Shown here in pieces: positions 1-64,000 of a DNA stretch of 64,000 bases. The position numbers and the translations under genes were made by a program. Each line of letters starts with the position of its first letter. Positions within the stretch are counted from its first letter, which is position 1. Source of the stretch: Sphingomonas changnyeongensis (GTDB lineage Bacteria; Pseudomonadota; Alphaproteobacteria; Sphingomonadales; Sphingomonadaceae). A model generated the notes under the pieces. That model was given only the letters and a program-made list of their open reading frames with translations. It made no database searches and was not told the origin of the DNA. The stretch is from contig NZ_CP047895.1 of the NCBI RefSeq assembly GCF_009913435.1, positions 442,501 through 506,500 of the forward strand. Reading direction: 5' to 3'.

Positions 1-1
1 C

Positions 2-196
2 CCGGTGCTGCTTCAGGACATCATCTCGGTCTATGCCCATGTCGAACGGCGCGGGCGCACGTCGATGGGCATCCGCATCGAGGTGATTGCCGACCGCGCG
101 CGCGGGGCTGAACAGGTGAAGGTAACCGAGGGCCTGTTCACCTTTGTCGCGCTGGACGCAGACCAGCGGCCGCGCCCGATCGCCTGGCCGGACTGA
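2..196 (+). CDS. Acyl-CoA thioesterase, YciA-like (C-terminal part)
   Basis: The gene starts before the window, and the last 64 or so codons are visible, ending in TGA at 194-196. The text VYAHVERRGRTSMGIRIEV followed by VTEGLFTFVALD matches the second half of a YciA-type hotdog thioesterase: the strand with the R-x-G-x-TS motif, then the T-E-x-x-FT-x-V-A-x-D strand. YciA-family enzymes hydrolyse short to medium acyl-CoAs in the cytoplasm as hexamers. The catalytic Asp would lie upstream and cannot be checked. Family call good; substrate unknown. Confidence 0.75.
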   Translation, partial: PVLLQDIISVYAHVERRGRTSMGIRIEVIADRARGAEQVKVTEGLFTFVALDADQRPRPIAWPD

Positions 197-268
197 GGCC
201 GGAGGCGATTCGCCGGTCGCGCGCGGGCAGCATTGGCTCAAGCGGCCGGGCGATCCGGCCCAGCCTGA

Positions 269-700
269 TCACCCAACATCGATCACCTGGGCACCCGAAT
301 CGAGCGCCGCCGGCGCGAGATAGGGAATCGCCGCCGCATAGCCGCCCAGTCCGATCATCACCGTCAGCGTGACGAGCATGCCGATCATCCGAAACGGGTT
401 GGGGGCCGGGCGATCCATCCCGAGCGCATGGGCGATGCGCGCCAGCAGAAACACGCCGCCCACCGCCCACAGCCAGAGCTGGGTGCCGGTGGCGAGTTCG
501 ACCACCCCGATCAGGATCAGCACGAAGGGCGTGGTCTCCGTATAGTTTGCGTGCGCGCGCATGCGCGCGAGCAGGGCAGGATCGCCGCCATCGCCGATCG
601 ACACCTTGCCGGCCACGCGCTTGGCGATCACCCGCGCGCTCAGCCACACCGCGATCAGCGCGGCGGCCCCCGCCATGGTCAGCGTGATCGGCAAAATCAT
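269..700 (-). CDS. MAPEG family membrane protein
   Basis: A 143-residue protein with four hydrophobic segments, roughly residues 1-25, 60-80, 82-98 and 105-130. ANYTETTPFVLIL and the LWAVGGVFLLARIAHALGM stretch resemble the MAPEG superfamily (membrane-associated eicosanoid and glutathione metabolism). Bacterial members are mostly uncharacterised. The third possible start, complement 700, is chosen because AGGGG stands 7 nt upstream of it; a TTG at 718 and an ATG at 706 sit on or against that Shine-Dalgarno. Transcribed away from rpmF and apparently monocistronic. Substrate unknown. Confidence 0.7.
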   Translation of the reverse strand: MILPITLTMAGAAALIAVWLSARVIAKRVAGKVSIGDGGDPALLARMRAHANYTETTPFVLILIGVVELATGTQLWLWAVGGVFLLARIAHALGMDRPAPNPFRMIGMLVTLTVMIGLGGYAAAIPYLAPAALDSGAQVIDVG

Positions 701-906
701 TCCCATACCCCTTTGCAAACGGCACTCTTATTGCCCGGTGACGCTCGCACGGCCCGGCAGCGCTTGCAACGGCGCGCGAAATCGCTATAGGCCCACCCTC
801 GCTTGCGACCAGTCCGGCCGCTCTGGATGGCGGCCCCCGTGCCGTATCCGGCATTGTCGGGACCCGGGTCGCATCTTGGTCACATTGGATTGGAACAGGT
901 GCCGTC

Positions 907-1086
907 ATGGCAGTGCCGAAGAGAAAAACCTCGCCTTCCAAGCGCAACATGCGCCGCAGCCATGATGCGCTGCGTGCGACTGCGTTCCAGGAATGCCCGA
1001 ACTGCGGCGAACTGAAGCTGCCGCACAATGTGTGCGGCGCGTGCGGCCATTATAATGGTCGCCAGATCATCACGGTCGACGCCTGA
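907..1086 (+). CDS. rpmF: 50S ribosomal protein L32
   Basis: A 59-residue basic protein beginning [20 protein letters not shown], the invariant N-terminus of bL32. It carries two CxxC pairs ([17 protein letters not shown]) that form the zinc ribbon of C+ type L32 proteins. It belongs to the large ribosomal subunit near the peptidyl transferase centre. plsX starts 37 nt downstream; the rpmF-plsX-fabH order is conserved across proteobacteria and links ribosome and membrane lipid synthesis. A TATAGG at 784-789 could be a promoter -10 element for the operon, but its -35 partner is unclear. Confidence 0.97.
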
Positions 1087-1123
1087 TCGCGCCCATTTGC
1101 CGTCCGGGGGAGGGGTTTAGCCT

Positions 1124-2173
1124 GTGACCGTCGCGCCGCGGATCGCAATCGACGCGATGGGCGGCGATGACGGGCTCCCGGTCATGATCGAGGGGGCGGC
1201 CCGCGCGCTCGGCGAGGACCCCGCCCTCCGCTTCCTGCTCGTTGGGGATGAAGCCGCGCTGGCCGCGGCTCTTTCCGCGCGCCCCGCGCTCGCCGCCGCG
1301 ACGGAAATCCGCGCGGCCGCCGATGTCATCGCGGGCAGCGACAAGCCCAGCCAGGCCATCCGCCGCGCCCGCACCAGCTCGATGGGCCTCGCGATCGACG
1401 CGGTCAAAGGCGGTGCCGCCGATGCCGCCGTCTCGGGCGGAAACACCGGCGCGCTGATGGCGATGGCCAAGCTCGCGCTCAGGACGATGTCGGGCATCGA
1501 CCGCCCGGCGCTTGCCGCGCTGCTGCCCACGCTTGGCGACAATGATCTGGTGATGCTCGACCTCGGCGCGAATACCGAGTGCGATGCCAACAATCTGGTC
1601 GAGTTCGCGGTGATGGGTGCCGCCTATGCCCGCGCCGTGATGGGGTTGGCCGCGCCGCGCGTGCGCCTGCTCAACATCGGCGTCGAAGAGCTGAAGGGCA
1701 CCGACGAGGTGCGCGACGCCGCCGCCCTGCTGCGCGGCGCGACCGATCTGCCGCTGCGCTTCGACGGCTTTATCGAGGCCGACCGGCTGGGCCGGGGCGA
1801 GGCCGATGTGATCGTCTCCGACGGGTTCACCGGCAACATCGCGCTCAAATCGGTCGAGGGCACGGCCCGCTTCATTACCGATCTGCTGCGCCGCGCCTTC
1901 ACCTCCTCGCTGCGCTCCAAGGCGGGCTTCGTGCTGTCGCGCCCGGCGTTTCACATGCTCAAGACCCATCTGGATCCCAACAATCACAATGGCGCGGTGT
2001 TCCTCGGCCTCAACGGTGTCGTCGTGAAAAGCCATGGCGGGGCTGATGCCGGGGGCGTGGCCAATGCCATCGGCGTTGCCGCCAAGCTTGTCCGCGCCGA
2101 CATTGCGCGCCGCATCGCCGATGATCTCGCGCATTTCCGTGCCGGTCCGCGCACGGCGGTGGCGGCGAAATGA
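1124..2173 (+). CDS. plsX: Phosphate acyltransferase PlsX
   Basis: 349 residues, the normal length for PlsX, a peripheral membrane enzyme that makes acyl-phosphate from acyl-ACP for phospholipid synthesis. Family landmarks are the N-terminal [51 protein letters not shown] and [12 protein letters not shown]. The start is GTG, supported by GGGGGAGGGG about 8 nt upstream. The stop overlaps the fabH start as ATGA, indicating translational coupling. Confidence 0.97.
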
Positions 2174-3150
2174 CGGTCAGGGCCGCGATTCTCGGCACCG
2201 GCTCGGCGCTGCCGCGCCAGCGTGTCGCCAATGCCGATCTTGCCGCGCGCGTCGACACGTCGGACGAATGGATCGTCGAGCGCACCGGCATCCGGTTCCG
2301 CCATATCGCCGGTGAGGGCGAGACGACATCGACGCTCGCCACCGACGCGGCACGCGCAGCGCTGGATGCGGCGGGGATCGCGGCTGATCAGATCGACCTG
2401 ATCGTGCTGGCGACGGCGACCCCCGACCAGACCTTTCCGGCCAGCGCCACGCGCGTGCAGGCGGCGCTCGGCATCAATGACTGCGTCGCCTTCGACGTTG
2501 CCGCCGTCTGTTCCGGCTTTCTTTATGCCGTGTCGGTTGCCGATGCGATGATCCGCGCCGGCTCTGCCCGCCATGCGCTGGTGATCGGGGCCGAAACCTT
2601 CAGCCGCATTCTCGACTGGGAAGACCGCACGACCTGCGTGCTGTTCGGCGACGGCGCAGGGGCGATCGTGCTCGGCGCGACGACAGGGCAAGACGAGGAC
2701 GACGCCGCGCCGCGCGGCATTCTCGCCACCCGGCTCCACGCCGATGGCCGGCACAATGACCTGCTCTATGTCGATGGCGGCCCGTCCACCACCGGCACGG
2801 TCGGCAAGGTCCGGATGAAGGGCCGTGAGGTGTTCCGCCATGCAGTGGTCAACCTTGCCACGGTGATGGACGAAGCGCTCGGCGCCGCCGGCCTGACCCC
2901 GGCCGATGTCGACTGGGTGGTGCCGCACCAGGCCAATGCCCGCATCCTCGATGCGACCGCCAAGAAGCTCGGCCTTGCGCCCGGCAAGGTGGTGGTGACG
3001 GTCGACCAGCATGCCAACACCTCGGCCGCCTCGGTGCCGCTGGCGCTCGACACGGCCGTGCGCGACGGGCGGATCAAGCGCGGCGATCTGGTGGTGCTGG
3101 AGGCGATGGGCGGCGGCTTTACCTGGGGCGCTGCGGTGCTGCGTTTCTGA
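2170..3150 (+). CDS. fabH: Beta-ketoacyl-ACP synthase III
   Basis: 326 residues. The thiolase-fold KAS III condenses acetyl-CoA with malonyl-ACP to start type II fatty acid synthesis. The catalytic triad is readable: Cys114 in AAVCSGF, His253 in VPHQAN and Asn283 in [10 protein letters not shown]. The near-C-terminal [13 protein letters not shown] is the usual KAS III ending. It overlaps plsX by 4 nt, so both are made from the rpmF-plsX transcript. Confidence 0.97.
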
Positions 3151-3166
3151 CGCGCGCCACCCCGGT

Positions 3167-3197
3167 TTGACGTTACGATTCCGCCCGTTACTATGAC
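3167..3197 (+). promoter_or_regulatory. Candidate sigma-70 promoter of ihfA
   Basis: TTGACG at 3167-3172 matches a -35 element well. ACTATG at 3190-3195 (17-nt spacer) or TATGAC at 3192-3197 could be the -10. It lies in the 70-nt gap between fabH and ihfA and would let ihfA and merR be expressed independently of the lipid operon. Reading by eye only. Confidence 0.4.
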
Positions 3198-3220
3198 CGG
3201 CTTAGATAAGGGGGGAGTCG

Positions 3221-3556
3221 ATGGCGGACATGGAACGCAACGACCAACGTAGCAACGGGGTCCAGGCCGGCACGCTGACCCGCGCCGATCTGGCCGAATC
3301 GCTGCACCGCGAGATCGGCCTGTCCCGCGCCGAATCCGCCAACATCGTCGAGGGCATTCTCGGCCATATGTGCGAGGCGCTGGCGAACGGCCAGAACGTC
3401 AAGATCTCGGGCTTCGGCAGCTTCGTACTGCGCGACAAGGGCGAGCGGATCGGCCGCAATCCCAAGACCGGGGTCGAGGTGCCGATCGCGCCCCGCCGCG
3501 TGCTGACCTTCCGCGCCAGCCAGATGCTGCGCGACCGGATCGTCCGCGCGGGCTGA
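3221..3556 (+). CDS. ihfA: Integration host factor subunit alpha
   Basis: 111 residues of the HU/IHF DNA-bending family. After a polar N-terminal extension of about 18 residues come the helical dimerisation part ([19 protein letters not shown]), then [24 protein letters not shown], the conserved core leading into the beta-ribbon arm; GRNPKTG holds the Pro that intercalates DNA. Location after plsX-fabH and before a MerR gene is the usual alphaproteobacterial ihfA position, which favours alpha over HU. GGGGGAG 4-5 nt before the ATG is a strong ribosome site. Confidence 0.95.
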
Positions 3557-3570
3557 TCCGCGCGCGCGCA

Positions 3571-3918
3571 ATGAAGTCCGACGACGCCTTCCGCACGATC
3601 GGGGAGCTGGCCGAGGAACTCGGCCTGCCCCAGCATATCCTGCGCTATTGGGAAACGCGCTTCCCGCAGCTGCGCCCGCTGCAGCGGGCGGGCAATCGCC
3701 GCTATTACCGGCCCGCCGATGTCGCCCTCGCCCGCCGGATCCACCGGCTGCTGAACGAGGAAGGCTATACGATCAAGGGCGTGCAGAAACTGCTCGCCGA
3801 AGGGGACGCAAAGCCCGCCGCGTCGCCGCCCCCTGCGCCTCCGATCGCATTGCCGCTGGCCGAGCTGAAGCGCATCCGCCAGCTGCTGGTCGACGCGCTC
3901 GCCGACAGCGCGGCCTGA
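3571..3918 (+). CDS. MerR family transcriptional regulator
   Basis: 115 residues. Residues 8-75 are a MerR winged helix-turn-helix ([24 protein letters not shown]...[14 protein letters not shown]), followed by a Pro/Ala linker and one helix ([14 protein letters not shown]). No Cys-rich or large effector domain is present. It starts 14 nt after ihfA and is probably cotranscribed. The ihfA-merR pair is common in alphaproteobacteria; its targets are not evident from the sequence. Confidence 0.9.
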
Positions 3919-3941
3919 CCATGGGGCGAGGCTGCGGTCGG

Positions 3942-3960
3942 GCCCGGCGCGCAGCCGGGC
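3942..3960. terminator. Hairpin after merR, possible terminator
   Basis: Perfect 7-bp inverted repeat GCCCGGC / GCCGGGC around a 5-nt loop, 24 nt after the merR stop. There is no T-run, so intrinsic termination is uncertain; it may be a Rho-assisted end or mRNA 3' stabiliser. Confidence 0.35.
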
Positions 3961-4044
3961 TTCGCGCCGCACCAGGGGCGCGCTATGGCCGGCAGCCGAT
4001 AGCCGCGGTAACAGGCATTGCCGCCGGCAGATGGAGAGGATGCT

Positions 4045-5100
4045 ATGCCAGCCCTTGAGGAAAAAGGTTTTTTCGGGCTGCTGATCATCGCCTCGCTGCT
4101 GTTTCTTGCAATCGTCCTGCCATTTTCAGGGGCGATTCTCTGGGCACTGGTCGCCACGATGATGTTTCAGCCGCTGCAGGACGCGCTGACCCGCGCGCTG
4201 GGCGGGCGGGCGGGCGCGGCTGCGGGGATCACGCTGCTCGCGATCGTCGCGACGGTGATCGTGCCGGCAGCGCTGCTCGGCTTTGCGATCACCAACGAGC
4301 TGATCGCGCTGGTTGAGGAGGTGCGCAGCGGCGGCTTCGATCCGATCGGGGCGTTCCAGCGCTTCTACGCCGCCCAGCCCTCCTGGGTGCGCCGCGCGGT
4401 GGACATCGATTCGCTCACCAATGCGCGCGCCGCTCAACAGTGGCTGGCATCGAACTTTGCCAGCAGCGCCCAGGCGATCGCGACGCGGGTGCTCGATTTC
4501 GGCACCAGCGCCTTTGGCTATGTCGTCAGCCTCGGCGTCATGCTCTATCTGTGCTTCTTCATGCTGTCCGACGGGCGGCGGATCATGGCGATGGTCGAAA
4601 CCGCCATGCCACTGCGGCTCGATCAGGGGCGCGAGGTGTTCGCCCGCTTCCTGTCGGTCGTGCGCGCGACCATCAAGGGCAGCCTGATCGTCGCCATCGT
4701 GCAGGGGACGATGGGGGGCGCGGTGTTCTGGTTCGTGGGCGTCGAACCCTCGCTGCTGTGGGGCGTGGCGATGGGCTTCATGTCGCTGCTACCCGCGGTC
4801 GGCACCGGCATCGTCTGGGTGCCGGTCGCCATCTATCTGCTGGCGACCGGGGCGATGTGGCAGGGCGCGTTCGTCGTGTTCTGCGGGCTGTTCGTGATCG
4901 GGATGGTCGACAATCTGCTGCGCCCGGTGCTGGTGGGGCGCGAGGCGCGGATGCCCGATTATCTGGTGTTCCTGTCGACGCTGGGCGGGCTGCAGCTGTT
5001 CGGCTTCAACGGCTTCATCCTCGGCCCGGCAGCGGCGGCGCTGTTCCTGTCGGTCTGGGAAATCCATGTCCGCGAGCGCGGGCGTCCGGATGCCGCCTGA
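4045..5100 (+). CDS. AI-2E family transporter (PerM/TqsA-like permease)
   Basis: 351 residues, mostly hydrophobic: two N-terminal membrane helices (ILWALVATMMFQPLQDALTRAL), a central soluble segment at about 85-150, and five or more helices after 150, ending LFGFNGFILGPAAAALFLSVWEI. This is the AI-2E/UPF0118 family pattern. Members include quorum-signal and sodium-proton exporters, so substrate cannot be told. The start at 4045 is preferred over upstream in-frame starts because GGAGAGG lies 7 nt before it. The 3' end overlaps the marR gene by 35 nt. Confidence 0.85.
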   Translation: MPALEEKGFFGLLIIASLLFLAIVLPFSGAILWALVATMMFQPLQDALTRALGGRAGAAAGITLLAIVATVIVPAALLGFAITNELIALVEEVRSGGFDPIGAFQRFYAAQPSWVRRAVDIDSLTNARAAQQWLASNFASSAQAIATRVLDFGTSAFGYVVSLGVMLYLCFFMLSDGRRIMAMVETAMPLRLDQGREVFARFLSVVRATIKGSLIVAIVQGTMGGAVFWFVGVEPSLLWGVAMGFMSLLPAVGTGIVWVPVAIYLLATGAMWQGAFVVFCGLFVIGMVDNLLRPVLVGREARMPDYLVFLSTLGGLQLFGFNGFILGPAAAALFLSVWEIHVRERGRPDAA

Positions 5101-5560
5101 GGGCCGGGCGGCGGACGGCGAACCGCTGCTGCGGCTCGATGCGTTCCTGCCCTATCAGCTGTCGATCGCATCCAACGCCGTCTCGGGCGCGATCGCGCGC
5201 AGCTATGAAAGCCTGTTCGGGCTGAAAGTGCCCGAATGGCGGCTGATCGCCGTGCTCGCGGAAACCGACGGCCTGACCCAGCAGCAGATCGTCCAGCGCA
5301 CCGAGATGGACAAGATGACGGTCAGCCGCGCCGCCCAGGCGCTGGCCGGGCGTGGGCTGGTGGAACGGGCGCCGGACGGGCGCGACCGGCGCAGCCGGAT
5401 GCTCACGCTCAGCCCCGCCGGGCGGACGCTTTACGGCGAGATCGCGCCGCGGGCGCTGGCGCTTGAGGCGGAGCTGATGACGGGCTTTGGCGCAGGCGAG
5501 ATCGCGGCGCTGCGCGCGGCGCTCGCCCGGCTCAAACAGGCGGCCGAGGCATTGCGCTGA
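5066..5560 (+). CDS. MarR family transcriptional regulator
   Basis: 164 residues (156 if the ATG at 5090 is used). Residues 40-145 form a MarR winged helix: VPEWRLIAVLAETDGLTQQQIVQRTEMDKMTVSRAAQALAGRGLVER and the wing DGRDRRSRMLTLSPAGR. It stands directly before hppD-hmgA-fahA, and a perfect palindrome lies 3 nt after its stop, so it is probably the local repressor of tyrosine/homogentisate breakdown; the inducer is unknown. Overlap with the preceding permease gene suggests cotranscription. Confidence 0.9.
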   Translation: MSASAGVRMPPEGRAADGEPLLRLDAFLPYQLSIASNAVSGAIARSYESLFGLKVPEWRLIAVLAETDGLTQQQIVQRTEMDKMTVSRAAQALAGRGLVERAPDGRDRRSRMLTLSPAGRTLYGEIAPRALALEAELMTGFGAGEIAALRAALARLKQAAEALR

Positions 5561-5563
5561 CTG

Positions 5564-5577
5564 GTAACAGATGTTAC
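5564..5577. promoter_or_regulatory. Palindromic operator candidate for the MarR regulator
   Basis: GTAAC-AGAT-GTTAC is a perfect 5-bp inverted repeat with 4-nt spacer, sited between the marR stop (5560) and the hppD start (5612). Size and spacing fit a MarR dimer site, and occupancy here would block hppD transcription. Only one copy was noticed locally. Confidence 0.5.
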
Positions 5578-5611
5578 GATTTTGCTTTCCCGCTTCTGGA
5601 GAAGGCGAGTC

Positions 5612-6664
5612 ATGTCGGCAGAAAATCCGCTGGGCCTTAACGGCTTTGAGTTTGTCGAGTTCACCGGGCCCGATCCCGATGCGATGGCGGCACTGCTCGA
5701 ACGGTTCGGCTTCGTCGCCGCGCACCGCCATCCGACCCGCGACATCACCCGGTTCAAACAGGGGCGGATCAACCTGCTGATCAACCGCGAGGCGACCGGC
5801 CAGGCCGCCGATTTCCGCGCCGCGCACGGCCCGTCGGCCAATGGCATGGCGTTCCGCGTCGCCGATGCCGCAAAGGCCTATGCCGATGCGATCGCGCGCG
5901 GTGCGCGCGCGGCCGACGCCGCGACCAGCGCGCTGGGCGAGGGCGCGTTCGTGCTCCAGGGCATTGGCGGTTCGCTGCTCTATCTGGTCGATTCGGCCCC
6001 CTATGACAGCTGGGACGCGATCCCCGGCGCGGCCGAGGCCGAAGCGCAGAACGCGGTCGGGCTCGACCTGCTCGACCATCTGACCCACAATGTCCGCCGC
6101 GGCGAAATGCGGACCTGGTCCAGCTTCTACGCCCAGGTGTTCGGGTTCGAAGAGCAGAAATATTTCGACATCAAGGGCCAGGCGACCGGGCTGTTCAGCC
6201 AGGCGATGATCGCGCCCGACCAGCAGATCCGCATCCCGCTCAACGAAAGCCAGGACGAGCACAGCCAGATCGAGGAGTTCATCCGCCAGTATAATGGCGA
6301 GGGCATCCAGCATCTCGCGCTCACTACCGCCAACATCTACGAAACCGTCGAAAAGCTGCGCGCGCGCGGCGTGCGGCTGCAGGACACGATCGAGACCTAT
6401 TACGAGCTGGTCGACAAGCGCGTCCCCGATCATGGCGAGGATCTGGAGCGGCTGCGCCGCAACCGCATCCTGATCGACGGCGGCGGCGACGAAGGCATTT
6501 TGCTGCAGATCTTCACCGAGAACATGTTCGGCCCGATCTTTTTCGAGATCATCCAGCGCAAGGGCAATGAGGGCTTCGGCAACGGCAATTTCCAGGCGCT
6601 GTTCGAATCGATCGAGCTGGACCAGATCCGGCGCGGCGTGATCAAGGTCGAGGCGGCGAACTGA
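5612..6664 (+). CDS. hppD: 4-hydroxyphenylpyruvate dioxygenase
   Basis: 350 residues, two VOC barrels. It converts 4-hydroxyphenylpyruvate to homogentisate, step two of tyrosine degradation. The three iron ligands of the C-terminal barrel are present: His156 (DHLTHNV), His234 (GIQHLAL) and Glu312 (FFEIIQRKG). The signature [19 protein letters not shown] is intact. Start 5612 is chosen over the in-frame 5582 because GGAGAAGGCGAG ends 3 nt upstream and the palindrome at 5564 then lies in the leader. First gene of the hppD-hmgA-fahA-Rieske run. Confidence 0.96.
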
Positions 6665-6708
6665 GCCGCCCGGCCCCTTCCCCTCCATTCCGGCAAGGAC
6701 AGGCGATC

Positions 6709-8010
6709 ATGGGCGAGCATCCCGCATCCGGCATGATTCCGGGCTTTGGCAATCATGTCTCGACCGAAGCGGTCGCCGGCGCGCTGCCGGTCGGCCGCAA
6801 TTCGCCGCAGCGCCCGGCCTTCGGCCTTTATGCCGAACAGCTGTCGGGCACGGCATTCACCGCGCCGCGCAGCGAAAACCGGCGCAGCTGGCTCTACCGG
6901 CTGCGGCCGAGCGCGATGCACCCGGCCTTTACCCCCTATCCGGGGGCAAGGCTGCTGCGCACCGGGCCGTTCGACGAGGTGCCGCCCAGCCCCAACCGGC
7001 TGCGCTGGGACCCGCTGCCCCTGCCCGAGGTGCCGACCGATTTCGTCGACGGGCTGGTCAGCTATGCCGGCAATGGCGATCCGGCGGCGGGCACGGGGAT
7101 CGGCATCCATCTCTATGCCGCCAATGCGCCGATGACGGGCCGGGTATTCTATTCGGCGGACGGCGAGCTGCTGATCGTGCCGCAGGCCGGGCGGCTGACG
7201 CTCATGACCGAAATGGGCGTGCTCGATCTGGCTCCGGGCATGATCGGCGTGGTGCCGCGCGGCGTGCGGTTCCGCGCCGCGCTGCCCGACGGCACGGCGC
7301 GCGGCTATGTCTGCGAGAATTACGGCGCGCTGTTCCGCCTGCCCGATCTCGGCCCGATCGGCGCCAACGGGCTTGCCAATCCGCGCGACTTCGAGACGCC
7401 GCCGGCCTGGTTCGAGGATGTCGACCAGCCCACCGAGGTGATCCAGAAATTCATGGGCGGGCTCTGGTCGGCGCGGCTCGATCACAGCCCGCTCGACGTT
7501 GTCGCATGGCACGGCAATCTTGCGCCCTATCGCTACGATCTGGCGCGGTTCAACACGATCAACACGGTCAGTTTCGACCATCCCGATCCGTCGATCTTCA
7601 CCGTGCTGACCGCGCCCAGCGACACCGCCGGCACCGCCAATTGCGATTTCGTCATCTTCCCGCCGCGCTGGATGGTGGCCGAGGACACGTTCCGCCCGCC
7701 CTGGTTCCACCGCAATGTGATGAGCGAGTTCATGGGGCTGGTCACCGGCAGCTATGACGCCAAGGAAGGCGGCTTCGCGCCCGGCGGGGCGAGCCTGCAC
7801 AACTGCATGTCGGCGCACGGCCCCGATGCCGCGTCATGGGACAAGGCGACCCATGCCGAGCTTGCGCCGGCGCGGATCGACAACACCCTTGCCTTCATGT
7901 TCGAAAGCCGGGGCGTCATCCGGCCGACGCGCTGGGCGATGGACTCGGCCCTGCTCCAGACCGACTATGACGGCTGCTGGACGGGCTTTCCCAAGGCACG
8001 ACTCGGCTGA
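6709..8010 (+). CDS. hmgA: Homogentisate 1,2-dioxygenase
   Basis: 433 residues. It cleaves the homogentisate ring to maleylacetoacetate with Fe(II) in a cupin fold. The iron-binding text is visible: [15 protein letters not shown] (His and Glu ligands) and NCMSAHGPD (second His). The N-terminal [20 protein letters not shown] is the usual family opening. It lies 44 nt after hppD, so part of the same operon. Full length and uninterrupted. Confidence 0.96.
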
Positions 8011-8050
8011 CCGGCACGCCGGACACATTCAGGGCTAGGAACCAGAAACA

Positions 8051-9058
8051 ATGAAGCTTGCATCGCTCAAAGGGGGTCGCGACGGCCGCCTCGTCGTCGT
8101 GTCGGACGATCTCGCCTGGTATGCGCCGGCCGACCAGATCGCGCCGACCATGCAGGCCGCGCTCGACCAGTGGGACGAGGTCGCGCCGCGCCTCATGCTG
8201 CTGGCGCAGGATCTGGCCCATGAGGCGATCCCGCGCGAGCGGTTTCACGAACGCGACGCCGCGGCGCCCCTGCCCCGCGCCTATCAATGGGCGGACGGCT
8301 CGGCCTATGTGAACCATGTCGAACTGGTGCGGAAGGCGCGCGGCGCCGAAATGCCGGAGAGCTTCTGGACCGACCCGCTGATGTATCAGGGTGGATCGGA
8401 CGGCTTCCTTGCCCCGCGCGACCCGATCCCGCTGGCCGACGAGGCCTGGGGCTGCGACATGGAAGGCGAGATCTGCGTCGTGACCGGCGATGTGCCGATG
8501 GGCGCGGACCGGGCGACCGCGCTCGCCGCGATCCGGCTGGTCGGGCTGGTCAATGACGTGTCGCTGCGCAACCTTATTCCCGGCGAACTGGCCAAGGGGT
8601 TCGGCTTCTTCCAGTCCAAGCCGGCATCGGCGCTGTCGCCGGTGCTGGTGACGCCCGATGCGCTGGGCGATGCCTGGGCTGATGGCCGGCTGCACCGGCC
8701 GCTGCTCGTCGACCTCAATGGCGCGCCCTTTGGCCGCGCCGATGCCGGTGTCGACATGACATTCGATTTCGGCACGCTGATCGCCCATGCCGCGCGCACC
8801 CGCGCGCTGTCGGCCGGCACGATCATCGGGTCGGGCACCGTGTCCAACCGCGACGCGGCGGGCGGGCCGGGACGGCCGGTCGCCGAAGGCGGGCTGGGCT
8901 ATAGCTGCATCGCCGAGATCCGCATGATCGAGACGATCGCCTCCGGCGCGCCGCGCACCCCGTTCCTCAAGGCCGGCGATGTCGTGCGCATCGACTGCCA
9001 TGACGCGCGCCACCACAGCATCTTCGGCGCGATCGAACAGACCGTGGTGGCGGTGTGA
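8051..9058 (+). CDS. Fumarylacetoacetate hydrolase family protein
   Basis: 335 residues. The FAH fold hydrolyses fumarylacetoacetate to fumarate and acetoacetate, last step of tyrosine breakdown. Visible features are the metal-site Glu pair in WGCDMEGEICVVTGD, the central LVGLVNDVSLRNL and the GTIIGSGTVSNRD region. This is the shorter bacterial type lacking the SH3-like N-terminal domain of animal FAH. 40 nt after hmgA. No maleylacetoacetate isomerase (maiA) gene lies in this run, so isomerisation must be encoded elsewhere. Confidence 0.92.
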   Translation: MKLASLKGGRDGRLVVVSDDLAWYAPADQIAPTMQAALDQWDEVAPRLMLLAQDLAHEAIPRERFHERDAAAPLPRAYQWADGSAYVNHVELVRKARGAEMPESFWTDPLMYQGGSDGFLAPRDPIPLADEAWGCDMEGEICVVTGDVPMGADRATALAAIRLVGLVNDVSLRNLIPGELAKGFGFFQSKPASALSPVLVTPDALGDAWADGRLHRPLLVDLNGAPFGRADAGVDMTFDFGTLIAHAARTRALSAGTIIGSGTVSNRDAAGGPGRPVAEGGLGYSCIAEIRMIETIASGAPRTPFLKAGDVVRIDCHDARHHSIFGAIEQTVVAV

Positions 9059-9447
9059 CGGACGGGACGCCGCCCGGCGACCAGCCCGCCCGACCGGAGC
9101 GGCTGACCGCGACGCCGCCCGGCATCGCGGTCGCCGCGCTGGGTGATCTGGCCGATCCGGGCGCGCGCGCGATCGTCATCGAAATCGGCGCGCGGCGCTT
9201 TCACGGTTTTCTGGTCCGCCGCGGCGGGGCGGTGAGCGGCTTTGTCGACCGCTGCCCGCATATGGGGCTGCCGCTCGCCCAGCAGCTCGATCAGTATCTG
9301 ACCCCGGCGGGCGACCTGGTCGCGTGCAGCTGGCACGGGGCGCTGTTCCGCCCCGATGACGGCGCGTGCGTCGCCGGGCCGTGCGCGGGCCAGGGCCTGA
9401 CGCCCTGGCTGGTCACGGTGGCGGACGGGATCATCCGCACCGCCTGA
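9055..9447 (+). CDS. Rieske [2Fe-2S] domain protein
   Basis: 130 residues, soluble, a single Rieske domain. Cluster ligands are Cys67-x-His69 (RCPHMGLPL) and Cys91-xx-His94 (CSWHGALF). The start is a GTG overlapping the fahA stop by 4 nt (GTGA), so it is translationally coupled to the tyrosine operon. It could be an electron carrier for a dioxygenase or a regulatory redox protein; no partner reductase is adjacent. Function in the pathway is inferred from position only. Confidence 0.88.
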   Translation: MTDGTPPGDQPARPERLTATPPGIAVAALGDLADPGARAIVIEIGARRFHGFLVRRGGAVSGFVDRCPHMGLPLAQQLDQYLTPAGDLVACSWHGALFRPDDGACVAGPCAGQGLTPWLVTVADGIIRTA

Positions 9448-9474
9448 GCGGGGCGGGGGCGTGGTACGCGGCGA

Positions 9475-9650
9475 GTTGTTTGCTGCGCGCCTTGCGGCGC
9501 GGGGGCGGCACCGGCCCGCTCCCCCACCCGGCCTCCCAACGGCAGGATACGCTATGGGAGGCCGGGTGGGGAGCGGGCCGGTGCCGTTCTTCCCAATCAA
9601 CAAACTCCCGGTGCCGTTCTTCCGAACAAACAACGCCCGGCACCGCGACC
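9475..9650. repeat. Dispersed palindromic element, copy A
   Basis: The central hairpin has a 32-nt left arm at 9506-9537 and a 31-nt right arm at 9556-9586, starting CGGCACCGGCCCGCTCCCCC and closing with its complement around an 18-nt loop. A left satellite (GTTGTTTG then a small CGCGCC/GGCGCG-type hairpin) precedes it, and two copies of CGGTGCCGTTCTTCC follow. It fills the gap between convergent genes (Rieske and CoA-transferase). The right arm has one G fewer than the left arm requires. Five related copies occur at 13.2, 20.8, 39.2, 42.5 and 46.1 kb. Confidence 0.85.
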
Positions 9651-9665
9651 ACCGCAAACACCCCC

Positions 9666-10820
9666 TCACCCCCAGCGGGCAAGCGCCTCCTCCAATGCGA
9701 TCCGTTCGGCCGGGCGCGCAGCCGATGGCGCGTCGCGGAAGCGCGGCGCGGGGGCCGGCTGGGTGACGCCACCCAGCTCGACATAGCTTTGCCGGGCGCG
9801 GTTGTGCGGATGGTCGGGGGCTTCGGCAAAGCTCAGCACCGGCGTCACACAGGCGTCGGTATCGGCGAAATGCGCCGCCCAATGGTCGCGGTCCCTGGCC
9901 TTGAAACAGGCGGCGAAGGTCTCGGTCATCGCCGGCCAGCTCTTGAGGTCGAACTGCGGCCAGGCGGCGGGATCAAGCGCCAGCCCGGCGAGCAGGGCGG
10001 CATAGAATTGCGGCTCCAGACAGCCGACCGCGACATAGCGGCCATCGGCACATTCATAGCAGCGGTAAAACGGCGTCGCCCCGTCGAGCAGATTGGCCTG
10101 GCGGCGATCCTGCCAGCGGCCGCTCGCCAGAAAGGCGTGGAACATCGCCAGCAGGTTGATCGTCCCGTCGGTCATCGCCGCATCGACGACGTCCCCGGCC
10201 CCCGTGGTGCGCGCGCGCACCAGCCCGGCGAGCACGCCCGCGACCAGGAACATCGCCCCGCCGCCATAATCGCCGATCAGGTTGAGGGGCGGCGGCGGCA
10301 CCTCGCCGGCGCGGCCGATCGCGTGCAGCGCCCCGGTGAGCGAGATATAATTGAGATCATGGCCAGCGCGCGGGGCCATCGGCCCATGCTGCCCCCAGCC
10401 GGTCATGCGGCCATAGACGAGGCGCGGATTGACCGCGTGCACCGCCTCCGGACCCAGGCCCAGCCGCTCCATCACGCCCGGACGAAACCCCTCGAGCAGC
10501 GCATCGGCGCGGGCGAGCAGATCAAGCGCCGCGCCCCGCCCGGCATCGGATTTCAGGTCGACGCCCACGATCGTCCGCCCGCGATCGAGCACCGGCGCGC
10601 CCGGATCCTGGCTGCCCGGCCGGCCAAGCTGGACGATGTCCGCGCCCATGTCGGCAAGGATCATCGCGGCGAGCGGCACCGGCCCGATGCCCTCGAACTC
10701 GACGATGCGGACGCCGCTGAGCGGGCCGGAGCGTCCGGCATTCTGCTGTGGGGAACCGGCGGCCCGTTCGGGGGTGCCGGGGCGATCGCCGCTTTGCGGC
10801 TGGTTATCCTCTCCGTTCAT
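9666..10820 (-). CDS. CoA-transferase family III / alpha-methylacyl-CoA racemase-like protein
   Basis: 384 residues. After a polar N-terminal extension of about 32 residues comes the family III fold: GPLSGVRIVEFEGIGPVPLAAMILADMGADIV, DLLARADALLEGFRPGVMERLGLGP and the AMACR-like LVYGRMTGWGQHGPMAPRAGHDLNY. The Asp in AGHD is the usual catalytic carboxylate of AMACR-type enzymes. It probably epimerises 2-methylacyl-CoAs before beta-oxidation, but CoA transfer is possible. Two operator-like palindromes lie 22-60 nt upstream of the start. Confidence 0.88.
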   Translation of the reverse strand: MNGEDNQPQSGDRPGTPERAAGSPQQNAGRSGPLSGVRIVEFEGIGPVPLAAMILADMGADIVQLGRPGSQDPGAPVLDRGRTIVGVDLKSDAGRGAALDLLARADALLEGFRPGVMERLGLGPEAVHAVNPRLVYGRMTGWGQHGPMAPRAGHDLNYISLTGALHAIGRAGEVPPPPLNLIGDYGGGAMFLVAGVLAGLVRARTTGAGDVVDAAMTDGTINLLAMFHAFLASGRWQDRRQANLLDGATPFYRCYECADGRYVAVGCLEPQFYAALLAGLALDPAAWPQFDLKSWPAMTETFAACFKARDRDHWAAHFADTDACVTPVLSFAEAPDHPHNRARQSYVELGGVTQPAPAPRFRDAPSAARPAERIALEEALARWG

Positions 10821-10841
10821 GGCCGCAAGGCTCGGCCAAAG

Positions 10842-10880
10842 TTGACGTTTTCGTCAAGAGGAAGCTTACGGAAACGTCAA
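10842..10880 (-). promoter_or_regulatory. Tandem operator-like palindromes upstream of the CoA-transferase gene
   Basis: A perfect palindrome TTGACGTTTTCGTCAA (10842-10857) is followed 24 nt away, start to start, by the imperfect copy TTACGGAAACGTCAA (10866-10880). They sit 22 nt before the CoA-transferase start; the second overlaps the stop codon of the lipoprotein gene. Similar 16-bp sites serve TetR- or MerR-type regulators of acyl-CoA catabolism in proteobacteria; which regulator acts here is unknown. Confidence 0.5.
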
Positions 10881-11173
10881 TCGTCGCGCGGCGGGGCGCG
10901 CCGGGCCTCCTCCGCCGCCTCTTCCGCCTCCTCACGGGCGCGTTCGCGCTCGGCACGGCGGCGCTCCTTGGCGATCTGCTCCTCCTCCTTGCGAATCGCC
11001 CGGCCGCGATTGCGGTCGGCCTCGTCCTGGCTGGTGGTCAGCACATCGACGGTCTTGCTCACCGCCTTGACCGGCAGGGTCGCCGCATCGATCGCCGCCC
11101 GGGCGAGACACCCGCCCAGCATCGCGGGCAGCATCAGAATGACCAGCATCCGCGCCCGTTCGTGAACCCGCAT
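10877..11173 (-). CDS. Small predicted lipoprotein
   Basis: 98 residues. MRVHERARMLVILMLPAMLGGC is a short signal with a lipobox-like LGGC, so the mature protein would begin at a lipidated Cys. The second half is a very charged helix (RKEEEQIAKERRRAERERA), probably a coiled coil. Start 11173 has GGAG 7 nt upstream; an in-frame extension to 11365 would bury the signal and is rejected. Function unknown; family not recognised. Confidence 0.7.
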   Translation of the reverse strand: MRVHERARMLVILMLPAMLGGCLARAAIDAATLPVKAVSKTVDVLTTSQDEADRNRGRAIRKEEEQIAKERRRAERERAREEAEEAAEEARRAPPRDD

Positions 11174-11286
11174 CACTCCGCTCTCCTCGCCCGCTGCGCC
11201 CAGCCCCTTGCTCCGGGCTGGCCGGTGCCCGGAGCGGTTTGCGATCCCATTATATCGGATCGGCCACTCCAGGCTGCTGTTTTCCC

Positions 11287-11330
11287 GCATTTTCCGGATC
11301 GCCGGATGATTGGGCGCGGCTGGAAAATGC
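11287..11330. repeat. Inverted repeat GCATTTTCC / GGAAAATGC
   Basis: Perfect 9-nt arms at 11287-11295 and 11322-11330 separated by 26 nt, in the gap between the divergent lipoprotein and DUF885 genes. The rightward flank reads CTAGAGCATTTTCC on the minus strand, resembling the AGAGCGGTTTCC motif of the hairpins at 47.25 kb. It may be a small dispersed repeat or regulatory site. Confidence 0.4.
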
Positions 11331-11383
11331 TCTAGACCTGTGCGCCCGGCCCCGCGCCGGGACAAGGGGAGAATAGCCTGACC

Positions 11384-13195
11384 ATGCGCCGTCCGTCACC
11401 GCCGCCCGCCCGCCGCGCCCTGCGCGCTGCCGCCGCCCTGATTCTCGCCGCGCCAGCTCTGGCCCCCGTGACGGCATCCGCACAGACGCAGGACGGGGCC
11501 ACGCCCTCTGCCCGGCTGAAGGCGGTGATCGACGCGCACTGGGCCTGGTATCTGTCCCGCAACCCCGAACAGGCGACCGCGCTTGGCGTGCGCGATCATG
11601 ACGACCGGCTGTCGGACGTCAGCCTGGCCGCCGCCGATGCCGATGCGGCGACCGCGCAGCGTTTCGGCGCGCAGCTGGCGGCCATTCCCGACACCGGCCT
11701 GTCGCCGGCCGAGCGGGTGAACAAGCGCATCCTGGCCCGGCTGCTCGCCGAACAGGTCGAGGGCAATCGCTACGGCCAGCGGCAGATGCTGTTCACCAGC
11801 TATTATGGCTGGCATCAGGGCTTTGCCGGCATGGCCGACAATCTGCCCTTTGCCGCCGCCGCCGATTACCGCAGCTATCTGACGCGGCTCGGCCAATATC
11901 CGAAGCTGAACAGCGATGCGCTGGCGGTCACCCGGGCGGCGGTCGCGCAGGGGTTCGTTCAGCCCTGCGACGCGCTGCGCGGCTATGAAAAGACGATCAT
12001 CGGGGTCATCGCCCCCTCGCCCGACCAGTCGCGCTTCTACCAGCCCTTCACCCGCGCCCGGCCGCGCGACCTGTCGGAGGCCGAATGGGCGAAGATGCAG
12101 GACGAGGCGAAGCGGCTGATCACCACCGTGGTCGAGCCGGAATATCGCCGCTTCCACGATTATTTCGTCCGCGACTATCTGCCGCGCTGCCGCGCGACCG
12201 TGGGCGCGTCGGCGATGCCCGGCGGGGCGGACTGGTATGCGTTCCGCGCCCGGCAATCGACGACGACCGACAAGACCCCCGATGAGATCCACCGGATCGG
12301 CCTGGCCGAGGTCGCGCGCATCCGCGCGGAGATGGAAACCGTCGCCCGCGCCGCCGGCTTTGCCAGCCGCGAGGCGTTCATCGCCGATCTGCGCACCAAT
12401 CCGCGCCATTATGCGACGACGCCCGAGGCGCTGCTCGCCGCCGCCGCGGTCGAGGCCAAGCGCATCGACGGGCTGCTGCCGCGCTATTTCGGCCGGCTGC
12501 CGCGCCTCAGCTATGGCATCAAGCCGATCCCGGCCGAAATCGCCGAGGGGACGACCACCGCCTATTACAATCCGGGATCCCCGGCGGCGGGGATTTCCGG
12601 CACCTATTTCGTCAACACATCCAAGCTGGCGCAGCGGCCGCTCTGGGAACTGCCAGCGCTGACCGCGCATGAGTCGGTGCCGGGCCATCACTTCCAGGTC
12701 GCGCTGCAACAGGAACTGGAGCTGCCCGAGTTTCGCCGCCACCAGGCCGGCTTCACCGCCTTTGTCGAGGGCTGGGCGCTCTATACCGAGCGGCTGGGCA
12801 TCGAGATGGGGCTGTATGACACGCCCGAAAAGCAGATGGGGCGCCTGTCCTATGAAATGTGGCGGGCGTGCCGGCTGGTCGTCGACACCGGCATCCATGC
12901 CAAAGGCTGGACCAAGGCGCAGGCCGTCGCGTTCATGAAGGACAACAGCGCGCTAACCGACGCCAATATCGATGCCGAGGTCAACCGCTATATCAGCTGG
13001 CCGGGCCAGGCGCTCGGCTACAAGATGGGCGAGATCCGCATCCGGGAACTACGCGCCCGCGCCGAAGCCGCGCTCGGCCCGCGCTTCGACGTCAAGCGGT
13101 TCCACGATGCCGTGCTGGTCGAAGGGCCGGTGCCGCTCGACCTGCTGGAGACGCAGATCGACGCCTGGATCGCGGCCGAAAAGCTGCGGGGGTAA
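11384..13195 (+). CDS. DUF885 family exported metallopeptidase-like protein
   Basis: 603 residues. An N-terminal signal (RRALRAAAALILAAPALAPVTASAQ) is cleaved near residue 33. The C-terminal half bears a zinc-peptidase-like pair: HESVPGHH from His429, and FVEGWALYTERLG about 30 residues on, typical of DUF885 (M32/M3-like gluzincin fold). Proteins of this family are abundant in sphingomonads and are thought to be periplasmic peptidases; substrate unknown. GGGGAGA upstream supports the start. Confidence 0.88.
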   Translation: MRRPSPPPARRALRAAAALILAAPALAPVTASAQTQDGATPSARLKAVIDAHWAWYLSRNPEQATALGVRDHDDRLSDVSLAAADADAATAQRFGAQLAAIPDTGLSPAERVNKRILARLLAEQVEGNRYGQRQMLFTSYYGWHQGFAGMADNLPFAAAADYRSYLTRLGQYPKLNSDALAVTRAAVAQGFVQPCDALRGYEKTIIGVIAPSPDQSRFYQPFTRARPRDLSEAEWAKMQDEAKRLITTVVEPEYRRFHDYFVRDYLPRCRATVGASAMPGGADWYAFRARQSTTTDKTPDEIHRIGLAEVARIRAEMETVARAAGFASREAFIADLRTNPRHYATTPEALLAAAAVEAKRIDGLLPRYFGRLPRLSYGIKPIPAEIAEGTTTAYYNPGSPAAGISGTYFVNTSKLAQRPLWELPALTAHESVPGHHFQVALQQELELPEFRRHQAGFTAFVEGWALYTERLGIEMGLYDTPEKQMGRLSYEMWRACRLVVDTGIHAKGWTKAQAVAFMKDNSALTDANIDAEVNRYISWPGQALGYKMGEIRIRELRARAEAALGPRFDVKRFHDAVLVEGPVPLDLLETQIDAWIAAEKLRG

Positions 13196-13212
13196 GGCGG
13201 AAACAGGGGGCC

Positions 13213-13368
13213 GTTGTCTGCGGTGCGGCGTGCGTCGCAGGGGCGGCACCGGGGTTTTTGTTGCGCGCCTCGCGGCGCGGGGGCGGCACCGGCCCGCTCC
13301 CCCACCCGGCCACCCAACGGCAGTATCATATGGGTGGCCGGGTGGGGGAGCGGGCCGGTGCCGCGACC
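13213..13368. repeat. Dispersed palindromic element, copy B
   Basis: Central hairpin arms are 13284-13315 and 13332-13363, 32 nt each and perfectly complementary around a 16-nt loop. Two left satellites ending GGCGGCACCGG precede it, one beginning GTTGTCTG and one GTTGCGCGCC. Where other copies read CCTCCC / GGGAGG this copy reads CCACCC / GGGTGG, a paired change that keeps the stem. It separates the convergent DUF885 and typA genes. Confidence 0.85.
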
Positions 13369-13396
13369 AATTAAAAAACGCGCGGGCGTTCCCCGA

Positions 13397-15214
13397 TCAG
13401 GCCGCCTTGGCGCGCGACGCGCGCTTGCGCTCATGCGGGTCGAGATGGCGCTTGCGCAGCCGGATGCTCTTGGGCGTCACCTCGACCATCTCGTCATCGT
13501 CGATATAGGCGATCGCCTGTTCGAGCGTCAGCCGCCGGGGCGGGGTCAGCCGGATGGCGTCGTCCTTGCCGCCCGACGCACGGAAGTTGGTCAGCTGCTT
13601 CGCCTTCATCGGGTTGACTTCAAGGTCATCCGGCTTGGCGTTTTCGCCGATGATCATGCCTTCATAAAGCGGCTCGCCCGGGCCGACCATCAGCACGCCG
13701 CGGTCCTCGAGCGCGTTGAGCGCATAGGCATTGGCCTCGCCCGATCCGTTGGAGATCAGCACGCCGTTCTTGCGGCCCTCGATCGCGCCCTTGTGCGGGC
13801 CATAGCGTTCGAAGATGCGGTTCATGATCCCGGTGCCGCGCGTGTCGGACAGGAACTCGCCATGATAGCCGATCAGGCCGCGCGACGGCGCGGAGAAGGT
13901 GATGCGCGTCTTGCCGCCGCCCGAGGGGCGCATGTCGGTCATCTCGGCCTTGCGCTGGTTCATCTTGTCGACGACCGTGCCCGAATATTCCTCGTCCACG
14001 TCGATGACGACGGTTTCATAAGGCTCTTCGCGCCCACCCGGCCCGTCGCGGAACAGCACGCGCGGGCGGCTGATCCCCAGTTCAAAGCCTTCGCGGCGCA
14101 TCGTCTCGATCAGCACGCCGAGCTGGAGTTCGCCGCGCCCGGCGACTTCGAAACTGTCCTTGTCCTCGCTCTCGGTCACGCGGATGGCGACGTTCGATTC
14201 GGCCTCGCGCATCAGCCGGTCGCGGATCATGCGGCTGGTGACCTTGCTGCCCTCACGGCCCGCCATCGGCGAGTCGTTGACGGCAAAGCGCATCGACAGC
14301 GTCGGCGGATCGATCGGCTGCGCCTTGAGCGGCACGCTGACCGAGGTGTCGGCGATGGTGTTGGCGACGGTCGCGACCGTCAGCCCGGCCAGGCTGATGA
14401 TGTCCCCGGCGCGCGCCTCCTCGACCGGCACGCGCTCCAGCCCGCGAAACGCCATGATCTTGGTCGCACGGCCGGTTTCGATCACCTGCCCGTCGGAATC
14501 GAGCGCATGGATCGGCTGGTTGAGCCGCACGGTGCCGGTTTCGACCCGGCCGGTCAGGATGCGGCCAAGGAAGTTATCGCGGTCGAGCAGCGTGACGAGG
14601 AAGCTGAACGGCGCCTCGGCATCGACCTGCGGCTCAGGCACATGATCGATGATCTTGTCGAACAGCGGGGCGAGCGTGCCTTCGCGCGCCTCGGCATCCT
14701 CGGACGCATAGCCGTTGCGGCCCGAGGCATAGAGCACCGGGAAATCAAGCTGTTCGTCGGTCGCCTCAAGCGTCACGAACAGGTCGAACACCTCGTTCAG
14801 CACCTCCTCGACGCGCGAATCCGGCCGGTCGATCTTGTTGACGACCACGATCGGCCGGAGGCCGAGCGCCAGCGCCTTGCCGGTCACGAACTTGGTCTGC
14901 GGCATCGCGCCTTCGGACGAATCGACGAGCAGGATGACGCCGTCGACCATCGACAGGATGCGCTCCACCTCGCCGCCGAAATCGGCGTGGCCGGGCGTGT
15001 CGACGATGTTGATGCGCGTGCCCTTCCAGTCCACCGAGGTGCACTTGGCCAGGATGGTGATCCCGCGTTCCTTTTCCAGATCGTTCGAATCCATCGCGCG
15101 TTCCTCGACGCGCTGATTGTCGCGGAACGTCCCCGACTGGCGGAACAACTGGTCGACGAGCGTGGTCTTGCCATGATCGACATGCGCGATGATGGCCACG
15201 TTGCGGAGGCTCAT
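13397..15214 (-). CDS. typA: Ribosome-associated GTPase TypA/BipA
   Basis: 605 residues, full length. The translational GTPase has G1 AHVDHGKT (residues 10-17), the switch text [10 protein letters not shown]3 [10 protein letters not shown] and G4 NKIDR, followed by EF-G-like domains and the BipA-specific C-terminal domain ([21 protein letters not shown]). It assists 50S assembly at low temperature and under stress. AGGA 6 nt before the ATG fits as ribosome site. It ends against repeat copy B. Confidence 0.96.
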
Positions 15215-15302
15215 GGGAAATCCTGGTTCGAGCGGAGATTGGCCGCGCCCTTAGCGCAAATGCTGCGGCGCGCAAAGCCCGGCCGCGCAGCGCACCCCGG
15301 CT

Positions 15303-16106
15303 TCAGCCCGTCCGCTGCGCCAGCGCGGCGATTTCCTTGACCAGCTTGGCCGCAACCGTCGCGGTCATGCCATTGAGGTCGCGCGCCGGATTGAGCTCGA
15401 CAATGTCCGCGCCGACCAGCGGTCCGGGGATGCGGGCGATGAGGTCGAGCAGCTGGCGCGTCGACAGGCCGCCCGGTTCATGATGCGCGACCCCGGGGGC
15501 AAAGGCGGGGTCCAGCCCGTCCAGATCGACCGACAGGTAAAGCGGCCCGGCGGGCACCGGCACGCCGGCGGGCGTGAAATCGCGCATCGGCACCACCTCG
15601 ATCCCGAACCGCGCGACCTGCGCCGCCTGATGGGCATTGAGCGTGCGGATGCCGACCTGGACCAGCCGGGTCGCCAGCCCGTCCTCCATGATCCGCGCGA
15701 ACGGCGAGGCGTGCGAGCGGCGATTGCCGCCCAGTTCGTCATAACAGTCCGAATGCGCGTCGATATGCAGGATCGCGACCAGCCCGTGCACGGCGGCGAT
15801 CCCGCGCAGCACCGGATAGGTGACGGCATGGTCGCCGCCCAGGCAGATCGGCACGCCGCCGCCTGCACAGGCGTCGCGCACCGCCGCCACGATCCGCGCG
15901 TCATCGGCCGCGCAATCCTCGGTCAGCGGCAGGTCGCCCAGATCCTCAAACGGGATGTCGCGGCCCAGTTCCAGCCCGCATTCGGCAGCCGGATTGCCCA
16001 TGTCGGACAGGAGCGCGGCGCGGATCAGCGGCGGCGCAGCAGCCGCGCCGCGCAGGAAGCTGGAGTTGATGTCGGTCGGCAGGCCGATCAGGCGGACGGG
16101 GCGCAT
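15303..16106 (-). CDS. Arginase/agmatinase family hydrolase
   Basis: 267 residues. The ureohydrolase fold has manganese ligands visible in CLGGDHAVTYP, HIDAHSDCYDE and SVDLDGLDPAFAPGV. It would hydrolyse a guanidino compound to urea plus amine; the text fits agmatinase or a guanidino-acid hydrolase better than classical arginase, but substrate loops cannot be judged by eye. It lies 9 nt downstream of the EamA transporter gene and is probably cotranscribed with it. Confidence 0.88.
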   Translation of the reverse strand: MRPVRLIGLPTDINSSFLRGAAAAPPLIRAALLSDMGNPAAECGLELGRDIPFEDLGDLPLTEDCAADDARIVAAVRDACAGGGVPICLGGDHAVTYPVLRGIAAVHGLVAILHIDAHSDCYDELGGNRRSHASPFARIMEDGLATRLVQVGIRTLNAHQAAQVARFGIEVVPMRDFTPAGVPVPAGPLYLSVDLDGLDPAFAPGVAHHEPGGLSTRQLLDLIARIPGPLVGADIVELNPARDLNGMTATVAAKLVKEIAALAQRTG

Positions 16107-16115
16107 GGCTGATCC

Positions 16116-16976
16116 TTAGCCCGCGAATTGCAGCGCGATAAGGGCTGCTGCGAGCACCGCCGCTGCCGCGATGCGCCGCCCGCCAAAGCCTTCCTTCAGC
16201 AACAGCGCCCCCATCAGCGCGGCAAACACCACCGCCGTTTCGCGCAGCGCCGAGACTTTCGCCACCTCAACCAGCGTCATCGCAAAGAGCGCGGCCCCGA
16301 ACGAGGCGACCGACAACAGCCCGGCGGTCACCGCCGTCCGCCACTGCATGACCGCCGCCGCCAGATAGGCGCGCCGCCTGAGCGTCAGCGCCACCAGCGT
16401 GATGCCCACCCAGTCGAGCAGGAACAGCCAGACGATGTAATCGAGCGGATCGGACCCGGCGCGGACGCCGCGTGCGTCGGTGGCGCTGTAGAGCGCGACG
16501 CCGATGGCCGTCCCCCCGGCCCAGAGCAGCGCCCGCGCATCCGGGTGACGGCGCAGCGAAACCCCGCGCGGCGGCAGCGCAAAGACGATGATCGCGGCGG
16601 TCGCGACCAGCAGCGCCGCCCAGCCCGCCGGGTTCAGCCGTTCGCCGAGCAGCCCCCAGGCGCTGATCGCGGTCAACAGCGGGGCAAGGCCGCGCATCAC
16701 CGGAAACACCAGCGACAGATCGCCGTGCGTCATCGCGCGCACGAGGCAGAACTGATAGAAAAGATGCGCCGGGATCGCCCAGACCAGAGCGGCGACGGTG
16801 CCGGGATCGGGCGCGCCGACCAGCAGCAGCCCCGGCAGCGTGACCAGTGCCGCCGTCACCGACAGCACCGACCGGGCGACCAGAATGTCGCCGGCGATCT
16901 TCACCGCCGTGTTGACGAGTGCGAGGGTGACCGCGGAGACGAGGCCGAGCACGACCGCCAGCACCTCCGCCTTCAT
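16116..16976 (-). CDS. EamA/DMT family transporter
   Basis: 286 residues with ten hydrophobic segments arranged as two EamA repeats (about 1-135 and 145-286), characteristic of drug/metabolite exporters. The end of repeat two reads ALRETAVVFAALMGALLLKEGFGGRRI, the usual EamA C-terminal motif. GGGAGGG precedes the ATG. Pairing with the arginase-family gene suggests transport linked to amine or amino acid metabolism; substrate unknown. Confidence 0.85.
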   Translation of the reverse strand: MKAEVLAVVLGLVSAVTLALVNTAVKIAGDILVARSVLSVTAALVTLPGLLLVGAPDPGTVAALVWAIPAHLFYQFCLVRAMTHGDLSLVFPVMRGLAPLLTAISAWGLLGERLNPAGWAALLVATAAIIVFALPPRGVSLRRHPDARALLWAGGTAIGVALYSATDARGVRAGSDPLDYIVWLFLLDWVGITLVALTLRRRAYLAAAVMQWRTAVTAGLLSVASFGAALFAMTLVEVAKVSALRETAVVFAALMGALLLKEGFGGRRIAAAAVLAAALIALQFAG

Positions 16977-17082
16977 CCCCGCCCTCCCTTACGCAACAGC
17001 CCGGATGCGCGCGGAGATGCACCGGAAAGCCGCCGGGGGCCAGAGCGGAGCCACGGGCAGACCGATTGCCTGGGGGACTCCG

Positions 17083-17274
17083 ATGGTCGAATTCGCCGCC
17101 TTCACTTACGGTCTTGTCGCCAGCATCGTCCTGTCGCGTCTCGGCCGCGACCGGCGGGCGGCGCGCCCCTCCGGCGCGGTCGCGGTGATGACCGGCTGGG
17201 CGCTGTTCGGCTTTTCGGCCGCGCTCGCCGGGCTGATTGCGGGCTGGATGCTCACCGCTCTCGCCACCCCCTGA
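17083..17274 (+). CDS. Small two-helix membrane protein, function unknown
   Basis: 63 residues beginning MVEFAAFTYGLVASIVLSRL, then a basic stretch (GRDRRAARP) and a second hydrophobic helix (ALFGFSAALAGLIAGWML). GGGGGA 6 nt before the ATG is a good ribosome site. It precedes telA by 118 nt in the same direction. No family recognised; the sequence and ribosome site make it plausible rather than certain. Confidence 0.55.
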   Translation: MVEFAAFTYGLVASIVLSRLGRDRRAARPSGAVAVMTGWALFGFSAALAGLIAGWMLTALATP

Positions 17275-17392
17275 ACCGGGCCGGGACAGCCCCGGCACCG
17301 ATCAACGCACGACGGCGTTCGGCGAAAGTCGCTTGAACGGCGACCGGCAGGGCCTAATCTTTCCCGGCCTCAAGGGCGGGAGACGACAGGTT

Positions 17393-18586
17393 ATGGCAAC
17401 GAGCACCACCACGATCGAGGATACGGGCCTTGTCCTGACCCCGCCGGACCCGGTGCCCGTCGTCGCGCCGGAAAAGGCCGCCGGGCTGGTGCCGATCGAG
17501 GACAAGCAGAAGACCGAGCTTGATGCCCGGGTCGACCAGTTCGTTGCCGAGCTGATCGCGCAGGACGTCAATTCGCCCGAATTCGGCAAGCGCGTCGATT
17601 CGATCACCGCGCTCGGCCAGAAGGAAATCCGCGCCGCCGCCGGGGAGAGCAACCGCTTCCTCGACCGGCCGGTGCGCGCGATGGACCAGGAATCGGGCGT
17701 GGGCGCGGATCTGGCCCAGCTGCGGCGCACGATCGAGGATCTCGATCCGTCAACGCGCGGCGATCTGTTCACGAAGAAGAAGCTGTTCGGCATCATCCCG
17801 TTCGGCAACAAGCTGCGCGACTATTTCGACAGCTACACCTCGGCGCAGAGCCATATCGCCGCGATCCTCGCCCGGCTGGCCAAGGGCAAGGACGAGCTGC
17901 TGATGGACAATGCCGCCATCGCGGTCGAGCGGCAGAAGCTGTGGGCGGCGATGGGCCGGCTCGAGCAGATGATCCACATGTCGAAGACGCTCGACCAGAA
18001 GCTGGAGGACAAGGCCGCCGAGCTGGACGCGACCGATCCGACCAAGGCCAAGGCGATCCGCGAGACCGCGCTGTTCTATGTCCGCCAGCGCACGCAGGAC
18101 CTGCTGACCCAGATGGCGGTGACCGTGCAGGGCTATCTGGCGCTCGATCTGGTCAAGAAGAACAATGTCGAGCTGATCAAGGGCGTCGACCGCGCATCGA
18201 CGACGACGGTGTCGGCGCTGCGCACGGCGGTCACGGTCGCGCAGGCGCTGACCAACCAGAAGCTGGTCCTTGAACAGATCACCGCGCTCAACACGACGAC
18301 CGCCAACATCATCGATTCGACGGGCAAGCTCCTGAAGACGCAGACCGCGCAGATCCATGAACAGGCGGCATCGTCGACCATCCCGCTCGAAGTGCTCAGC
18401 CGCGCGTTCCAGAACATCTATGACACGATGGATTCGATCGACACCTTCAAGCTGAAGGCGCTCGATTCGATGAAGACGACGGTCAATGCGCTGTCGAACG
18501 AGGTCGAGAAGTCGCGCGGCTATATCGCCCGCGCCGAGGGGGCCGAACAGGCCCAGGCCTCGCCGTTCCAGGCGCTGGAGGGCTGA
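17393..18586 (+). CDS. TelA-like toxic anion resistance family protein
   Basis: 397 residues, mostly helical. The TelA family text is clear: AGESNRFLDRPVRAMDQE, NKLRDYFDSYTSAQSHIAAIL and the long coiled-coil-like half with NNVELIKGVDRASTTTVSALRTAV. The family was named from tellurite resistance but is a general stress protein of uncertain mechanism. Start 17393 follows GGGAGA; an in-frame extension to 17237 lacks family sequence. The stop overlaps the next start by one nt (TGATG), typical of telA-xpaC pairs. Confidence 0.9.
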   Translation: MATSTTTIEDTGLVLTPPDPVPVVAPEKAAGLVPIEDKQKTELDARVDQFVAELIAQDVNSPEFGKRVDSITALGQKEIRAAAGESNRFLDRPVRAMDQESGVGADLAQLRRTIEDLDPSTRGDLFTKKKLFGIIPFGNKLRDYFDSYTSAQSHIAAILARLAKGKDELLMDNAAIAVERQKLWAAMGRLEQMIHMSKTLDQKLEDKAAELDATDPTKAKAIRETALFYVRQRTQDLLTQMAVTVQGYLALDLVKKNNVELIKGVDRASTTTVSALRTAVTVAQALTNQKLVLEQITALNTTTANIIDSTGKLLKTQTAQIHEQAASSTIPLEVLSRAFQNIYDTMDSIDTFKLKALDSMKTTVNALSNEVEKSRGYIARAEGAEQAQASPFQALEG

Positions 18587-19281
18587 TGGCGGGCAGCGAC
18601 GAGATCCTGTCCGCCGCCCAGGCGCTGCTTGCCCGCACCTCGCCCGAAGGCCGCGCGCGCGCGCGCCGGCGCTGGGAACGGCGCAAGCAGCGCTTCGTGG
18701 CGATGGCGCGGCGCATGTTCCTGGCGACGCTCGCGATCCTGATCGGCGCGATCGCCTGGGGCAGCCTGATCGCACCGCTCGGCTTTGGCGGGGTGATGGC
18801 GGTCGCGCTCGGCCTGATCCTCGCCTGGGTCGGGGTGATCCTGTTTTCCGCCGAACCCGCCGCCCGGGCCGAGGAACTGCCCCAGGTCGCGCTCGCCGCG
18901 CTGCCCCAGCGCACCGAAGCCTGGCTGGACGCGCAGCGCCCGGCGCTGCCCGCGCCCGCCCACCGGCTGATCGACCAGATCGGCGTGCGCCTCGAAGGGC
19001 TGGCCCCCAGCCTTGCCGGGCTGGACGAGCGCGAGCCTGCCGCCGCCGAGGTCCGCCGCCTGATCGGCGAGGAGCTGCCCGAACTGGTCAAGGGCTATCA
19101 GCGCGTCCCCGCCCCGCTGCGCCGCCAGGGACCGGACGCCCAGCTGGTCGAGGGGCTGCGCCTTGTCGAGACCGAGATCGGCCGGATGACCGAACAGCTG
19201 GCGAGCGGCGATCTGGACAAGCTCGCCACCCAGGGAAAATATCTGGAACTCAAATATCGCGGCGACCCGACCGCTGACTGA
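18586..19281 (+). CDS. XpaC-like membrane protein
   Basis: 231 residues. A basic N-terminus (RARARRRWERRKQRF) is followed by a hydrophobic pair at about 43-90, then a soluble helical tail ending MTEQLASGDLDKLATQGKYLELKY. The C-terminal text and location match the XpaC family (named from 5-bromo-4-chloroindolyl phosphate hydrolysis), which nearly always accompanies telA. The two probably act together at the membrane; activity not established. Confidence 0.8.
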   Translation: MAGSDEILSAAQALLARTSPEGRARARRRWERRKQRFVAMARRMFLATLAILIGAIAWGSLIAPLGFGGVMAVALGLILAWVGVILFSAEPAARAEELPQVALAALPQRTEAWLDAQRPALPAPAHRLIDQIGVRLEGLAPSLAGLDEREPAAAEVRRLIGEELPELVKGYQRVPAPLRRQGPDAQLVEGLRLVETEIGRMTEQLASGDLDKLATQGKYLELKYRGDPTAD

Positions 19282-19350
19282 CCGGCAGCGCGTGACCGGC
19301 GGCGCTTGACCGGCAAAGAATGACTGGCGGGAACCCCGCCAGTCCCCTGC

Positions 19351-20031
19351 TCACGACTCGGGAAAGCCGACAAACACCGCCGCCTCGGCGACCGACTTGC
19401 GCTCCGACACCACGGCGTTGGCCGGAAAATCATGGTCGGGCCAGCCGAGCGCGATGCTCTTCATGATCACCTGATCCTCGGGGATGCCGGCATGGGCGCG
19501 CACCACAGGCGACTGCATGATGCCCTGGCTGTTGATGACCGCGCCCAGCCCGCGCGACCAGGCGGCGTTGACGATGCCGTTCGCCACCGCCCCGCAATCG
19601 AACGGCGTGTCGTCGCTGCCGTCAAGGTCGCGATCATAGGTGATGATGATGCACACCGGCGCATCGAACTGGCGAAAGCCGCGCAGCACCCAGTCCTGCC
19701 GCCGCGCCTGATCCTCGCGGGCAATGCCCATGGCGGCGAACAATTGCTTGGCGACGCCGACCTGCCGGTCGCGGTGCTTGCCGGCAAAGGGCCGACCGGT
19801 GCGAAACTCGCGGCTTTCGGGCACGCCCGCCAGCATGCGTTCGGTGTTGCCGGCGCGGATGCGGTCGAGCACCTCGCCGCCGATCACGTGGAAGTTCCAG
19901 GGCTGGCTGTTCATCGACGAGGGCGCGCGCATCGCCAGCGTCAGGATTTCCTCGATCAGCGCGCGCGGCACCGGATCGGGGCGATAGCCCCGGATGCTGC
20001 GCCGGCCGAGCACCACTGCGTCATAATCCAT
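19351..20031 (-). CDS. Nitroreductase family protein
   Basis: 226 residues, FMN-dependent nitroreductase fold. The N-terminal VVLGRRSIRGYRPDPV holds the FMN-phosphate-binding Arg/Ser set, APSSMNSQPWNFHVI is the family signature and GLGAVINSQGIMQSP is in the C-terminal half. It reduces nitro or quinone compounds using NAD(P)H. Start 20031 has GGAGGGA about 7 nt upstream and matches family start; the in-frame extension to 20136 is rejected. Natural substrate unknown. Confidence 0.9.
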   Translation of the reverse strand: MDYDAVVLGRRSIRGYRPDPVPRALIEEILTLAMRAPSSMNSQPWNFHVIGGEVLDRIRAGNTERMLAGVPESREFRTGRPFAGKHRDRQVGVAKQLFAAMGIAREDQARRQDWVLRGFRQFDAPVCIIITYDRDLDGSDDTPFDCGAVANGIVNAAWSRGLGAVINSQGIMQSPVVRAHAGIPEDQVIMKSIALGWPDHDFPANAVVSERKSVAEAAVFVGFPES

Positions 20032-20171
20032 TCCGCGTCCCTCCCTTTTTCCCCCGGCTAGAACGGCGGAGCGGCCTGCGCAATCGCCAGGGAGAGCGGG
20101 GGCGGGGGCGGGGGTGGGCAGATTGACCCAGGTCATTGCGCCGGGGGCGGCGCGTTCCTAGCTAGGCGGGC

Positions 20172-20816
20172 ATGACGATTGCCCGCCGCGACCTGCTCAA
20201 GGCTGCCCTGATCGGCGGCGGCACGCTGGCCACCCCTGCGCTTGCCACCTCCGCGCTGGCCACCTCAGCGTTGGCTCCCCCCGGCAGCGGCGTGCTGCGC
20301 GGGGGCAGCGATCCGCTGCTCGCCGCCGCGCGGGCGGCGCTCGCCCGGCACGGCCATCTGGCTGCTGACCGCAACCGGATCGGCGTCGTCGATTTCGCGC
20401 TGCCGTCGCGCACGCCGCGCTTCTTCCTGATCGATTTCGCCGCCGGGCGCGCGTCCAGCCATCTGGTCGCCCATGGCCGGGGATCGGACCCCGCGCATCG
20501 CGGCTGGCTGGAGGTGTTTTCCAACCGCCCCGGCTCCGCCGCGACATCTGAGGGCGTCTATCTGACCGGTGCCGAATATCAGGGCCAGCATGGCCGCTCC
20601 CGCCGGCTGACCGGGCTCGACCCCACCAACGACATGGCCGAGGCGCGGGCGATCGTCATCCATTCGGCCTGGTATGTCGGGCCGGACATGGTCGCCCAGC
20701 ATGGCAAGCTTGGCCGCAGCGAGGGGTGTCTCGCGTTCAGCAGCGCCGATCTGGCGGAAGTGATGGCGCGGCTCGGCCCCGGCCATCTGATCGTCGCCGG
20801 GCGTTTTTCCGGCTGA
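20172..20816 (+). CDS. Murein L,D-transpeptidase family protein with Tat-like signal
   Basis: 214 residues. MTIARRDLLKAALIGGGTLA is a twin-arginine signal. Mature text FFLIDFAAGRASSHLVAHGRGSDP, then VIHSAWYV and GRSEGCLAFS (Cys186 the likely nucleophile, with His upstream) matches a YkuD-related catalytic domain. It would act on peptidoglycan in the periplasm. The signal region contains three five-residue repeats (see repeat 20226-20270). No clear ribosome site. Stand-alone gene. Confidence 0.8.
   Translation: MTIARRDLLKAALIGGGTLATPALATSALATSALAPPGSGVLRGGSDPLLAAARAALARHGHLAADRNRIGVVDFALPSRTPRFFLIDFAAGRASSHLVAHGRGSDPAHRGWLEVFSNRPGSAATSEGVYLTGAEYQGQHGRSRRLTGLDPTNDMAEARAIVIHSAWYVGPDMVAQHGKLGRSEGCLAFSSADLAEVMARLGPGHLIVAGRFSG
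20226..20270 (+). repeat. 15-bp tandem repeat inside the L,D-transpeptidase signal region
   Basis: Three units of 15 bp (20226-20240, 20241-20255, 20256-20270), differing at a few bases, encode LATPA-LATSA-LATSA. In-frame gain or loss of units would lengthen or shorten the signal peptide without breaking the gene. Confidence 0.7.
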
Positions 20817-20832
20817 GCGGCCGGGGGCTTCC

Positions 20833-21020
20833 GGTTTTTTGTCGCGCGCCTCACGGCGCGGGGGGCGGAGTTGTTTGCGGTGCGGCTTACGCCGCACGGG
20901 CGGCACCGGCCCTCACCCCACCCGGCCTCCCATCGACAGGATATGCTATGGGAGGCCGGGTGGGGGTGAGGGCCGGTGCCGTTCTTCCCACTCAACAAGC
21001 GCCCGGTGCCGTTCTTCCCA
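20833..21020. repeat. Dispersed palindromic element, copy C
   Basis: Left arm 20901-20931 and right arm 20950-20981, around an 18-nt loop. Relative to other copies the left arm has TCACC for GCTCC and the right arm has GGTGA for GGAGC, so the changes are matched and the stem is retained. It carries both types of left satellite (TCACGGCGCG hairpin and GTGCGGC/GCCGCAC hairpin) and two right satellites CGGTGCCGTTCTTCCC. It lies between the convergent L,D-transpeptidase and DUF2256 genes. Confidence 0.85.
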
Positions 21021-21021
21021 G

Positions 21022-21159
21022 CTAACCACTCCCAGTGCGCCGGCAGCGCTCCGAACAATATTTGACCTGATCCCAGTCGCGCGCCCATTTCTTGCGCCAC
21101 GCGAACGGGCGCTGGCACACCGGGCACATTTTTTCGGGCAGATGGGGTTTCTTATGCAT
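21022..21159 (-). CDS. DUF2256 zinc-ribbon-like small protein
   Basis: 45 residues, starting [20 protein letters not shown] and ending in RRTGSG. The Cys pattern [14 protein letters not shown]...YCSERC (two pairs) is the DUF2256 signature, probably one zinc site. The text [21 protein letters not shown] is highly conserved in this family, whose role is unknown. It ends 2 nt from repeat copy C, and the tRNA-Gln gene lies 55 nt upstream on the same strand. Confidence 0.9.
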
Positions 21160-21214
21160 GACCGGCTGGCTCCTGCCCCGGCGGTCGGGGCGACGCGCGC
21201 CCGATCAGAATGCC

Positions 21215-21288
21215 TGGATGCCCCGCGAGGATTCGAACCTCGATAGACGGAGTCAGAGTCCGTAGTCTTACCATTAGACGACGGGGCA
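21215..21288 (-). tRNA. tRNA-Gln (anticodon CTG)
   Basis: 74 nt including an encoded CCA end (21215-21217). Acceptor stem TGCCCCG/CGGGGCA, D-arm GTCT-AATGGTA-AGAC, anticodon stem ACGGA/TCCGT with loop CTCTGAC giving CTG at positions 34-36, and T-arm CGAGG-TTCGAAT-CCTCG. All four stems pair fully. It reads CAG codons. Confidence 0.96.
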
Positions 21289-21382
21289 ATGGCGAGGCGG
21301 CGAAATAGGAGGGCCGCGCCGGTCTGTCAACGCCCGGCGCGCCACCTCCGCATTTGCCCGGGGTGGGGTTCGGGGCCGGGCC

Positions 21383-22351
21383 TCAGCCCGCGACCCCGTC
21401 ATCCTTCAGCAAGCCGAGCGTGCGCAGCCGCTGATTGAGATAGCCCTGCGCCGAAATCGGCTCGGGATAGCGATTCGGCCGGTCCGGCGTGATGCAGCCG
21501 GGCAGCGTCTCGATGACGAAATCCGGGGCCGGGTGCAGGAAGAAGGGCATCGAATAACGCGGCACGCCCCGCCGTTCGGGCGGCGGATTGACGACCCGGT
21601 GGGTGGTCGAGGGCAGCACATGGTTGGTCAGCCGCTGCAGCATGTCGCCGACATTGACGACCAGCGCCCCTTCGGGCGGGTCGATGGCCAGCCACTGGCC
21701 GTCGCGGTCGAGCAGCTGCAGCCCGGCTTCCTCGGCGCCAAGCAGCAGCGTGATCAGGTTGATATCCTCATGCGCGCCGGCGCGGACGCCCGGCGCCTCG
21801 GGCGACACCGGCGGGTAATGCAGCAGCCTCATCACGCTGTTGCCGTCGGCGACCGCGGGCACGAACCAGTCATCGGCAAGCCCCAGATGGCGGGCGATCG
21901 CCGCCAGCAGCCGCGCCCCCGCCCGGTCGAACTGGGCGAACAGCGCCTGGAACACATCCCGGAACGCGGGCAGCTCTTCGGGCCAGAGGTTGGCGGGCAT
22001 ATCGGCGGCAAAGCGGTGACCGGCCGGCAGGTCGCGCCCGACATGCCAGAACTCCTTCAGGTCGGTTTCGGTCGCGCCCTTGGCGGTTTCGATGCCGAAC
22101 GGCGTGTAGCCGCGCTGACCGGCCATGCCGGCAATGTGGTAGCGGTCCTTGACCGCCGCCGGCAGCGCGAAAAACTCCCGGGTCAGCGCCCAGGCCCGGT
22201 CGATCAGCGCCGCGTCGATGCCATGGTCGCACACGACCGCGAAGCCGAAACGTTCGAAGGAACCGCCCAGCCGGGCGGCAAAGCCCGCCGGGTCCTGGTC
22301 CTGTTCGGCCAGCGACAGCGGCGGGATCGTGCTTGTGTCTGTATCGATCAT
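21383..22351 (-). CDS. 2-oxoglutarate/Fe(II)-dependent oxygenase, isopenicillin N synthase-like
   Basis: 322 residues. The N-terminal DIOX_N part includes FERFGFAVVCDHGID; the C-terminal jelly roll has HED at AGAHEDINLITLLLG and the second His at STTHRVVNPP, with a downstream Arg-x-Ser (PRYSMPFF) as expected for 2-oxoglutarate binding. The family includes IPNS-like oxidases and plant-type hydroxylases; bacterial single-gene members are uncharacterised. Stand-alone gene divergent from the MFS gene. Substrate unknown. Confidence 0.88.
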   Translation of the reverse strand: MIDTDTSTIPPLSLAEQDQDPAGFAARLGGSFERFGFAVVCDHGIDAALIDRAWALTREFFALPAAVKDRYHIAGMAGQRGYTPFGIETAKGATETDLKEFWHVGRDLPAGHRFAADMPANLWPEELPAFRDVFQALFAQFDRAGARLLAAIARHLGLADDWFVPAVADGNSVMRLLHYPPVSPEAPGVRAGAHEDINLITLLLGAEEAGLQLLDRDGQWLAIDPPEGALVVNVGDMLQRLTNHVLPSTTHRVVNPPPERRGVPRYSMPFFLHPAPDFVIETLPGCITPDRPNRYPEPISAQGYLNQRLRTLGLLKDDGVAG

Positions 22352-22466
22352 GCGACCTTCCTAAGCGGCAAAGCCGGGCTTTGAATATCCGTTTTTGCCC
22401 CGACCCGCGTTTTTGCCGCCCCGGCTTTTTCAGCGCGCCCCCTTTCGCGCCCGCCCCTGCCGGGCC

Positions 22467-23729
22467 ATGGCGGACGCCGTGCCCCGCCCGAATCCCCCCG
22501 CTCCGCCTGCCCGGCCGCAATCTCCATCCCGCCTGCGCCAGCCGGGCTTTGGCGAGTTCGTCACGCTGATCGCCGCGCTGATGGCGATGACGGCGCTGGC
22601 GATCGATTCGATGCTGCCGGCCCTGCCCGCGATCGGCACCGATCTGGGCGTCGGTGCGGCCAATGACCGGCAATGGGTGGTCTCGGCCTTCGTGCTCGGC
22701 ATGGGGCTGGGCCAGATCGTCCATGGCCCGCTGTCCGACCGGTTCGGCCGCCGGCCGGTGCTGCTGGGCAGCCTTGCGCTCGGCCTGATCTGCAATCTGG
22801 TGGCGGCGAGCGCGGGCGGCTTTGCGCTGCTCGTCGCCGCGCGCGCGGCCAGCGGGCTGGTGACCGCCTCGTCGCGCGTGCTTGCGGTGTCGATCGTGCG
22901 CGACCGGTTTGCGGGGGCGGAAATGGCGCGGGTGATGAGCCTGGCGACGATCGTCTTCCTCGCCGCGCCGATCCTCGCGCCCAGCATCGGCCAGCTGATC
23001 CTGCTGGTCGCCCCCTGGCGCGCGATCTTCGCCGTGCTGGCGGCCGCCGGGCTGGCGGTGATGGTGTGGGCGGCGATCCGCCTGCCCGAAACCCTGCCGC
23101 GCGACCGCCGGGTGCCGTTCAGCCTCGCCGCGCTCGGCCGGGGATTTGCGGCGGTGATCGGCAACCGGATCGCCATCGGCTACACACTCGCCGGCACGCT
23201 GCTGCTCGGTGCGCTTTACGGCTATATCCTGTCGGTCCAGCAGATTTTCGAGACGATTTTCCACGCCCCCGCGCTGTTCCCGGCGGTGTTTGCCGCGAGC
23301 GCCGCGGCAATGGGGGTCGCCGCCTATCTGAATTCGCGGATCGTGACCCGGCTTGGCCCGCGCCATGTGTCGCACCGGGCGCTTGCCGCCTATGTCGTGC
23401 TCGCGCTCGTCCACCTTGGGATCAGCCTGGCGGGCTGGGAAACGCTGCTGAGCTTTGCCGTGCTGCAGGCGGCGGCGCTTGCCTGTTTCGGGCTGGCCAC
23501 GGCCAACATGACCGCGATCGCGATGGAGCCGATGGGGCGGATCGCCGGCATGGCCTCCAGCGTTCAGGGGCTGATCCAGATCCTCGCCGGGGCGGGCATC
23601 GGCATCATGATCGGCCAGGCATTTGACGGCACGACCCGGCCGCTTTTTGCTGGCGCGGTGATCGCGGGTGTGGCCGCGCTCGCCATCATCGCCATGGTCG
23701 AGCGCGGCCGGCTGTTCCATCCCGCCTGA
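22467..23729 (+). CDS. MFS transporter, Bcr/CflA-type drug efflux
   Basis: 420 residues, twelve hydrophobic helices. MTALAIDSMLPALPAIGTDL in helix 1 and HGPLSDRFGRRPVLL between helices 2 and 3 are the Bcr/CflA (DHA1) signatures. It probably exports drugs or small metabolites by proton antiport. The N-terminus of about 28 Pro-rich residues precedes helix 1, and no strong ribosome site marks the ATG at 22467; an upstream TTG at 22395 is less likely. The 115-nt gap to the oxygenase gene must hold both promoters. Confidence 0.85.
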   Translation: MADAVPRPNPPAPPARPQSPSRLRQPGFGEFVTLIAALMAMTALAIDSMLPALPAIGTDLGVGAANDRQWVVSAFVLGMGLGQIVHGPLSDRFGRRPVLLGSLALGLICNLVAASAGGFALLVAARAASGLVTASSRVLAVSIVRDRFAGAEMARVMSLATIVFLAAPILAPSIGQLILLVAPWRAIFAVLAAAGLAVMVWAAIRLPETLPRDRRVPFSLAALGRGFAAVIGNRIAIGYTLAGTLLLGALYGYILSVQQIFETIFHAPALFPAVFAASAAAMGVAAYLNSRIVTRLGPRHVSHRALAAYVVLALVHLGISLAGWETLLSFAVLQAAALACFGLATANMTAIAMEPMGRIAGMASSVQGLIQILAGAGIGIMIGQAFDGTTRPLFAGAVIAGVAALAIIAMVERGRLFHPA

Positions 23730-23766
23730 CCGGGGACGCGGCCGCGCCCCTGACCTGACAGACGGA

Positions 23767-24072
23767 TCAGCGCCTGAGCGGCGCGCAGCGGCGCTTGCCG
23801 CCGCGGTCGATCTCGCGCCCGAGCAGCGCACCGCCCGCCGCACCCACCACGGTGCCCAGCGTCCGGTCGCGCCCGCCATCGACCGCACGGCCGATAAGCG
23901 CGCCCGCCGCGCCGCCGATGATCAGCCCGGTGGTGCCGTTGGGGCGGCGGCAATAAATCCGCCCGTCGCGGCCCCGCCATTCGCGAGCCTGCGCCTCGGC
24001 GCTGTCGAGGGGCAGGACCGCCGCCGGCACGGCCAGCATCGCGGCACCGAGGGAAAGGGTCAGGACACGCAT
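23767..24072 (-). CDS. Glycine-zipper (2TM) exported protein
   Basis: 101 residues. A signal peptide (MRVLTLSLGAAMLAVPAAVLPLDSAEAQ) is followed by GLIIGGAAGALIGRAVDGG and TLGTVVGAAGGALLGREID, two glycine-zipper segments typical of envelope proteins resembling the SlyB/RcnB-linked 2TM family. Start 24072 follows AGGAG at 6 nt; an in-frame extension to 24093 is not needed. It probably sits in the outer envelope; function unknown. Confidence 0.8.
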   Translation of the reverse strand: MRVLTLSLGAAMLAVPAAVLPLDSAEAQAREWRGRDGRIYCRRPNGTTGLIIGGAAGALIGRAVDGGRDRTLGTVVGAAGGALLGREIDRGGKRRCAPLRR

Positions 24073-24375
24073 GTTCAACTCCTGATGTTGCACTCAAAGA
24101 TCATATCGCCCTGTAACCGGGCATGGGGCGATCATCGCAGCCCATGGCTGAACGCGCGGCAACGGACCTGACAGGGATGACCGGTTCTGCCCGCAACACC
24201 CGTCCCCGCTGCCCGGTTCCCCGCAACCCTGTCTCGTTTCGGCGCAAAGCGGCGGCACGCCCGTGTTAACCCCGCATTTGCTTGGAACGCGCTAGTTTGC
24301 ACGGCAGACAGGCCTTCAGGCCCGGGCCGGACCGACGTGTCCGGCCGCCGGGCAATGTTGAACAGGGGTGCGAAG
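24073..24375. other. Intergenic region without a gene
   Basis: 303 nt between the divergent glycine-zipper and PEP-CTERM-like genes. No coding frame of native composition and no tRNA were seen. It must hold two promoters; no confident -35/-10 pair was recognised. A short CAGGCCTTCAGGCC inverted run lies near 24309-24322. Confidence 0.5.
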
Positions 24376-25050
24376 ATGCGGATCGTGACGGGGATCGCAG
24401 CAAAGGGGTTGGGCCTCGCGGCCGCGATGCTGATCGGTGCGGCCGCACAGGCCGCGACGTTCATCACCACCGTGCGCGGCATCGTGACGGAAGAGTTCGT
24501 CACGCCGCTGACCCGGCCGGGCGCGACCAGCCCGATCCGCGTCGGCGACGAGATCGTGGCGACGTTCCGCTACACGCTGCCGACGGGTTCGAGCGCGGGG
24601 CAGACGGTTGCCATGTTCAATGGCAATCAGGCGACCTTCCGGCTCGCCGGCATCAGCTGGACCTCGGACGCCGATCAGCTGGGCGCGCTCGCCCCGCCCC
24701 GGCTGACGACCGGCGCGGATCCGCTCAGCGACTATTTCTCGACGATGGAAAATGCCGGGGGCGACCTGCGCATCCGGCGCAACAGCTTCACCATCAGCCA
24801 TTTCGGCTATGATCTTTACGAAGGCCCCGGCTTTCGCGGGACGTTCGATCCGGCAACCGCGATCACCAGCGAGATCGAGATGGGCAATCTGAGCGTCACC
24901 AACCTCGCCGCCGTGCCCGAACTGGCGATGTGGGCGCAGCTGATCGCCGGCTTCGGGGCGATCGGCATCGCCGTCCGCCAGCGCCGCTCGCGCCGCGTGA
25001 AGTGGCAGGGGCTGGTCGCCCGGCTGAGCGGGCGCGTCCGCGAGGGCTGA
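24376..25050 (+). CDS. PEP-CTERM-like exported protein with divergent anchor motif
   Basis: 224 residues. A signal peptide (residues 1-27, ending AAAQAA) precedes a beta-rich body of about 170 residues. The C-terminus reads AVPELAMWAQLIAGFGAIG then basic RQRRSRR, which matches the sphingomonad PEPxxWA-CTERM sorting signal except that the second Pro of PEP is Leu, and about 17 further residues follow the basic patch. The family is exported and processed by exosortase/archaeosortase-type enzymes; whether this variant is processed is uncertain. Confidence 0.7.
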   Translation: MRIVTGIAAKGLGLAAAMLIGAAAQAATFITTVRGIVTEEFVTPLTRPGATSPIRVGDEIVATFRYTLPTGSSAGQTVAMFNGNQATFRLAGISWTSDADQLGALAPPRLTTGADPLSDYFSTMENAGGDLRIRRNSFTISHFGYDLYEGPGFRGTFDPATAITSEIEMGNLSVTNLAAVPELAMWAQLIAGFGAIGIAVRQRRSRRVKWQGLVARLSGRVREG

Positions 25051-25179
25051 CGCCCGCCCGGTAAAGCTGCACTGCCACCGGAGATCGCACCGAATCGGCG
25101 CAAGCCCGGCTTCGCATCGGGCTAGCTGCCCCCTAATCTTGCCCCCACGACGACAGCCGGTTGCCGGGGAGGACATGCG

Positions 25180-25626
25180 ATGCTCGCCATGGGGCGGATC
25201 AGCCATCTCAACCTGCCGGTGCGCGATTTCGACGAATCGCTCGATTTCTATGTCCGGCGGCTGGGGCTTGGCTATGTCCGCCATCTGCGGCCGGGCAAGG
25301 TGATCCTCGACTGGGCGGGCTTTGCCTTTTTCATCGAAGCGGCGCCCGACATGGCGGCGCATCCGCGCTTCCATTTCGGGATTGAAACAACGACGGACGG
25401 GGTGCGCGACTGGGAAGCGCGGCTCGCCAGCGCCGGCATTCCCCAGGTGGTGGGGCCGCAGCCCACGGGCCTGCCCGAAACCTATGTGACGCCCGACGGC
25501 CTCCGCACCGTGCTCTATTTCGCCGATCCGACCGGCCATATCATCGAGGTCTATTCGCATATCGGCGTCGATACCGGCCATGTCGATCCGCACTGGGCGG
25601 CGCTGTCGGGCGGGGGCGGGGTCTGA
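25180..25626 (+). CDS. VOC superfamily (glyoxalase/bleomycin-resistance fold) protein
   Basis: 148 residues, a single glyoxalase-fold pair: RISHLNLPVRDFDESLDFYVRRLGLGYV and VTPDGLRTVLYFADPTGHIIEVYSH. Metal-ligand-like His near the start and Glu in HIIEVY are present. GGGGAGGAC ends about 8 nt upstream of the ATG. It is convergent with the O-methyltransferase gene. Specific reaction unknown. Confidence 0.85.
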   Translation: MLAMGRISHLNLPVRDFDESLDFYVRRLGLGYVRHLRPGKVILDWAGFAFFIEAAPDMAAHPRFHFGIETTTDGVRDWEARLASAGIPQVVGPQPTGLPETYVTPDGLRTVLYFADPTGHIIEVYSHIGVDTGHVDPHWAALSGGGGV

Positions 25627-25647
25627 CCCGGCCCGGCCCGCCCCCGG

Positions 25648-26670
25648 TCAGGCGGGCAGCGTGCCGATCATGACGGCAGGCGCGGGACGGTCGATGGTCG
25701 CGCACCCGGCGGCGCAGAGCATCGCCGCCACCTCGCCCGCGCGGTAAGGGCGCCCGGCACGGGTTTCGACCATCAGCACCAGCGCGAACAGCGCCCCGCC
25801 GGCAGAACTCGTCCCGTCATCGTCGAGGAAATTGTCGCGGATCGCGATCCGCCCGCCCGGCTCCAGCGCAGCCGCCACCCGGCCGATCAGCGCCGCCGCC
25901 GCCTCGGGCGGCTCGCCGTGCAGGACGTTGCTGATGAGCGCCAGATCATAAGGCCCGCCCAGCGGGTCGTGGTGGAAATCGCCAGGCAGAAAGGCGATGC
26001 GCGCGGCGGCGGGATCGCCGGCAAGCGTGTCGCGCGCGACGGCGATGGCGGCGGGCAGATCGAACAGCACGGCATCAAGCGCCGGATTGGCCGCGCACAG
26101 GCCCAGCGCATAGCTGCCCGCACCGCCGCCGACATCGATCAGCCGCCGCGACCGCGCCGGATCGATCGCCGCCACCGCGCCGGGGACGTGGAACAGCATC
26201 GCCCGTTCATGCGCGGCGTGGAGCAGCACCGCCAGCCGGCCGGGATCGTCGAACAGGCTGCCGGTGCGGGGCGGCTGGCCGGTGCGCAGGATCGTCGTCA
26301 GCTCGCCCCAGGCTGCCCAGTCCGCTCCGTGCAGGCGCAGCCATGAGCCGATATGATAAGGCCCGGCGCGGTCGAGAAAGGCGGCAGCGACCGGCCGGTT
26401 GACATAGGCGTCACCGTGCCGGGCGACATAGCCCATCTCGTCAAGCGCGGCGAGCAGCCGGGCAAGCGCCGGGGCATCGCAGCCGATTGCCTGGGCAAGC
26501 GTTGCCGCCGGTGCCGGGCCGTGGCGGCCGAGCGCGGTGAACAGGTCAAGCTCCGCCGCGCTGATCAGCGCGCGCGACCGCCAGATATCGGCATCGGCGA
26601 GCAGCCGGTCGAGCGCCGCCCCCAGATCGTCGGGATCGTCCGGCGGGGCCGGTGCCGCCTCAGTCGTCAT
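25648..26670 (-). CDS. SAM-dependent O-methyltransferase, AOMT/plant OMT-like
   Basis: 340 residues. An N-terminal winged-helix dimerisation part (about 25-105: ALISAAELDLFTALGRHGPAPAATLAQAIG) precedes a Rossmann methyltransferase with SAM motif LIDVGGGAGSYALGL, followed by GDFHHDPLGGPYDLALISNVLH and LEPGGRIAIRD. This layout fits small-molecule O-methyltransferases (acetylserotonin/hydroxyneurosporene type). Its start overlaps the VOC gene end by 11 nt, and a two-module methyltransferase lies just upstream, so the three form one minus-strand operon. Confidence 0.9.
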   Translation of the reverse strand: MTTEAAPAPPDDPDDLGAALDRLLADADIWRSRALISAAELDLFTALGRHGPAPAATLAQAIGCDAPALARLLAALDEMGYVARHGDAYVNRPVAAAFLDRAGPYHIGSWLRLHGADWAAWGELTTILRTGQPPRTGSLFDDPGRLAVLLHAAHERAMLFHVPGAVAAIDPARSRRLIDVGGGAGSYALGLCAANPALDAVLFDLPAAIAVARDTLAGDPAAARIAFLPGDFHHDPLGGPYDLALISNVLHGEPPEAAAALIGRVAAALEPGGRIAIRDNFLDDDGTSSAGGALFALVLMVETRAGRPYRAGEVAAMLCAAGCATIDRPAPAVMIGTLPA

Positions 26671-27076
26671 AGGCGTGGCGCGCGCGCGGATCGGCGGTCA
26701 GATACTGGACCAGTTCGATCTCATGGCCCGCCGGATCGCGCAGATAGGCGCGCAGCCGCGACGGATGCGGCGGCTTCAGCGTCACCTGCGCCCCCTCGGC
26801 CCGCGCCCGGTCGATCACCGCCGCCAGATCGAGGACGACGACGCCGATATGCGTCTGGCGCAGCGCCAGGTCCGGGCCATAGTCGGCCCCGTCATAGGGC
26901 GAACGAAAGGCGAGATAGCTCTGATCGTCGCCGATATGGACCCAGTCATAGCTGCGGTCGGCGGCGCGTTCATGCCCGCGCCCGCGCAGCCGCCAGTCGA
27001 ACAGCCGCGTGTAGAAGCCGATCAGCGCATCCAGATCGGGCGCGACATATTGCACATGTTCCAGATAGGCGGTCAT
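26660..27076 (-). CDS. VOC superfamily protein
   Basis: 138 residues, glyoxalase fold: LEHVQYVAPDLDALIGFYTRLFDWRL in the first half and LRDPAGHEIELVQYL in the second. Overlaps the upstream two-module methyltransferase gene by 4 nt and the downstream O-methyltransferase gene by 11 nt, indicating tight coupling. Likely an accessory enzyme of whatever product these methyltransferases modify, but the substrate cannot be read from sequence. Confidence 0.85.
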   Translation of the reverse strand: MTAYLEHVQYVAPDLDALIGFYTRLFDWRLRGRGHERAADRSYDWVHIGDDQSYLAFRSPYDGADYGPDLALRQTHIGVVVLDLAAVIDRARAEGAQVTLKPPHPSRLRAYLRDPAGHEIELVQYLTADPRARHAYDD

Positions 27077-29247
27077 GGCCGCTGTCCGGTCACAAGGCTT
27101 TTGTGCGCGCCGAGCCTGATCGTCCGCGCGCCCGCCAATCCGGCCGCGGTGAGCAGCGCCTCGGCCTCGGCATCGGTTTCCAGATAGGCCCCTGGCCGCT
27201 GCACATGCAGGCGCAACGACAGCAAGGCCGCAGAGCCGGGCGTCACGCCATCCGCATCAAGCGCGAATTTGCCGATCGCGATGCGCCCGCCAGGGGCCAG
27301 CAGCGCGGCTGCACGCGCCAGGATCTGCGCCTTTTCGTCGCGCGCGAAATAGTGGAGCAGGTCGCTCAGCAGCACGAGGTCGAACCCCGGCACCAGCCCC
27401 GGCGCGGCGGCGGGATCGCGGGCATCGCCGACGACCGGATCGATCCGCGTCCAGAGCGGCCCGGGCGGCGGCGCGGCACGGTGGCGCGCGATCACCTCGT
27501 CCCGGTCGAGCAGCGTGACGCGCAGATCGGGCCAGCGGGCGCACAGCGCCTCGGCGAACAGGCCCGTGCCGCCGCCCAGATCGAGCGCGCGGCGCGGCCC
27601 TGGCACGCCCGGAGGCAGAGCGTCGGCCAGCGCCGCGACCAGCGCCGCCGCCTCGGCCTGATTGGCCTGGCCGACCGCCGCCAGATAATCGGGCAGGCCC
27701 GCCGCCTCCATGATCCGGGCGGCGCGCGGCCGTTCGCCCGGCGCGCGCAGCATGTCGGCCAGCTCCAGCCAGACGCGGTTTTCGGTGCGGAACGCGCGCA
27801 GCGCACCACGGATCGATCCGGGCGAGTCGCCGGCCAGCCGCTCCAGCCCGGCGGGAACGAGATAATCCGCGCCGTCGCGCGCCAGCAGGCCGATCGCGAC
27901 CAACCCGTCGAGCAGCACGCGCGCAGCCACCGGGTCCATCCCCGCCGCCGCTGCGACCGTATCGGCCCGCGCGCCGGCGGGGCCGATCAGGGCGAACAGG
28001 TCGAGATCGAGCGCGGCCTGCATCACGCATGACAGGCGAAACGCGGTGGCAAGCGAGACCAGCTCGCCCCATGGCAGCGCCGCCGGATCGCCCGATACAG
28101 CCGTTACAGCTGCGGGCGCGGGCGATGGGCCGGATGCGGCGCGCGGCGCGGGGGACGCGGCGGGCGCCGGGGCATCGGCGACGATCACCGTCTTGATCCC
28201 GTCAAGATCGATCCGGCCGATCCGCGCGCAGCCCAGCGCGCGCAGCATGTCTTCAACCTCATCGTCGCTCTCCAGATAGCCATCGCCGGTCTTCAGCCGC
28301 ATGCGCAGGGAAAACAGCGCCCCCGACGGCGGATCGGTGCGCATGCGATCAAGCGTGAATTTGACGACCGCGATCCGCCCACCTGGGGCCAGCGCCGCCA
28401 CCCCACAGCCCAGGATCGCCCGCTTGTCGGCGGCCCCGAACAGCTCCAGCAGCTCATTGACGATCACCAGGTCATAGCGTGCGGGCAGGCGGGTGGTGCG
28501 CGCATCGCCGGTGATGCGGCCAAGCCGCGCCCCGACCCGCCGGGCGAGCGCGGCCGAGGGCGCAAAGCCCGATGCAAGATCGAGAATATCGACGCGCAGC
28601 CCCGGATCGCGGGCGAGCAGCGCGGCGGCCATGTCACCATCGCCGCCGCCCAGATCGAGGACCCGCGCCGGCGCGGCGCAGCCGCAGAGCCGGTCGACCA
28701 GCTGGCCGGCAAACGCACGGTTCATCGCCCGCAGCCCCGGACGGCCGGCAATGCGGCCGTCGAGCAATTCGCGGCGATAGCTGTCGGGGGCCGGTATCCG
28801 CGCGGTCAGGATTGCCGCGATATCGAGCCAGACCCGGTTCTCCGCGCGGTGGGCAGCCAGTTCGGCCCAATGCGCGGCCGGCACGGCCCCGGCCAGGTGA
28901 CGGGCCAGCCGCCACCGGCCGTCCACCGGCTCGACCAGCCCCTGCCCCGCCAGCGCCCGCAGCAACAGGCGCAGCGCCTCCGGCCCGATCCCGGTCGCGT
29001 GGACGAGCACCGCGAGCGACCGCGGCCCAGCGGCCAGCGCCGCATCCAGCCCGGCATCGACCATCGCGAACACCAGCCCCGATAAAGCGTGCCGCCCGGC
29101 CAGATCGGCAAGCACCGCCCCCGGAACAGACCCCGCAACAGCCCGCGCCGCCACCCCCGCCGGCGCGGCTGCCGCCGCCGGGCCATCCGGCATGGCCGGC
29201 AGACGTTCGGGCTGCTGCGCAAGTAAATATCCGGCGGTTCGGGCCAT
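27073..29247 (-). CDS. Two-module O-methyltransferase fusion
   Basis: 724 residues made of two complete AOMT-type units. Unit 1 (about 40-357): winged-helix part, then the SAM motif VLDLGGGDGD at 196-205 and VIVNELLELFG. An Ala/Pro linker (358-388) joins unit 2 (389-720): VSLATAFRLSCVMQAALDLDLF, SAM motif ALDLGGGTGL at 554-563 and LLSDLLHYF. Both glycine motifs are intact, so both halves may be active. The two halves look like a diverged duplication. First gene of a minus-strand operon with VOC and O-methyltransferase genes. Confidence 0.88.
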   Translation of the reverse strand: MARTAGYLLAQQPERLPAMPDGPAAAAAPAGVAARAVAGSVPGAVLADLAGRHALSGLVFAMVDAGLDAALAAGPRSLAVLVHATGIGPEALRLLLRALAGQGLVEPVDGRWRLARHLAGAVPAAHWAELAAHRAENRVWLDIAAILTARIPAPDSYRRELLDGRIAGRPGLRAMNRAFAGQLVDRLCGCAAPARVLDLGGGDGDMAAALLARDPGLRVDILDLASGFAPSAALARRVGARLGRITGDARTTRLPARYDLVIVNELLELFGAADKRAILGCGVAALAPGGRIAVVKFTLDRMRTDPPSGALFSLRMRLKTGDGYLESDDEVEDMLRALGCARIGRIDLDGIKTVIVADAPAPAASPAPRAASGPSPAPAAVTAVSGDPAALPWGELVSLATAFRLSCVMQAALDLDLFALIGPAGARADTVAAAAGMDPVAARVLLDGLVAIGLLARDGADYLVPAGLERLAGDSPGSIRGALRAFRTENRVWLELADMLRAPGERPRAARIMEAAGLPDYLAAVGQANQAEAAALVAALADALPPGVPGPRRALDLGGGTGLFAEALCARWPDLRVTLLDRDEVIARHRAAPPPGPLWTRIDPVVGDARDPAAAPGLVPGFDLVLLSDLLHYFARDEKAQILARAAALLAPGGRIAIGKFALDADGVTPGSAALLSLRLHVQRPGAYLETDAEAEALLTAAGLAGARTIRLGAHKSLVTGQRP

Positions 29248-29315
29248 GCGCCAATCCTATCGCGCTCCGGCCAACCGGTTGAACGGCAACTGACTCCGTT
29301 TTGGCGGCCATCCCG

Positions 29316-29344
29316 TTGACCGGCCGGACACCGGAAAACTAGCA
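29316..29344 (+). promoter_or_regulatory. Candidate promoter of the small protein/propeller/FMN reductase unit
   Basis: TTGACC (29316-29321) and CTAGCA (29339-29344) are 17 nt apart, 54 nt before the start at 29398. The first resembles a sigma-70 -35 element; the -10 is weak. It lies in the 150-nt divergent gap. By eye only. Confidence 0.3.
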
Positions 29345-29397
29345 ATCACGGCGCGGCACAGTGACGAAACCCGCCGCTTCAAGGGAGGAGAACGGAC

Positions 29398-29712
29398 ATG
29401 ATTCTCGATCTCGACAAATCATCCAAGGCGCTCAACAGCCTGAAAACCAGTGCCGGCGAAAAGAATCTTGACGGCCTGCACGCGGCGCTCAAGACATTCC
29501 GGGCCGGGCTGGGCACCGAACTCAACGATGCCGAGTTCCGCTATGTGATGCAGACGCTGTTCAACGAACAGGTCGTCACCGTCCCCGCCGAGGAAGCGCG
29601 CAAGGCCCCCCGCCCACTCTGCTCGGCCATGGCTTCACCATCCGCCAGGTCATCTGACGGCCAGCCGCAGCGGCGGCGAAACAGCCCCTTTCTGGACACG
29701 GATCCTTCCTGA
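29398..29712 (+). CDS. Small Cys-poor helical protein, probably frameshifted near its 3' end
   Basis: As read, 104 residues starting MILDLDKSSKALNSLKTSAG, with GGGAGGAG about 6 nt before the ATG. Residues 1-60 are amphipathic helices. From the run of six C at 29606-29611 the frame turns into AT-richer, unlike-codon sequence. With one more C the frame instead ends TLLGHGFTIRQVI at 29657 (86 residues) with native third-position GC. Against that, the as-read stop overlaps the next gene's ATG (TGATG). Family not recognised. Its size and place before a propeller and an FMN reductase would allow a peptide precursor or an adaptor; both are inference. Confidence 0.55.
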   Translation: MILDLDKSSKALNSLKTSAGEKNLDGLHAALKTFRAGLGTELNDAEFRYVMQTLFNEQVVTVPAEEARKAPRPLCSAMASPSARSSDGQPQRRRNSPFLDTDPS

Positions 29713-31625
29713 TGCAGACGTCCGCAAAGATCGGCTGTTTCGCCGTCGCCCCCGGCGAGGTTCATCTGCTGGCGGGGACGATGGGCGGGGAAATCCTGTC
29801 GGTCGCGATCGACGATTTCACCATATCGGACCGGCTGCGCCCGCATCTGGGCGCGATCGAGGCGGTCGCGGCCCATCCCCGGCTGCCCTTCTGGGCCGCG
29901 ATGGGCATGGACCGCCAGGTCAGCCTGATCGAACGCGGCACCGACGGGCGGTTGCGGCTGGTCGACCGTTTCTCGTTCCGCGACACGCCGTGCCGCAACG
30001 ATCCGGTGCCGGTGCCGCCCACCCAGTCGCTCAGCCAGGCGCTCACCTTCCACCCTTATGAACCAAGGCTCGCCGTCCGCTCGGGCGCGTCGGGCGTGCT
30101 GGAGATGGATTTCGCCGCCGGCCGGCTGGGCGTGCGCCACTGCACCCGCTTTCACGGCGATATCGATCTGGTCACGCTGCGCTATGTCGAGGACGGGGCG
30201 GCGCTGCTGAGCGCGGCGGGCGGCCATGCGGTGCTGTCGCGCGACGGGGTCGAGCTCAAATCCTGGACGCTCGGCGATTTCAACCTGCACTGGTTCGAGC
30301 CGCTGGGCGACGAGGAATATCTGGTCGCCTGCGACGAGCTGTATGTGATCCGTCTCGATCTGAAAGGGCGGCGGCCGCCGCTGCGCGGCCACCGGCTGAC
30401 GCGCGACGATCTGGAACATGTGACGTTCAACCCGGTGTCCGGGCGCGCCTTTGCCGCGGGCTTTGACGGGCAGGTCTATGAAATCGATCCGGCGACCGGC
30501 GACTGGCGCGGCCATGCATGGCGCGCGCCCTACAAGATGCGCTGGATCAGGACGCTCGAACGCGCGCCCGACACGCTGATCGCGCACTGTTTCAACGGCG
30601 GGCTCTACAAGGTCGATCTTGCGACCGGCGCAACGGCTGCGGTGCTGAAGGACACGCCCGACACGGTGTGGTCGAGCGTGCGGCACGGCGATTCGTTGTG
30701 GTTCGCCGGCGAAGGGTCGGGCGTGCGGCGGATGACGCTCGGCCCGGCGGATCCGGTGACCGGCGCGGTGCCGCTCGTCCCCGACCGGCTATGCGCCAAG
30801 CCGCCCGGGCACGGGGCGAGCTTTGCCAAGCGCATCGCCATGGCCACCGGCCCGGACGGGCAGCCCGAGCTGCTGCTCGCCCAGAAAAACGGCGCGCTGC
30901 TCGCCCTGCCGGCCCCGGGGACGCCGAATGCGCGGGCGCGGACGGTGATGACGCTGGACGAGGAGCTGCGCGACCTGGCGGTGATGCCCGGCGGCGATCA
31001 GGCGCTGGTCTGCACCGAGGCGGGCCGGGTCTACCGGATCGACACGCATCAGGGGACGATCGAGGCCGCCTATGCCAATGCGCTGCGCGAGCCGATCTGG
31101 TCGCTCGCGCATCATCCGGGGCTGGGCCTGGTCGCCTTTGCCGAGCGGCGCGGCGAGCTGGTGATCGCCGAGGCCGACACGCTCAGCCCGGTGATGCGCT
31201 GGGGCCGGACGTCGCGCCCGAAACGGATGAAATGGTGCGGCGACCGGCTGATCCATGTCCAGACCGGCGAGCTGTTGCGGTTCGATCCGCGCACCGGCCG
31301 GTCCGATCCCTATGTCGGCGAATGCGGCAATACGATCGAGGATTTCATCTGGGACGCCGCCCAGCGCTATCTGGTGCTGGTCAATTACCGGACCGAGCTG
31401 GTGCTGTGCGATTTTGCAACCGGGGCCAAGCTGTCGGTCGTCCCCGATCAGGCGGATTTTTCGAAGGGGCTGGCCTGGCTCGACCGGCCCGGCGATCCCG
31501 CCGCCTATCCGCTCGAGTTCATCACCTATGGGCGCAGCGGCACCGCCCACCGTTTCCGCATCCACAATGAACGGCTGCTGGCGCTTGGCCCGGTCGCGCC
31601 CGCATTGCTGAGGGACATGCCATGA
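29712..31625 (+). CDS. Beta-propeller (WD40-like) protein, cytoplasmic
   Basis: 637 residues with no signal peptide. The text is a chain of propeller blades, each ending in strand patterns like HPYEPRLAVRSGASGVLEMDF, AFAAGFDGQVYEID, LIAHCFNGGLYKVD, LVCTEAGRVYRIDT and GLVAFAERRGELVIAEAD. Twelve or so blades seem present, so two propellers may be packed together. No catalytic motif seen. It overlaps the FMN reductase gene by 4 nt (ATGA). It probably acts as a scaffold for the enzymes around it. It differs in sequence from the WD40 protein at 32.3-34.0 kb. Confidence 0.75.
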   Translation: MQTSAKIGCFAVAPGEVHLLAGTMGGEILSVAIDDFTISDRLRPHLGAIEAVAAHPRLPFWAAMGMDRQVSLIERGTDGRLRLVDRFSFRDTPCRNDPVPVPPTQSLSQALTFHPYEPRLAVRSGASGVLEMDFAAGRLGVRHCTRFHGDIDLVTLRYVEDGAALLSAAGGHAVLSRDGVELKSWTLGDFNLHWFEPLGDEEYLVACDELYVIRLDLKGRRPPLRGHRLTRDDLEHVTFNPVSGRAFAAGFDGQVYEIDPATGDWRGHAWRAPYKMRWIRTLERAPDTLIAHCFNGGLYKVDLATGATAAVLKDTPDTVWSSVRHGDSLWFAGEGSGVRRMTLGPADPVTGAVPLVPDRLCAKPPGHGASFAKRIAMATGPDGQPELLLAQKNGALLALPAPGTPNARARTVMTLDEELRDLAVMPGGDQALVCTEAGRVYRIDTHQGTIEAAYANALREPIWSLAHHPGLGLVAFAERRGELVIAEADTLSPVMRWGRTSRPKRMKWCGDRLIHVQTGELLRFDPRTGRSDPYVGECGNTIEDFIWDAAQRYLVLVNYRTELVLCDFATGAKLSVVPDQADFSKGLAWLDRPGDPAAYPLEFITYGRSGTAHRFRIHNERLLALGPVAPALLRDMP

Positions 31626-32224
31626 TCCGCACCGCCATCATCGCCGGCAGCCAGCGGCCCAACGCCCAGTCGGGCAAGGTCGCGGCGTTCATCGCGCAGG
31701 CAGCCGCCGCGCGCGGCATGGCGGCCGAGACGATCAGCCTTGAACACCAGCCGCTGCCGCTGTGGACCGACGATCCCGTCGCCCTGCCCGCGCAGGATGC
31801 GGCCTGGGCACCGCTGCGCGCGACGATCGAGGCCGCCGATGCGCTGGTGCTGGTGACGCCCGAATGGAACGGCATGGTGCCGCCCGCGCTCAAGAACTTT
31901 TTCCTCTATTGCACCGGCCATGAACTGGCCGACCGGCCGGCGATGATCGTTGCCGTGTCGTCGGGCAATGGCGGCTCCGCGCCTGCGGCCGAGCTGCGGA
32001 TGAGCAGCACGCGCGACACCCAGATCTGCTACACCCCCGAACAGGTGATCGTCCGCCGCGTGACCGAGGTGCTGAACGGCGCGGAGCCGGCGTCGGAGGA
32101 CGATGCCTATATCCGCTTCCGCATCGATTACGCGCTGGCGGTGCTCGGCGAATATGCGCTGGCACTGCGCGCCGTCCGGGCGAGCGGGGTCAGGCGGTTC
32201 GACATCCTGCCTTACGGCATGTAG
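31622..32224 (+). CDS. NADPH-dependent FMN reductase
   Basis: 200 residues, flavodoxin-like fold. The N-terminal IIAGSQRPNAQSGKVA is the phosphate-binding loop of the NADPH-dependent FMN reductase family, and LVLVTPEWNGMVPPALKNFF is the conserved P-E-[YW]-N-G motif that holds the flavin ring. It supplies reduced FMN or reduces quinones or nitro groups. Translationally coupled to the propeller gene; converges on the minus-strand WD40 gene 45 nt away. Confidence 0.88.
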   Translation: MIRTAIIAGSQRPNAQSGKVAAFIAQAAAARGMAAETISLEHQPLPLWTDDPVALPAQDAAWAPLRATIEAADALVLVTPEWNGMVPPALKNFFLYCTGHELADRPAMIVAVSSGNGGSAPAAELRMSSTRDTQICYTPEQVIVRRVTEVLNGAEPASEDDAYIRFRIDYALAVLGEYALALRAVRASGVRRFDILPYGM

Positions 32225-32240
32225 CCGGGCAGCGCCTGCG

Positions 32241-32284
32241 GCGGCCCGGTCATATCCTTGGCGGCCCGATCATATCCTCGGCGG
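32241..32284. repeat. 20-bp tandem duplication at the end of the WD40 gene
   Basis: Units 32241-32260 and 32261-32280 differ at two positions, plus 4 nt of a third. They span the WD40 stop codon on the minus strand, so the last codons are repeated after the stop. Probably a recent slip duplication. Confidence 0.6.
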
Positions 32285-33997
32285 AACGCGATAGGTGCGC
32301 CCGCCATAGCAGCTGGCGATGAACACCCCGGCGTCGTGATCGGCGACCAGCGACGACACGCCGAAGCGGCTGATCTGGCGGATGACCGGCCAGCGCCCGC
32401 TCCCCCAGTCATAAATGGCGATGCGGCCGTCATAGGATCCCGTGGCGATGGCGCGCGCGCCCGGCAGCACCGCCAGGCACTTGATCGAATGATCGTGCGG
32501 GGTCGCGACGATCTCGGCCACGCCGTCCCGCCACAGCCTGAGGGTCAGGTCGCGGCTGACGCTGGCGAAGCGCCCGTCGGGCAGCGCGGCGACGCCATTG
32601 GCGATTTTGTCATGCGCGCCGGCGATCAGGGCCAGCGGGGCGAGATCGGCGGTCGCATGCACCGCGGCCGCGCCGGTCGCGCAGACGCTGAACAGCTGCC
32701 CGCCCCCGGCTGCAAGCCCCTTGACCGCATTGTCGTGCAGCCGGGCCGTGCCCAGCAGAACCGGCCCGTCCGGCCCGGGGGCGAAGACCAGCCCCTCGCC
32801 CGTATAGGTGCCGATCACCAGCCGCGCATCTTCACCCGTTCCCCAGCTGGCCGCGCAGTTGAGAGGCGCGTGATGGCGGTGGAGAATCCGGCCGGTCAGC
32901 GCGTCGAACACCAGCCCCAGCTGGCCGCCGGTCACCAGCATCGCGCCCCAGGGGTGCAGGAAGTTGCACAGGCTGCCGAGCGCGCGCACCGGCACGCCGT
33001 CGCGGCGCACGACGCCGGCATCGCCGATCGCGAACACCGCGCCGTCCATCAGGCAACAGGCATTGAGGCCCGGCGTGTCGCCGATATGATCGGTGCGCCA
33101 GCGCCGCGCCGCCGCGTCATATTCGGCATAGGCGCTGCCGAACGATCCGAACACCAGCCGGTCGGGCCCGGCGAAACAGGCCGCGCGCAGCCAGACGACC
33201 GGCGGTGCCTCCGTCGTCTGTTCAGGACAGAGCCGGCCATCGCCGCCGACCGTCCACAGCCTGACCGTGCGGTCATAGCTGGCGCTCGCCAGCCGCCGGC
33301 CGGTCGGGTCGAGCGCCAGCCGCTTGATCCCCGCCGCATGGGCGGGCACCCGCTCCGCGCCGCCGGGGCCGATCACCAGGATCTCGCCCGCGTCATTGCC
33401 GGCAAAGATCCGGCCATCGGGGGCGATGGCGATGGTGTCGGTCTCGACCCCCGGCCGGTGGCAGGCGATTTCCGCGCCGCTGTCCGCCCGCCAGCGGCGG
33501 ATCGTGCCATCGTCGCTCGACGAGGCCAGCTCGGTGCCGCCGGCCAGCCATTCGACCGACAGCACATCGACCTCATGCCCCTGAAGCGTGCGGAGCAGCG
33601 CGCCCGTGCGGTCGAACAGCCGGATCATCCGGTCGCGCGAAGCGGTGGCGACAAACCGCCCGCACCGGCTCCAGCTGGCCATTTCGACATCGTCGCGGTG
33701 GCCGGCGAGCACCGCGACCGGGGCAAGGTCGCCCGCCGACCAGATGCGCGCCAGATGGTCGCTGCTCGCGCTCACGATCAGCCTTTGGTCGGGGCTGAAC
33801 CGGCACTGGTTGACCAGATGGTCGTGCCGGGCAACGTGCAGCGGGGCGCGGCGTTCAGCATCCCACAGGATCAGCCGGCTGTCATAGCCGGCGGTCGCGA
33901 CATGGCCGCCGCCGTCCCAGTCGATGCCGCTGATCGGCGACCGGTGGGCGATGGCAGCGGCCGCGCTGACCGGCTGGGCGAGATCAATCACAGGCAT
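32270..33997 (-). CDS. WD40 repeat protein
   Basis: 575 residues, no signal peptide. Canonical WD40 repeats are clear in the first half (VATAGYDSRLILWDAE, IVSASSDHLARIWSAG, VATASRDRMIRLFDRT, LASSSDDGTIRRWRAD, LASASYDRTVRLWTVG) and again near the end (FASVSRDLTLRLWRDG, IATGSYDGRIAIYDWG). Fourteen or so blades would make two seven-bladed propellers. Overlaps the upstream FGE-like gene by 10 nt, so the two are cotranscribed and may bind each other. Role unknown. Confidence 0.88.
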   Translation of the reverse strand: MPVIDLAQPVSAAAAIAHRSPISGIDWDGGGHVATAGYDSRLILWDAERRAPLHVARHDHLVNQCRFSPDQRLIVSASSDHLARIWSAGDLAPVAVLAGHRDDVEMASWSRCGRFVATASRDRMIRLFDRTGALLRTLQGHEVDVLSVEWLAGGTELASSSDDGTIRRWRADSGAEIACHRPGVETDTIAIAPDGRIFAGNDAGEILVIGPGGAERVPAHAAGIKRLALDPTGRRLASASYDRTVRLWTVGGDGRLCPEQTTEAPPVVWLRAACFAGPDRLVFGSFGSAYAEYDAAARRWRTDHIGDTPGLNACCLMDGAVFAIGDAGVVRRDGVPVRALGSLCNFLHPWGAMLVTGGQLGLVFDALTGRILHRHHAPLNCAASWGTGEDARLVIGTYTGEGLVFAPGPDGPVLLGTARLHDNAVKGLAAGGGQLFSVCATGAAAVHATADLAPLALIAGAHDKIANGVAALPDGRFASVSRDLTLRLWRDGVAEIVATPHDHSIKCLAVLPGARAIATGSYDGRIAIYDWGSGRWPVIRQISRFGVSSLVADHDAGVFIASCYGGRTYRVPPRI

Positions 33998-34835
33998 GCC
34001 AGCCGGAACCCGCGATGGCGAAAGGGCGCCGCCGGATGCGGCCCGTGGCGGCGCGCGCCGCGCGCCAGATCGCCGCCCAGCGCGAAACAGCCGCCGCGCA
34101 GCACCCGGTAATGCCCGCCCGACAGGGCGGTCAGATCATCGTCGATCCAGCGCCCGCCGGGATAGGGGCATAAAGATCGGCAACCCATTCCTCGACATTG
34201 CCCGCCATGTCCCACACGCCGAACGGCGAGACACCGCCCGGATAGGCAGTGACCGGGGTGGTGGTGCCGATCCCCGCCTCGCGCGTGTTGCAGCGCGTGG
34301 CATCGAACCGGTCGCCATAGGGATAGATCAGCGCGTCCGGCCCGCGCGCCGCCCATTCCCATTGCGCCTCGCTCGGCACGGCAAAGCGCCGGCCGGTCAT
34401 GGCCGATGCCCAGGCTGCGAAATCATCGGCATCTATCGCCTCGACCCCCCAGACCGGGTGATCGCCCGGCGCGCCGATGCGGATCGATTCGGGGGCCGGC
34501 CGGCCGGTCGCGGCAAGGAAGGGCAGATACTGGTCGTTGGTGACCGGGAAACGGCCGATGGCAAAGGGCGCGATACGCACGCTGTGGCGCGGATATTCCT
34601 TGGCAATCCAGTCGCCAAAGGCGGCGCGGTAGCGCGGATCGACCAGCCGGTCGCGCCAGTCGGCGATGCAGGCGGCCATTTCCGCCATGGTCGATCCGAT
34701 CGGCGCATCGCCGCCCGGAATCGCCACCATGTCGAACACCGCGTCGCGGGCAGGGTCCGGGCGGGCGGGGTCCGGAGCGCGAGCAGGGCCAGCGGGACTG
34801 GCCGCGCGGACAGCGGCGATGGGCGGTGCGGTCAT
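33988..34835 (-). pseudogene. FGE/SUMF1-fold protein (EgtB/PvdO-like), frameshifted as read
   Basis: Read as is, the frame from 34835 stops early, but adding one C to the four-C run at 34165-34168 joins it to a matching C-terminal part and gives 282 residues. N-terminal landmarks are MVAIPGGDAPIGST, PVTNDQYLPFL, VPSEAQWEWAARG, FGVWDMAGNVEEWVADLY; C-terminal ones are HYRVLRGGCFALGGD and FRHRGFRLACL. This is the FGE fold. The two copper-binding Cys of true FGE (in GG[S]xxCxxxxC) are absent by eye, so it is unlikely to make formylglycine and is nearer the iron-dependent or non-catalytic members. GGGGGGAG precedes the start. Confidence 0.75.
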
Positions 34836-35077
34836 TCTCCCCCCTGTCAGGCTCTGGTCGCGCCGCCCGGCCGGCGACGCGGGGAACGCGGGGCGGGCCG
34901 GCCGGGCAAGCGGGAGCAGACTGGGCGAAGCGCGCCCATGCGGCCAGCCGATCCCGGTCCGCTCTGACAGAGGATTGCCGCCTTTCACGGCCAAAGCGGA
35001 GGAAAATGCGTCTCCCGACGCCGGCCAAGATGCGCCGCGCAAGACGCCTTGAAACGAAGCTGTTCAGCGGGGGATTA

Positions 35078-35153
35078 TGGTGCCCAGGGACGGGATCGAA
35101 CCGCCGACACTGCGATTTTCAGTCGCATGCTCTACCAACTGAGCTACCTGGGC
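35078..35153 (-). tRNA. tRNA-Phe (anticodon GAA)
   Basis: 76 nt with encoded CCA. Acceptor GCCCAGG/CCTGGGC, D-arm GCTC-AGTTGGTAGA-GC, anticodon stem GCGAC/..., loop with GAA at positions 34-36 (text ACTGAAAAT), and T-arm GGCGG-TTCGATC-CCGTC. It follows the yacG-RNase-maf-infA genes on the same strand. Confidence 0.96.
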
Positions 35154-35182
35154 GCACAGCGGCGAACGCTGTGGAGGCGGCG

Positions 35183-35365
35183 CTATAGCGGCGGCTCCTC
35201 GCCTCTGTCCAGAGGATTTTCAGCCGGCGGGCCGGGCAGGCGATAGCCGTCGCCCAGCCAGTTGAGCAGGTCGCGGTCGCGGCACCCGCGCGAGCAGAAC
35301 GGGGCATGGTCCGGCGCGGTCGGACGGGCGCAAAGCGGGCAGCGGTCAGCGGTCGGGTTCGGCAT
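35183..35365 (-). CDS. yacG: DNA gyrase inhibitor YacG
   Basis: 60 residues. CPLCARPTAPDHAPFCSRGCRDRDLLNWLGDGYRLPG carries the CxxC and CxxxC zinc ligands and the downstream RDLxxWL motif of YacG, a small zinc protein that binds GyrB and can inhibit gyrase. The ATG at 35365 is preferred to an in-frame 35392 start because the family begins about 8 residues before the first Cys. Overlaps the RNase gene end by 20 nt. Confidence 0.9.
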   Translation of the reverse strand: MPNPTADRCPLCARPTAPDHAPFCSRGCRDRDLLNWLGDGYRLPGPPAENPLDRGEEPPL

Positions 35366-36337
35366 GTCCGCCCCAGATGGTCTGCGACGCATCGGCGCGC
35401 AAGCCGATGCGCGCGCCCAGCCGCCGGCTGAGTTCGTCGGTCCAGCCCGGCTCGGCGCCGATCAGGTCGATCACCGGCGGCGCGGCGACGAGCGTGAGCG
35501 GCCCGGGCGGCGGACGGCCATGTTCGACGCGGCGCAGCAGGGCGAGCGACGCCGTCCGCACCGGATCGGCCTGCACCAGTTCGGGGAGCGACGGGCGCAG
35601 GCGGCGGCGGATGATCTGCAGAAAGCCGAACCCGTTGACCGCGGTGCGTTCAAACGGCGCGGGCAGTGCCGAATCAAGCGCCTGCGCAGCCGCCTGGCGC
35701 GCCGCCTTGTCGGGCAGGGTCGGCAGATCAAGGCCGATCGATCCGCCAATGTCGAAGCGGCGGATCGCCGCCCCCGCCGCCGCCGCCCCGCGCCGGGCGA
35801 GGTCGGCGGGCGGCAGATCGCCGTCAATGTCGATCAGCGTCATCGCCGGGGTGACCGAGATGCGCAGCAGGCCGCCGACAAAGGGCACCAGCCCGGTCGC
35901 CGCCTGTTCGACCAGTTCGGACCAGCCGGCCTGTTCGAGCCGATCGGGTTCATGCGCGCGCAGCAGATGCGCCGGGCCGATCGCCGCGCAGAGCGACGGG
36001 CCGGGGCGGGATCGGGCGCAGGATCGGCCGCACATGCAACCGCCAGCGGCAGCTTGGGATTGCCGCGCTCGGGGATCGCCTCGCGCACGATCTCGACGAC
36101 CAGGGCCGCCCCCTCGCTCAGCCCGGCGGGCACCGGCTGGAGCAGCGCCTCGCCGCCGTCAGCGGCACCGGTCAGCCGCACCAGCGCGCGGGTGCCGCGC
36201 CGTTCGATCAGCCGTGCAGGCGCGATGGTGCCCAGCCTCAGGCCCGGCCGCTCGATCCGCGCCTCGACGATCGCGTCGCCCTGGATCAGCGCGGCGCGCG
36301 CCTCGCCAATCCCCTGTTCAAAGACCCATTCACCCAT
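35346..36337 (-). pseudogene. RNase G/E-like ribonuclease, frameshifted as read
   Basis: N-terminal part: [20 protein letters not shown], then an S1-like segment (LGTIAPARLIERRG). The frame shifts at the four-G run 36003-36006 (CCCC on the coding strand); one more base restores it into FVGGLLRISVTPAMTLIDIDGD, RFDIGGSIGLDLPTL and NGFGFLQIIRRRLRPSLPEL, which match the RNase G/E catalytic region including the DIDG metal Asp motif. Repaired length 330 residues, the short alphaproteobacterial RNase G/E-like form. Located between maf and yacG, its usual place. Confidence 0.8.
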
Positions 36338-36926
36338 CCAGCCGCCCGGCCGCGACCAGCAGCGCGCGGGTTTCAAACAGCGGCAGGCCGACGACGCCCG
36401 AATGGCTGCCGGCCAGATGGCGGACAAAGGCTTCGGCGGCGCCCTGCACCGCATAGCCGCCGGCCTTGCCCCGCCACTCGCCGCCGGCGAGATAGGCGGC
36501 GATCTCGCTGCCGGTCAGCCGCTTGAAACTGAGGATGCTGGTCGACAGCCGGTGCCGGGCGGTGCCGGCCCCGTCGATCAGCGTCACCGCGCTCAGCACG
36601 CGGTGGCGGCGGCCGGACAGCAGTTCGAGACAGTGGCGCGCCTCGGCCTCGGTCTCGGCCTTGGGCAGGATGCGCCGGCCGACCGCCACCACCGTATCGG
36701 CCCCGAGCACGAGCGCGCCTGGATGACGGGCGGCGACCAGCGCCGCCTTGGCCGCCGCAAGGCGCGCGGCATAGCGCGCCGGCAGCTCGCCAGCGAGCGG
36801 CGTTTCGTCGAGATCGGCGGGATCGACCGCATCGGGAACGACCCCGATGCGCGCCAGCAGGTCGAGACGGCGCGGGCTGGCCGAAGCGAGGATCAGCGGC
36901 GCGCGCGCAGCGGGCGCGGCGCTCAC
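36330..36926 (-). CDS. maf: Maf family nucleoside triphosphate pyrophosphatase
   Basis: 198 residues. Maf signatures: [18 protein letters not shown] at the start, [18 protein letters not shown] in the middle and [24 protein letters not shown] near the end. Hydrolyses non-canonical or modified NTPs (dTTP/UTP/m7GTP types depending on subfamily), limiting misincorporation and septum formation. Overlaps infA by 4 nt upstream and the RNase gene by 8 nt downstream, so it is one transcription unit. Confidence 0.95.
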
Positions 36927-37141
36927 TTGAACCGGTAGGTGATCCGGCCCTTGGTCAGATCATAAGGCGTCAGTTCGACGAGCACCTCGTCGCCGACCAG
37001 CACGCGGATGCGGTTCTTGCGCATCTTGCCGGCGGTATGGCCGAGGATCTCATGATCATTTTCCAGGCGCACGCGGAACATCGCATTGGGCAGCAGTTCG
37101 ACAACCTGCCCGCGCATCTCGAGAAGTTCTTCCTTAGCCAA
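36923..37141 (-). CDS. infA: Translation initiation factor IF-1
   Basis: 72 residues, [20 protein letters not shown] then [39 protein letters not shown], an essentially canonical OB-fold IF-1 that fills the ribosomal A site with IF-2 and IF-3. The start is read as TTG at 37139-37141, directly before Ala-Lys-Glu-Glu, with AGGA 10 nt upstream. No ATG or GTG fits the family start; longer in-frame starts upstream are not homologous. Confidence 0.95.
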
Positions 37142-37327
37142 TGAGCAGCTTTCCTGGGTTTTGAGGGTGTTTGAAAATCGCGCCGCCATAGCGGAGCGGG
37201 GCCGAAAAGGCAAAGGCCGCCGGGGGGAAGGCATCCGTTCCCCGATCCGTCCGTCCCCAAGCCGGTTGACGCCGCGCCCGGCGCGGGGATGATGCGCGGC
37301 GACACAAGCCGGGAAAGGAAGGGGTGG

Positions 37328-38310
37328 ATGCGCAGCTTTGCTGCAGGCGCGCTGGCGCTGATCATGGCGGGCGGTGCGGCCCTGCCGGGTGCGGCGACGG
37401 CGCAGGGTTTTGCCGTGCCGCCCGTGCAGATGGCCGAGCCCGGCGATGCCGGCCGGCGAATCGAAGCCGACGGGCTGATCGGCAACTGGTTTCCGCCCGC
37501 CGGGCCGGCAGTCGCAACGCCCGCCGCGCGCCGGCCGGCGATCCTGCTGCTCGGCGGGTCGGAAGGCGCGCTTTCGGCATCGGGCGTGCGCATGGCGCGG
37601 GCGCTAAGTGCGCTCGGTTACGGCGTGCTGCAGCTGTCCTATTTCCGCGCGCCCGGCCAGTCGGCCTCGCTGGAGCTGGTGCCGCTTGAGATGTTCGACC
37701 GCGCGCTTGGCTGGATCGGTCAGCAGCCCGGCATCGACCGCCGCCGCCTGGGCGTGATCGGTATCTCCAAGGGCGGCGAAGCGGCGCTGCTCATCGCCAG
37801 CCGCAACACAAGGCTGCGCGCGGTCATCGCGGCGGTGCCGTCCCATGTCGCCTGGCCGGGCGTGGTCTGGGACGGCGCATGGGGCACACCGCCCAAGCCA
37901 TCCTGGTCGGTAGGCGGACAGCCGGTGCCGGTCGTGCCCTATGGCGCGTTTGACGGGGCGGGCGGCATCCGGTCGGTCTATGAAAATGGGCTGAAAGCGC
38001 TGGCTGACCATCCGGGGCGGTCATCCCGCTGGAGCGCGCGCGCGCCCGCATCCTGCTGGTGTGCGGCGAGGCCGACAGCCTGTGGCCCGGCTGCCCGATG
38101 GCGCGGGAAGCGGCGGCGCGGGCGGGCAAGCGGGCCGAAGTCCGCGCCTATGCCGATGCCGGGCATCTGGCGTTCGGCCTGCCGATCGATCCCAAATCGC
38201 CAGGCTTTGGCCAGCTTGCCAGCCTTGGCGGCACCGCCGAGGGCAATCATGCCGCCCGCACCGACAGCTGGGCGCGCGCGCAGGCATTTCTGGCCGAGGC
38301 GTTCAAATGA
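37328..38310 (+). pseudogene. Exported BAAT/acyl-CoA thioester hydrolase-like alpha/beta hydrolase, frameshifted as read
   Basis: A signal peptide (residues 1-26, ending GAATAQ) is followed by an alpha/beta hydrolase of BAAT_C type: [15 protein letters not shown], nucleophile loop GISKGGEAALLIAS, then, after a shift at the four-G run 38014-38017, LLVCGEADSLWPGCPMA (Asp) and DAGHLAFGLP (His). With one G added the gene is 327 residues. Nucleophile Ser in GxSxG, Asp and His are all present. It may hydrolyse acyl esters or thioesters in the periplasm. AAGGAAGGGG precedes the ATG. Confidence 0.75.
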
Positions 38311-39164
38311 GCACCGCACCGGCCATCGGCGCAGCGCAGGGCGCGGACGGGACCAGCCAGCCGACCGGATTCGGCGCGCTGATCGCGGCGCTGACCCCGC
38401 TTGACCGGGCCGACGGCAGCACAGCCGGACTGACGACCGAATTGCCCGAAAACTGGACGCAGGGGCGCACCGCTTATGGCGGGCTGTCGGCCGCCTTGTG
38501 CGTGGAAGCCGCGCGGCGCATGGCCGCGGATCTGCCGCCGCTGCGCTCCGGCCAGTTCGCCTTTGCAGGGCCAGCCGCCGGGCGGCTGGACATCCGGCCG
38601 GAGCTGGTGCGGCGCGGCCGCTCGGCCGCCACCATGGCCGTGGCGCTCGACGGCGATCAGGGACCGGCGGTGCGCGCGCTGCTGACCTATGGCGCCGCGC
38701 GCGACAGCCGGGTCGGTCATGACAGCCTGGCCGCACCGGACGTGGCCGGGCCGGATGACTGCCCGGCCTTTTTCCCCTCAGGCGGCGGCCCGCGCTTTGC
38801 CGCGAACATGGAGATGCGCCTTGCCGCCGGCAACCGGCCGCTGGCGGGCGGCGATCCCGCCTTCTGGCTGTGGGTGCGCCACCGCGCGCCGGACGGGGCC
38901 GATCCGCTGACCGCCCTTGTCGCGCTCGCCGATTCGCCGCCGCCCGCCGCCATGGTCGGCTTTCCCGCCCCCGCGCCGATCAGCACCATGACCTGGACGC
39001 TCGATCTGCTCGGCGATCCGGGCGATGATCCGGGGGTGTGGCGGCTGCTGCATTCGGTGAGCGAACAGGCAGGCCATGGCTATTCGGCGCAGGCGATGAC
39101 GCTGTGGGACGCGGACCGCCGCCCGCTTGCCGTTGCCCGGCAGATGGTCGCGCTGTTCACCTGA
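38307..39164 (+). CDS. Thioesterase superfamily protein (double hotdog, TesB-like)
   Basis: 285 residues. It shows two hotdog halves: TELPENWTQGRTAYGGLSAALCVEAARRM in the first and ISTMTWTLDLLGDP to HGYSAQAMTLWDADRRPLAVARQMVALF in the second; the last stretch is the common end of acyl-CoA thioesterase II-like proteins. Overlaps the previous hydrolase gene by 4 nt (ATGA), so the two act in the same pathway, probably acyl-CoA turnover. Exact substrate unknown. Confidence 0.82.
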   Translation: MSTAPAIGAAQGADGTSQPTGFGALIAALTPLDRADGSTAGLTTELPENWTQGRTAYGGLSAALCVEAARRMAADLPPLRSGQFAFAGPAAGRLDIRPELVRRGRSAATMAVALDGDQGPAVRALLTYGAARDSRVGHDSLAAPDVAGPDDCPAFFPSGGGPRFAANMEMRLAAGNRPLAGGDPAFWLWVRHRAPDGADPLTALVALADSPPPAAMVGFPAPAPISTMTWTLDLLGDPGDDPGVWRLLHSVSEQAGHGYSAQAMTLWDADRRPLAVARQMVALFT

Positions 39165-39176
39165 ACGGGGTGATGA

Positions 39177-39312
39177 TTGTTGCGCGCCTCACGGCGCGGT
39201 CGCGGCACCGGCCCGCTCCCCCACCCGGCCTCCCAACGGCAGTATCATGTGGGAGGCCGGGTGGCGGAGCGGGCCGGTGCCGCGACAGCAAAGACTCCCG
39301 GTGCCGGTCTTC
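39177..39312. repeat. Dispersed palindromic element, copy D
   Basis: Arms 39203-39234 and 39251-39282, 32 nt each, with a single mismatch (GTGGCGGAG in the right arm), around a 16-nt loop. One left satellite (CGCGCC TCAC GGCGCG hairpin) and one right satellite (CGGTGCCGGTCTTCGC). Lies between the convergent thioesterase and S1/P1 nuclease genes. Confidence 0.85.
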
Positions 39313-39330
39313 GCTAAACAGCGAACACCG

Positions 39331-40152
39331 CTATCTGGCGAACAGCCGGTCGAGATAGGCGGCGATGCGGATGCCGGCCTGTTGCAGACGCCGGTCGACG
39401 ACCGGCTGCTGGGCAAAGGCATAGGCAAAGGACAGATCGGGCCGGGCCGGATACAGGCCGTCGCGCAGCGCGGCGCTCTCGGCGATCCACACCGCCGGAT
39501 CGGCTGACCACCACGCGACCATATCGGCCGGGGCGATGCGGCGGTCGAGCCAGTCGGCATATTCGGAAAAACTCAGGCCGTTGCGCGCGATCAGGCCGCT
39601 GTCCCACAGCGCATGCAGGTTGGTCGGCTCGCCGAAAAAGCTGATCGCGACATCATTGCCGCCCTTGTCGCGGCCATTGCCGACATGAAAGGGCTGGTGA
39701 AGATCGCCGACGATATGGACGATGAAGCGCAGCGCCAGCTGCCGGTCGGCGCGGCTGGCGGCGGGGTTGCGCAGCGTCGCTGAAAAACGCGCCAGCGCGC
39801 TTGCCGCATCGCCTTCGGGCGGGGTGGTGTCGGGGCCGTGCGCCTTGCCGGGCGGCACCGTCACATAATGCCAGGGATTGGCGGTCTTCTGCCAGAACTC
39901 CGACGGGTCCGACCGCATCTCATCGGCCCAGGTCGCGGCTTCGGCCAGGCTTTCATCGCCCAGGATCAGCCGGATCTGCGCCCGCGCCAGCCCGCCCAGA
40001 TGACGTTCGGCGATCGCGCCGGTGACGCGGTGGCCGGTCTGCCCCCAGGCAAAAGCCGGCTGGGCGCAGGCAAGCGAGAGCGGCAGCGCGAACAGGGCCG
40101 CCAGCCGGCGGAACCGGCGGGCGAGAGCACGAGACGAAAACGGGTCGGTCAT
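39331..40152 (-). CDS. S1/P1 family nuclease
   Basis: 273 residues. A signal peptide ends AQPAFA, leaving a mature N-terminal Trp in WGQTGHRVTG, the hallmark of S1/P1 nucleases whose amino-terminal Trp ligates zinc. Further ligands appear in TWADEMRSD, NPWHYVTVPP, FIVHIVGDLHQPFHVG and GNDVAISFFGEPTNLHALWDSG. A secreted zinc nuclease or 3'-nucleotidase for single-stranded nucleic acid. Start 40152 is chosen because the longer in-frame start at 40218 would place 22 polar residues before the signal. Confidence 0.92.
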   Translation of the reverse strand: MTDPFSSRALARRFRRLAALFALPLSLACAQPAFAWGQTGHRVTGAIAERHLGGLARAQIRLILGDESLAEAATWADEMRSDPSEFWQKTANPWHYVTVPPGKAHGPDTTPPEGDAASALARFSATLRNPAASRADRQLALRFIVHIVGDLHQPFHVGNGRDKGGNDVAISFFGEPTNLHALWDSGLIARNGLSFSEYADWLDRRIAPADMVAWWSADPAVWIAESAALRDGLYPARPDLSFAYAFAQQPVVDRRLQQAGIRIAAYLDRLFAR

Positions 40153-40192
40153 CCGGCGCAGATGCCGCGCCGGTGTGACATTTTTGGGGCAT

Positions 40193-40239
40193 GAAAAACC
40201 CGCCCGGTCCGGCCGCACGGGGCGGCAGGACCGGGCGGG
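40193..40239 (-). terminator. Intrinsic terminator of hppA
   Basis: Perfect 12-bp stem CCCGCCCGGTCC (40199-40210) / GGACCGGGCGGG (40228-40239) with a 17-nt loop, followed on the minus strand by GGTTTTTC. It lies 33 nt after the hppA stop. Confidence 0.85.
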
Positions 40240-40271
40240 CGAAGGTTCAGCCCGTCAGGCTGCGCGCCGGA

Positions 40272-42419
40272 TCAATGGACCCCGCCCGCCAGCGCCGCCA
40301 GCAGCAGCAGCGCGACGATGTTGGTGATCTTGATCATCGGATTGACCGCCGGGCCGGCGGTGTCCTTGTAGGGATCGCCGACCGTGTCGCCGGTCACCGC
40401 GGCCTTGTGCGCCTCGGATCCCTTGCCGCCATGATGGCCGTCCTCGATATATTTCTTGGCATTGTCCCACGCGCCGCCGCCCGATGTCATCGAGATCGCG
40501 ACGAACAGGCCGGACACGATCACGCCCAGCAGCAGCGCACCCAGAGCGGCAAAGCCATTGGCCTGGCCCGCCACCTGAGTGATGATGAAATAGACGGCGA
40601 TCGGGGCGAGCACCGGCAACAGGCTGGGCACGATCATTTCCTTGATCGCCGCCTTGGTCACCAGATCGACGGTGCGCGCATAATCGGGCTTGGACGTGCC
40701 CGCCATGATCCCCTTGTTGTCGCGGAACTGGGCGCGGACCTCCTCGACCACCGCCCCGGCGGCGCGGCCGACAGCGGTCATCCCCATCGCCCCGAACAGA
40801 TAGGGCAGCAGCGCGCCGAGCAGCAGCCCGACGATGACATAGGGGTTGCTGAGCGAGAAATCGACGGTCAGCCCGGGAAAGAACGCGCTGAGATCGGTCG
40901 TGTAGGCGCCGAACAGCACCAGGGCCGCCAGCCCGGCCGAGCCGATCGCATAGCCCTTGGTGACCGCCTTGGTCGTGTTACCGACCGCGTCGAGCGCATC
41001 GGTGCGGTTGCGCACCTCGCCCTCCAGCCCCGCCATTTCGGCGATGCCGCCGGCATTGTCGGTCACCGGCCCATAGGCGTCGAGTGCCACGACCATGCCC
41101 GCGAGCGCCAGCATCGCGGTCGCGGCAAAGGCGATGCCGATGATGCCCGCGATCTGATAGGTGGCGACGACCGCGACGACGATGACCAGGGTCGGCAGCG
41201 CGGTCGATTCAAGGCTGATCGCCAGCCCCTGGATCACATTGGTGCCATGGCCGGTTTCCGACGCCTTGGCGATCGACTTGACCGGGCGATAGCCGGTGCC
41301 GGTGTAATACTCGGTGATCCACACGATCAGCCCGGTCACGGCCAGCCCGATCAGCATGCACCAGAACAGCTGCCAGCCGGTAAAGCTCGGCCCGGCGGCG
41401 TCGGCCCCGGCGATGAACGGCTCGTCACCGGCAAAGCCCGCGCCGCCGATCACCGTGTTCATATCGCCAAGCGTTAGCTGGGTCGCGCCATAGAGCAGCG
41501 GGATCGACAGCAGGGCGGTGCCCCAGAAGCCCTTGTAGAGCGCCCCCATGATCGACTGGCTGCCGCCCAGGCGGACCAGATAGGTGCCGATGATCGACGC
41601 GATGATGCACACGCCGCCGGCAACCAGCGGCAGCGCCATCAGCTTCATCAGATCGGGCGCCTCGGCCCGCACCAGCAGCGCGACCGACACCATCGTCACG
41701 CCCAGCGTCACGACATAGGTTTCAAACAGGTCGGCAGCCATGCCGGCACAGTCGCCGACATTGTCGCCGACATTGTCGGCGATCACCGCCGGGTTGCGGG
41801 GATCGTCCTCGGGAATGCCCGCCTCGACCTTGCCGACCAGATCGGCGCCGACATCGGCCGCTTTGGTGAAGATGCCGCCGCCCAGACGCGCGAAGATCGA
41901 GATCAGCGACGCGCCGAACGACAGCGCGACCAGCGCGTCGATGACCTGCCGGTCACCGGGGGCCAGCCCCTGAATGTCGGTCAGCCCATAGAAAAACCCG
42001 GCAATCGCCAGCAGCCCCAGCCCGGCGACCAGCATGCCGGTGACCGCGCCCGAACGAAAGGCGACGGTCAGCCCAGCCTGCAGACTGGTCCGCGCCGCTT
42101 CGGCCGTGCGGACATTGGCGCGCACCGAAATGTTCATGCCGATATAGCCGGCCACCCCCGACAGCAGCGCCCCGACGACGAAGCCGAGCGCCGAGATCCG
42201 CCCCAGAAACACCGCCACGAGCACCGCCACGACAATACCGACAATGGCAATGGTCCGGTATTGCCGCCCCAGATAGGCCTTTGCGCCTTCCTGGATCGCG
42301 CCCGCAATCTCCTGCATCCGGGCATTGCCCGCAGGCTGTGCCAGAATCTGGCGACTGGTGATCAAGCCATACAAGACTGCAAGGACGCCGCAGCCTATCG
42401 CGATCAAAATCACGTTCAT
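40272..42419 (-). CDS. hppA: Membrane-bound proton-pumping pyrophosphatase
   Basis: 715 residues, sixteen or so membrane helices. Pyrophosphate-binding motifs are present: [35 protein letters not shown] and, near the end, [16 protein letters not shown] and [14 protein letters not shown]. The Lys in GNTTKA is the residue that marks K+-independent H+-PPases (Ala in K+-dependent ones). Located in the inner membrane, it uses PPi to build proton force. Codirectional with thiL but separated by repeat copy E. Confidence 0.96.
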
Positions 42420-42528
42420 GCCATCCCTTCCCTGTTGGCGGCTCTTTGGCGGCCGCTTGTTCTGGACAAAGGTATGAGAGGCGAAACCGCAGGCGGCAAG
42501 CCGCGAATGGCGGGGGGTGGGGAGCGGG

Positions 42529-42770
42529 GTTGTTTATGGTGCGGCTGACGCCGCGGGGGCGGCACCGGAAGTTGTTTGTGGTGCGGCTCACGCCGCACGG
42601 GCGGCACCGGCCCGCTCCTTGTTGTTTGTTGCGCGCCTTACGGCGCGTGGGCGGCACCGGCCCGCTCCCCCACCCGGCCTCCCAACGGCAGATTACGCTA
42701 TGGGAGGCCGGGTGGGGGAGCGGGCCGGTGCCGTTCTTCTCAAACGAAAACACCCAGTGCCGTTCTTCCC
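42529..42770. repeat. Dispersed palindromic element, copy E (three left satellites)
   Basis: Main arms 42652-42683 and 42702-42733, 32 nt each and fully complementary around an 18-nt loop. Three tandem satellites precede, each with GTTGTTTR and a small hairpin and ending GGCGGCACCGG (start about 42529, 42571 and 42619); two of them also carry a truncated arm (CCCGCTCCTT). Right satellites CGGTGCCGTTCTTCTC and CAGTGCCGTTCTTCCC follow. It fills the 365-nt gap between hppA and thiL; no gene is present there. Confidence 0.85.
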
Positions 42771-42784
42771 AGCCAACAGCCCGT

Positions 42785-43657
42785 TCAGTGGCTCCAGCCG
42801 AGCCGGTCGGGCAGCGGCACGGCGCGGCCATGATCGCTGAGCGTCAGCCCCGCGCCCGCCGCGAACCGGCCGATCGCCGTCGCCGCGACCGGCGGGTCGA
42901 TGCCGTCGGGCAGCGCGAACAGCAGTTCATAATCATCGCCCGCCGTCACCGCGCCGAGCGGATCGCCGCACACCGGCACGAGGTCGAGCGCGATGGCCAC
43001 GCCCAGCCCGCTTGCAGCCGCCATGCGCGCGGCATCGATCAGCAGCCCGTCCGACACGTCCATCATCGCATGGACAATGGGCGCGAGCAGCCGCCCCTCG
43101 GCCAGCCGCGGCTGCGGCCGGCGATAGGCGGCAAGTTCCGGCCCGTCCCGGCCCGTGCGCGCAAGCTCCAGCCCGATCCCGGCGGCACCGATCCGCCCGG
43201 TCACCCACAGCCGGTCCCCCGGCTGCGCGCCGCTGCGCGACGGGGCGATGGGCGCGCGACCGATCGCCGTCAGCCCCAGGCTGCGCGGCCCTTGATGGCG
43301 GACCGTGTCGCCGCCCAGCAGCGCCACGCCGAACGCGGCCAGCGCCTCCCCCAGCCCGGCGACAAAGCCATGGTCCCACGCGCCGTCGCCGAGCGGATAG
43401 CCGATCAGGCAGCCGATCGGCGTCGCGCCCTTGGCGGCAAGATCCGACAGATTGACCGCCAGCAGCTTCCACGCGACATCGCCGGGCGGATCGCCGGGCA
43501 GGAAATGCACGCCCTCGACGATCATGTCATGGGTGAACACCAGATCGCCGAGCACGGCCGCATCATCGGCAAGGCCGCGCGCGGCGGGATCGGTCGCGAG
43601 GCCGCGCAGCGCGGCGATGAAGCCGGCTTCGTCCAGAACCGGCCCTGCCCCGCTCAG
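42785..43657 (-). CDS. thiL: Thiamine-monophosphate kinase
   Basis: 290 residues if started at a CTG overlapping the nusB stop (CTGA at 43657-43654). The N-terminal GLADDAAVLGDLVFTHDMIVEGVHF holds the metal-binding Asp pair of ThiL; later come LAVNLSDLAAKGATP, ALLGGDTVRH, MMDVSDGLLIDAARMA and VTAGDDYELLFALP. It phosphorylates thiamine monophosphate to the diphosphate. A GTG inside the metal motif would cut it off, and no ATG in frame is upstream, so the non-standard start is inferred. Family and body are certain. Confidence 0.85.
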   Translation of the reverse strand: MSGAGPVLDEAGFIAALRGLATDPAARGLADDAAVLGDLVFTHDMIVEGVHFLPGDPPGDVAWKLLAVNLSDLAAKGATPIGCLIGYPLGDGAWDHGFVAGLGEALAAFGVALLGGDTVRHQGPRSLGLTAIGRAPIAPSRSGAQPGDRLWVTGRIGAAGIGLELARTGRDGPELAAYRRPQPRLAEGRLLAPIVHAMMDVSDGLLIDAARMAAASGLGVAIALDLVPVCGDPLGAVTAGDDYELLFALPDGIDPPVAATAIGRFAAGAGLTLSDHGRAVPLPDRLGWSH

Positions 43658-44106
43658 CGGCGCACATCCTTGGCGACCGCATCGAGCAGGCCGTTCACGA
43701 ACGCGGTTTCCTTGCGGTCGTAAAAGGCATGGGCGACGTCGACATATTCGCTGATCACCGAGCCGACCGGCACATCGGCGCGCGCGATCAGCTCATAGGT
43801 GCCGGCGCGCAGGATCTGGCGCATGGGCCGGTCGAGCCGGTCGAGGTTCCAGCCCTGGGCCAACCGGGCGGCGATCAGCGTGTCGATTTCGGCCCGCCGC
43901 GCCGCGACGCCCTTGACGACATCGTCGAAAAAGCCGGTTTCGGCATCGGCATATTCGTCGCCCTCGATCGTCGCGCCCAGCCGGTGCTGGTGAAACTCGG
44001 CGATCAGCTGCGGCAGCGGGGTCTGCTCCATCTCCAGCTGGTAAAGCGCCTGCACGGCGGCAAGCCGGGCGGCGGAACGGGAACGGGCTCTTTCGTTCTT
44101 GGTCAT
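43654..44106 (-). CDS. nusB: Transcription antitermination factor NusB
   Basis: 150 residues, all helical. It begins [26 protein letters not shown] and has the C-terminal RMILRAGTYELIAR-like text (RQILRAGTYELIARADVPVGSVISEYVDVAHAF) typical of NusB. Binds boxA RNA with NusE to prevent early termination in rRNA operons. Overlaps hisD by 4 nt and thiL by 4 nt, so it is part of the hisG-hisD-nusB-thiL transcript. Confidence 0.96.
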   Translation of the reverse strand: MTKNERARSRSAARLAAVQALYQLEMEQTPLPQLIAEFHQHRLGATIEGDEYADAETGFFDDVVKGVAARRAEIDTLIAARLAQGWNLDRLDRPMRQILRAGTYELIARADVPVGSVISEYVDVAHAFYDRKETAFVNGLLDAVAKDVRR

Positions 44107-45392
44107 CTGTCCAGTCTCAACGCGACCGAGCGGCCATGGGCGGGCAGCCCCTCGGCATCGGCAAGCGCCACGGCCGCGGGGCCGAGCGCCGCCAGCGCGC
44201 CGGGGGAGCAGCCGAGAAAGCTCGTCCGCTTCATGAAATCGAGCACCGACAGGCCCGAGGCGAAACGCGCCCGGCGGCCGGTCGGCAGCACATGGTTGGG
44301 GCCGCCCAGATAATCGCCGATCGCCTCGGGCGTGTGGCGGCCAAGAAAGATCGAGCCGGCATGGCGCACGGCCGCGAACAGCGGCTCGGGATCCGCGACG
44401 GCAAGTTCGAGATGCTCGGCTGCCAGCCGGTCGATCAGCGGCACCGCCGCCATCAGATCGGGGACGACAATGATCGCACCGTTGCGGTCCCAGCTTTCGC
44501 GCGCGGTGGCGGCGGTGGCGAGCAGGGGGATCTGCGCGTCGACCGCAGCCGCCACCCGGTCGGCAAAGCCGGCATCGTCGGTGATCAGGATCGACTGGCT
44601 GGTCGGATCATGTTCGGCCTGGCTGAGCAGGTCGGCGGCGATCCAGTCAGGGTCGTTGCCGCTGTCGGCGACGACCAGGATTTCGGACGGACCGGCGACC
44701 ATGTCGATGCCGACGACGCCGTAAAGCTGGCGCTTGGCCTCGGCGACCCAGGCATTGCCGGGGCCGACGATGACATCGACGGGCGCGATCCGGCCGGTGC
44801 CATAGGCAAGGGCGGCCACGCCCTGCGCGCCGCCGACGCGCCAGATCTCCTCGATGCCGACCAGCGCGGCGGCGGCGAGCACCAGCGGGTTGACGACGCC
44901 GTCCGGCGTCGGGGTCACCATCGCCAGCCGGCCGACGCCGGCGACGCGCGCCGGCACCGCGTTCATCAGCAGCGAACTGGGATAGGCGGCGCGCCCGCCC
45001 GGCACGTAAAGCCCGGCGGCATCGACCGGCCGCCAGCGCGCGCCGATGCGCACGCCCATCGCATCGACCTCGTCCCGGTCGGCGGGGCGCTGTTTTTCAT
45101 GATAGGCGGTGATGCGGGCATGCGCGAGTTCGAGCGCGCGGCGCAGCTCGCGGTCCAGCCCGTCAAGCGCCGCCCGGCAATCGGCGGGATCGATCCGCCA
45201 GCCGCCGGCGTCCAGATCATGCCGGTCGAACCGGCCGGTCAGGTCGATGAGCGCGGCATCGCCCTCGTCGCGCACACGGGCAAGGATCGCCGCCACGTCG
45301 CGCGACACATCGTCGGCGCTTTCGCGGCGCGCGCCGACCAGCGCGTCGAAACGGGCGGCGAAAGCGGGGTCGGCAAGGGACAGGCGGATCAT
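44103..45392 (-). CDS. hisD: Histidinol dehydrogenase
   Basis: 429 residues. NAD-dependent, makes histidine from histidinol in two steps. Visible signatures: [23 protein letters not shown], the substrate region [17 protein letters not shown], and [19 protein letters not shown] with the conserved zinc/catalytic Glu and His; later [12 protein letters not shown] and [19 protein letters not shown]. Overlaps hisG by 4 nt. Confidence 0.97.
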
Positions 45393-46057
45393 GCAGCGGC
45401 TTCCGACAGGCTGGCGGCGCGGCGCACCGCATCCACGATCGGGGCGATCGCGGCGGCACGCATCTTGAACGCCGCCCGGTTAACGATCAGGCGGGCGCTG
45501 ACCTCGGCAATCACCTCAACCTCGACCAGCCCGTTTTCCTTGAGCGTGCGCCCGGAGGACACGAGGTCGACGATGCGGCTCGACAGGCCGAGCAGCGGGG
45601 CCAGCTCCATCGCGCCGCTGAGCTTCACGCATTCGGCCTGCACGCCGCGCGCCTCGAAATGGCGGCGGGTCAGTGCCGGATATTTGGTCGCGACGCGGAC
45701 ATGGCTCCAGGCGCGCGGATCATCGCCCGCGGCCATTTCGGCGGGTTCGGCGACCGACACCCGGCAATGGCCGATGCCCAGATCGACGGGCGCGTAGAGT
45801 TCGGAATAGTCGAACTCCATCAGCACGTCGGACCCGACAATCCCCAGCTGCGCCGCGCCATGCGCGACAAAGGTCGCGACGTCGAACGCGCGCACGCGGA
45901 TCAGCGAGACGTCGGGCAGGTTGGTCGCAAAGCGCAGCGCGCGGCTGTTCTTGTCGCCAAATGCCGGTTCGGGAACGATGCCGGCGCGCGCGAGCAGCGG
46001 CAGCGCCTCGTCCAGAATCCGGCCCTTGGGCACGGCGATGATGATGGGATCGGCCAT
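45389..46057 (-). CDS. hisG: ATP phosphoribosyltransferase, short form
   Basis: 222 residues. First enzyme of histidine synthesis. [18 protein letters not shown] and [10 protein letters not shown], then [19 protein letters not shown] and [27 protein letters not shown] are HisG signatures. The length lacks the C-terminal regulatory domain of long HisG, so this is the short form, which needs HisZ as regulatory subunit; no hisZ was seen in the window. Probably the first gene of the operon; the 213-nt upstream gap holds repeat copy F. Confidence 0.95.
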
Positions 46058-46124
46058 GGCCGCGCGGCTTTACGCGCAGGCGGGGGCAAGGGCAACATGG
46101 GGGGCGGTGCGGGCTGTGGTTGAC

Positions 46125-46262
46125 TGTTGCCTGTCGCGGCATCGGCCCGCTCCCCCACCCGGTCGCCCAGCGCCAGCATCATTTGGGAGGCCGGGTGGGG
46201 GAGCGGGCCGGTGCCGCCCGTGCGGCGAGAGCCGCACCACAAACAACTCCCGGTGCCGCGAC
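46125..46262. repeat. Dispersed palindromic element, copy F (inverted satellite)
   Basis: Arms 46137-46168 and 46185-46216, 32 nt, with three mismatches. The downstream satellite (GTGCGGC GAGA GCCGCAC, then ACAAACAACT) is the reverse complement of the left satellites of the other copies, so this copy is partly inverted. It lies between the alpha/beta hydrolase 3' end and hisG start, both on the minus strand. Confidence 0.8.
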
Positions 46263-46270
46263 AACGACAC

Positions 46271-47164
46271 TCACCCCGCGCCGACAAACCCCGCAATCGC
46301 CGCCGTCACCGCCTCTGGCGCTTCCCAGGGGATGAAATGGCCGGCGTCCGGCACCTCGACGACGCGCAGATGATCGACATAGGCCGCCAGCCCGTCGAGC
46401 TGGACGGGCAGCAACGCCGTATCCTTCATCCCCCAGATGACCAAAGTCGGCATCGGGATCGCCGGGAACGGCCCGTCCAGAAACGCCGGGCGCTGCGGCG
46501 CTTCGTCCACCGCCGGCACGATCAGCGTCGTCGCCCGGTACCAGTTGAGCATCGCGGTGAACGCGCCGGGCGTCCGCCACTGCTCGAGATAGATGGCGCG
46601 TTCCTCTGCCCCCAGCCGCACCGGATCGGCTTCCTTCAGGAAGCTGGTGTCGAAAAACCGCTCCAGCCCCAGCGCGCCCAGCCGCGCCTCGAAGCCCGGA
46701 TCGCGGAAGTCGCGGATATACTGGCTGGCGGCGCGCTGTGCGGGATCGTCGAACAGGCTTTTCTGGAAGATGAAGGGATGCGGCGCGTTGCAGATCACCA
46801 GCCGGGTGATGCGGTCCGGATGATTGAGCGCCGCCGTCCAGGCGATCGCCCCGCCCCAGTCATGCCCGACCAGCGTGAAGCCGGGCAGGCCGAGCGCATC
46901 GGCCAGCGCGATCAGATCGGCGACCGGGCGGTCGGGGGCATAATCCTCGACCCGGTCGGGCTTGGACGATCCGGCATAGCCGCGCTGATCGGGGGCGATG
47001 ACGAAATAACGGTCGGACAGGGCGGCGATCTGGTGCCGCCAGGTGCGGTGCGATTCGGGAAAGCCGTGCAGGAAGATGATCGCCGGCGCGTCGCGCGGGC
47101 CGGCCAGGGTCACGTCGAGATCGACCCCGGTCGGCAGATGGAAACGCTGCTGTTCGATCGTCAT
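46271..47164 (-). CDS. Alpha/beta hydrolase, epoxide hydrolase/haloalkane dehalogenase-like
   Basis: 297 residues. FLHGFPESHRTWRHQI is the oxyanion region, GHDWGG holds the nucleophile Asp (GHDWGGAIAW), WGMKDTALLP gives the later acid and DAGHFIPWEAPEAV the His. The HGFPES and GHDWGG pair is typical of soluble epoxide hydrolases and fluoroacetate dehalogenase relatives. Substrate not predictable. It is transcribed towards hisG but separated by repeat copy F; pirin-side hairpins lie just upstream. Confidence 0.9.
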   Translation of the reverse strand: MTIEQQRFHLPTGVDLDVTLAGPRDAPAIIFLHGFPESHRTWRHQIAALSDRYFVIAPDQRGYAGSSKPDRVEDYAPDRPVADLIALADALGLPGFTLVGHDWGGAIAWTAALNHPDRITRLVICNAPHPFIFQKSLFDDPAQRAASQYIRDFRDPGFEARLGALGLERFFDTSFLKEADPVRLGAEERAIYLEQWRTPGAFTAMLNWYRATTLIVPAVDEAPQRPAFLDGPFPAIPMPTLVIWGMKDTALLPVQLDGLAAYVDHLRVVEVPDAGHFIPWEAPEAVTAAIAGFVGAG

Positions 47165-47244
47165 GCCGTCATCCCCTGTTCCCGTCTGCGGGTTCGGGGC
47201 GAGCCTATCCGCCGCGCCGCGCCGGTGTCGAGCATCGAGCCCTC

Positions 47245-47347
47245 AGAGCGGTTTCCAGTCAGGTGGACTCACCTGACGGTTCGGAAAACGCGGCAAACCA
47301 ACACATTAGAGCGGTTGATCTGGCGCAGCCAGATCGGAAACCGCTCT
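47245..47347. repeat. Paired hairpins with AGAGCGGTT motif
   Basis: Hairpin 1: TCAGGTG (47259-47265) / CACCTGA (47270-47276) inside GCGGTTTCC ... GGAAAACGC. Hairpin 2: AGAGCGGTT-GATCTGGC (47308-47324) pairs with GCCAGATC (47328-47335) and AACCGCTCT (47339-47347), a 17-bp stem with a three-nt bulge. Hairpin 2 overlaps the pirin stop codon, so it may end that transcript. The motif recurs in many alphaproteobacterial genomes as a small dispersed repeat. Confidence 0.7.
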
Positions 47348-48242
47348 AAGGGTGAGAGACGGTCAGTGGCACTTCGGGCAGCGGAATATGTTCATCGGCA
47401 TCGGCCGGGACGATCGGGAACCGCCCCTCTTTCCAGTCATGCTTGGCCTGGTTGATCCGGTCGCGCCGCGACGAGACGAAGTTCCACCAGACATGGCGGG
47501 GGCTGGCAAAGGCCTCCCCGCCCAGCAGCATGATCCGCCCGCCGCCGGTGCTGCGCAGCGTCATCGGCACGCCCGGCTTGAGCAGGTAAAGGCTGTGCGG
47601 CTCAAGCGGCTGACCATCGAGGCTGGCATCGCCAAGCGCCACCACCACCGCGCGCTCATCGGCTGCCGCATCGATCGGCACCGCCGCGCCGGGCGCGAGC
47701 TGGATGTCGGCATAGATGGTGTCGGCATGGCAGGTGGTGGGCGCGCGCCTGCCCCACAGCGCGCCCATGATGATCCGCGCGGTCACGCCCTCGCCGTCGA
47801 TCAGCGGCAGATCGGCCGCCGCCACATGCTCGAACGCCGGGTCCATTTCCTCAAGCGCCTCGGGCAAAGCGAGCCAGGTCTGCATCCCCGACATCAACGC
47901 CCCGGCCGCGCGCTCATCGGCCGGGGAGCGTTCGGAATGGACGATGCCCGACCCCGCCGTCATCAGATTGACCGCCCCCGGCTCGATCCGGGCAAAGGTG
48001 CCGAGCGAATCGCGGTGGTCGATCGCCCCGCCGAACAGATAGGTGACGGTCGACAGGTTGATGTGCGGATGCGGGCGCACATCCATCCCCGCGCCGGGGG
48101 CGAGCTGGGCCGGGCCGAACTGGTCGACGAAGATGAACGGGCCGACCATCGTGCGCGGCCGCGACGGCAAGGTGCGGCGCACCGAAAAACCGCCCAGATC
48201 ATGGGTGCTGGGCGTGATCGTCAGCATGAACGGATCGGACAT
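47346..48242 (-). CDS. Pirin family protein
   Basis: 298 residues, bicupin. The N-terminal cupin contains FIFVDQFGPAQLAPGAGMDVRPHPHINLSTVTYLFGGAIDHRDSLG with the HPHxN-H metal-binding set, and GSGIVHSERSP is the pirin signature. Bacterial pirins can be quercetinases or redox/transcription cofactors. Its start overlaps the upstream NUDIX gene by 1 nt (TGATG), so it belongs to the bolA-NUDIX-pirin operon. Confidence 0.93.
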   Translation of the reverse strand: MSDPFMLTITPSTHDLGGFSVRRTLPSRPRTMVGPFIFVDQFGPAQLAPGAGMDVRPHPHINLSTVTYLFGGAIDHRDSLGTFARIEPGAVNLMTAGSGIVHSERSPADERAAGALMSGMQTWLALPEALEEMDPAFEHVAAADLPLIDGEGVTARIIMGALWGRRAPTTCHADTIYADIQLAPGAAVPIDAAADERAVVVALGDASLDGQPLEPHSLYLLKPGVPMTLRSTGGGRIMLLGGEAFASPRHVWWNFVSSRRDRINQAKHDWKEGRFPIVPADADEHIPLPEVPLTVSHP

Positions 48243-48688
48243 CAGGCGGCCTCCGCAATCTCGTCGAGCATCTCGGCCAGGTCCGCCGGCCAGATCGTCT
48301 CGGGCCAGCCGGCCAGTTCACCGCGCGTGAACCAGCGCCAGTCCTGCATCACCCGCCGTTCCAGATCGGTATGGCCGTCGGCGCGGATTTCGGGGTTTGC
48401 ACAGCGGATGACGAAAAACCGTTCGTCGGCGGCGACATCGGCCCCCTCCAGCGTCCGGAACACCACCTCGCGCCGGAACCGCTCCGGGCCGGGATCGGCG
48501 ACGATGCCCGTTTCCTCGAACAGCTCGCGCCGCGCGGCGGCGGCATAGGCCTCGCCCGGCTCCAGCGCGCCGCCCGGCGTCGCCCAGAAAGGCGGCCGGT
48601 CGTCAGCGACGAAGCGGAACAGCAGCACGCGCCCGGCGGAATCGAGCAGCAGGATGCGCGCCGCCGGGCGCTTGAGCCGGACGGTCAC
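48242..48688 (-). CDS. NUDIX hydrolase
   Basis: 148 residues. The NUDIX box reads GGALEPGEAYAAAARRELFEETGI (G-x5-E-x7-REUxEExGU in pattern), with FWATPGG before it. It hydrolyses a nucleoside diphosphate linked to another moiety; exact substrate unknown. Start is a GTG overlapping the bolA stop (GTGA), so it is translationally coupled to bolA. Confidence 0.93.
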   Translation of the reverse strand: MTVRLKRPAARILLLDSAGRVLLFRFVADDRPPFWATPGGALEPGEAYAAAARRELFEETGIVADPGPERFRREVVFRTLEGADVAADERFFVIRCANPEIRADGHTDLERRVMQDWRWFTRGELAGWPETIWPADLAEMLDEIAEAA

Positions 48689-49008
48689 GCCGCCTCCGAC
48701 GGCGCCTCGGCGCGGATCGCGAGCGCATGGACCCGCTCGACGAGCAATTCGGCGAGCGCATGGTTGACCATGCGCTGGCGCGCGACCCGGTTCTGCCCCG
48801 TGAATGCGGCGCTGACGATGCGGACCGAAAAATGGCTTTCGCCGCGCCCGTCATGCCCGGCATGGCCGCGGTGCCGGTCGCTGTCGTCGACGACCTCGAG
48901 CGCGACCGGGGCGAGCGCATCGGTCAGCCGGCGGATGATTTCGGCGGCGACCGGACCGGGCGCCGGGATGGGGGCGGCGGTGGTGTTGGGCGTGGCAGGA
49001 TGATCCAT
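48685..49008 (-). CDS. BolA family protein
   Basis: 107 residues. The BolA core DDSDRHRGHAGHDGRGESHFSVRIVSAAFTGQNRVARQRMVNHALAEL includes the His-containing and FxGxxxxxRHR-like region (here FTGQNRVARQRMV). BolA proteins work with monothiol glutaredoxins in iron-sulfur and redox control. Start 49008 matches the family; the longer in-frame stretch upstream is not homologous. Divergent from the J-domain gene with a 33-nt gap. Confidence 0.9.
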   Translation of the reverse strand: MDHPATPNTTAAPIPAPGPVAAEIIRRLTDALAPVALEVVDDSDRHRGHAGHDGRGESHFSVRIVSAAFTGQNRVARQRMVNHALAELLVERVHALAIRAEAPSEAA

Positions 49009-49041
49009 CGCCCCTATATACGCGTTTTTGTGACGGACAGA

Positions 49042-49677
49042 ATGGCGACGCGGAACGACAGCCCCCGGCCGGAAGACGGCCCGCAGCGGACCAGCCCCCG
49101 CAGCCGGTTTCACGGCCGGGTCGGCGATGGCGACCGCGCATGCGAACATCCCGGCTGCACGGAAGCGGGCGAGTTCCGCGCCCCGCGCCACCCCGGCGGG
49201 CAGCGGGCCGACCAGCCGCCCGAATGGCGCTGGCTGTGCCTGGACCATGTCCGCGCGTTCAACGCCGGTTACAACTATTTCTCCGGCATGAGCGCGGACG
49301 AGATCGAGGCGGCGCAGCGCCCATATGCCGGCTGGGAACGCGAAACCCGCGCCTTTGCCCATACAGGGGCCGACCGGCCGCCGCGCTGGGCCGATTTCGG
49401 CGACCCGCTGGACGCGATCGGCGCGCGGTTCCGGCAGGGCATGGCGACCGCGCGCGGGCGGCAGGACGGGCGGCCCCTGTCGGGCGAGAATCGCCGCGAC
49501 CTTGCCACGCTCGGCCTCGACATCGACGCCGACCGCAAGGCGCTGCGCCAGCGTTATTCGGAACTGGTCAGGCTCTATCACCCCGACCGCAATGGCGGCG
49601 ACCGCAGCCATGAGGCGAAGCTGCAGGGCGTGATCGGGGCCTATACCAGGCTGAAATCCGCCCCCGCCTTCGCCTGA
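49042..49677 (+). CDS. J-domain protein with N-terminal Cys-rich segment
   Basis: 211 residues. The C-terminal 65 form a J domain: GLDIDADRKALRQRYSELVRLYHPDRNGGDRSHEAKLQGVIGAY with the HPD triad. Residues 30-75 hold CEHPGC and WRWLCLDHVRAFN, a Cys/His pattern suggesting a metal site. It probably recruits DnaK to a specific client. Strikingly it sits divergent to bolA and next to cobS/cobT genes. Partner unknown. Confidence 0.85.
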   Translation: MATRNDSPRPEDGPQRTSPRSRFHGRVGDGDRACEHPGCTEAGEFRAPRHPGGQRADQPPEWRWLCLDHVRAFNAGYNYFSGMSADEIEAAQRPYAGWERETRAFAHTGADRPPRWADFGDPLDAIGARFRQGMATARGRQDGRPLSGENRRDLATLGLDIDADRKALRQRYSELVRLYHPDRNGGDRSHEAKLQGVIGAYTRLKSAPAFA

Positions 49678-49699
49678 CCGCCAGCCCGATCGGACGGCC

Positions 49700-50104
49700 T
49701 CAGCCGGCAAGCACCGCCGGATCGAGCCACATCGTCTCCCAGATATGCCCGTCGGGATCGGCAAAGCTGCGCGAATACATGACCGGCAGATCCTGGACCG
49801 GGTTGGGATCGGCGACACCGCCCGCCGCCACCGCCAGTCCGGTCAGCCGGTCGACCTCGGCCCGGCTGGCACAGGGCAGGGCGATCATCGTCTCCGACGT
49901 GCCGGCGGGGCTTGGCGGTCGCGGGGTGAAGCGCGCCCAGGCCTTGGGCGTCAGCAGCATCAGCCCCAGCCCCGCCGGCCCGATCAGGCACGCCATGCTG
50001 CGCGTGGTGAGCGCCGGCACCGCGCCAAAGCCGATTGCCGCATAAAAATGCGTCGCGCGACCCAGATCGGCGACGGGAAAGTTGATGAACACCGGTGTCT
50101 GCAT
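49700..50104 (-). CDS. VOC superfamily protein, glyoxalase-like
   Basis: 134 residues: [27 protein letters not shown] then the second half with [14 protein letters not shown], a typical PhnB/glyoxalase-like lactoylglutathione fold. The start at 50104 fits the family; an in-frame start at 50143 is less likely. Convergent with the J-domain gene. Reaction unknown. Confidence 0.85.
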
Positions 50105-50238
50105 CGCGCGTTCATTGCCGCTCCGCAGCAGACGTGCAACCATGGCGGCGGCGGGGCGCGGACCGTTCCCCGCTTGGCAAGCCCGGCCATCGCGATTACC
50201 GCCTGTGCCGCACGCCTTTGCCCTTTTCAGGATCTGCG

Positions 50239-51243
50239 ATGACCGACCTGCCCAACACCGTGCCCGATTCCCGTTCGACCACGCTGCTCGCCGCGCCCGA
50301 CAAAAAGGTGAGCGTGCGCGAGCTGTTCGGCATCGACATCGACATGGAATGCCCGGCCTTCAGCGCGGCCGATGAGCGGGTGCCCGATCTTGATCCGGCC
50401 TATGTGTTCGATCCCGACACGACGCTCGCGATCCTGGCCGGCTTTGCCCACAACCGGCGCGTGATGGTCCAGGGCTATCACGGCACCGGCAAATCGACCC
50501 ATATCGAACAGGTCGCGGCGCGGCTGAACTGGCCGTGCATCCGCATCAACCTTGATGCGCATATCAGCCGCATCGATCTGATCGGCCGCGACGCGATCGT
50601 GCTGCGCGACGGACGGCAGGTGACCGAGTTTCGCGAAGGGCTGCTGCCCTGGGCGCTGCAGACGCCGACCGCCCTGGTGTTCGACGAATATGATGCCGGC
50701 CGCCCGGACGTGATGTTCGTGATCCAGCGCGTGCTGGAGACCGAGGGCAAGCTGACGCTGCTCGACCAGAACCGGGTGATCCGCCCCAACCCCTGGTTCC
50801 GCCTGTTTGCAACCGCGAACACCGTCGGGCTGGGCGACACGACCGGGCTGTATCACGGCACGCAGCAGATCAACCAGGGCCAGATGGACCGGTGGAATCT
50901 GGTCGTCACGCTCAATTATCTGCCCGCCGCCGTCGAGGCGCAGATCGTGATGGCCAAGTCCGGCGAATATGACAGCGCGGACGGCAAGAAACAGGTCGAA
51001 CAGATGGTGCGGGTGGCCGAACTCACCCGCCAGGGCTTCATCGCCGGCGACATCTCGACGGTGATGAGCCCCCGCACGGTGATCAGCTGGGCGCAGAACA
51101 CGCTGATCTTCAAGGATGTCGGCTTCGCCTTCCGCCTGTCGTTCCTCAACAAGTGCGACGAGGCGGAACGCGCGCTGGTTGCCGAATATTATCAGCGCGT
51201 GTTCGGCAAGGACCTGCCCGAAAGCGTGGCGCGCAAGGCCTGA
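50239..51243 (+). CDS. cobS: Cobaltochelatase subunit CobS-like AAA+ ATPase
   Basis: 334 residues. AAA+ ATPase: Walker [10 protein letters not shown], Walker [15 protein letters not shown] and sensor [31 protein letters not shown], with [18 protein letters not shown] as the CobS N-terminal signature. In the aerobic cobalamin pathway CobS and CobT hydrolyse ATP to drive CobN cobalt insertion. No other cob genes are near, and cobS/T pairs without cobN exist in alphaproteobacteria, so another MoxR-like chaperone role is possible. Confidence 0.92.
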
Positions 51244-51365
51244 GCGAAATAACCGGGTCCGGTCGGCGCACACCGCGCCGATCGTTCCGGCCGGGTTGGC
51301 CGGGCGGTGCTCCACGGTGCCGGACGATGGTTGTGAACAGCCAGCATGCGCTCTAGATCCGATCC

Positions 51366-53195
51366 GTGGCCAGTCAGACCCCCCTTGATCTGTTCCGCCA
51401 GGTGCTGACCGGCACCGCGCGGGCGCTTGCGCGCGAACCGGACGTGGAGCTGGCGTTCACCGCCGATGCCCCCGGCCAGGCCGGGCGCAACCTGCGCGTG
51501 CCGATGCCGTCGCGCAGCCTGCCGCCCGAACAGGTGGCCGAGGCGCGCGGCTTTGCCGATTCGTTCGCGCTCAGGCTGCGCCATCACGACACTGCGCTGC
51601 ATGCGCGCGGCGCGCCGGTGGATGCGGTCGCGCGCGCGGTGTTCGACGCGGCGGAAACCGCGCGGGTCGAGGCGCTGGGCGCGCGCGGGCTGGCGGGGGT
51701 CGCCGACAATCTCGATGCGGCGCTCACCATGCGGCTGCGCTCCGATCCGATCAGCCGCGCGCGGACGCGCGACGAGGTGCCGCTGTCGAGCGCCGTGCAG
51801 CTGATGGTGCGCGAACGGCTGACCGGCCGCCCCAGCCCGGCGGCGGCGGAACCGGGGCTGGCGCTGGTGCGCGACTGGATCGAAAACCGCGCCGGGGACG
51901 ATCTCGACGCGCTGGCGCTCGCGCTCGACGATCAGGCGCAGTTCCAGAAGCTGACCACCAAGCTGCTGCGCGATCTCGAGCTGGTCGACGCCGAGGCGGA
52001 GGCGAACGAAAGCGCCGACGACAGCGACAGCGAAGGACGCGACGAACCCGACGAGGCCGAGACCACCGACGAGGCCGATGAGGGCGAGGCCGGCAATGAA
52101 GGCCAGATGGAGGCGCGCACCGAACCCGCCGAGGGCGATGACGGCGAGAGCGAACCCGATGAGGGCGAGCCCGACTATGACGCCGATGGCGAGGCCGAGA
52201 CCGCCGAGGATGGCGAGGACGGGATGATGCCCGTGCGCCCCAACCGGCCGCCCGCCGATCTGCCGCCCCAGTTCGATTACAAGGTGTGGACCAGCCGGTT
52301 CGACGAGGTGATCGAGGCCGGCGAGCTGTGCGACGAGGATGAGCTGGGGCGGCTGCGCGCCTATCTCGATCAGCAGCTCGTCCATCTGCAGGGCGCGGTG
52401 GCAAAGCTTGCCAACCGGCTGCAGCGGCGGCTGATGGCGCAGCAGAACCGCAGCTGGGATTTCGACCAGGAAGAGGGGATGCTCGATGCCGCGCGGCTGG
52501 CGCGGGTCGTGGTCAATCCCGCCCACAGCCTCAGCTACAAGATCGAGCGCGACACCGATTTCCGCGACACCGTCGTCACGCTGCTGATCGACAATTCGGG
52601 CTCGATGCGCGGCCGGCCGATCTCGATCGCCGCGATCAGCGCCGACATTCTGGCCCGCACGCTCGAACGTGTGGGCGTGAAGACCGAGATTCTGGGCTTC
52701 ACCACCCGCGCCTGGAAGGGCGGCCAGTCGCGCGAGGACTGGCTGGCCGCGGGCCGCCCGGCCTTGCCCGGCCGGCTCAACGATCTGCGCCACATCGTCT
52801 ACAAGCCCGCCGACATGCCGTGGCGGCGGGCGCGGCGGAACCTTGGCCTGATGATGCGCGAGGGGCTGCTCAAGGAGAATATCGACGGCGAGGCGCTGAT
52901 GTGGGCGCACAGCCGGATCATCGCCCGGCCCGAGGAACGCAAGATCCTGATGGTGATTTCCGACGGCGCGCCGGTCGACGACTCCACGCTGTCGGTCAAC
53001 AATGGCGCCTATCTGGAGCGCCATCTGCGTCAGGTGATCGGCTGGATCGAGGGCCGCTCGCCGGTCGAGCTGGTGGCGATCGGCATCGGCCATGACGTCA
53101 CCCGCTATTACAGCCGGGCGGTGACGATCATGGATGCCGAACAGCTGGGCGGCACGATGGTCGAACAGCTTGCCGGGCTGTTCGACCAGCCCTGA
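51366..53195 (+). CDS. cobT: Cobaltochelatase subunit CobT-like VWA protein
   Basis: 609 residues, GTG start at 51366. The N-terminal helical part is followed by a long acidic stretch at about 206-290 (Glu/Asp-rich, low complexity), then a VWA domain whose MIDAS motif is [14 protein letters not shown] near residue 405. The final part binds CobS in characterised relatives. It lies 122 nt after cobS and is its usual partner. Function in cobalt insertion or another metallochelatase as for CobS. Confidence 0.92.
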
Positions 53196-53222
53196 GGCCT
53201 TGCCGGGAGCCGCCCCCTCAGG
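53191..53222. terminator. Hairpin between convergent cobT and ABC exporter genes
   Basis: CCTGAGG (53191-53197) and CCTCAGG (53216-53222) form a 7-bp stem that includes both stop regions, with no T-run. A bidirectional 3' end is plausible but weak. Confidence 0.3.
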
Positions 53223-55050
53223 CCTCCTCCATCTCCCGCTCGCTCGCCTGGCGCGCCCACATTTCGGCATAAAGGCCGCCCATCGCCAGCAGCTGGCCAT
53301 GGGTGCCGCGTTCCGCCACCCGGCCCTGATCGAGCACGATGATCTCGTCGGCATCGACGATGGTCGACAGACGGTGGGCGATGATGACGGTGGTGCGCCG
53401 CGCCGATACCTCGCGCAGCGTGCGCTGGATCTCGGCCTCGGTGCGGCTGTCGAGCGCGCTCGTCGCTTCGTCGAGGATCAGGATCGGCGGGTCCTTGAGC
53501 AGCGTGCGCGCGATGGCCACGCGCTGCTTTTCGCCGCCCGACAGCTTCAGCCCGCGCTCGCCGACCATAGACTGATAGCCATCGGGCAGCGCCATGATGA
53601 AATCATGGATGCGCGCCGCGCGCGCCGCCGCCTCGATCTCGGCCTGGGTCGCGCCCTCGCGGCCATAGCCGATATTGTAGCCGATCGTGTCGTTGAACAG
53701 CACCGTATCCTGCGGGACGATGCCGATCGCGGCGCGCAGCGACGCCTGGGTGACGCGGGCAATGTCCTGCCCATCAATCTGGATGCTGCCGCCGCTCACA
53801 TCGTAGAAGCGGAACAGCAGCCGCGCGATCGTCGACTTGCCGGCCCCGGACGGCCCGACAATGGCCAGCGTCTTGCCCGGCGGGATCAGGAAGCTGACGC
53901 CCTTCAGGATCGGGCGGTCGGGATCATAGGCAAAGCGCACCGAATCGAACTTCACCCGCGCCTCGGCAATGGCGAGCGGCGGGGCCTGGGGCGCATCGAC
54001 AACCTCGGGCGGGGTGTCGATCAGCGCGAACATCGCTTCCATGTCGATCAGCCCCTGGCGGATCGTGCGATAGACCATGCCGAGCAGGTCGAGCGGGCGG
54101 AACAGCTGGGCGAGCAGCGTGTTGACCAGCACCACATCGCCGACCGAGAACCAGCCGCGCGACCAGCCATAGACCGACCAGGCCATCGCCCCGCCCAGCA
54201 TCGCATTGGTGATCAGCGACTGGCCGATGTTGAGCAGCGCCAGCGAATTCTCGCTCTTGACCGCGGCATCGGCATAGCGGCGCGCGACCCGCGCATAATA
54301 AGCCGCCTCGCGCCCCTCGGCCCCGAAATATTTGACCGTTTCATAGTTGAGGAGCGAATCGACCGAACGGGCGACCGTCGCGGTATCGAGCTCGTTCATC
54401 TCCTCGCGCAGCTTGTTGCGCCAGTCGGTCACCTTGCGGGTGAACAGGATATAGGCGACGACCATCGTCAGCGTCGCCGCCACCAGCCCGGGGCCGAAGC
54501 GCGTCCAGAAGATGATCGTGACCGCCAGCAGCTCGACGATCGTCGGCGCGATGTTGAACAGCAGGAAATAGAGCATCGTGTCGATGCTCTTGGTCCCGCG
54601 CTCGATGACCTTGGTGACCGCCCCTGTCCGCCGGCTCAGATGGAAGCGCAGCGACAGGCGGTGGAGATGGGAAAACACATGTTCGGCCAGATGCCGGGTC
54701 GCATCCTGGCCGACCCGCTCGAACACCGTGTTGCGGACATTGTCGAACACCACGCCGCCCAGCCGCGCGCCCGCATAGGCGATGACCAGTGCCATCGCGA
54801 GCGTCGCGGCGGCCCCGGCTGCGTCCGTGCCCGCACCGGGCTGCATCCGGTCGATCGCCCCGCCATAGAGAAAGCCCATCGAGATCTGCACGCCCTTGGA
54901 CACCAGGACGAGCACGAGCGCGATGACGACACGGCGGCGCAGCGCCGGCTGATCGGCGGGCCACAGATAGGGCAGGAAACGGCGGAAGGCGCCCCAGCCT
55001 AAGGGAGAATCCGGAGTGCGACCGGCAGGGTTCGGCGTCATCCCGCCCAT
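53218..55050 (-). CDS. Atm1-type ABC exporter (permease fused to ATPase)
   Basis: 610 residues. Six helices at about 38-320 (ABC_membrane), then an ATPase domain: Walker A VGPSGAGKST, Q-loop PQDTVLFNDT, signature LSGGEKQRVAIA and Walker B PILILDEATSALD, ending in the H-loop IAHRLSTI. SRRTGAVTKVIERGTKSID and MVYRTIRQGLIDME match the Atm1/HMT1 subfamily that exports glutathione-linked sulfur or heavy-metal adducts. Start 55050 or 55041 (both ATG) is possible; the longer reading upstream is rejected. Confidence 0.9.
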   Translation of the reverse strand: MGGMTPNPAGRTPDSPLGWGAFRRFLPYLWPADQPALRRRVVIALVLVLVSKGVQISMGFLYGGAIDRMQPGAGTDAAGAAATLAMALVIAYAGARLGGVVFDNVRNTVFERVGQDATRHLAEHVFSHLHRLSLRFHLSRRTGAVTKVIERGTKSIDTMLYFLLFNIAPTIVELLAVTIIFWTRFGPGLVAATLTMVVAYILFTRKVTDWRNKLREEMNELDTATVARSVDSLLNYETVKYFGAEGREAAYYARVARRYADAAVKSENSLALLNIGQSLITNAMLGGAMAWSVYGWSRGWFSVGDVVLVNTLLAQLFRPLDLLGMVYRTIRQGLIDMEAMFALIDTPPEVVDAPQAPPLAIAEARVKFDSVRFAYDPDRPILKGVSFLIPPGKTLAIVGPSGAGKSTIARLLFRFYDVSGGSIQIDGQDIARVTQASLRAAIGIVPQDTVLFNDTIGYNIGYGREGATQAEIEAAARAARIHDFIMALPDGYQSMVGERGLKLSGGEKQRVAIARTLLKDPPILILDEATSALDSRTEAEIQRTLREVSARRTTVIIAHRLSTIVDADEIIVLDQGRVAERGTHGQLLAMGGLYAEMWARQASEREMEEA

Positions 55051-55125
55051 GTAGGGCGAGGCCGCGCTGAAACCAATGCAACTGCGCCGCGGCGGACTTC
55101 GTTTGACACATGAAGGAGAGCGACG

Positions 55126-55344
55126 ATGGGTCCGTTCCTCTATGTGATGGCGATCATCGGCTGCACCGATGACGGGCTGGATTGCCGCCAGGTCCGGCTG
55201 GTCGAGGCCCGCTATGTGTCGATGGCGGCGTGCCATGCGGCCGCCGAGGCGCAGCTGATCGCGCACAGCGACATCGACTTTCCGCAGATCCTCGCCAGCT
55301 GCACGGCGGCCACGAACCGCATCGCCGACAGCGGCCAGCCATGA
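55126..55344 (+). CDS. Small hypothetical protein with four Cys
   Basis: 72 residues: a short hydrophobic beginning ([16 protein letters not shown]), then [22 protein letters not shown] text (actual: [18 protein letters not shown]) and a Cys near the end (LASCTAAT). Four Cys suggest two disulfides in an exported protein, but the signal is not clear. AAGGAGAG about 6 nt before the ATG is a strong ribosome site, so it is likely real. Family not recognised. Its stop overlaps the etfA terminator. Confidence 0.65.
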
Positions 55345-55377
55345 AAAAAGGGGCGGCCCGGCCGGACCGCCCCCTTT
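55344..55377 (-). terminator. Intrinsic terminator of etfA
   Basis: Stem AAAGGGGCGG (55347-55356) / CCGCCCCCTTT (55367-55377) with one bulge and a 10-nt loop; on the minus strand it ends in six Ts. It lies 22 nt after the etfA stop and may also end the plus-strand small gene. Confidence 0.8.
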
Positions 55378-55399
55378 CGGATTGCCGGAAAGCCCGGGT

Positions 55400-56335
55400 T
55401 CAGCCCGGCAGCTTTTCGGTCAGTTCCGGCACGACCTTGAACAGATCGCCGACCAGGCCGATGTCCGCGACTTGGAAGATCGGCGCGTCCTCGTCCTTGT
55501 TGATGGCGATGATGGTCTTGGAATCCTTCATCCCCGCCAGATGCTGGATCGCGCCCGAAATGCCGACCGCGATATAGACCTCAGGGGCGACGATCTTGCC
55601 GGTCTGGCCGACCTGATAGTCGTTGGGGACATAGCCGGCATCGACGGCGGCGCGGCTCGCACCGACGGCGGCGCCGAGCTTGTCGGCCAGCGGCTCGATC
55701 ACGGTCTTGAAGTTCTCGCCATTCTGCAGCGCGCGGCCGCCCGACACGATGATCTTGGCGCTGGTCAGCTCCGGCCGCTCCGACTTGGACAGCTCGGCCG
55801 AGACGAACTGCGACAGGCCGGCATCGCCGGGGCCGCCGACGCGTTCGACCGACGCGCTGCCGCCGCTGCGCTCCGCCTTGGCAAAGGCGGTGCCGCGCAC
55901 GGTGATCACCTTCTTGGCATCCGCCGACTGGACGGTCGCGATGGCGTTGCCGGCATAGATCGGCCGGGTGAAGGTGTCGGCGCTTTCGACCGACAGGATG
56001 TCGGAGATCTGCATCACGTCGAGCAGGGCAGCAACGCGCGGCGCGATGTTCTTGCCCACCGACGTGGCGGGGGCGAGAAACGCGTCACGATCGGCCATCA
56101 GCTCGACGACCAGCGGCGCGATGTTTTCGGCCAGCTGATGCGCATAGGCGGCATCATCGGCCAGCAGCACCTGGGCGACGCCGGCCACCTGCGCGGCCTG
56201 GTTGGCGACCGCTTCGCAACCCTGACCGGCGACGAGCACATGCACCTCGCCAAGCTTGGCGGCGGCGGTGACGACGGCGAGGGTCGCGTCCTTCAGCGAC
56301 TGATTGTCGTGATCTGCAAGAACAAGCGTCTTCAT
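55400..56335 (-). CDS. etfA: Electron transfer flavoprotein subunit alpha
   Basis: 311 residues. It carries the FAD-binding C-terminal domain: [75 protein letters not shown] and [20 protein letters not shown] accepts electrons from acyl-CoA dehydrogenases and passes them to ETF-quinone oxidoreductase. Overlaps etfB by 4 nt (ATGA). Confidence 0.97.
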
Positions 56336-57081
56336 GCGACAACTCCCAGGTTCTTCAGCTTGCCGACCAGTTCATCGACATCGGCGACCTTGGCACCCGC
56401 CTGGCGCTTCGCCGGTTCAGCGACGCTCAGCGTCTTGAGACGCTGGGCGACGTCGATGCCGTAATCGCCGGGCGCCTTGGTGGCGAGCGGCTTGGCCTTG
56501 GCCTTCATGATGTTGGGCAGCGAGGCATAGCGCGGCTCGTTCAGCCGCAGGTCGGTGGTGATGATCGCCGGGGTCGCGAGCGACACCGTTTCCAGACCGC
56601 CATCGACTTCGCGGGTGACATGCACGCGGTCGCCGGCAATCTCGACCTTCGAGGCGAACGTGCCCTGCGGCCGGCCGAGCAGCGCGGCCAGCATCTGGCC
56701 GGTCTGGTTGGAATCGTCGTCGATCGCCTGCTTGCCGAGGATGATCAGGCCCGGCGTCTCTTCGGCGGCGACCTTGGCGAGCAGCTTGGCGACGGCCAGC
56801 GGCTCGACCTCGTCATCGGTCTGGATCAGGATCGCGCGGTCGGCACCCATGGCAAGCGCGGTGCGCAGCGTTTCCTGCGCCTTGGCCGGGCCGATCGACA
56901 CCACGACGATCTCGGTCGCGGCGCCCTTTTCCTTCAGGCGGATCGCTTCCTCGACGGCGATTTCGTCGAACGGGTTCATCGACATCTTCACATTGGCAAG
57001 GTCGACGCCCGAGCCGTCGGGCTTCACCCGCGGCTTCACATTGTAATCGATCACCCGCTTGACGGGGACGAGGATCTTCAT
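56332..57081 (-). CDS. etfB: Electron transfer flavoprotein subunit beta
   Basis: 249 residues. [38 protein letters not shown] and the adenosine-binding [16 protein letters not shown], then the ETF beta signature [44 protein letters not shown]-binding partner of etfA. GGAGAGAGGG precedes the ATG. It follows sucC on the minus strand after a hairpin. Confidence 0.97.
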
Positions 57082-57101
57082 GGTTCTACCCTCTCTCCAT
57101 T

Positions 57102-57133
57102 GGCCGCCCCGTGCCCGCCGGGCCGGGGCGGCC
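57102..57133 (-). terminator. GC-rich hairpin between sucC and etfB
   Basis: GGCCGCCCCG (57102-57111) / CGGGGCGGCC (57124-57133) with an inner GCCC/GGGC extension and a bulged T. No T-run follows; it may separate or balance sucC and etfBA expression rather than fully terminate. Confidence 0.4.
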
Positions 57134-57142
57134 TCATTCCGG

Positions 57143-58342
57143 TCAGGCCGCCTTTTCGACCTCGGCGACGATCTTGCGCGCCGCATCGCCCAGATCATTG
57201 GCCGGGACGATGGCCAGGCCGCTTTCGGCCAGGATGCGCTTGCCCTCGGCAACATTGGTGCCTTCGAGGCGCACGACCAGCGGCACCTTCAGATCGACTT
57301 CCTTCGCCGCGGCGATGATGCCCTCGGCGATGATGTCGCAGCGCATGATCCCGCCGAAGATGTTGACGAGGATGCCCTTCACCGCCGGGTCGCTCAGGAT
57401 GATCTTGAACGCCGCGGTGACCTTTTCCTTGCTGGCACCGCCGCCGACGTCGAGGAAGTTGGCCGGGAAGGCACCGTTCAGCTTGATGATGTCCATCGTC
57501 GCCATGGCGAGGCCCGCGCCATTGACCATGCAGCCGATATTGCCGTCGAGCTTGATGTAGGCGAGGTCGTATTTCGACGCCTCGATCTCCATCGGATCTT
57601 CCTCGGTCAGGTCGCGCAGCTCGGCCAGGTCCTTGTGGCGGAACATGGCGTTCGAATCGAAGCCGACCTTGGCATCGAGGACCATCAGCTGGCCCTGTTC
57701 GGTCACCGCAAGCGGGTTGATCTCGATCTGCGAGGCATCGGTGCCGAGGAACGCGTCATAGATCCGCGCGGTGACGTTCTGCGCCTGCTTGGCGAGATCG
57801 CCGGTCAGGCCCAGCGCCTTGGCGACCGCACGGCCATGGTGCGGCATCAGCCCGGTCGCGGGGTCGATCGCGATGGTGGTGATCTTTTCCGGCGTGTCAT
57901 GGGCGACGGTTTCGATGTCCATCCCGCCTTCGGTCGACGCGACGATGGCCACCCGGCCAGTGCCCCGGTCGACGAGCAGCGCGAGATAGAATTCCTTCGC
58001 GATATCAACGCCGTCGGTCACGTACAGGCGGTTGACCTGCTTGCCGGCTTCGCCGGTCTGCACGGTGACGAGCGTGTTGCCGAGCATCTCGGCCGCATGG
58101 GCGCGCACTTCATCGAGCGTCTTTGCCAGCCGCACGCCGCCCTTGGCGTCCGGGCCGAGTTCCTTGAACTTGCCCTTGCCGCGGCCGCCGGCATGGATCT
58201 GCGCCTTGACGACGTAAAGCGGGCCGGGAAGGCGACCGGCGGCGGCCACCGCCTCGTCGACCGACATGGCCGCGTGACCGGCGGGCACCGGCACACCGAA
58301 CTTTGCGAGCAGTTCCTTGGCTTGGTATTCGTGGATGTTCAT
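57143..58342 (-). CDS. sucC: Succinate-CoA ligase (ADP-forming) subunit beta
   Basis: 399 residues. ATP-grasp enzyme of the TCA cycle making succinate and ATP from succinyl-Co[39 protein letters not shown] and the C-terminal [45 protein letters not shown] are SucC signatures; [15 protein letters not shown] is near the end. sucD is not in the window next to it. Confidence 0.97.
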
Positions 58343-58403
58343 CTGCGCACCCTCTTGGTTCGCCCGGCGCTAAAGCATGACCGAAGGGGCTTTGCCAACC
58401 CCG

Positions 58404-58760
58404 TCAGACACCAAGGCCGCAGCGGGCGAGCGCCGATCCGGTCACGGCAAGGATTTCGGGGTCCTTGAGCGCGCGCACCCGGCGCAGGAATTCCCTAGCG
58501 GAAAGATCGGCGACCGGCCGGTCCGCCAGCCCGCCAAGCGACCTGAGCTTGAGCAGCTGGCCGATCGACAGCTGATCGACCATCCGCCTGGCCATGCAGG
58601 TCGAAACCGAGGGCGGCAGCCCCGCCGAGGCGAGCGCCGATGACAGCTGCGATTCGGGGCCGGCACAGCCGGAGGCGAGCAACGCCGCGCCAAGCGCGAG
58701 CATTGTGGCCGCGCGCCGCAGCGGGGCGGACAGCCGGGGACAGACAGCAGACACGATCAT
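58404..58760 (-). CDS. Small predicted lipoprotein
   Basis: 118 residues. RRAATMLALGAALLASGC is a signal with a lipobox LASGC, giving a lipidated Cys32 as the mature N-terminus. The rest is helical and Ala/Leu-rich with Cys in VSTCMARRMVDQLSIGQLLKL. It is separated from sucC by 60 nt. Family not recognised. Confidence 0.65.
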   Translation of the reverse strand: MIVSAVCPRLSAPLRRAATMLALGAALLASGCAGPESQLSSALASAGLPPSVSTCMARRMVDQLSIGQLLKLRSLGGLADRPVADLSAREFLRRVRALKDPEILAVTGSALARCGLGV

Positions 58761-58883
58761 GACCGTGATTATAGCGCGGCAGCGGGGCCGCCGTCACCGG
58801 CCCGCATCCGGCGCGACGCAGCGCCCGCAACCCGGAAACTCACATAGATTGGCATCGCCCGTCCCCGCGCCTATATGGGCGCT

Positions 58884-59393
58884 ATGTCGTTCCTGGTCGG
58901 CCCTTTGCTGTTCATCCTGACCGTCGCCGCGATGGAGGGCGTCGCCTATGTCGCCCATCGCTGGATCATGCATGGCCCCGGCTGGTTCCTGCACAAAAGC
59001 CATCACCGGCCGCGCACCGGCTTCTGGGAACTGAACGATCTGTATTTCGTGATCTTCGCCGCGCCGTCGATCACCCTGCTGGTCGGCGCGTCGATCGGCT
59101 GGGGCGCATGGGCCGGGTGGGTCGGCGCGGGGATCGCCGGCTATGGTGCCATCTATCTCGGCTTTCACGACATCATCGTGCATCGCCGGCTCAATCACCG
59201 CTACATCCCCAAATCCGATTACATGAAGCGGATCATCCAGGCCCACCGGCTGCACCATGCGGTCGAGACCAAGGAGGGCACGGTCAGCTTCGGCTTTCTG
59301 GTCGCGCCCAAGCCTGAGGATCTGAAGGCCGAACTGGCCCGGCGCGGCCGCGCCGGCGTGCGCGCCCCGGCACTGGGCGAAGCGCGCGGCTGA
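58884..59393 (+). CDS. crtZ: Beta-carotene 3-hydroxylase
   Basis: 169 residues, four membrane helices. The four His motifs of the non-haem di-iron CrtZ family are visible: HRWIMH, HKSHH, HDIIVHRRLNH and HRLHH. It hydroxylates beta-carotene at C3 to cryptoxanthin and zeaxanthin. Start 58884 (second ATG) is nearer to relatives than 58875; no clear ribosome site. Convergent with the crtB-side genes, so it has its own promoter. Confidence 0.93.
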   Translation: MSFLVGPLLFILTVAAMEGVAYVAHRWIMHGPGWFLHKSHHRPRTGFWELNDLYFVIFAAPSITLLVGASIGWGAWAGWVGAGIAGYGAIYLGFHDIIVHRRLNHRYIPKSDYMKRIIQAHRLHHAVETKEGTVSFGFLVAPKPEDLKAELARRGRAGVRAPALGEARG

Positions 59394-59442
59394 CCACTAT
59401 CCGGGCGCGACGCCCTGCCGAGAGGCTGACGCCCCCGAAAAG

Positions 59443-59649
59443 CTAATCGTCGCGGTCGCTGAACCGGGCGGTTGACAGCTGCGACCACATCCACAGCCCG
59501 GTCACACCGAGCACCGGCACCACCAGCAGCCGGAACAGGTTGGTCACCGTCTCGTCGAGCCGCAGATCGGTGAACAGATAGACGAGCAGCGACAGCCCCA
59601 GCGTCAAATGGCTCCAGCGCAGCCAGGCGCGCAGCCGCCGGTCGTTCAC
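59443..59649 (-). CDS. Small two-helix membrane protein after crtB
   Basis: 68 residues beginning with GTG (59649), overlapping the crtB stop as GTGA, so it is translationally coupled to crtB. It has two hydrophobic helices: HLTLGLSLLVYLFTDL and NLFRLLVVPVLGVTGLWMWSQL, flanked by Arg-rich ends. No family recognised. By position it may help the carotenoid membrane complex, which is inference. Confidence 0.65.
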   Translation of the reverse strand: MNDRRLRAWLRWSHLTLGLSLLVYLFTDLRLDETVTNLFRLLVVPVLGVTGLWMWSQLSTARFSDRDD

Positions 59650-60539
59650 CGTTCGGCCTCGCGCGCCTGCCACAGCGCCCGCGCCACCCAGGCAAGCTTG
59701 GCGCGCTTGCGCGTCACGACCCGGCGGTCGAGCGCATCGGCCCCGCGCGCGCGCACCTTGCGGGCAATGTCGCCGTAAATGCCCGCCGCCGCCAGCACCG
59801 CCCAGCGGCTGCGAAACGCCAGCCGCCGCGCGCCGACCCGGGCGCTCGCCTCATAGCGTTCGGCGAGCGCGGTCAGCCGCAGCGTCAGCCGCGCGGTCTC
59901 GTCGGGGCGGTCGAGCAGCTGGTCGGCGGCCAGCCCCACCTCGTCCAGCCAGTCCTGCGGCAGATAGCAGCGCCCGCCCGCCATGTCCTCGCGCACGTCG
60001 CGGGCGATGTTGGCAAGCTGGAAGGCGCGGCCAAGGTCGCGGGCGCGCGCCAGCGTCGGCGCGTCGTCGGGGTGGACGCCCATCACCACCGCCATCATGC
60101 AGCCGACAGCACCCGCGACATGATCGCAATAACGGATGAGATCGGCCTCGGTGCGCGGACGCCATCCCTCGGCATCGAGGGCAAAGCCGGCGACATGTTC
60201 GTCGATATAGGCGCGCGGAATCGCGACTTCGGCCATCAGCGCGGCCAGCCCGTCAAAGGCCGGCTCGCCGGTCGTGCGGCCGGCAAGCGCATCCTCGGTC
60301 AGCGCCGTCAGCCGCGCCAGCCGCGCGGCGGGATCATCGACCGCGCGCAGTTCAAAGCCGTGGTCCTGACCATCGGCCAGATCGTCGCACGCCCGGCACC
60401 AGGCATAGAGCAGCCAGGCCCGGTCGCGCGTCGGCCGGTCGAACAGCCGGCTGGCGAGCGCGAAGGAGCGCGAGCCGCGCGCGATGCTCGCGCCCGCGAG
60501 CGCGACCAGTGCATCGCGGGCGGGCGCTTCAGAGCTCAT
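59646..60539 (-). CDS. crtB: Phytoene synthase
   Basis: 297 residues. Squalene/phytoene synthase fold: RAWLLYAWCRACDDLADGQ holds the first Asp-rich motif (DDLAD), and LGRAFQLANIARDVREDMAGGRCYLP the second (DVRED). It joins two GGPP to phytoene, the first carotenoid step. It follows the LOG gene with a small overlap (the LOG stop near 60529) and is the last large gene of crtY-crtI-LOG-crtB. Confidence 0.95.
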   Translation of the reverse strand: MSSEAPARDALVALAGASIARGSRSFALASRLFDRPTRDRAWLLYAWCRACDDLADGQDHGFELRAVDDPAARLARLTALTEDALAGRTTGEPAFDGLAALMAEVAIPRAYIDEHVAGFALDAEGWRPRTEADLIRYCDHVAGAVGCMMAVVMGVHPDDAPTLARARDLGRAFQLANIARDVREDMAGGRCYLPQDWLDEVGLAADQLLDRPDETARLTLRLTALAERYEASARVGARRLAFRSRWAVLAAAGIYGDIARKVRARGADALDRRVVTRKRAKLAWVARALWQAREAER

Positions 60540-61109
60540 CCCGGGTCATGCGGAAAATGGTCTGGTGCGGCTGATAGGCCGCCATCCGGTCGAGCAGCGA
60601 ATCGAGTTCGGCCTCGACGATCAGGATGCCGCGATGCTGCGGACGGACAAAGCCGACCTCCGCCATATGGGCGTTGAACGCGATCAGATGATCGTAAAAG
60701 CCGCGCGCGTTGAGCAGCCCGACCGGCTTTTCATGATAGCCGAGCTGCGCCCAGCTGACCGCTTCCCACAGCTCGTCCTGCGTGCCGACGCCGCCGGGCA
60801 GCGTCACGAACCCGTCGGCCAGATCGGTGAACAGCGCCTTGCGCTCGTGCATCGTCTTCACGACATGCAGCTCGGTCAGGCTGCGATGCGCGACTTCGGC
60901 GCGGGTCAGCGCCTCGGGGATCACGCCGATCACCTCGCCGCCCTCGCCCAGCGCCGCATCGGCGACCGCCCCATCAGCCCCAGCCGCCCGCCGCCATAGA
61001 CAAGGCCGATGCCCCGCGCGGCAAGCGCCCGGCCGACCTGGCGGGCAAGTTCGAGATAGAATGGGTCGGCCGGGGTAGCCGACCCGCAATAAACGGCAAG
61101 ACGCTTCAA
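60529..61109 (-). pseudogene. LOG family protein, frameshifted as read
   Basis: Start TTG at 61107-61109 with AAGGA about 6 nt upstream: MKRLAVYCGSATPADPFYLE, then LARQVGRALAARGIGLVYGGGRLGLMG. After a four-C run in the top strand (60969-60972, GGGG in the gene) the frame fails; one more G continues it into VADAALGEGGEVIGVIPEALT, then FVTLPGGVGTQDELWEAVSWAQLGYH with the PGGxGTxxE signature. LOG proteins are cytokinin-type phosphoribohydrolases for nucleoside monophosphates. Repaired length 193 residues. It lies between crtI and crtB. Confidence 0.8.
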
Positions 61110-61134
61110 CACGGGTCCTTTCACCAGCGGGTGG

Positions 61135-62619
61135 TTACGCGCCCAGATCGTCGAGCATCAGCCCGGCGGTCGCCTTGGCGCTGCCAACGACGCCCGGAAT
61201 GCCCGCACCCGGATGGGTGCCCGCGCCGACGAAATACAGGTTGGGGATCTGATCGTCGCGGTTGTGGGCGCGGAAATAGGCCGACTGCATCAGGATCGGC
61301 TCCAGGCTGAAGGCGCTGCCCAGATGGGCGGCGAGATCGGCCTGGAAATCGGTCGGCGCATAATGGAAGCGCTCGACGATCCGGTCCTTCAGATCGGGAA
61401 TGTCGAGCCGGCGCGCGACCTCGTCGAGGATGCGGTCGGCAAAACGCGGGCCTTCGACGTCCCAGTCAATGTCGAGCTTGCCCATGTGCGGCACGGGCGC
61501 CAGCACATAGAAGGTCGAGCAGCCATCCGGGGCCATCGACGGATCGGTCGCGGTCGGATGGTGCAGATAGAGCGAGAAATCAGGCGCCAGCCGGCCGTTC
61601 GAATAAATGTCGTCGAGCAGCCCCTTGTAGCGCGGCCCGAACAGGATCGAATGGTGCGGCACCTGCGGAAAGCGGCCGCGCAGCCCGAAATGGACGACGA
61701 ACAGCGAGGGCGAGAAACGCTTGCGGCGCAGCCGCCGCGCCGCCTGCGGGCCGCGCGGGCTGTTCTTGAGCAGGTCGCCATAGCTGTGGACGAGATCGGC
61801 GTTGGACGCGACCGCATCGGCATCGGTGCGCCAGCCGCTCCTGGTGCGCACGCCGGTCGCGCGGCTGCCCTTGGTTTCGATCTCGACCACAGGATCGCCC
61901 AGCCGCACCTCGCCGCCCAGCCGTTCGAACAGCCGCACCATGCCCGCGACCAGCCGGTTGGTGCCGCCCATCGCGAACCAGACGCCGCCATCCTTTTCCA
62001 GCTTGTGGATCAGCGCATAGACGCCGCTCGTCGCCATCGGATTGCCGCCGACCAGCAGGGTGTGGAACGACAGCGCCTCGCGCAGCTTTTCATTGCGGAC
62101 ATAGCTCGACACGATCGAATAGACCGAGCGCCACGCCTGATAGCGGGCGAGCGCCGGCGCGGCCTTGAGCATCGAGCGGAAGTCGAGGAACGGCACCGCG
62201 CCCAGCTTCAGATAGCCCTCGCGGTAGACGCCGGCCGAATAGTCGAGGAACCGCTGATAGCCGGCGACATCGGCGGGATCGAGCTTGGCGATCTCCGCGC
62301 TCAGCTTCGGCTCGTCGTTCGAATAATCAAAGTTGGTCCCGTCGGGCCAGTTGAGCCGGTAGAATGGAAACACTGGCACCAGCGTCACGTCCTGGGCCAT
62401 TTCATTGCCGCTCAGCTGCCACAGCTCGGCAAGCGAGTCGGGATCGGTGATGACGGTCGGCCCGCCATCGAAGATGAAGCCCTGCCGGTCCCAGAAATAG
62501 CCGCGCCCGCCCGGCTTGTCGCGCGCCTCGACGATCACCGTATCGATGCCCGCCGATTGCAGCCGGATGGCCAGCGCAAGACCGCCAAAGCCCGATCCGA
62601 TCACCACCGCCTTTTTCAC
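61135..62619 (-). CDS. crtI: Phytoene desaturase
   Basis: 494 residues. GTG start at 62619 with AGGAACAGGG close upstream and overlapping the crtY stop (GTGA). It has the FAD Rossmann motif VIGSGFGGLALAIRLQSAGIDTVIVEARDKPGGRGY and the C-terminal NLYFVGAGTHPGAGIPGVVGSAKATAGLML, both typical of CrtI. It introduces four double bonds to make lycopene from phytoene. The uninterrupted frame here contrasts with the broken LOG gene next door. Confidence 0.96.
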   Translation of the reverse strand: MKKAVVIGSGFGGLALAIRLQSAGIDTVIVEARDKPGGRGYFWDRQGFIFDGGPTVITDPDSLAELWQLSGNEMAQDVTLVPVFPFYRLNWPDGTNFDYSNDEPKLSAEIAKLDPADVAGYQRFLDYSAGVYREGYLKLGAVPFLDFRSMLKAAPALARYQAWRSVYSIVSSYVRNEKLREALSFHTLLVGGNPMATSGVYALIHKLEKDGGVWFAMGGTNRLVAGMVRLFERLGGEVRLGDPVVEIETKGSRATGVRTRSGWRTDADAVASNADLVHSYGDLLKNSPRGPQAARRLRRKRFSPSLFVVHFGLRGRFPQVPHHSILFGPRYKGLLDDIYSNGRLAPDFSLYLHHPTATDPSMAPDGCSTFYVLAPVPHMGKLDIDWDVEGPRFADRILDEVARRLDIPDLKDRIVERFHYAPTDFQADLAAHLGSAFSLEPILMQSAYFRAHNRDDQIPNLYFVGAGTHPGAGIPGVVGSAKATAGLMLDDLGA

Positions 62620-63740
62620 GCCCTGTTCCTTATGATGGCCCCGATCGCGCGGGGAATGGGAATGGGGGGATTCCCCGTCAAGATACGCAGCTTGTCGAAA
62701 ACGGATGTCTCGGCAGCGTAGAATCGCTGGATCAGCGGTTCGGGCAGGCCGTAGAAACGCTGCATCACCCGGTAGCGCTCGTCGGGGCGCGCGGCGCGGA
62801 ACAGCATCGTGTCGAGCAGCCGGTAAAAGCCGCGCCGCCGCCATGCCCGCGCGGCATGGCCGTGCGTCAGCCGTTCAAGCGCCGCCGCCGACAGATCGGG
62901 CGCGCGCGCAATCCGCGCCGCCAGCCGCACCGCATCGGGCAGCGAATAGCCGGTCGTTGCATGGAATAGCCCGGCGCGCATCCCGGCCTTGGCGATGCCG
63001 GTGCCGGTCGACGCCCAATAGGCGTCGAAATCGCCGCGCACCACGACCGGCAGCACGCCGGCCTCCTGCCGGTTGGCGGGGGTGACCGCCCAGCCCTTGG
63101 CCCGCGCATAATCAAGGATCCGCGCCTTCACCGCCTCGACGTCCAGTTCGGGACCGTCGGAATAATAAGTGTCCTCGATGAACAGCGTCTGCGGGCCGAA
63201 GGGCAGCACATAGACGAAGCGGTAGCCGTCGATCTGCTCGACCGTCGCATCCATGACGATCGGCCGCGTCAGCCCGTGCGGCTCGGCCGTGTGGAGTTCG
63301 AGGCCGACGAATTTCTGCCACCCGGCATCGAGCGTGGCGAGATCGCCGGGGCCGCGCGTGTCGATGACCGCCCCGCCCCCGCTTGCCTCCGCGGCCGCCG
63401 CCACCGCCGAGCCGAGGCGCAGCCGCTCCGCCGGCAGCGCGCGGCGCAGCACGGCGTCGAATTGTTCGGATTCGATCGAGTTGTAGCGGCTGGCGAGCGT
63501 CCGGCTGAGCTCGGGGAAGCGGACGTCATAGCCCTGCCAGCTGTGCGAAATGAAAGGTTCGACCAGCCAGCGATCCTCGGCCGCGACATCGCCGTCGAAA
63601 AACGACCAGACATGGTTGCCGCCCAGCACCTCGGCGCGTTCGTGCAGCAGGAACGGCACCTCGGGCCGCTTCTGGCTGAGCGCATAGGCGATCAGCCCGC
63701 CGGCCAGCCCGCCGCCCAGAATGGTGATCGGCTGCGTCAT
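62616..63740 (-). CDS. crtY: Lycopene beta-cyclase
   Basis: 374 residues. N-terminal dinucleotide-binding ITILGGGLAGGLIAYALSQ, then the CrtY signature LFIEDTYYSD and FYRLLDTMLFRAARPDERYRVMQRFYGLPEPLIQRFYA near the end. Cyclises both ends of lycopene to beta-carotene. First gene of the minus-strand carotenoid run; start 63740 preferred over 63770 because the sequence begins at the Rossmann strand. Its promoter must be within 63741-63924. Confidence 0.95.
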   Translation of the reverse strand: MTQPITILGGGLAGGLIAYALSQKRPEVPFLLHERAEVLGGNHVWSFFDGDVAAEDRWLVEPFISHSWQGYDVRFPELSRTLASRYNSIESEQFDAVLRRALPAERLRLGSAVAAAAEASGGGAVIDTRGPGDLATLDAGWQKFVGLELHTAEPHGLTRPIVMDATVEQIDGYRFVYVLPFGPQTLFIEDTYYSDGPELDVEAVKARILDYARAKGWAVTPANRQEAGVLPVVVRGDFDAYWASTGTGIAKAGMRAGLFHATTGYSLPDAVRLAARIARAPDLSAAALERLTHGHAARAWRRRGFYRLLDTMLFRAARPDERYRVMQRFYGLPEPLIQRFYAAETSVFDKLRILTGNPPIPIPRAIGAIIRNRA

Positions 63741-63924
63741 GGTGCGACCTGACCCGGCAGGCACGGCCACCCCCTGCGCGGGACGCTTTGATCATGGGCT
63801 GGGCATGCGGCACAGCCCCCCTTAGCGCGGATCGGGGGACGAATGAAATGGCCGGGCACGCACTAATCCAACCTGCATCAATCTGCATGACCGCCGGCAC
63901 AGGCTGCGCTATAGGCCGCCCGCG

Positions 63925-64000
63925 ATGACCGCCCTTCTGCTTGCCGCCCTGATGATGACGCTGATCGTCGGCCTGCGCTATCTGGCCGTGAGCGGGGCGT
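63925..64000 (+). CDS. N-terminal fragment of a membrane protein, possibly sterol desaturase/fatty acid hydroxylase family
   Basis: The first 25 codons are visible: MTALLLAALMMTLIVGLRYL then AVSGA, one hydrophobic helix, and the gene runs off the window. GGCTATAGGCC just upstream may be part of its promoter. The divergent place beside crtY and the RYLAVSG ending resemble the N-terminus of sterol desaturase-type proteins in this group, but the active-site His cannot be checked. Confidence 0.45.
   Translation, partial: MTALLLAALMMTLIVGLRYLAVSGA

What the first reader, a model, noticed from the sequence alone, without database searches (positions are those of the whole stretch)
9475..46262. Six-copy family of large palindromic intergenic elements
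Copies A (9475-9650), B (13213-13368), C (20833-21020), D (39177-39312), E (42529-42770) and F (46125-46262) share about 31-32-nt arms that start CGGCACCGGCCCGCTCCCCC, pair with GGGAGGCCGGGTGGGGGAGC, and enclose a loop of AACGGCAG type. The sequence itself shows them. They are too long and GC-strong for ordinary terminators and resemble REP/BIME or MITE elements, but no transposase is in the window. All six lie directly 3' of a gene and none inside one.
Basis: partly seen in the sequence, partly recalled or inferred. Interest (0 to 1): 0.75.

Follow-up and report, generated by a model that had tools for sequence, protein, structure and literature searches.

The report
Palindromic MITEs at gene stop codons
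The six hairpin repeats are worn copies of a tiny parasitic DNA element, found in sphingomonads and some other alphaproteobacteria, whose intact relatives often sit exactly at gene stop codons and share their ends with a full-sized transposon that probably moves them.

Summary
In detail: six near-perfect palindromes (cores 82-84 nt, arms about 34 nt) lie where stated, and at least 70 distinct copies were found in this genome. The core occurs patchily in Sphingomonadaceae and in some other alphaproteobacteria. In Sphingobium and relatives it is the middle of a 153-154 bp element with terminal inverted repeats GAGTCYGTTTGG and a 3-bp TNA target duplication: 11 of 28 complete elements have identical flanking triplets (shuffle mean 4.0). 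At one site six other Sphingobium genomes show the uninserted form with a single TAA. In 18 of 28 a stop codon of a long open frame lies exactly at a junction, against 17.5% and 23.5% of control sites. IS5-family elements with the same ends and TNA duplications exist. So the family is a MITE, probably moved by an IS5/IS1031-type transposase. It is not REP/BIME: no RAYT match in this genome or in high-copy G021. The window's copies are eroded, some nested, without clean duplications; 13 of 21 congener copies examined touch a copy at the same place here. The core keeps C-runs and G-runs more strictly than pairing requires; any host function is unproven.

The parts
9473..9504 (+). copy A, left module: TIR-like GAGTTGTTTG plus small hairpin
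   Evidence: sequence
9505..9587 (+). copy A, core palindrome (one-base deletion in the right arm)
9588..9650 (+). copy A, right modules (TTCTTCCC-CAAC repeated)
13213..13282 (+). copy B, two tandem left modules with small hairpins
13283..13364 (+). copy B, core palindrome, 34-nt arms fully complementary; an identical 96-nt stretch lies at C1:214374
20839..20899 (+). copy C, left modules
20900..20983 (+). copy C, core palindrome with an arm variant changed on both sides (CCCTCACCCC / GGGGTGAGGG)
20984..21030 (+). copy C, right modules
39178..39201 (+). copy D, left module
39202..39283 (+). copy D, core palindrome; same site occupied in congener G003 (L072/L243)
39284..39312 (+). copy D, right module remnant
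42529..42650 (+). copy E, three tandem left modules including an outer-arm remnant CGGCACCGGCCCGCTCC: nested element
42651..42734 (+). copy E, core palindrome
42735..42780 (+). copy E, right modules including outer-arm remnant CAGTGCCG
46136..46217 (+). copy F, core palindrome, left arm with several unpaired changes
46218..46262 (+). copy F, right module = reverse complement of a usual left module, ending CAAACAACTC

Best explanation
A MITE: a non-autonomous element of about 140-155 bp. Two terminal inverted repeats (GAGTCYGTTTGG type) close a predicted stem carrying small hairpins and, in the middle, the 82-nt core palindrome. An IS5-family (IS1031-like) transposase that recognises the same termini probably inserts it in trans at TNA targets (CTAG in some lineages), duplicating 3 bp (the duplication is shown, the enzyme is inferred). 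TNA is rare in these genomes and includes the stop triplets TAA and TGA and their complements. Insertion there duplicates or rebuilds the stop codon and spares the gene, so elements accumulate at gene 3' ends (position shown, reason inferred). The window's copies are old members whose ends have eroded and been reshaped by nesting and tandem duplication of the flanking modules (inferred); many are inherited at fixed sites.
For: Complete elements: among 152 core hits (some places fetched twice) 28 distinct elements have both TIRs at 148-159 bp; 11 of 28 have identical 3-mers outside (shuffle mean 4.04, 1 of 5000 shuffles reaches 11); TNA at 21 of 28 left and 17 of 28 right ends against a background of 0.027. 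Empty sites: Sphingobium sp. 15-1 L135 GTCTAA[154 bp]TAAGACGG; six other Sphingobium genomes have one TAA and no element there. Stop codons: 18 of 28 have a stop of an open frame of 100 or more codons exactly at a junction, against 0.175 of random TNA sites (n 3000) and 0.235 of CTNAG sites (n 162). CTAG on both sides in 4 of 46 G021 copies and 3 of 115 named copies, random 0.0006 and 0.00015. IS with the same ends: L478 905 bp, GAGTCCGTTTGGAAAATC / GAGGCTGTTTGGAAAATC, TCA|TCA; L480 and L482 TTA|TTA; L478 protein PF13340+PF01609, NF033580. Predicted folds. Two annotated plasmids have the core between converging CDS, gaps 163 and 156 bp.
Against: The other 124 of 152 core hits (including places fetched twice) did not show both TIRs by my score. 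The window genome's own copies show TIR-like ends on both sides in 14 of 70 and no TNA duplication. No IS with GAGTC ends was found at the loci of this genome examined (L412/L508, L420, L432); its 1.27-Mb copy and two weak C2 hits were not examined. IS5 transposase counts do not track copy number: G003 has none, G021 two matches. 17 of 28 complete elements lack identical triplets. A looser first test was not significant. Where G003 has a core and this genome has none, the whole spacer differs, so no clean junction is seen in the window's own genus. At the L135 site the TAA ends only a 41-codon open frame.
Confidence: 0.85

Rival explanations
1. REP/BIME family spread by a RAYT tyrosine transposase.
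For: Intergenic palindromes 3' of genes, tandem and mosaic arrays, many copies.
Against: No Y1_Tnp match in G000 or G021; complete relatives have DDE-type TIRs and TNA duplications.
Confidence: 0.04
2. Host-selected 3'-end elements: bidirectional terminators or mRNA-end barriers kept by selection, of MITE origin or not.
For: 13 of 21 G003 elements touch an element at the same place here; of 65 classed copies 29 convergent, 35 tandem, 1 divergent, against 27, 98, 27 background gaps; changes on both arms; C/G-run conservation beyond pairing.
Against: No T-run after the hairpin in the copies read; no copy found in four congeners; paired changes can also come from copying one arm onto the other; location can be explained by the target plus loss of insertions inside genes.
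Confidence: 0.3
3. The core moves separately from its ends: a palindrome exchanged between different carrier elements by recombination or template switching.
For: Core conserved while subterminal hairpins and termini differ by lineage; core replaced by a small hairpin at one orthologous site and absent with modules left at another; arm remnants outside the core in 14 of 48 G021 and 10 of 71 G000 copies.
Against: In the complete TNA-type elements core, hairpins and ends form one unit of about 153 bp with duplications outside it.
Confidence: 0.25

Closest known systems
IS5-family insertion sequences with GAG.CYGTTTGGAAAATC ends (IS1031 group by recall; here L478, L480, L482)
   Same: Same terminal 12 or more bp and 3-bp TNA duplications. 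A Leifsonia paper names a 3-nt insertion site as a common feature of the IS1031 group (PMC2516522, passages).
   Different: The IS codes for a transposase (L478, L480; no gene is listed in L482); the MITE shares the ends, its interior is hairpins.
Prokaryotic MITEs (review PMC10969869, passages)
   Same: Short, non-coding, TIRs, direct repeats; truncated copies can come to resemble REPs.
   Different: Conserved 82-nt near-perfect core palindrome shared across genera and families; stop-codon junctions. The word stem 'sphing' does not occur in that review's main text.
REP/BIME and RAYT (PMC3733652, start of abstract, passages)
   Same: Palindromic, extragenic.
   Different: REPs are 20-40 bp with a GTAG or CGTC tag, GTAG ones tied to RAYTs; here an 82-nt core and no RAYT match.
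Rickettsia palindromic elements (passage in PMC10969869)
   Same: About 150 bp palindromic elements of Alphaproteobacteria.
   Different: Those are described inside genes; these lie at gene ends. Sequences were not compared here.

Membership tests
MITE | terminal inverted repeats | tested here: met
   28 distinct complete elements among 152 core hits; in the window genome only TIR-like motifs, 14 of 70
MITE | target-site duplication | tested here: met
   family: 11 of 28 identical triplets, shuffle mean 4.04; six empty sites with one TAA. Not met for the window genome's copies
MITE | short, non-coding | tested here: met
   141-154 bp made of hairpins; coding capacity was not searched separately
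MITE | autonomous element with the same ends exists | tested here: met
   L478, L480 (genes); not found at the examined loci of the window's own genome
MITE | transposition shown | not testable with these tools
   only sequence footprints
derivative of the IS5 family, IS1031 group | ends and TNA target like the group | tested here: met
   that the group has a 3-nt target is from PMC2516522, that it is TNA is recalled
derivative of the IS5 family, IS1031 group | transposase of that group acts on it | not testable with these tools
   inferred from shared ends
REP/BIME | RAYT (Y1_Tnp) in the genome | tested here: not met
   0 matches in G000 and G021; one below the cut-off in G003
REP/BIME | 20-40 bp with GTAG/CGTC tag at one end | tested here: not met
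   82-nt core; no such tag seen by eye at core or element ends
intrinsic terminator | GC hairpin followed by a T-run | tested here: not met
   in the copies read the right arm is followed by TTCTTCCC, GACC or CCCC-type sequence; the promoter/terminator scan was not run
known Rfam RNA | match at gathering score | tested here: not met
   only two tRNAs in the window

The most novel reading that the evidence does not exclude
The core palindrome is a functional module under selection and not just MITE filling. Across Alphaproteobacteria its C-runs (5' arm) and G-runs (3' arm, a four-tract G-quadruplex pattern on each strand) are kept while the letters between them change in step on both arms. The element would then be a parasite that survives by inserting at stop codons and supplying a two-way barrier (hairpin or quadruplex) between neighbouring genes, later fixed as a host 3' end.
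Probability: 0.3. Interest if true: 0.75.

Novelty: new variant of a known kind. Interest (0 to 1): 0.56.

Why it matters
It gives an origin for a common repeat of sphingomonad genomes (at least 70 copies here, 48 in 315 kb of G021), explains why such palindromes sit at stop codons, names a testable transposase partner, and fits the contig breaks seen at these palindromes in the congener's assembly. If the core is functional it would be a natural two-way gene insulator.

Tried and rejected
RAYT search: no match in G000 or G021. Search for IS ends around 30 PF13340 loci by generic inverted repeats gave mostly chance-like pairs; one useful, L424 of Novosphingobium rosa (GAGGCTGTTATGGAC, ACTA|TAGG). 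The first TSD test with a looser end search was not significant (named loci 19 rows, 6 equal, shuffle mean 3.8, 119 of 1000 shuffles reach it; G021 1 of 7, G000 1 of 5, G016 1 of 2); the test on complete elements came after it and is the one I rest on. Phage records: no match. Viral contigs: 8 stretches on 7 contigs hold the arm, not examined further. Plasmids: 3 records, 12 places; one of the three has no gene table. The first 20 kb of contig C2 as a route to a name gave only a short IS5-transposase piece in 9 records. Seven of the eight joined-flank queries gave no interpretable empty site: two hit other dispersed repeats, five matched only themselves or nothing spanning the junction. G-run test: the 43 pattern-found cores are forced to match in the inner 5' arm, so I repeated it on the 32 cores not found by the pattern; some of these built the model, and cells are not independent by descent. 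Formation of a quadruplex is doubtful because the full hairpin is very stable (my judgement). Gene context uses a crude frame caller that missed a real gene (38061-39164 beside D) and puts 6 of 71 copies inside an open frame; these six were not resolved, so 'none inside a gene' is not established genome-wide. The arm-remnant count uses fragments chosen from G000 and G021, so its 0 of 119 for named loci is biased low. In some searches I looked at the wrong coordinates of L090, so occupancy of site B in G003 was not verified; site C was not tested. Papers: listings (no hit); passages. None of what I saw describes this element; the library holds open-licence papers only.
Full report
OBSERVATION. 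Reading the six places, repeat search, folding and a profile search confirm six copies of an 82-84-nt near-perfect palindrome: arm CGGCACCGGCCCGCTCCCCCACCCGGCCWCCC, loop AACGGCAGTATCATAT or AACGGCAGGWTACGCTAT in most, and the complementary arm. Each core is flanked by modules: on the left GTTGTTTG, a small hairpin, CGGCACCGG; on the right CCGGTGCCG, TTCTTCCC or a small hairpin, CAAC. Changes in one arm are often matched in the other.

EXTENT. In the window's genome (2.87 Mb + 0.14 Mb) one search scored 40 of 126 first-look candidates and lists 40 distinct full-length places; 71 distinct copies were gathered from held stretches. A 399-kb spread sample held 7 plus one weak hit. All listed places are on C1, none on C2 (both lists capped). 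By DNA, 13 of 40 genomes match, own included; by a covariance model 19 of 59, own included, with high counts in G003, G021, G048 and G035 and no match found in the congeners G001, G002, G004, G005. In a class-wide draw 18 of 289 genomes match, own included. Contig lengths of G003 (12752, 27523, 12100) equal those of Sphingomonas sp. UBA1000, so G003 is probably that metagenome bin (inference).

NOT A REP. No Y1_Tnp match in G000 or G021; one below the cut-off in G003.

WHOLE ELEMENT. In Sphingobium and relatives the core is the middle of a unit with ends GAGTCYGTTTGG. Among 152 core hits in 114 pattern loci, 28 model loci and four G016 loci (some places fetched twice), 28 distinct elements have both ends at 148-159 bp by my score; the rest were dropped because they did not. 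Of the 28, 11 have the same triplet on both sides (shuffle mean 4.04, 1 of 5000 reaches 11), and TNA stands at 21 left and 17 right ends against 0.027 background. An earlier, looser version of the test was not significant. A complete 141-bp relative with ends GAGACCGTTTGAG and TGA|TGA occurs in another family of the class (L484). In G021 and in Sphingomonas flavalba some copies have CTAG on both sides: 4 of 46 G021 copies and 3 of 115 named copies (L124 is S. flavalba; L210 has the same sequence as L381 of that genome; the source of L207 was not listed); random 0.0006 and 0.00015.

EMPTY SITE. Flanks of eight elements were joined without the element and searched in ten genomes. The site of L135 is uninterrupted in six other Sphingobium genomes (L438, L442, L443, L444, L445, L459; 83-88% identity), each with one TAA where L135 has TAA on both sides of 154 bp. 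The other seven queries gave no clear empty site.

STOP CODONS. At 18 of 28 complete elements a stop codon of an open frame of at least 100 codons falls exactly at a junction; random TNA sites give 0.175 and CTNAG sites 0.235. Whether each frame is a real gene was not tested. In ten junctions the element's terminal G or C completes the stop (frames of 100 or more codons). Of three plasmid regions fetched, one has no gene table and two show the core between converging CDS with gaps of 163 and 156 bp. TNA covers TAA, TGA and their complements, and CTAG holds TAG on both strands; with loss of insertions inside genes this explains the position without host benefit (inference).

PARTNER. The 40-nt end consensus matched 8 plasmid records; in the S. 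fuliginis record the end follows the 3' end of an IS5-family transposase frame. Of eight loci then examined four gave a pair of ends: L478 (Sphingobium sp. AntQ-1, 905 bp, TCA|TCA), L480 (Mesorhizobium huakuii, TTA|TTA), L482 (Croceicoccus marinus, TTA|TTA, no gene listed inside) and L483 (Komagataeibacter xylinus, triplets not equal). The L478 protein matches PF13340, PF01609 and NF033580. NF033580 matches 33 of 59 genomes: own genome 12 matches, G003 none, G021 two, so transposase presence does not track copy number.

HISTORY IN THE WINDOW'S LINEAGE. The congener G003 is occupied at D by alignment and at A, E and F by element pieces or contig breaks at the palindrome. B and C were not verified. 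In one search, 13 of 21 G003 hits have a held G000 flank and all of these touch or lie beside a G000 element; two of them are the two sides of one G000 site (L006), and one contig (L252) joins flanks that in G000 lie at two different elements (rearrangement or misassembly). For the other eight, one search found G000 places: three lack the element (L241, L244, L249), one has only modules (L242), one has the core replaced by a small hairpin (L250), one neighbour gene is inverted (L246), two could not be judged (L253, L257). Loss in G000 and gain in G003 were not told apart. The window genome's copies have TIR-like ends on both sides in 14 of 70 and no TNA duplication. Arm remnants outside the core, a sign of nesting, are in 14 of 48 G021, 10 of 71 G000 and 0 of 119 named copies (the last biased low). 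Copy E, read by eye, is an example.

STRUCTURE. Four of five complete elements folded give a stem of the two ends with three hairpins, L393 folds differently, and L484 gives two hairpins. On 24 cores 8 pairs show changes on both sides, 31 cells (shuffle 7.2). In 32 cores not found by the pattern, pairs with G on the 3' arm are unchanged in 637 of 668 cells, pairs with C there in 161 of 220; a four-G-run pattern is kept in 29 of 32 (null mean 13.0, max 23 of 2000 draws). A hairpin alone gives no reason for this asymmetry. Descent and search bias remain as caveats.

VERDICT. A MITE family not found described in my searches, with an IS5-type partner: ordinary in mechanism, unusual in its conserved core, its reach and its stop-codon junctions.

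Noticed in passing
window 11225-11350 and about 47236-47350: A second dispersed intergenic repeat; several copies in the congener G003, partial matches in the G000 sample.
   Followed up: partly
L203, L452, L454, L349 and others: Sphingobium genomes and G021 carry another inverted-repeat family (CGTCACCCTGAACTTGTTTCAGGGTCC...); the MITE of L203 lies inside one.
   Followed up: partly
L161 left flank, query 626-704: A further dispersed repeat with many hits in several of the Sphingobium genomes searched.
   Followed up: no
L246 (G003) against L354 (G000): A gene next to a palindrome is inverted between the two congeners, as if recombination had used the palindromes.
   Followed up: partly
L252 (G003): One contig joins flanks that in G000 lie at two different palindromes (L313, L326): rearrangement or misassembly.
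   Followed up: no
L058 and L059: Relatives of the palindrome seem to lie in the rpsL-rpsG spacer of two genera (protein ends recognised by eye and recall), inside an operon.
   Followed up: no
G000 C1 about 1.875-2.41 Mb and contig C2: No copies among those listed (capped lists); three of the genome's IS5-type transposases lie in this stretch.
   Followed up: no
L233-L240: Eight stretches on seven IMG/VR viral contigs carry the arm; whether these are real viruses was not checked.
   Followed up: no
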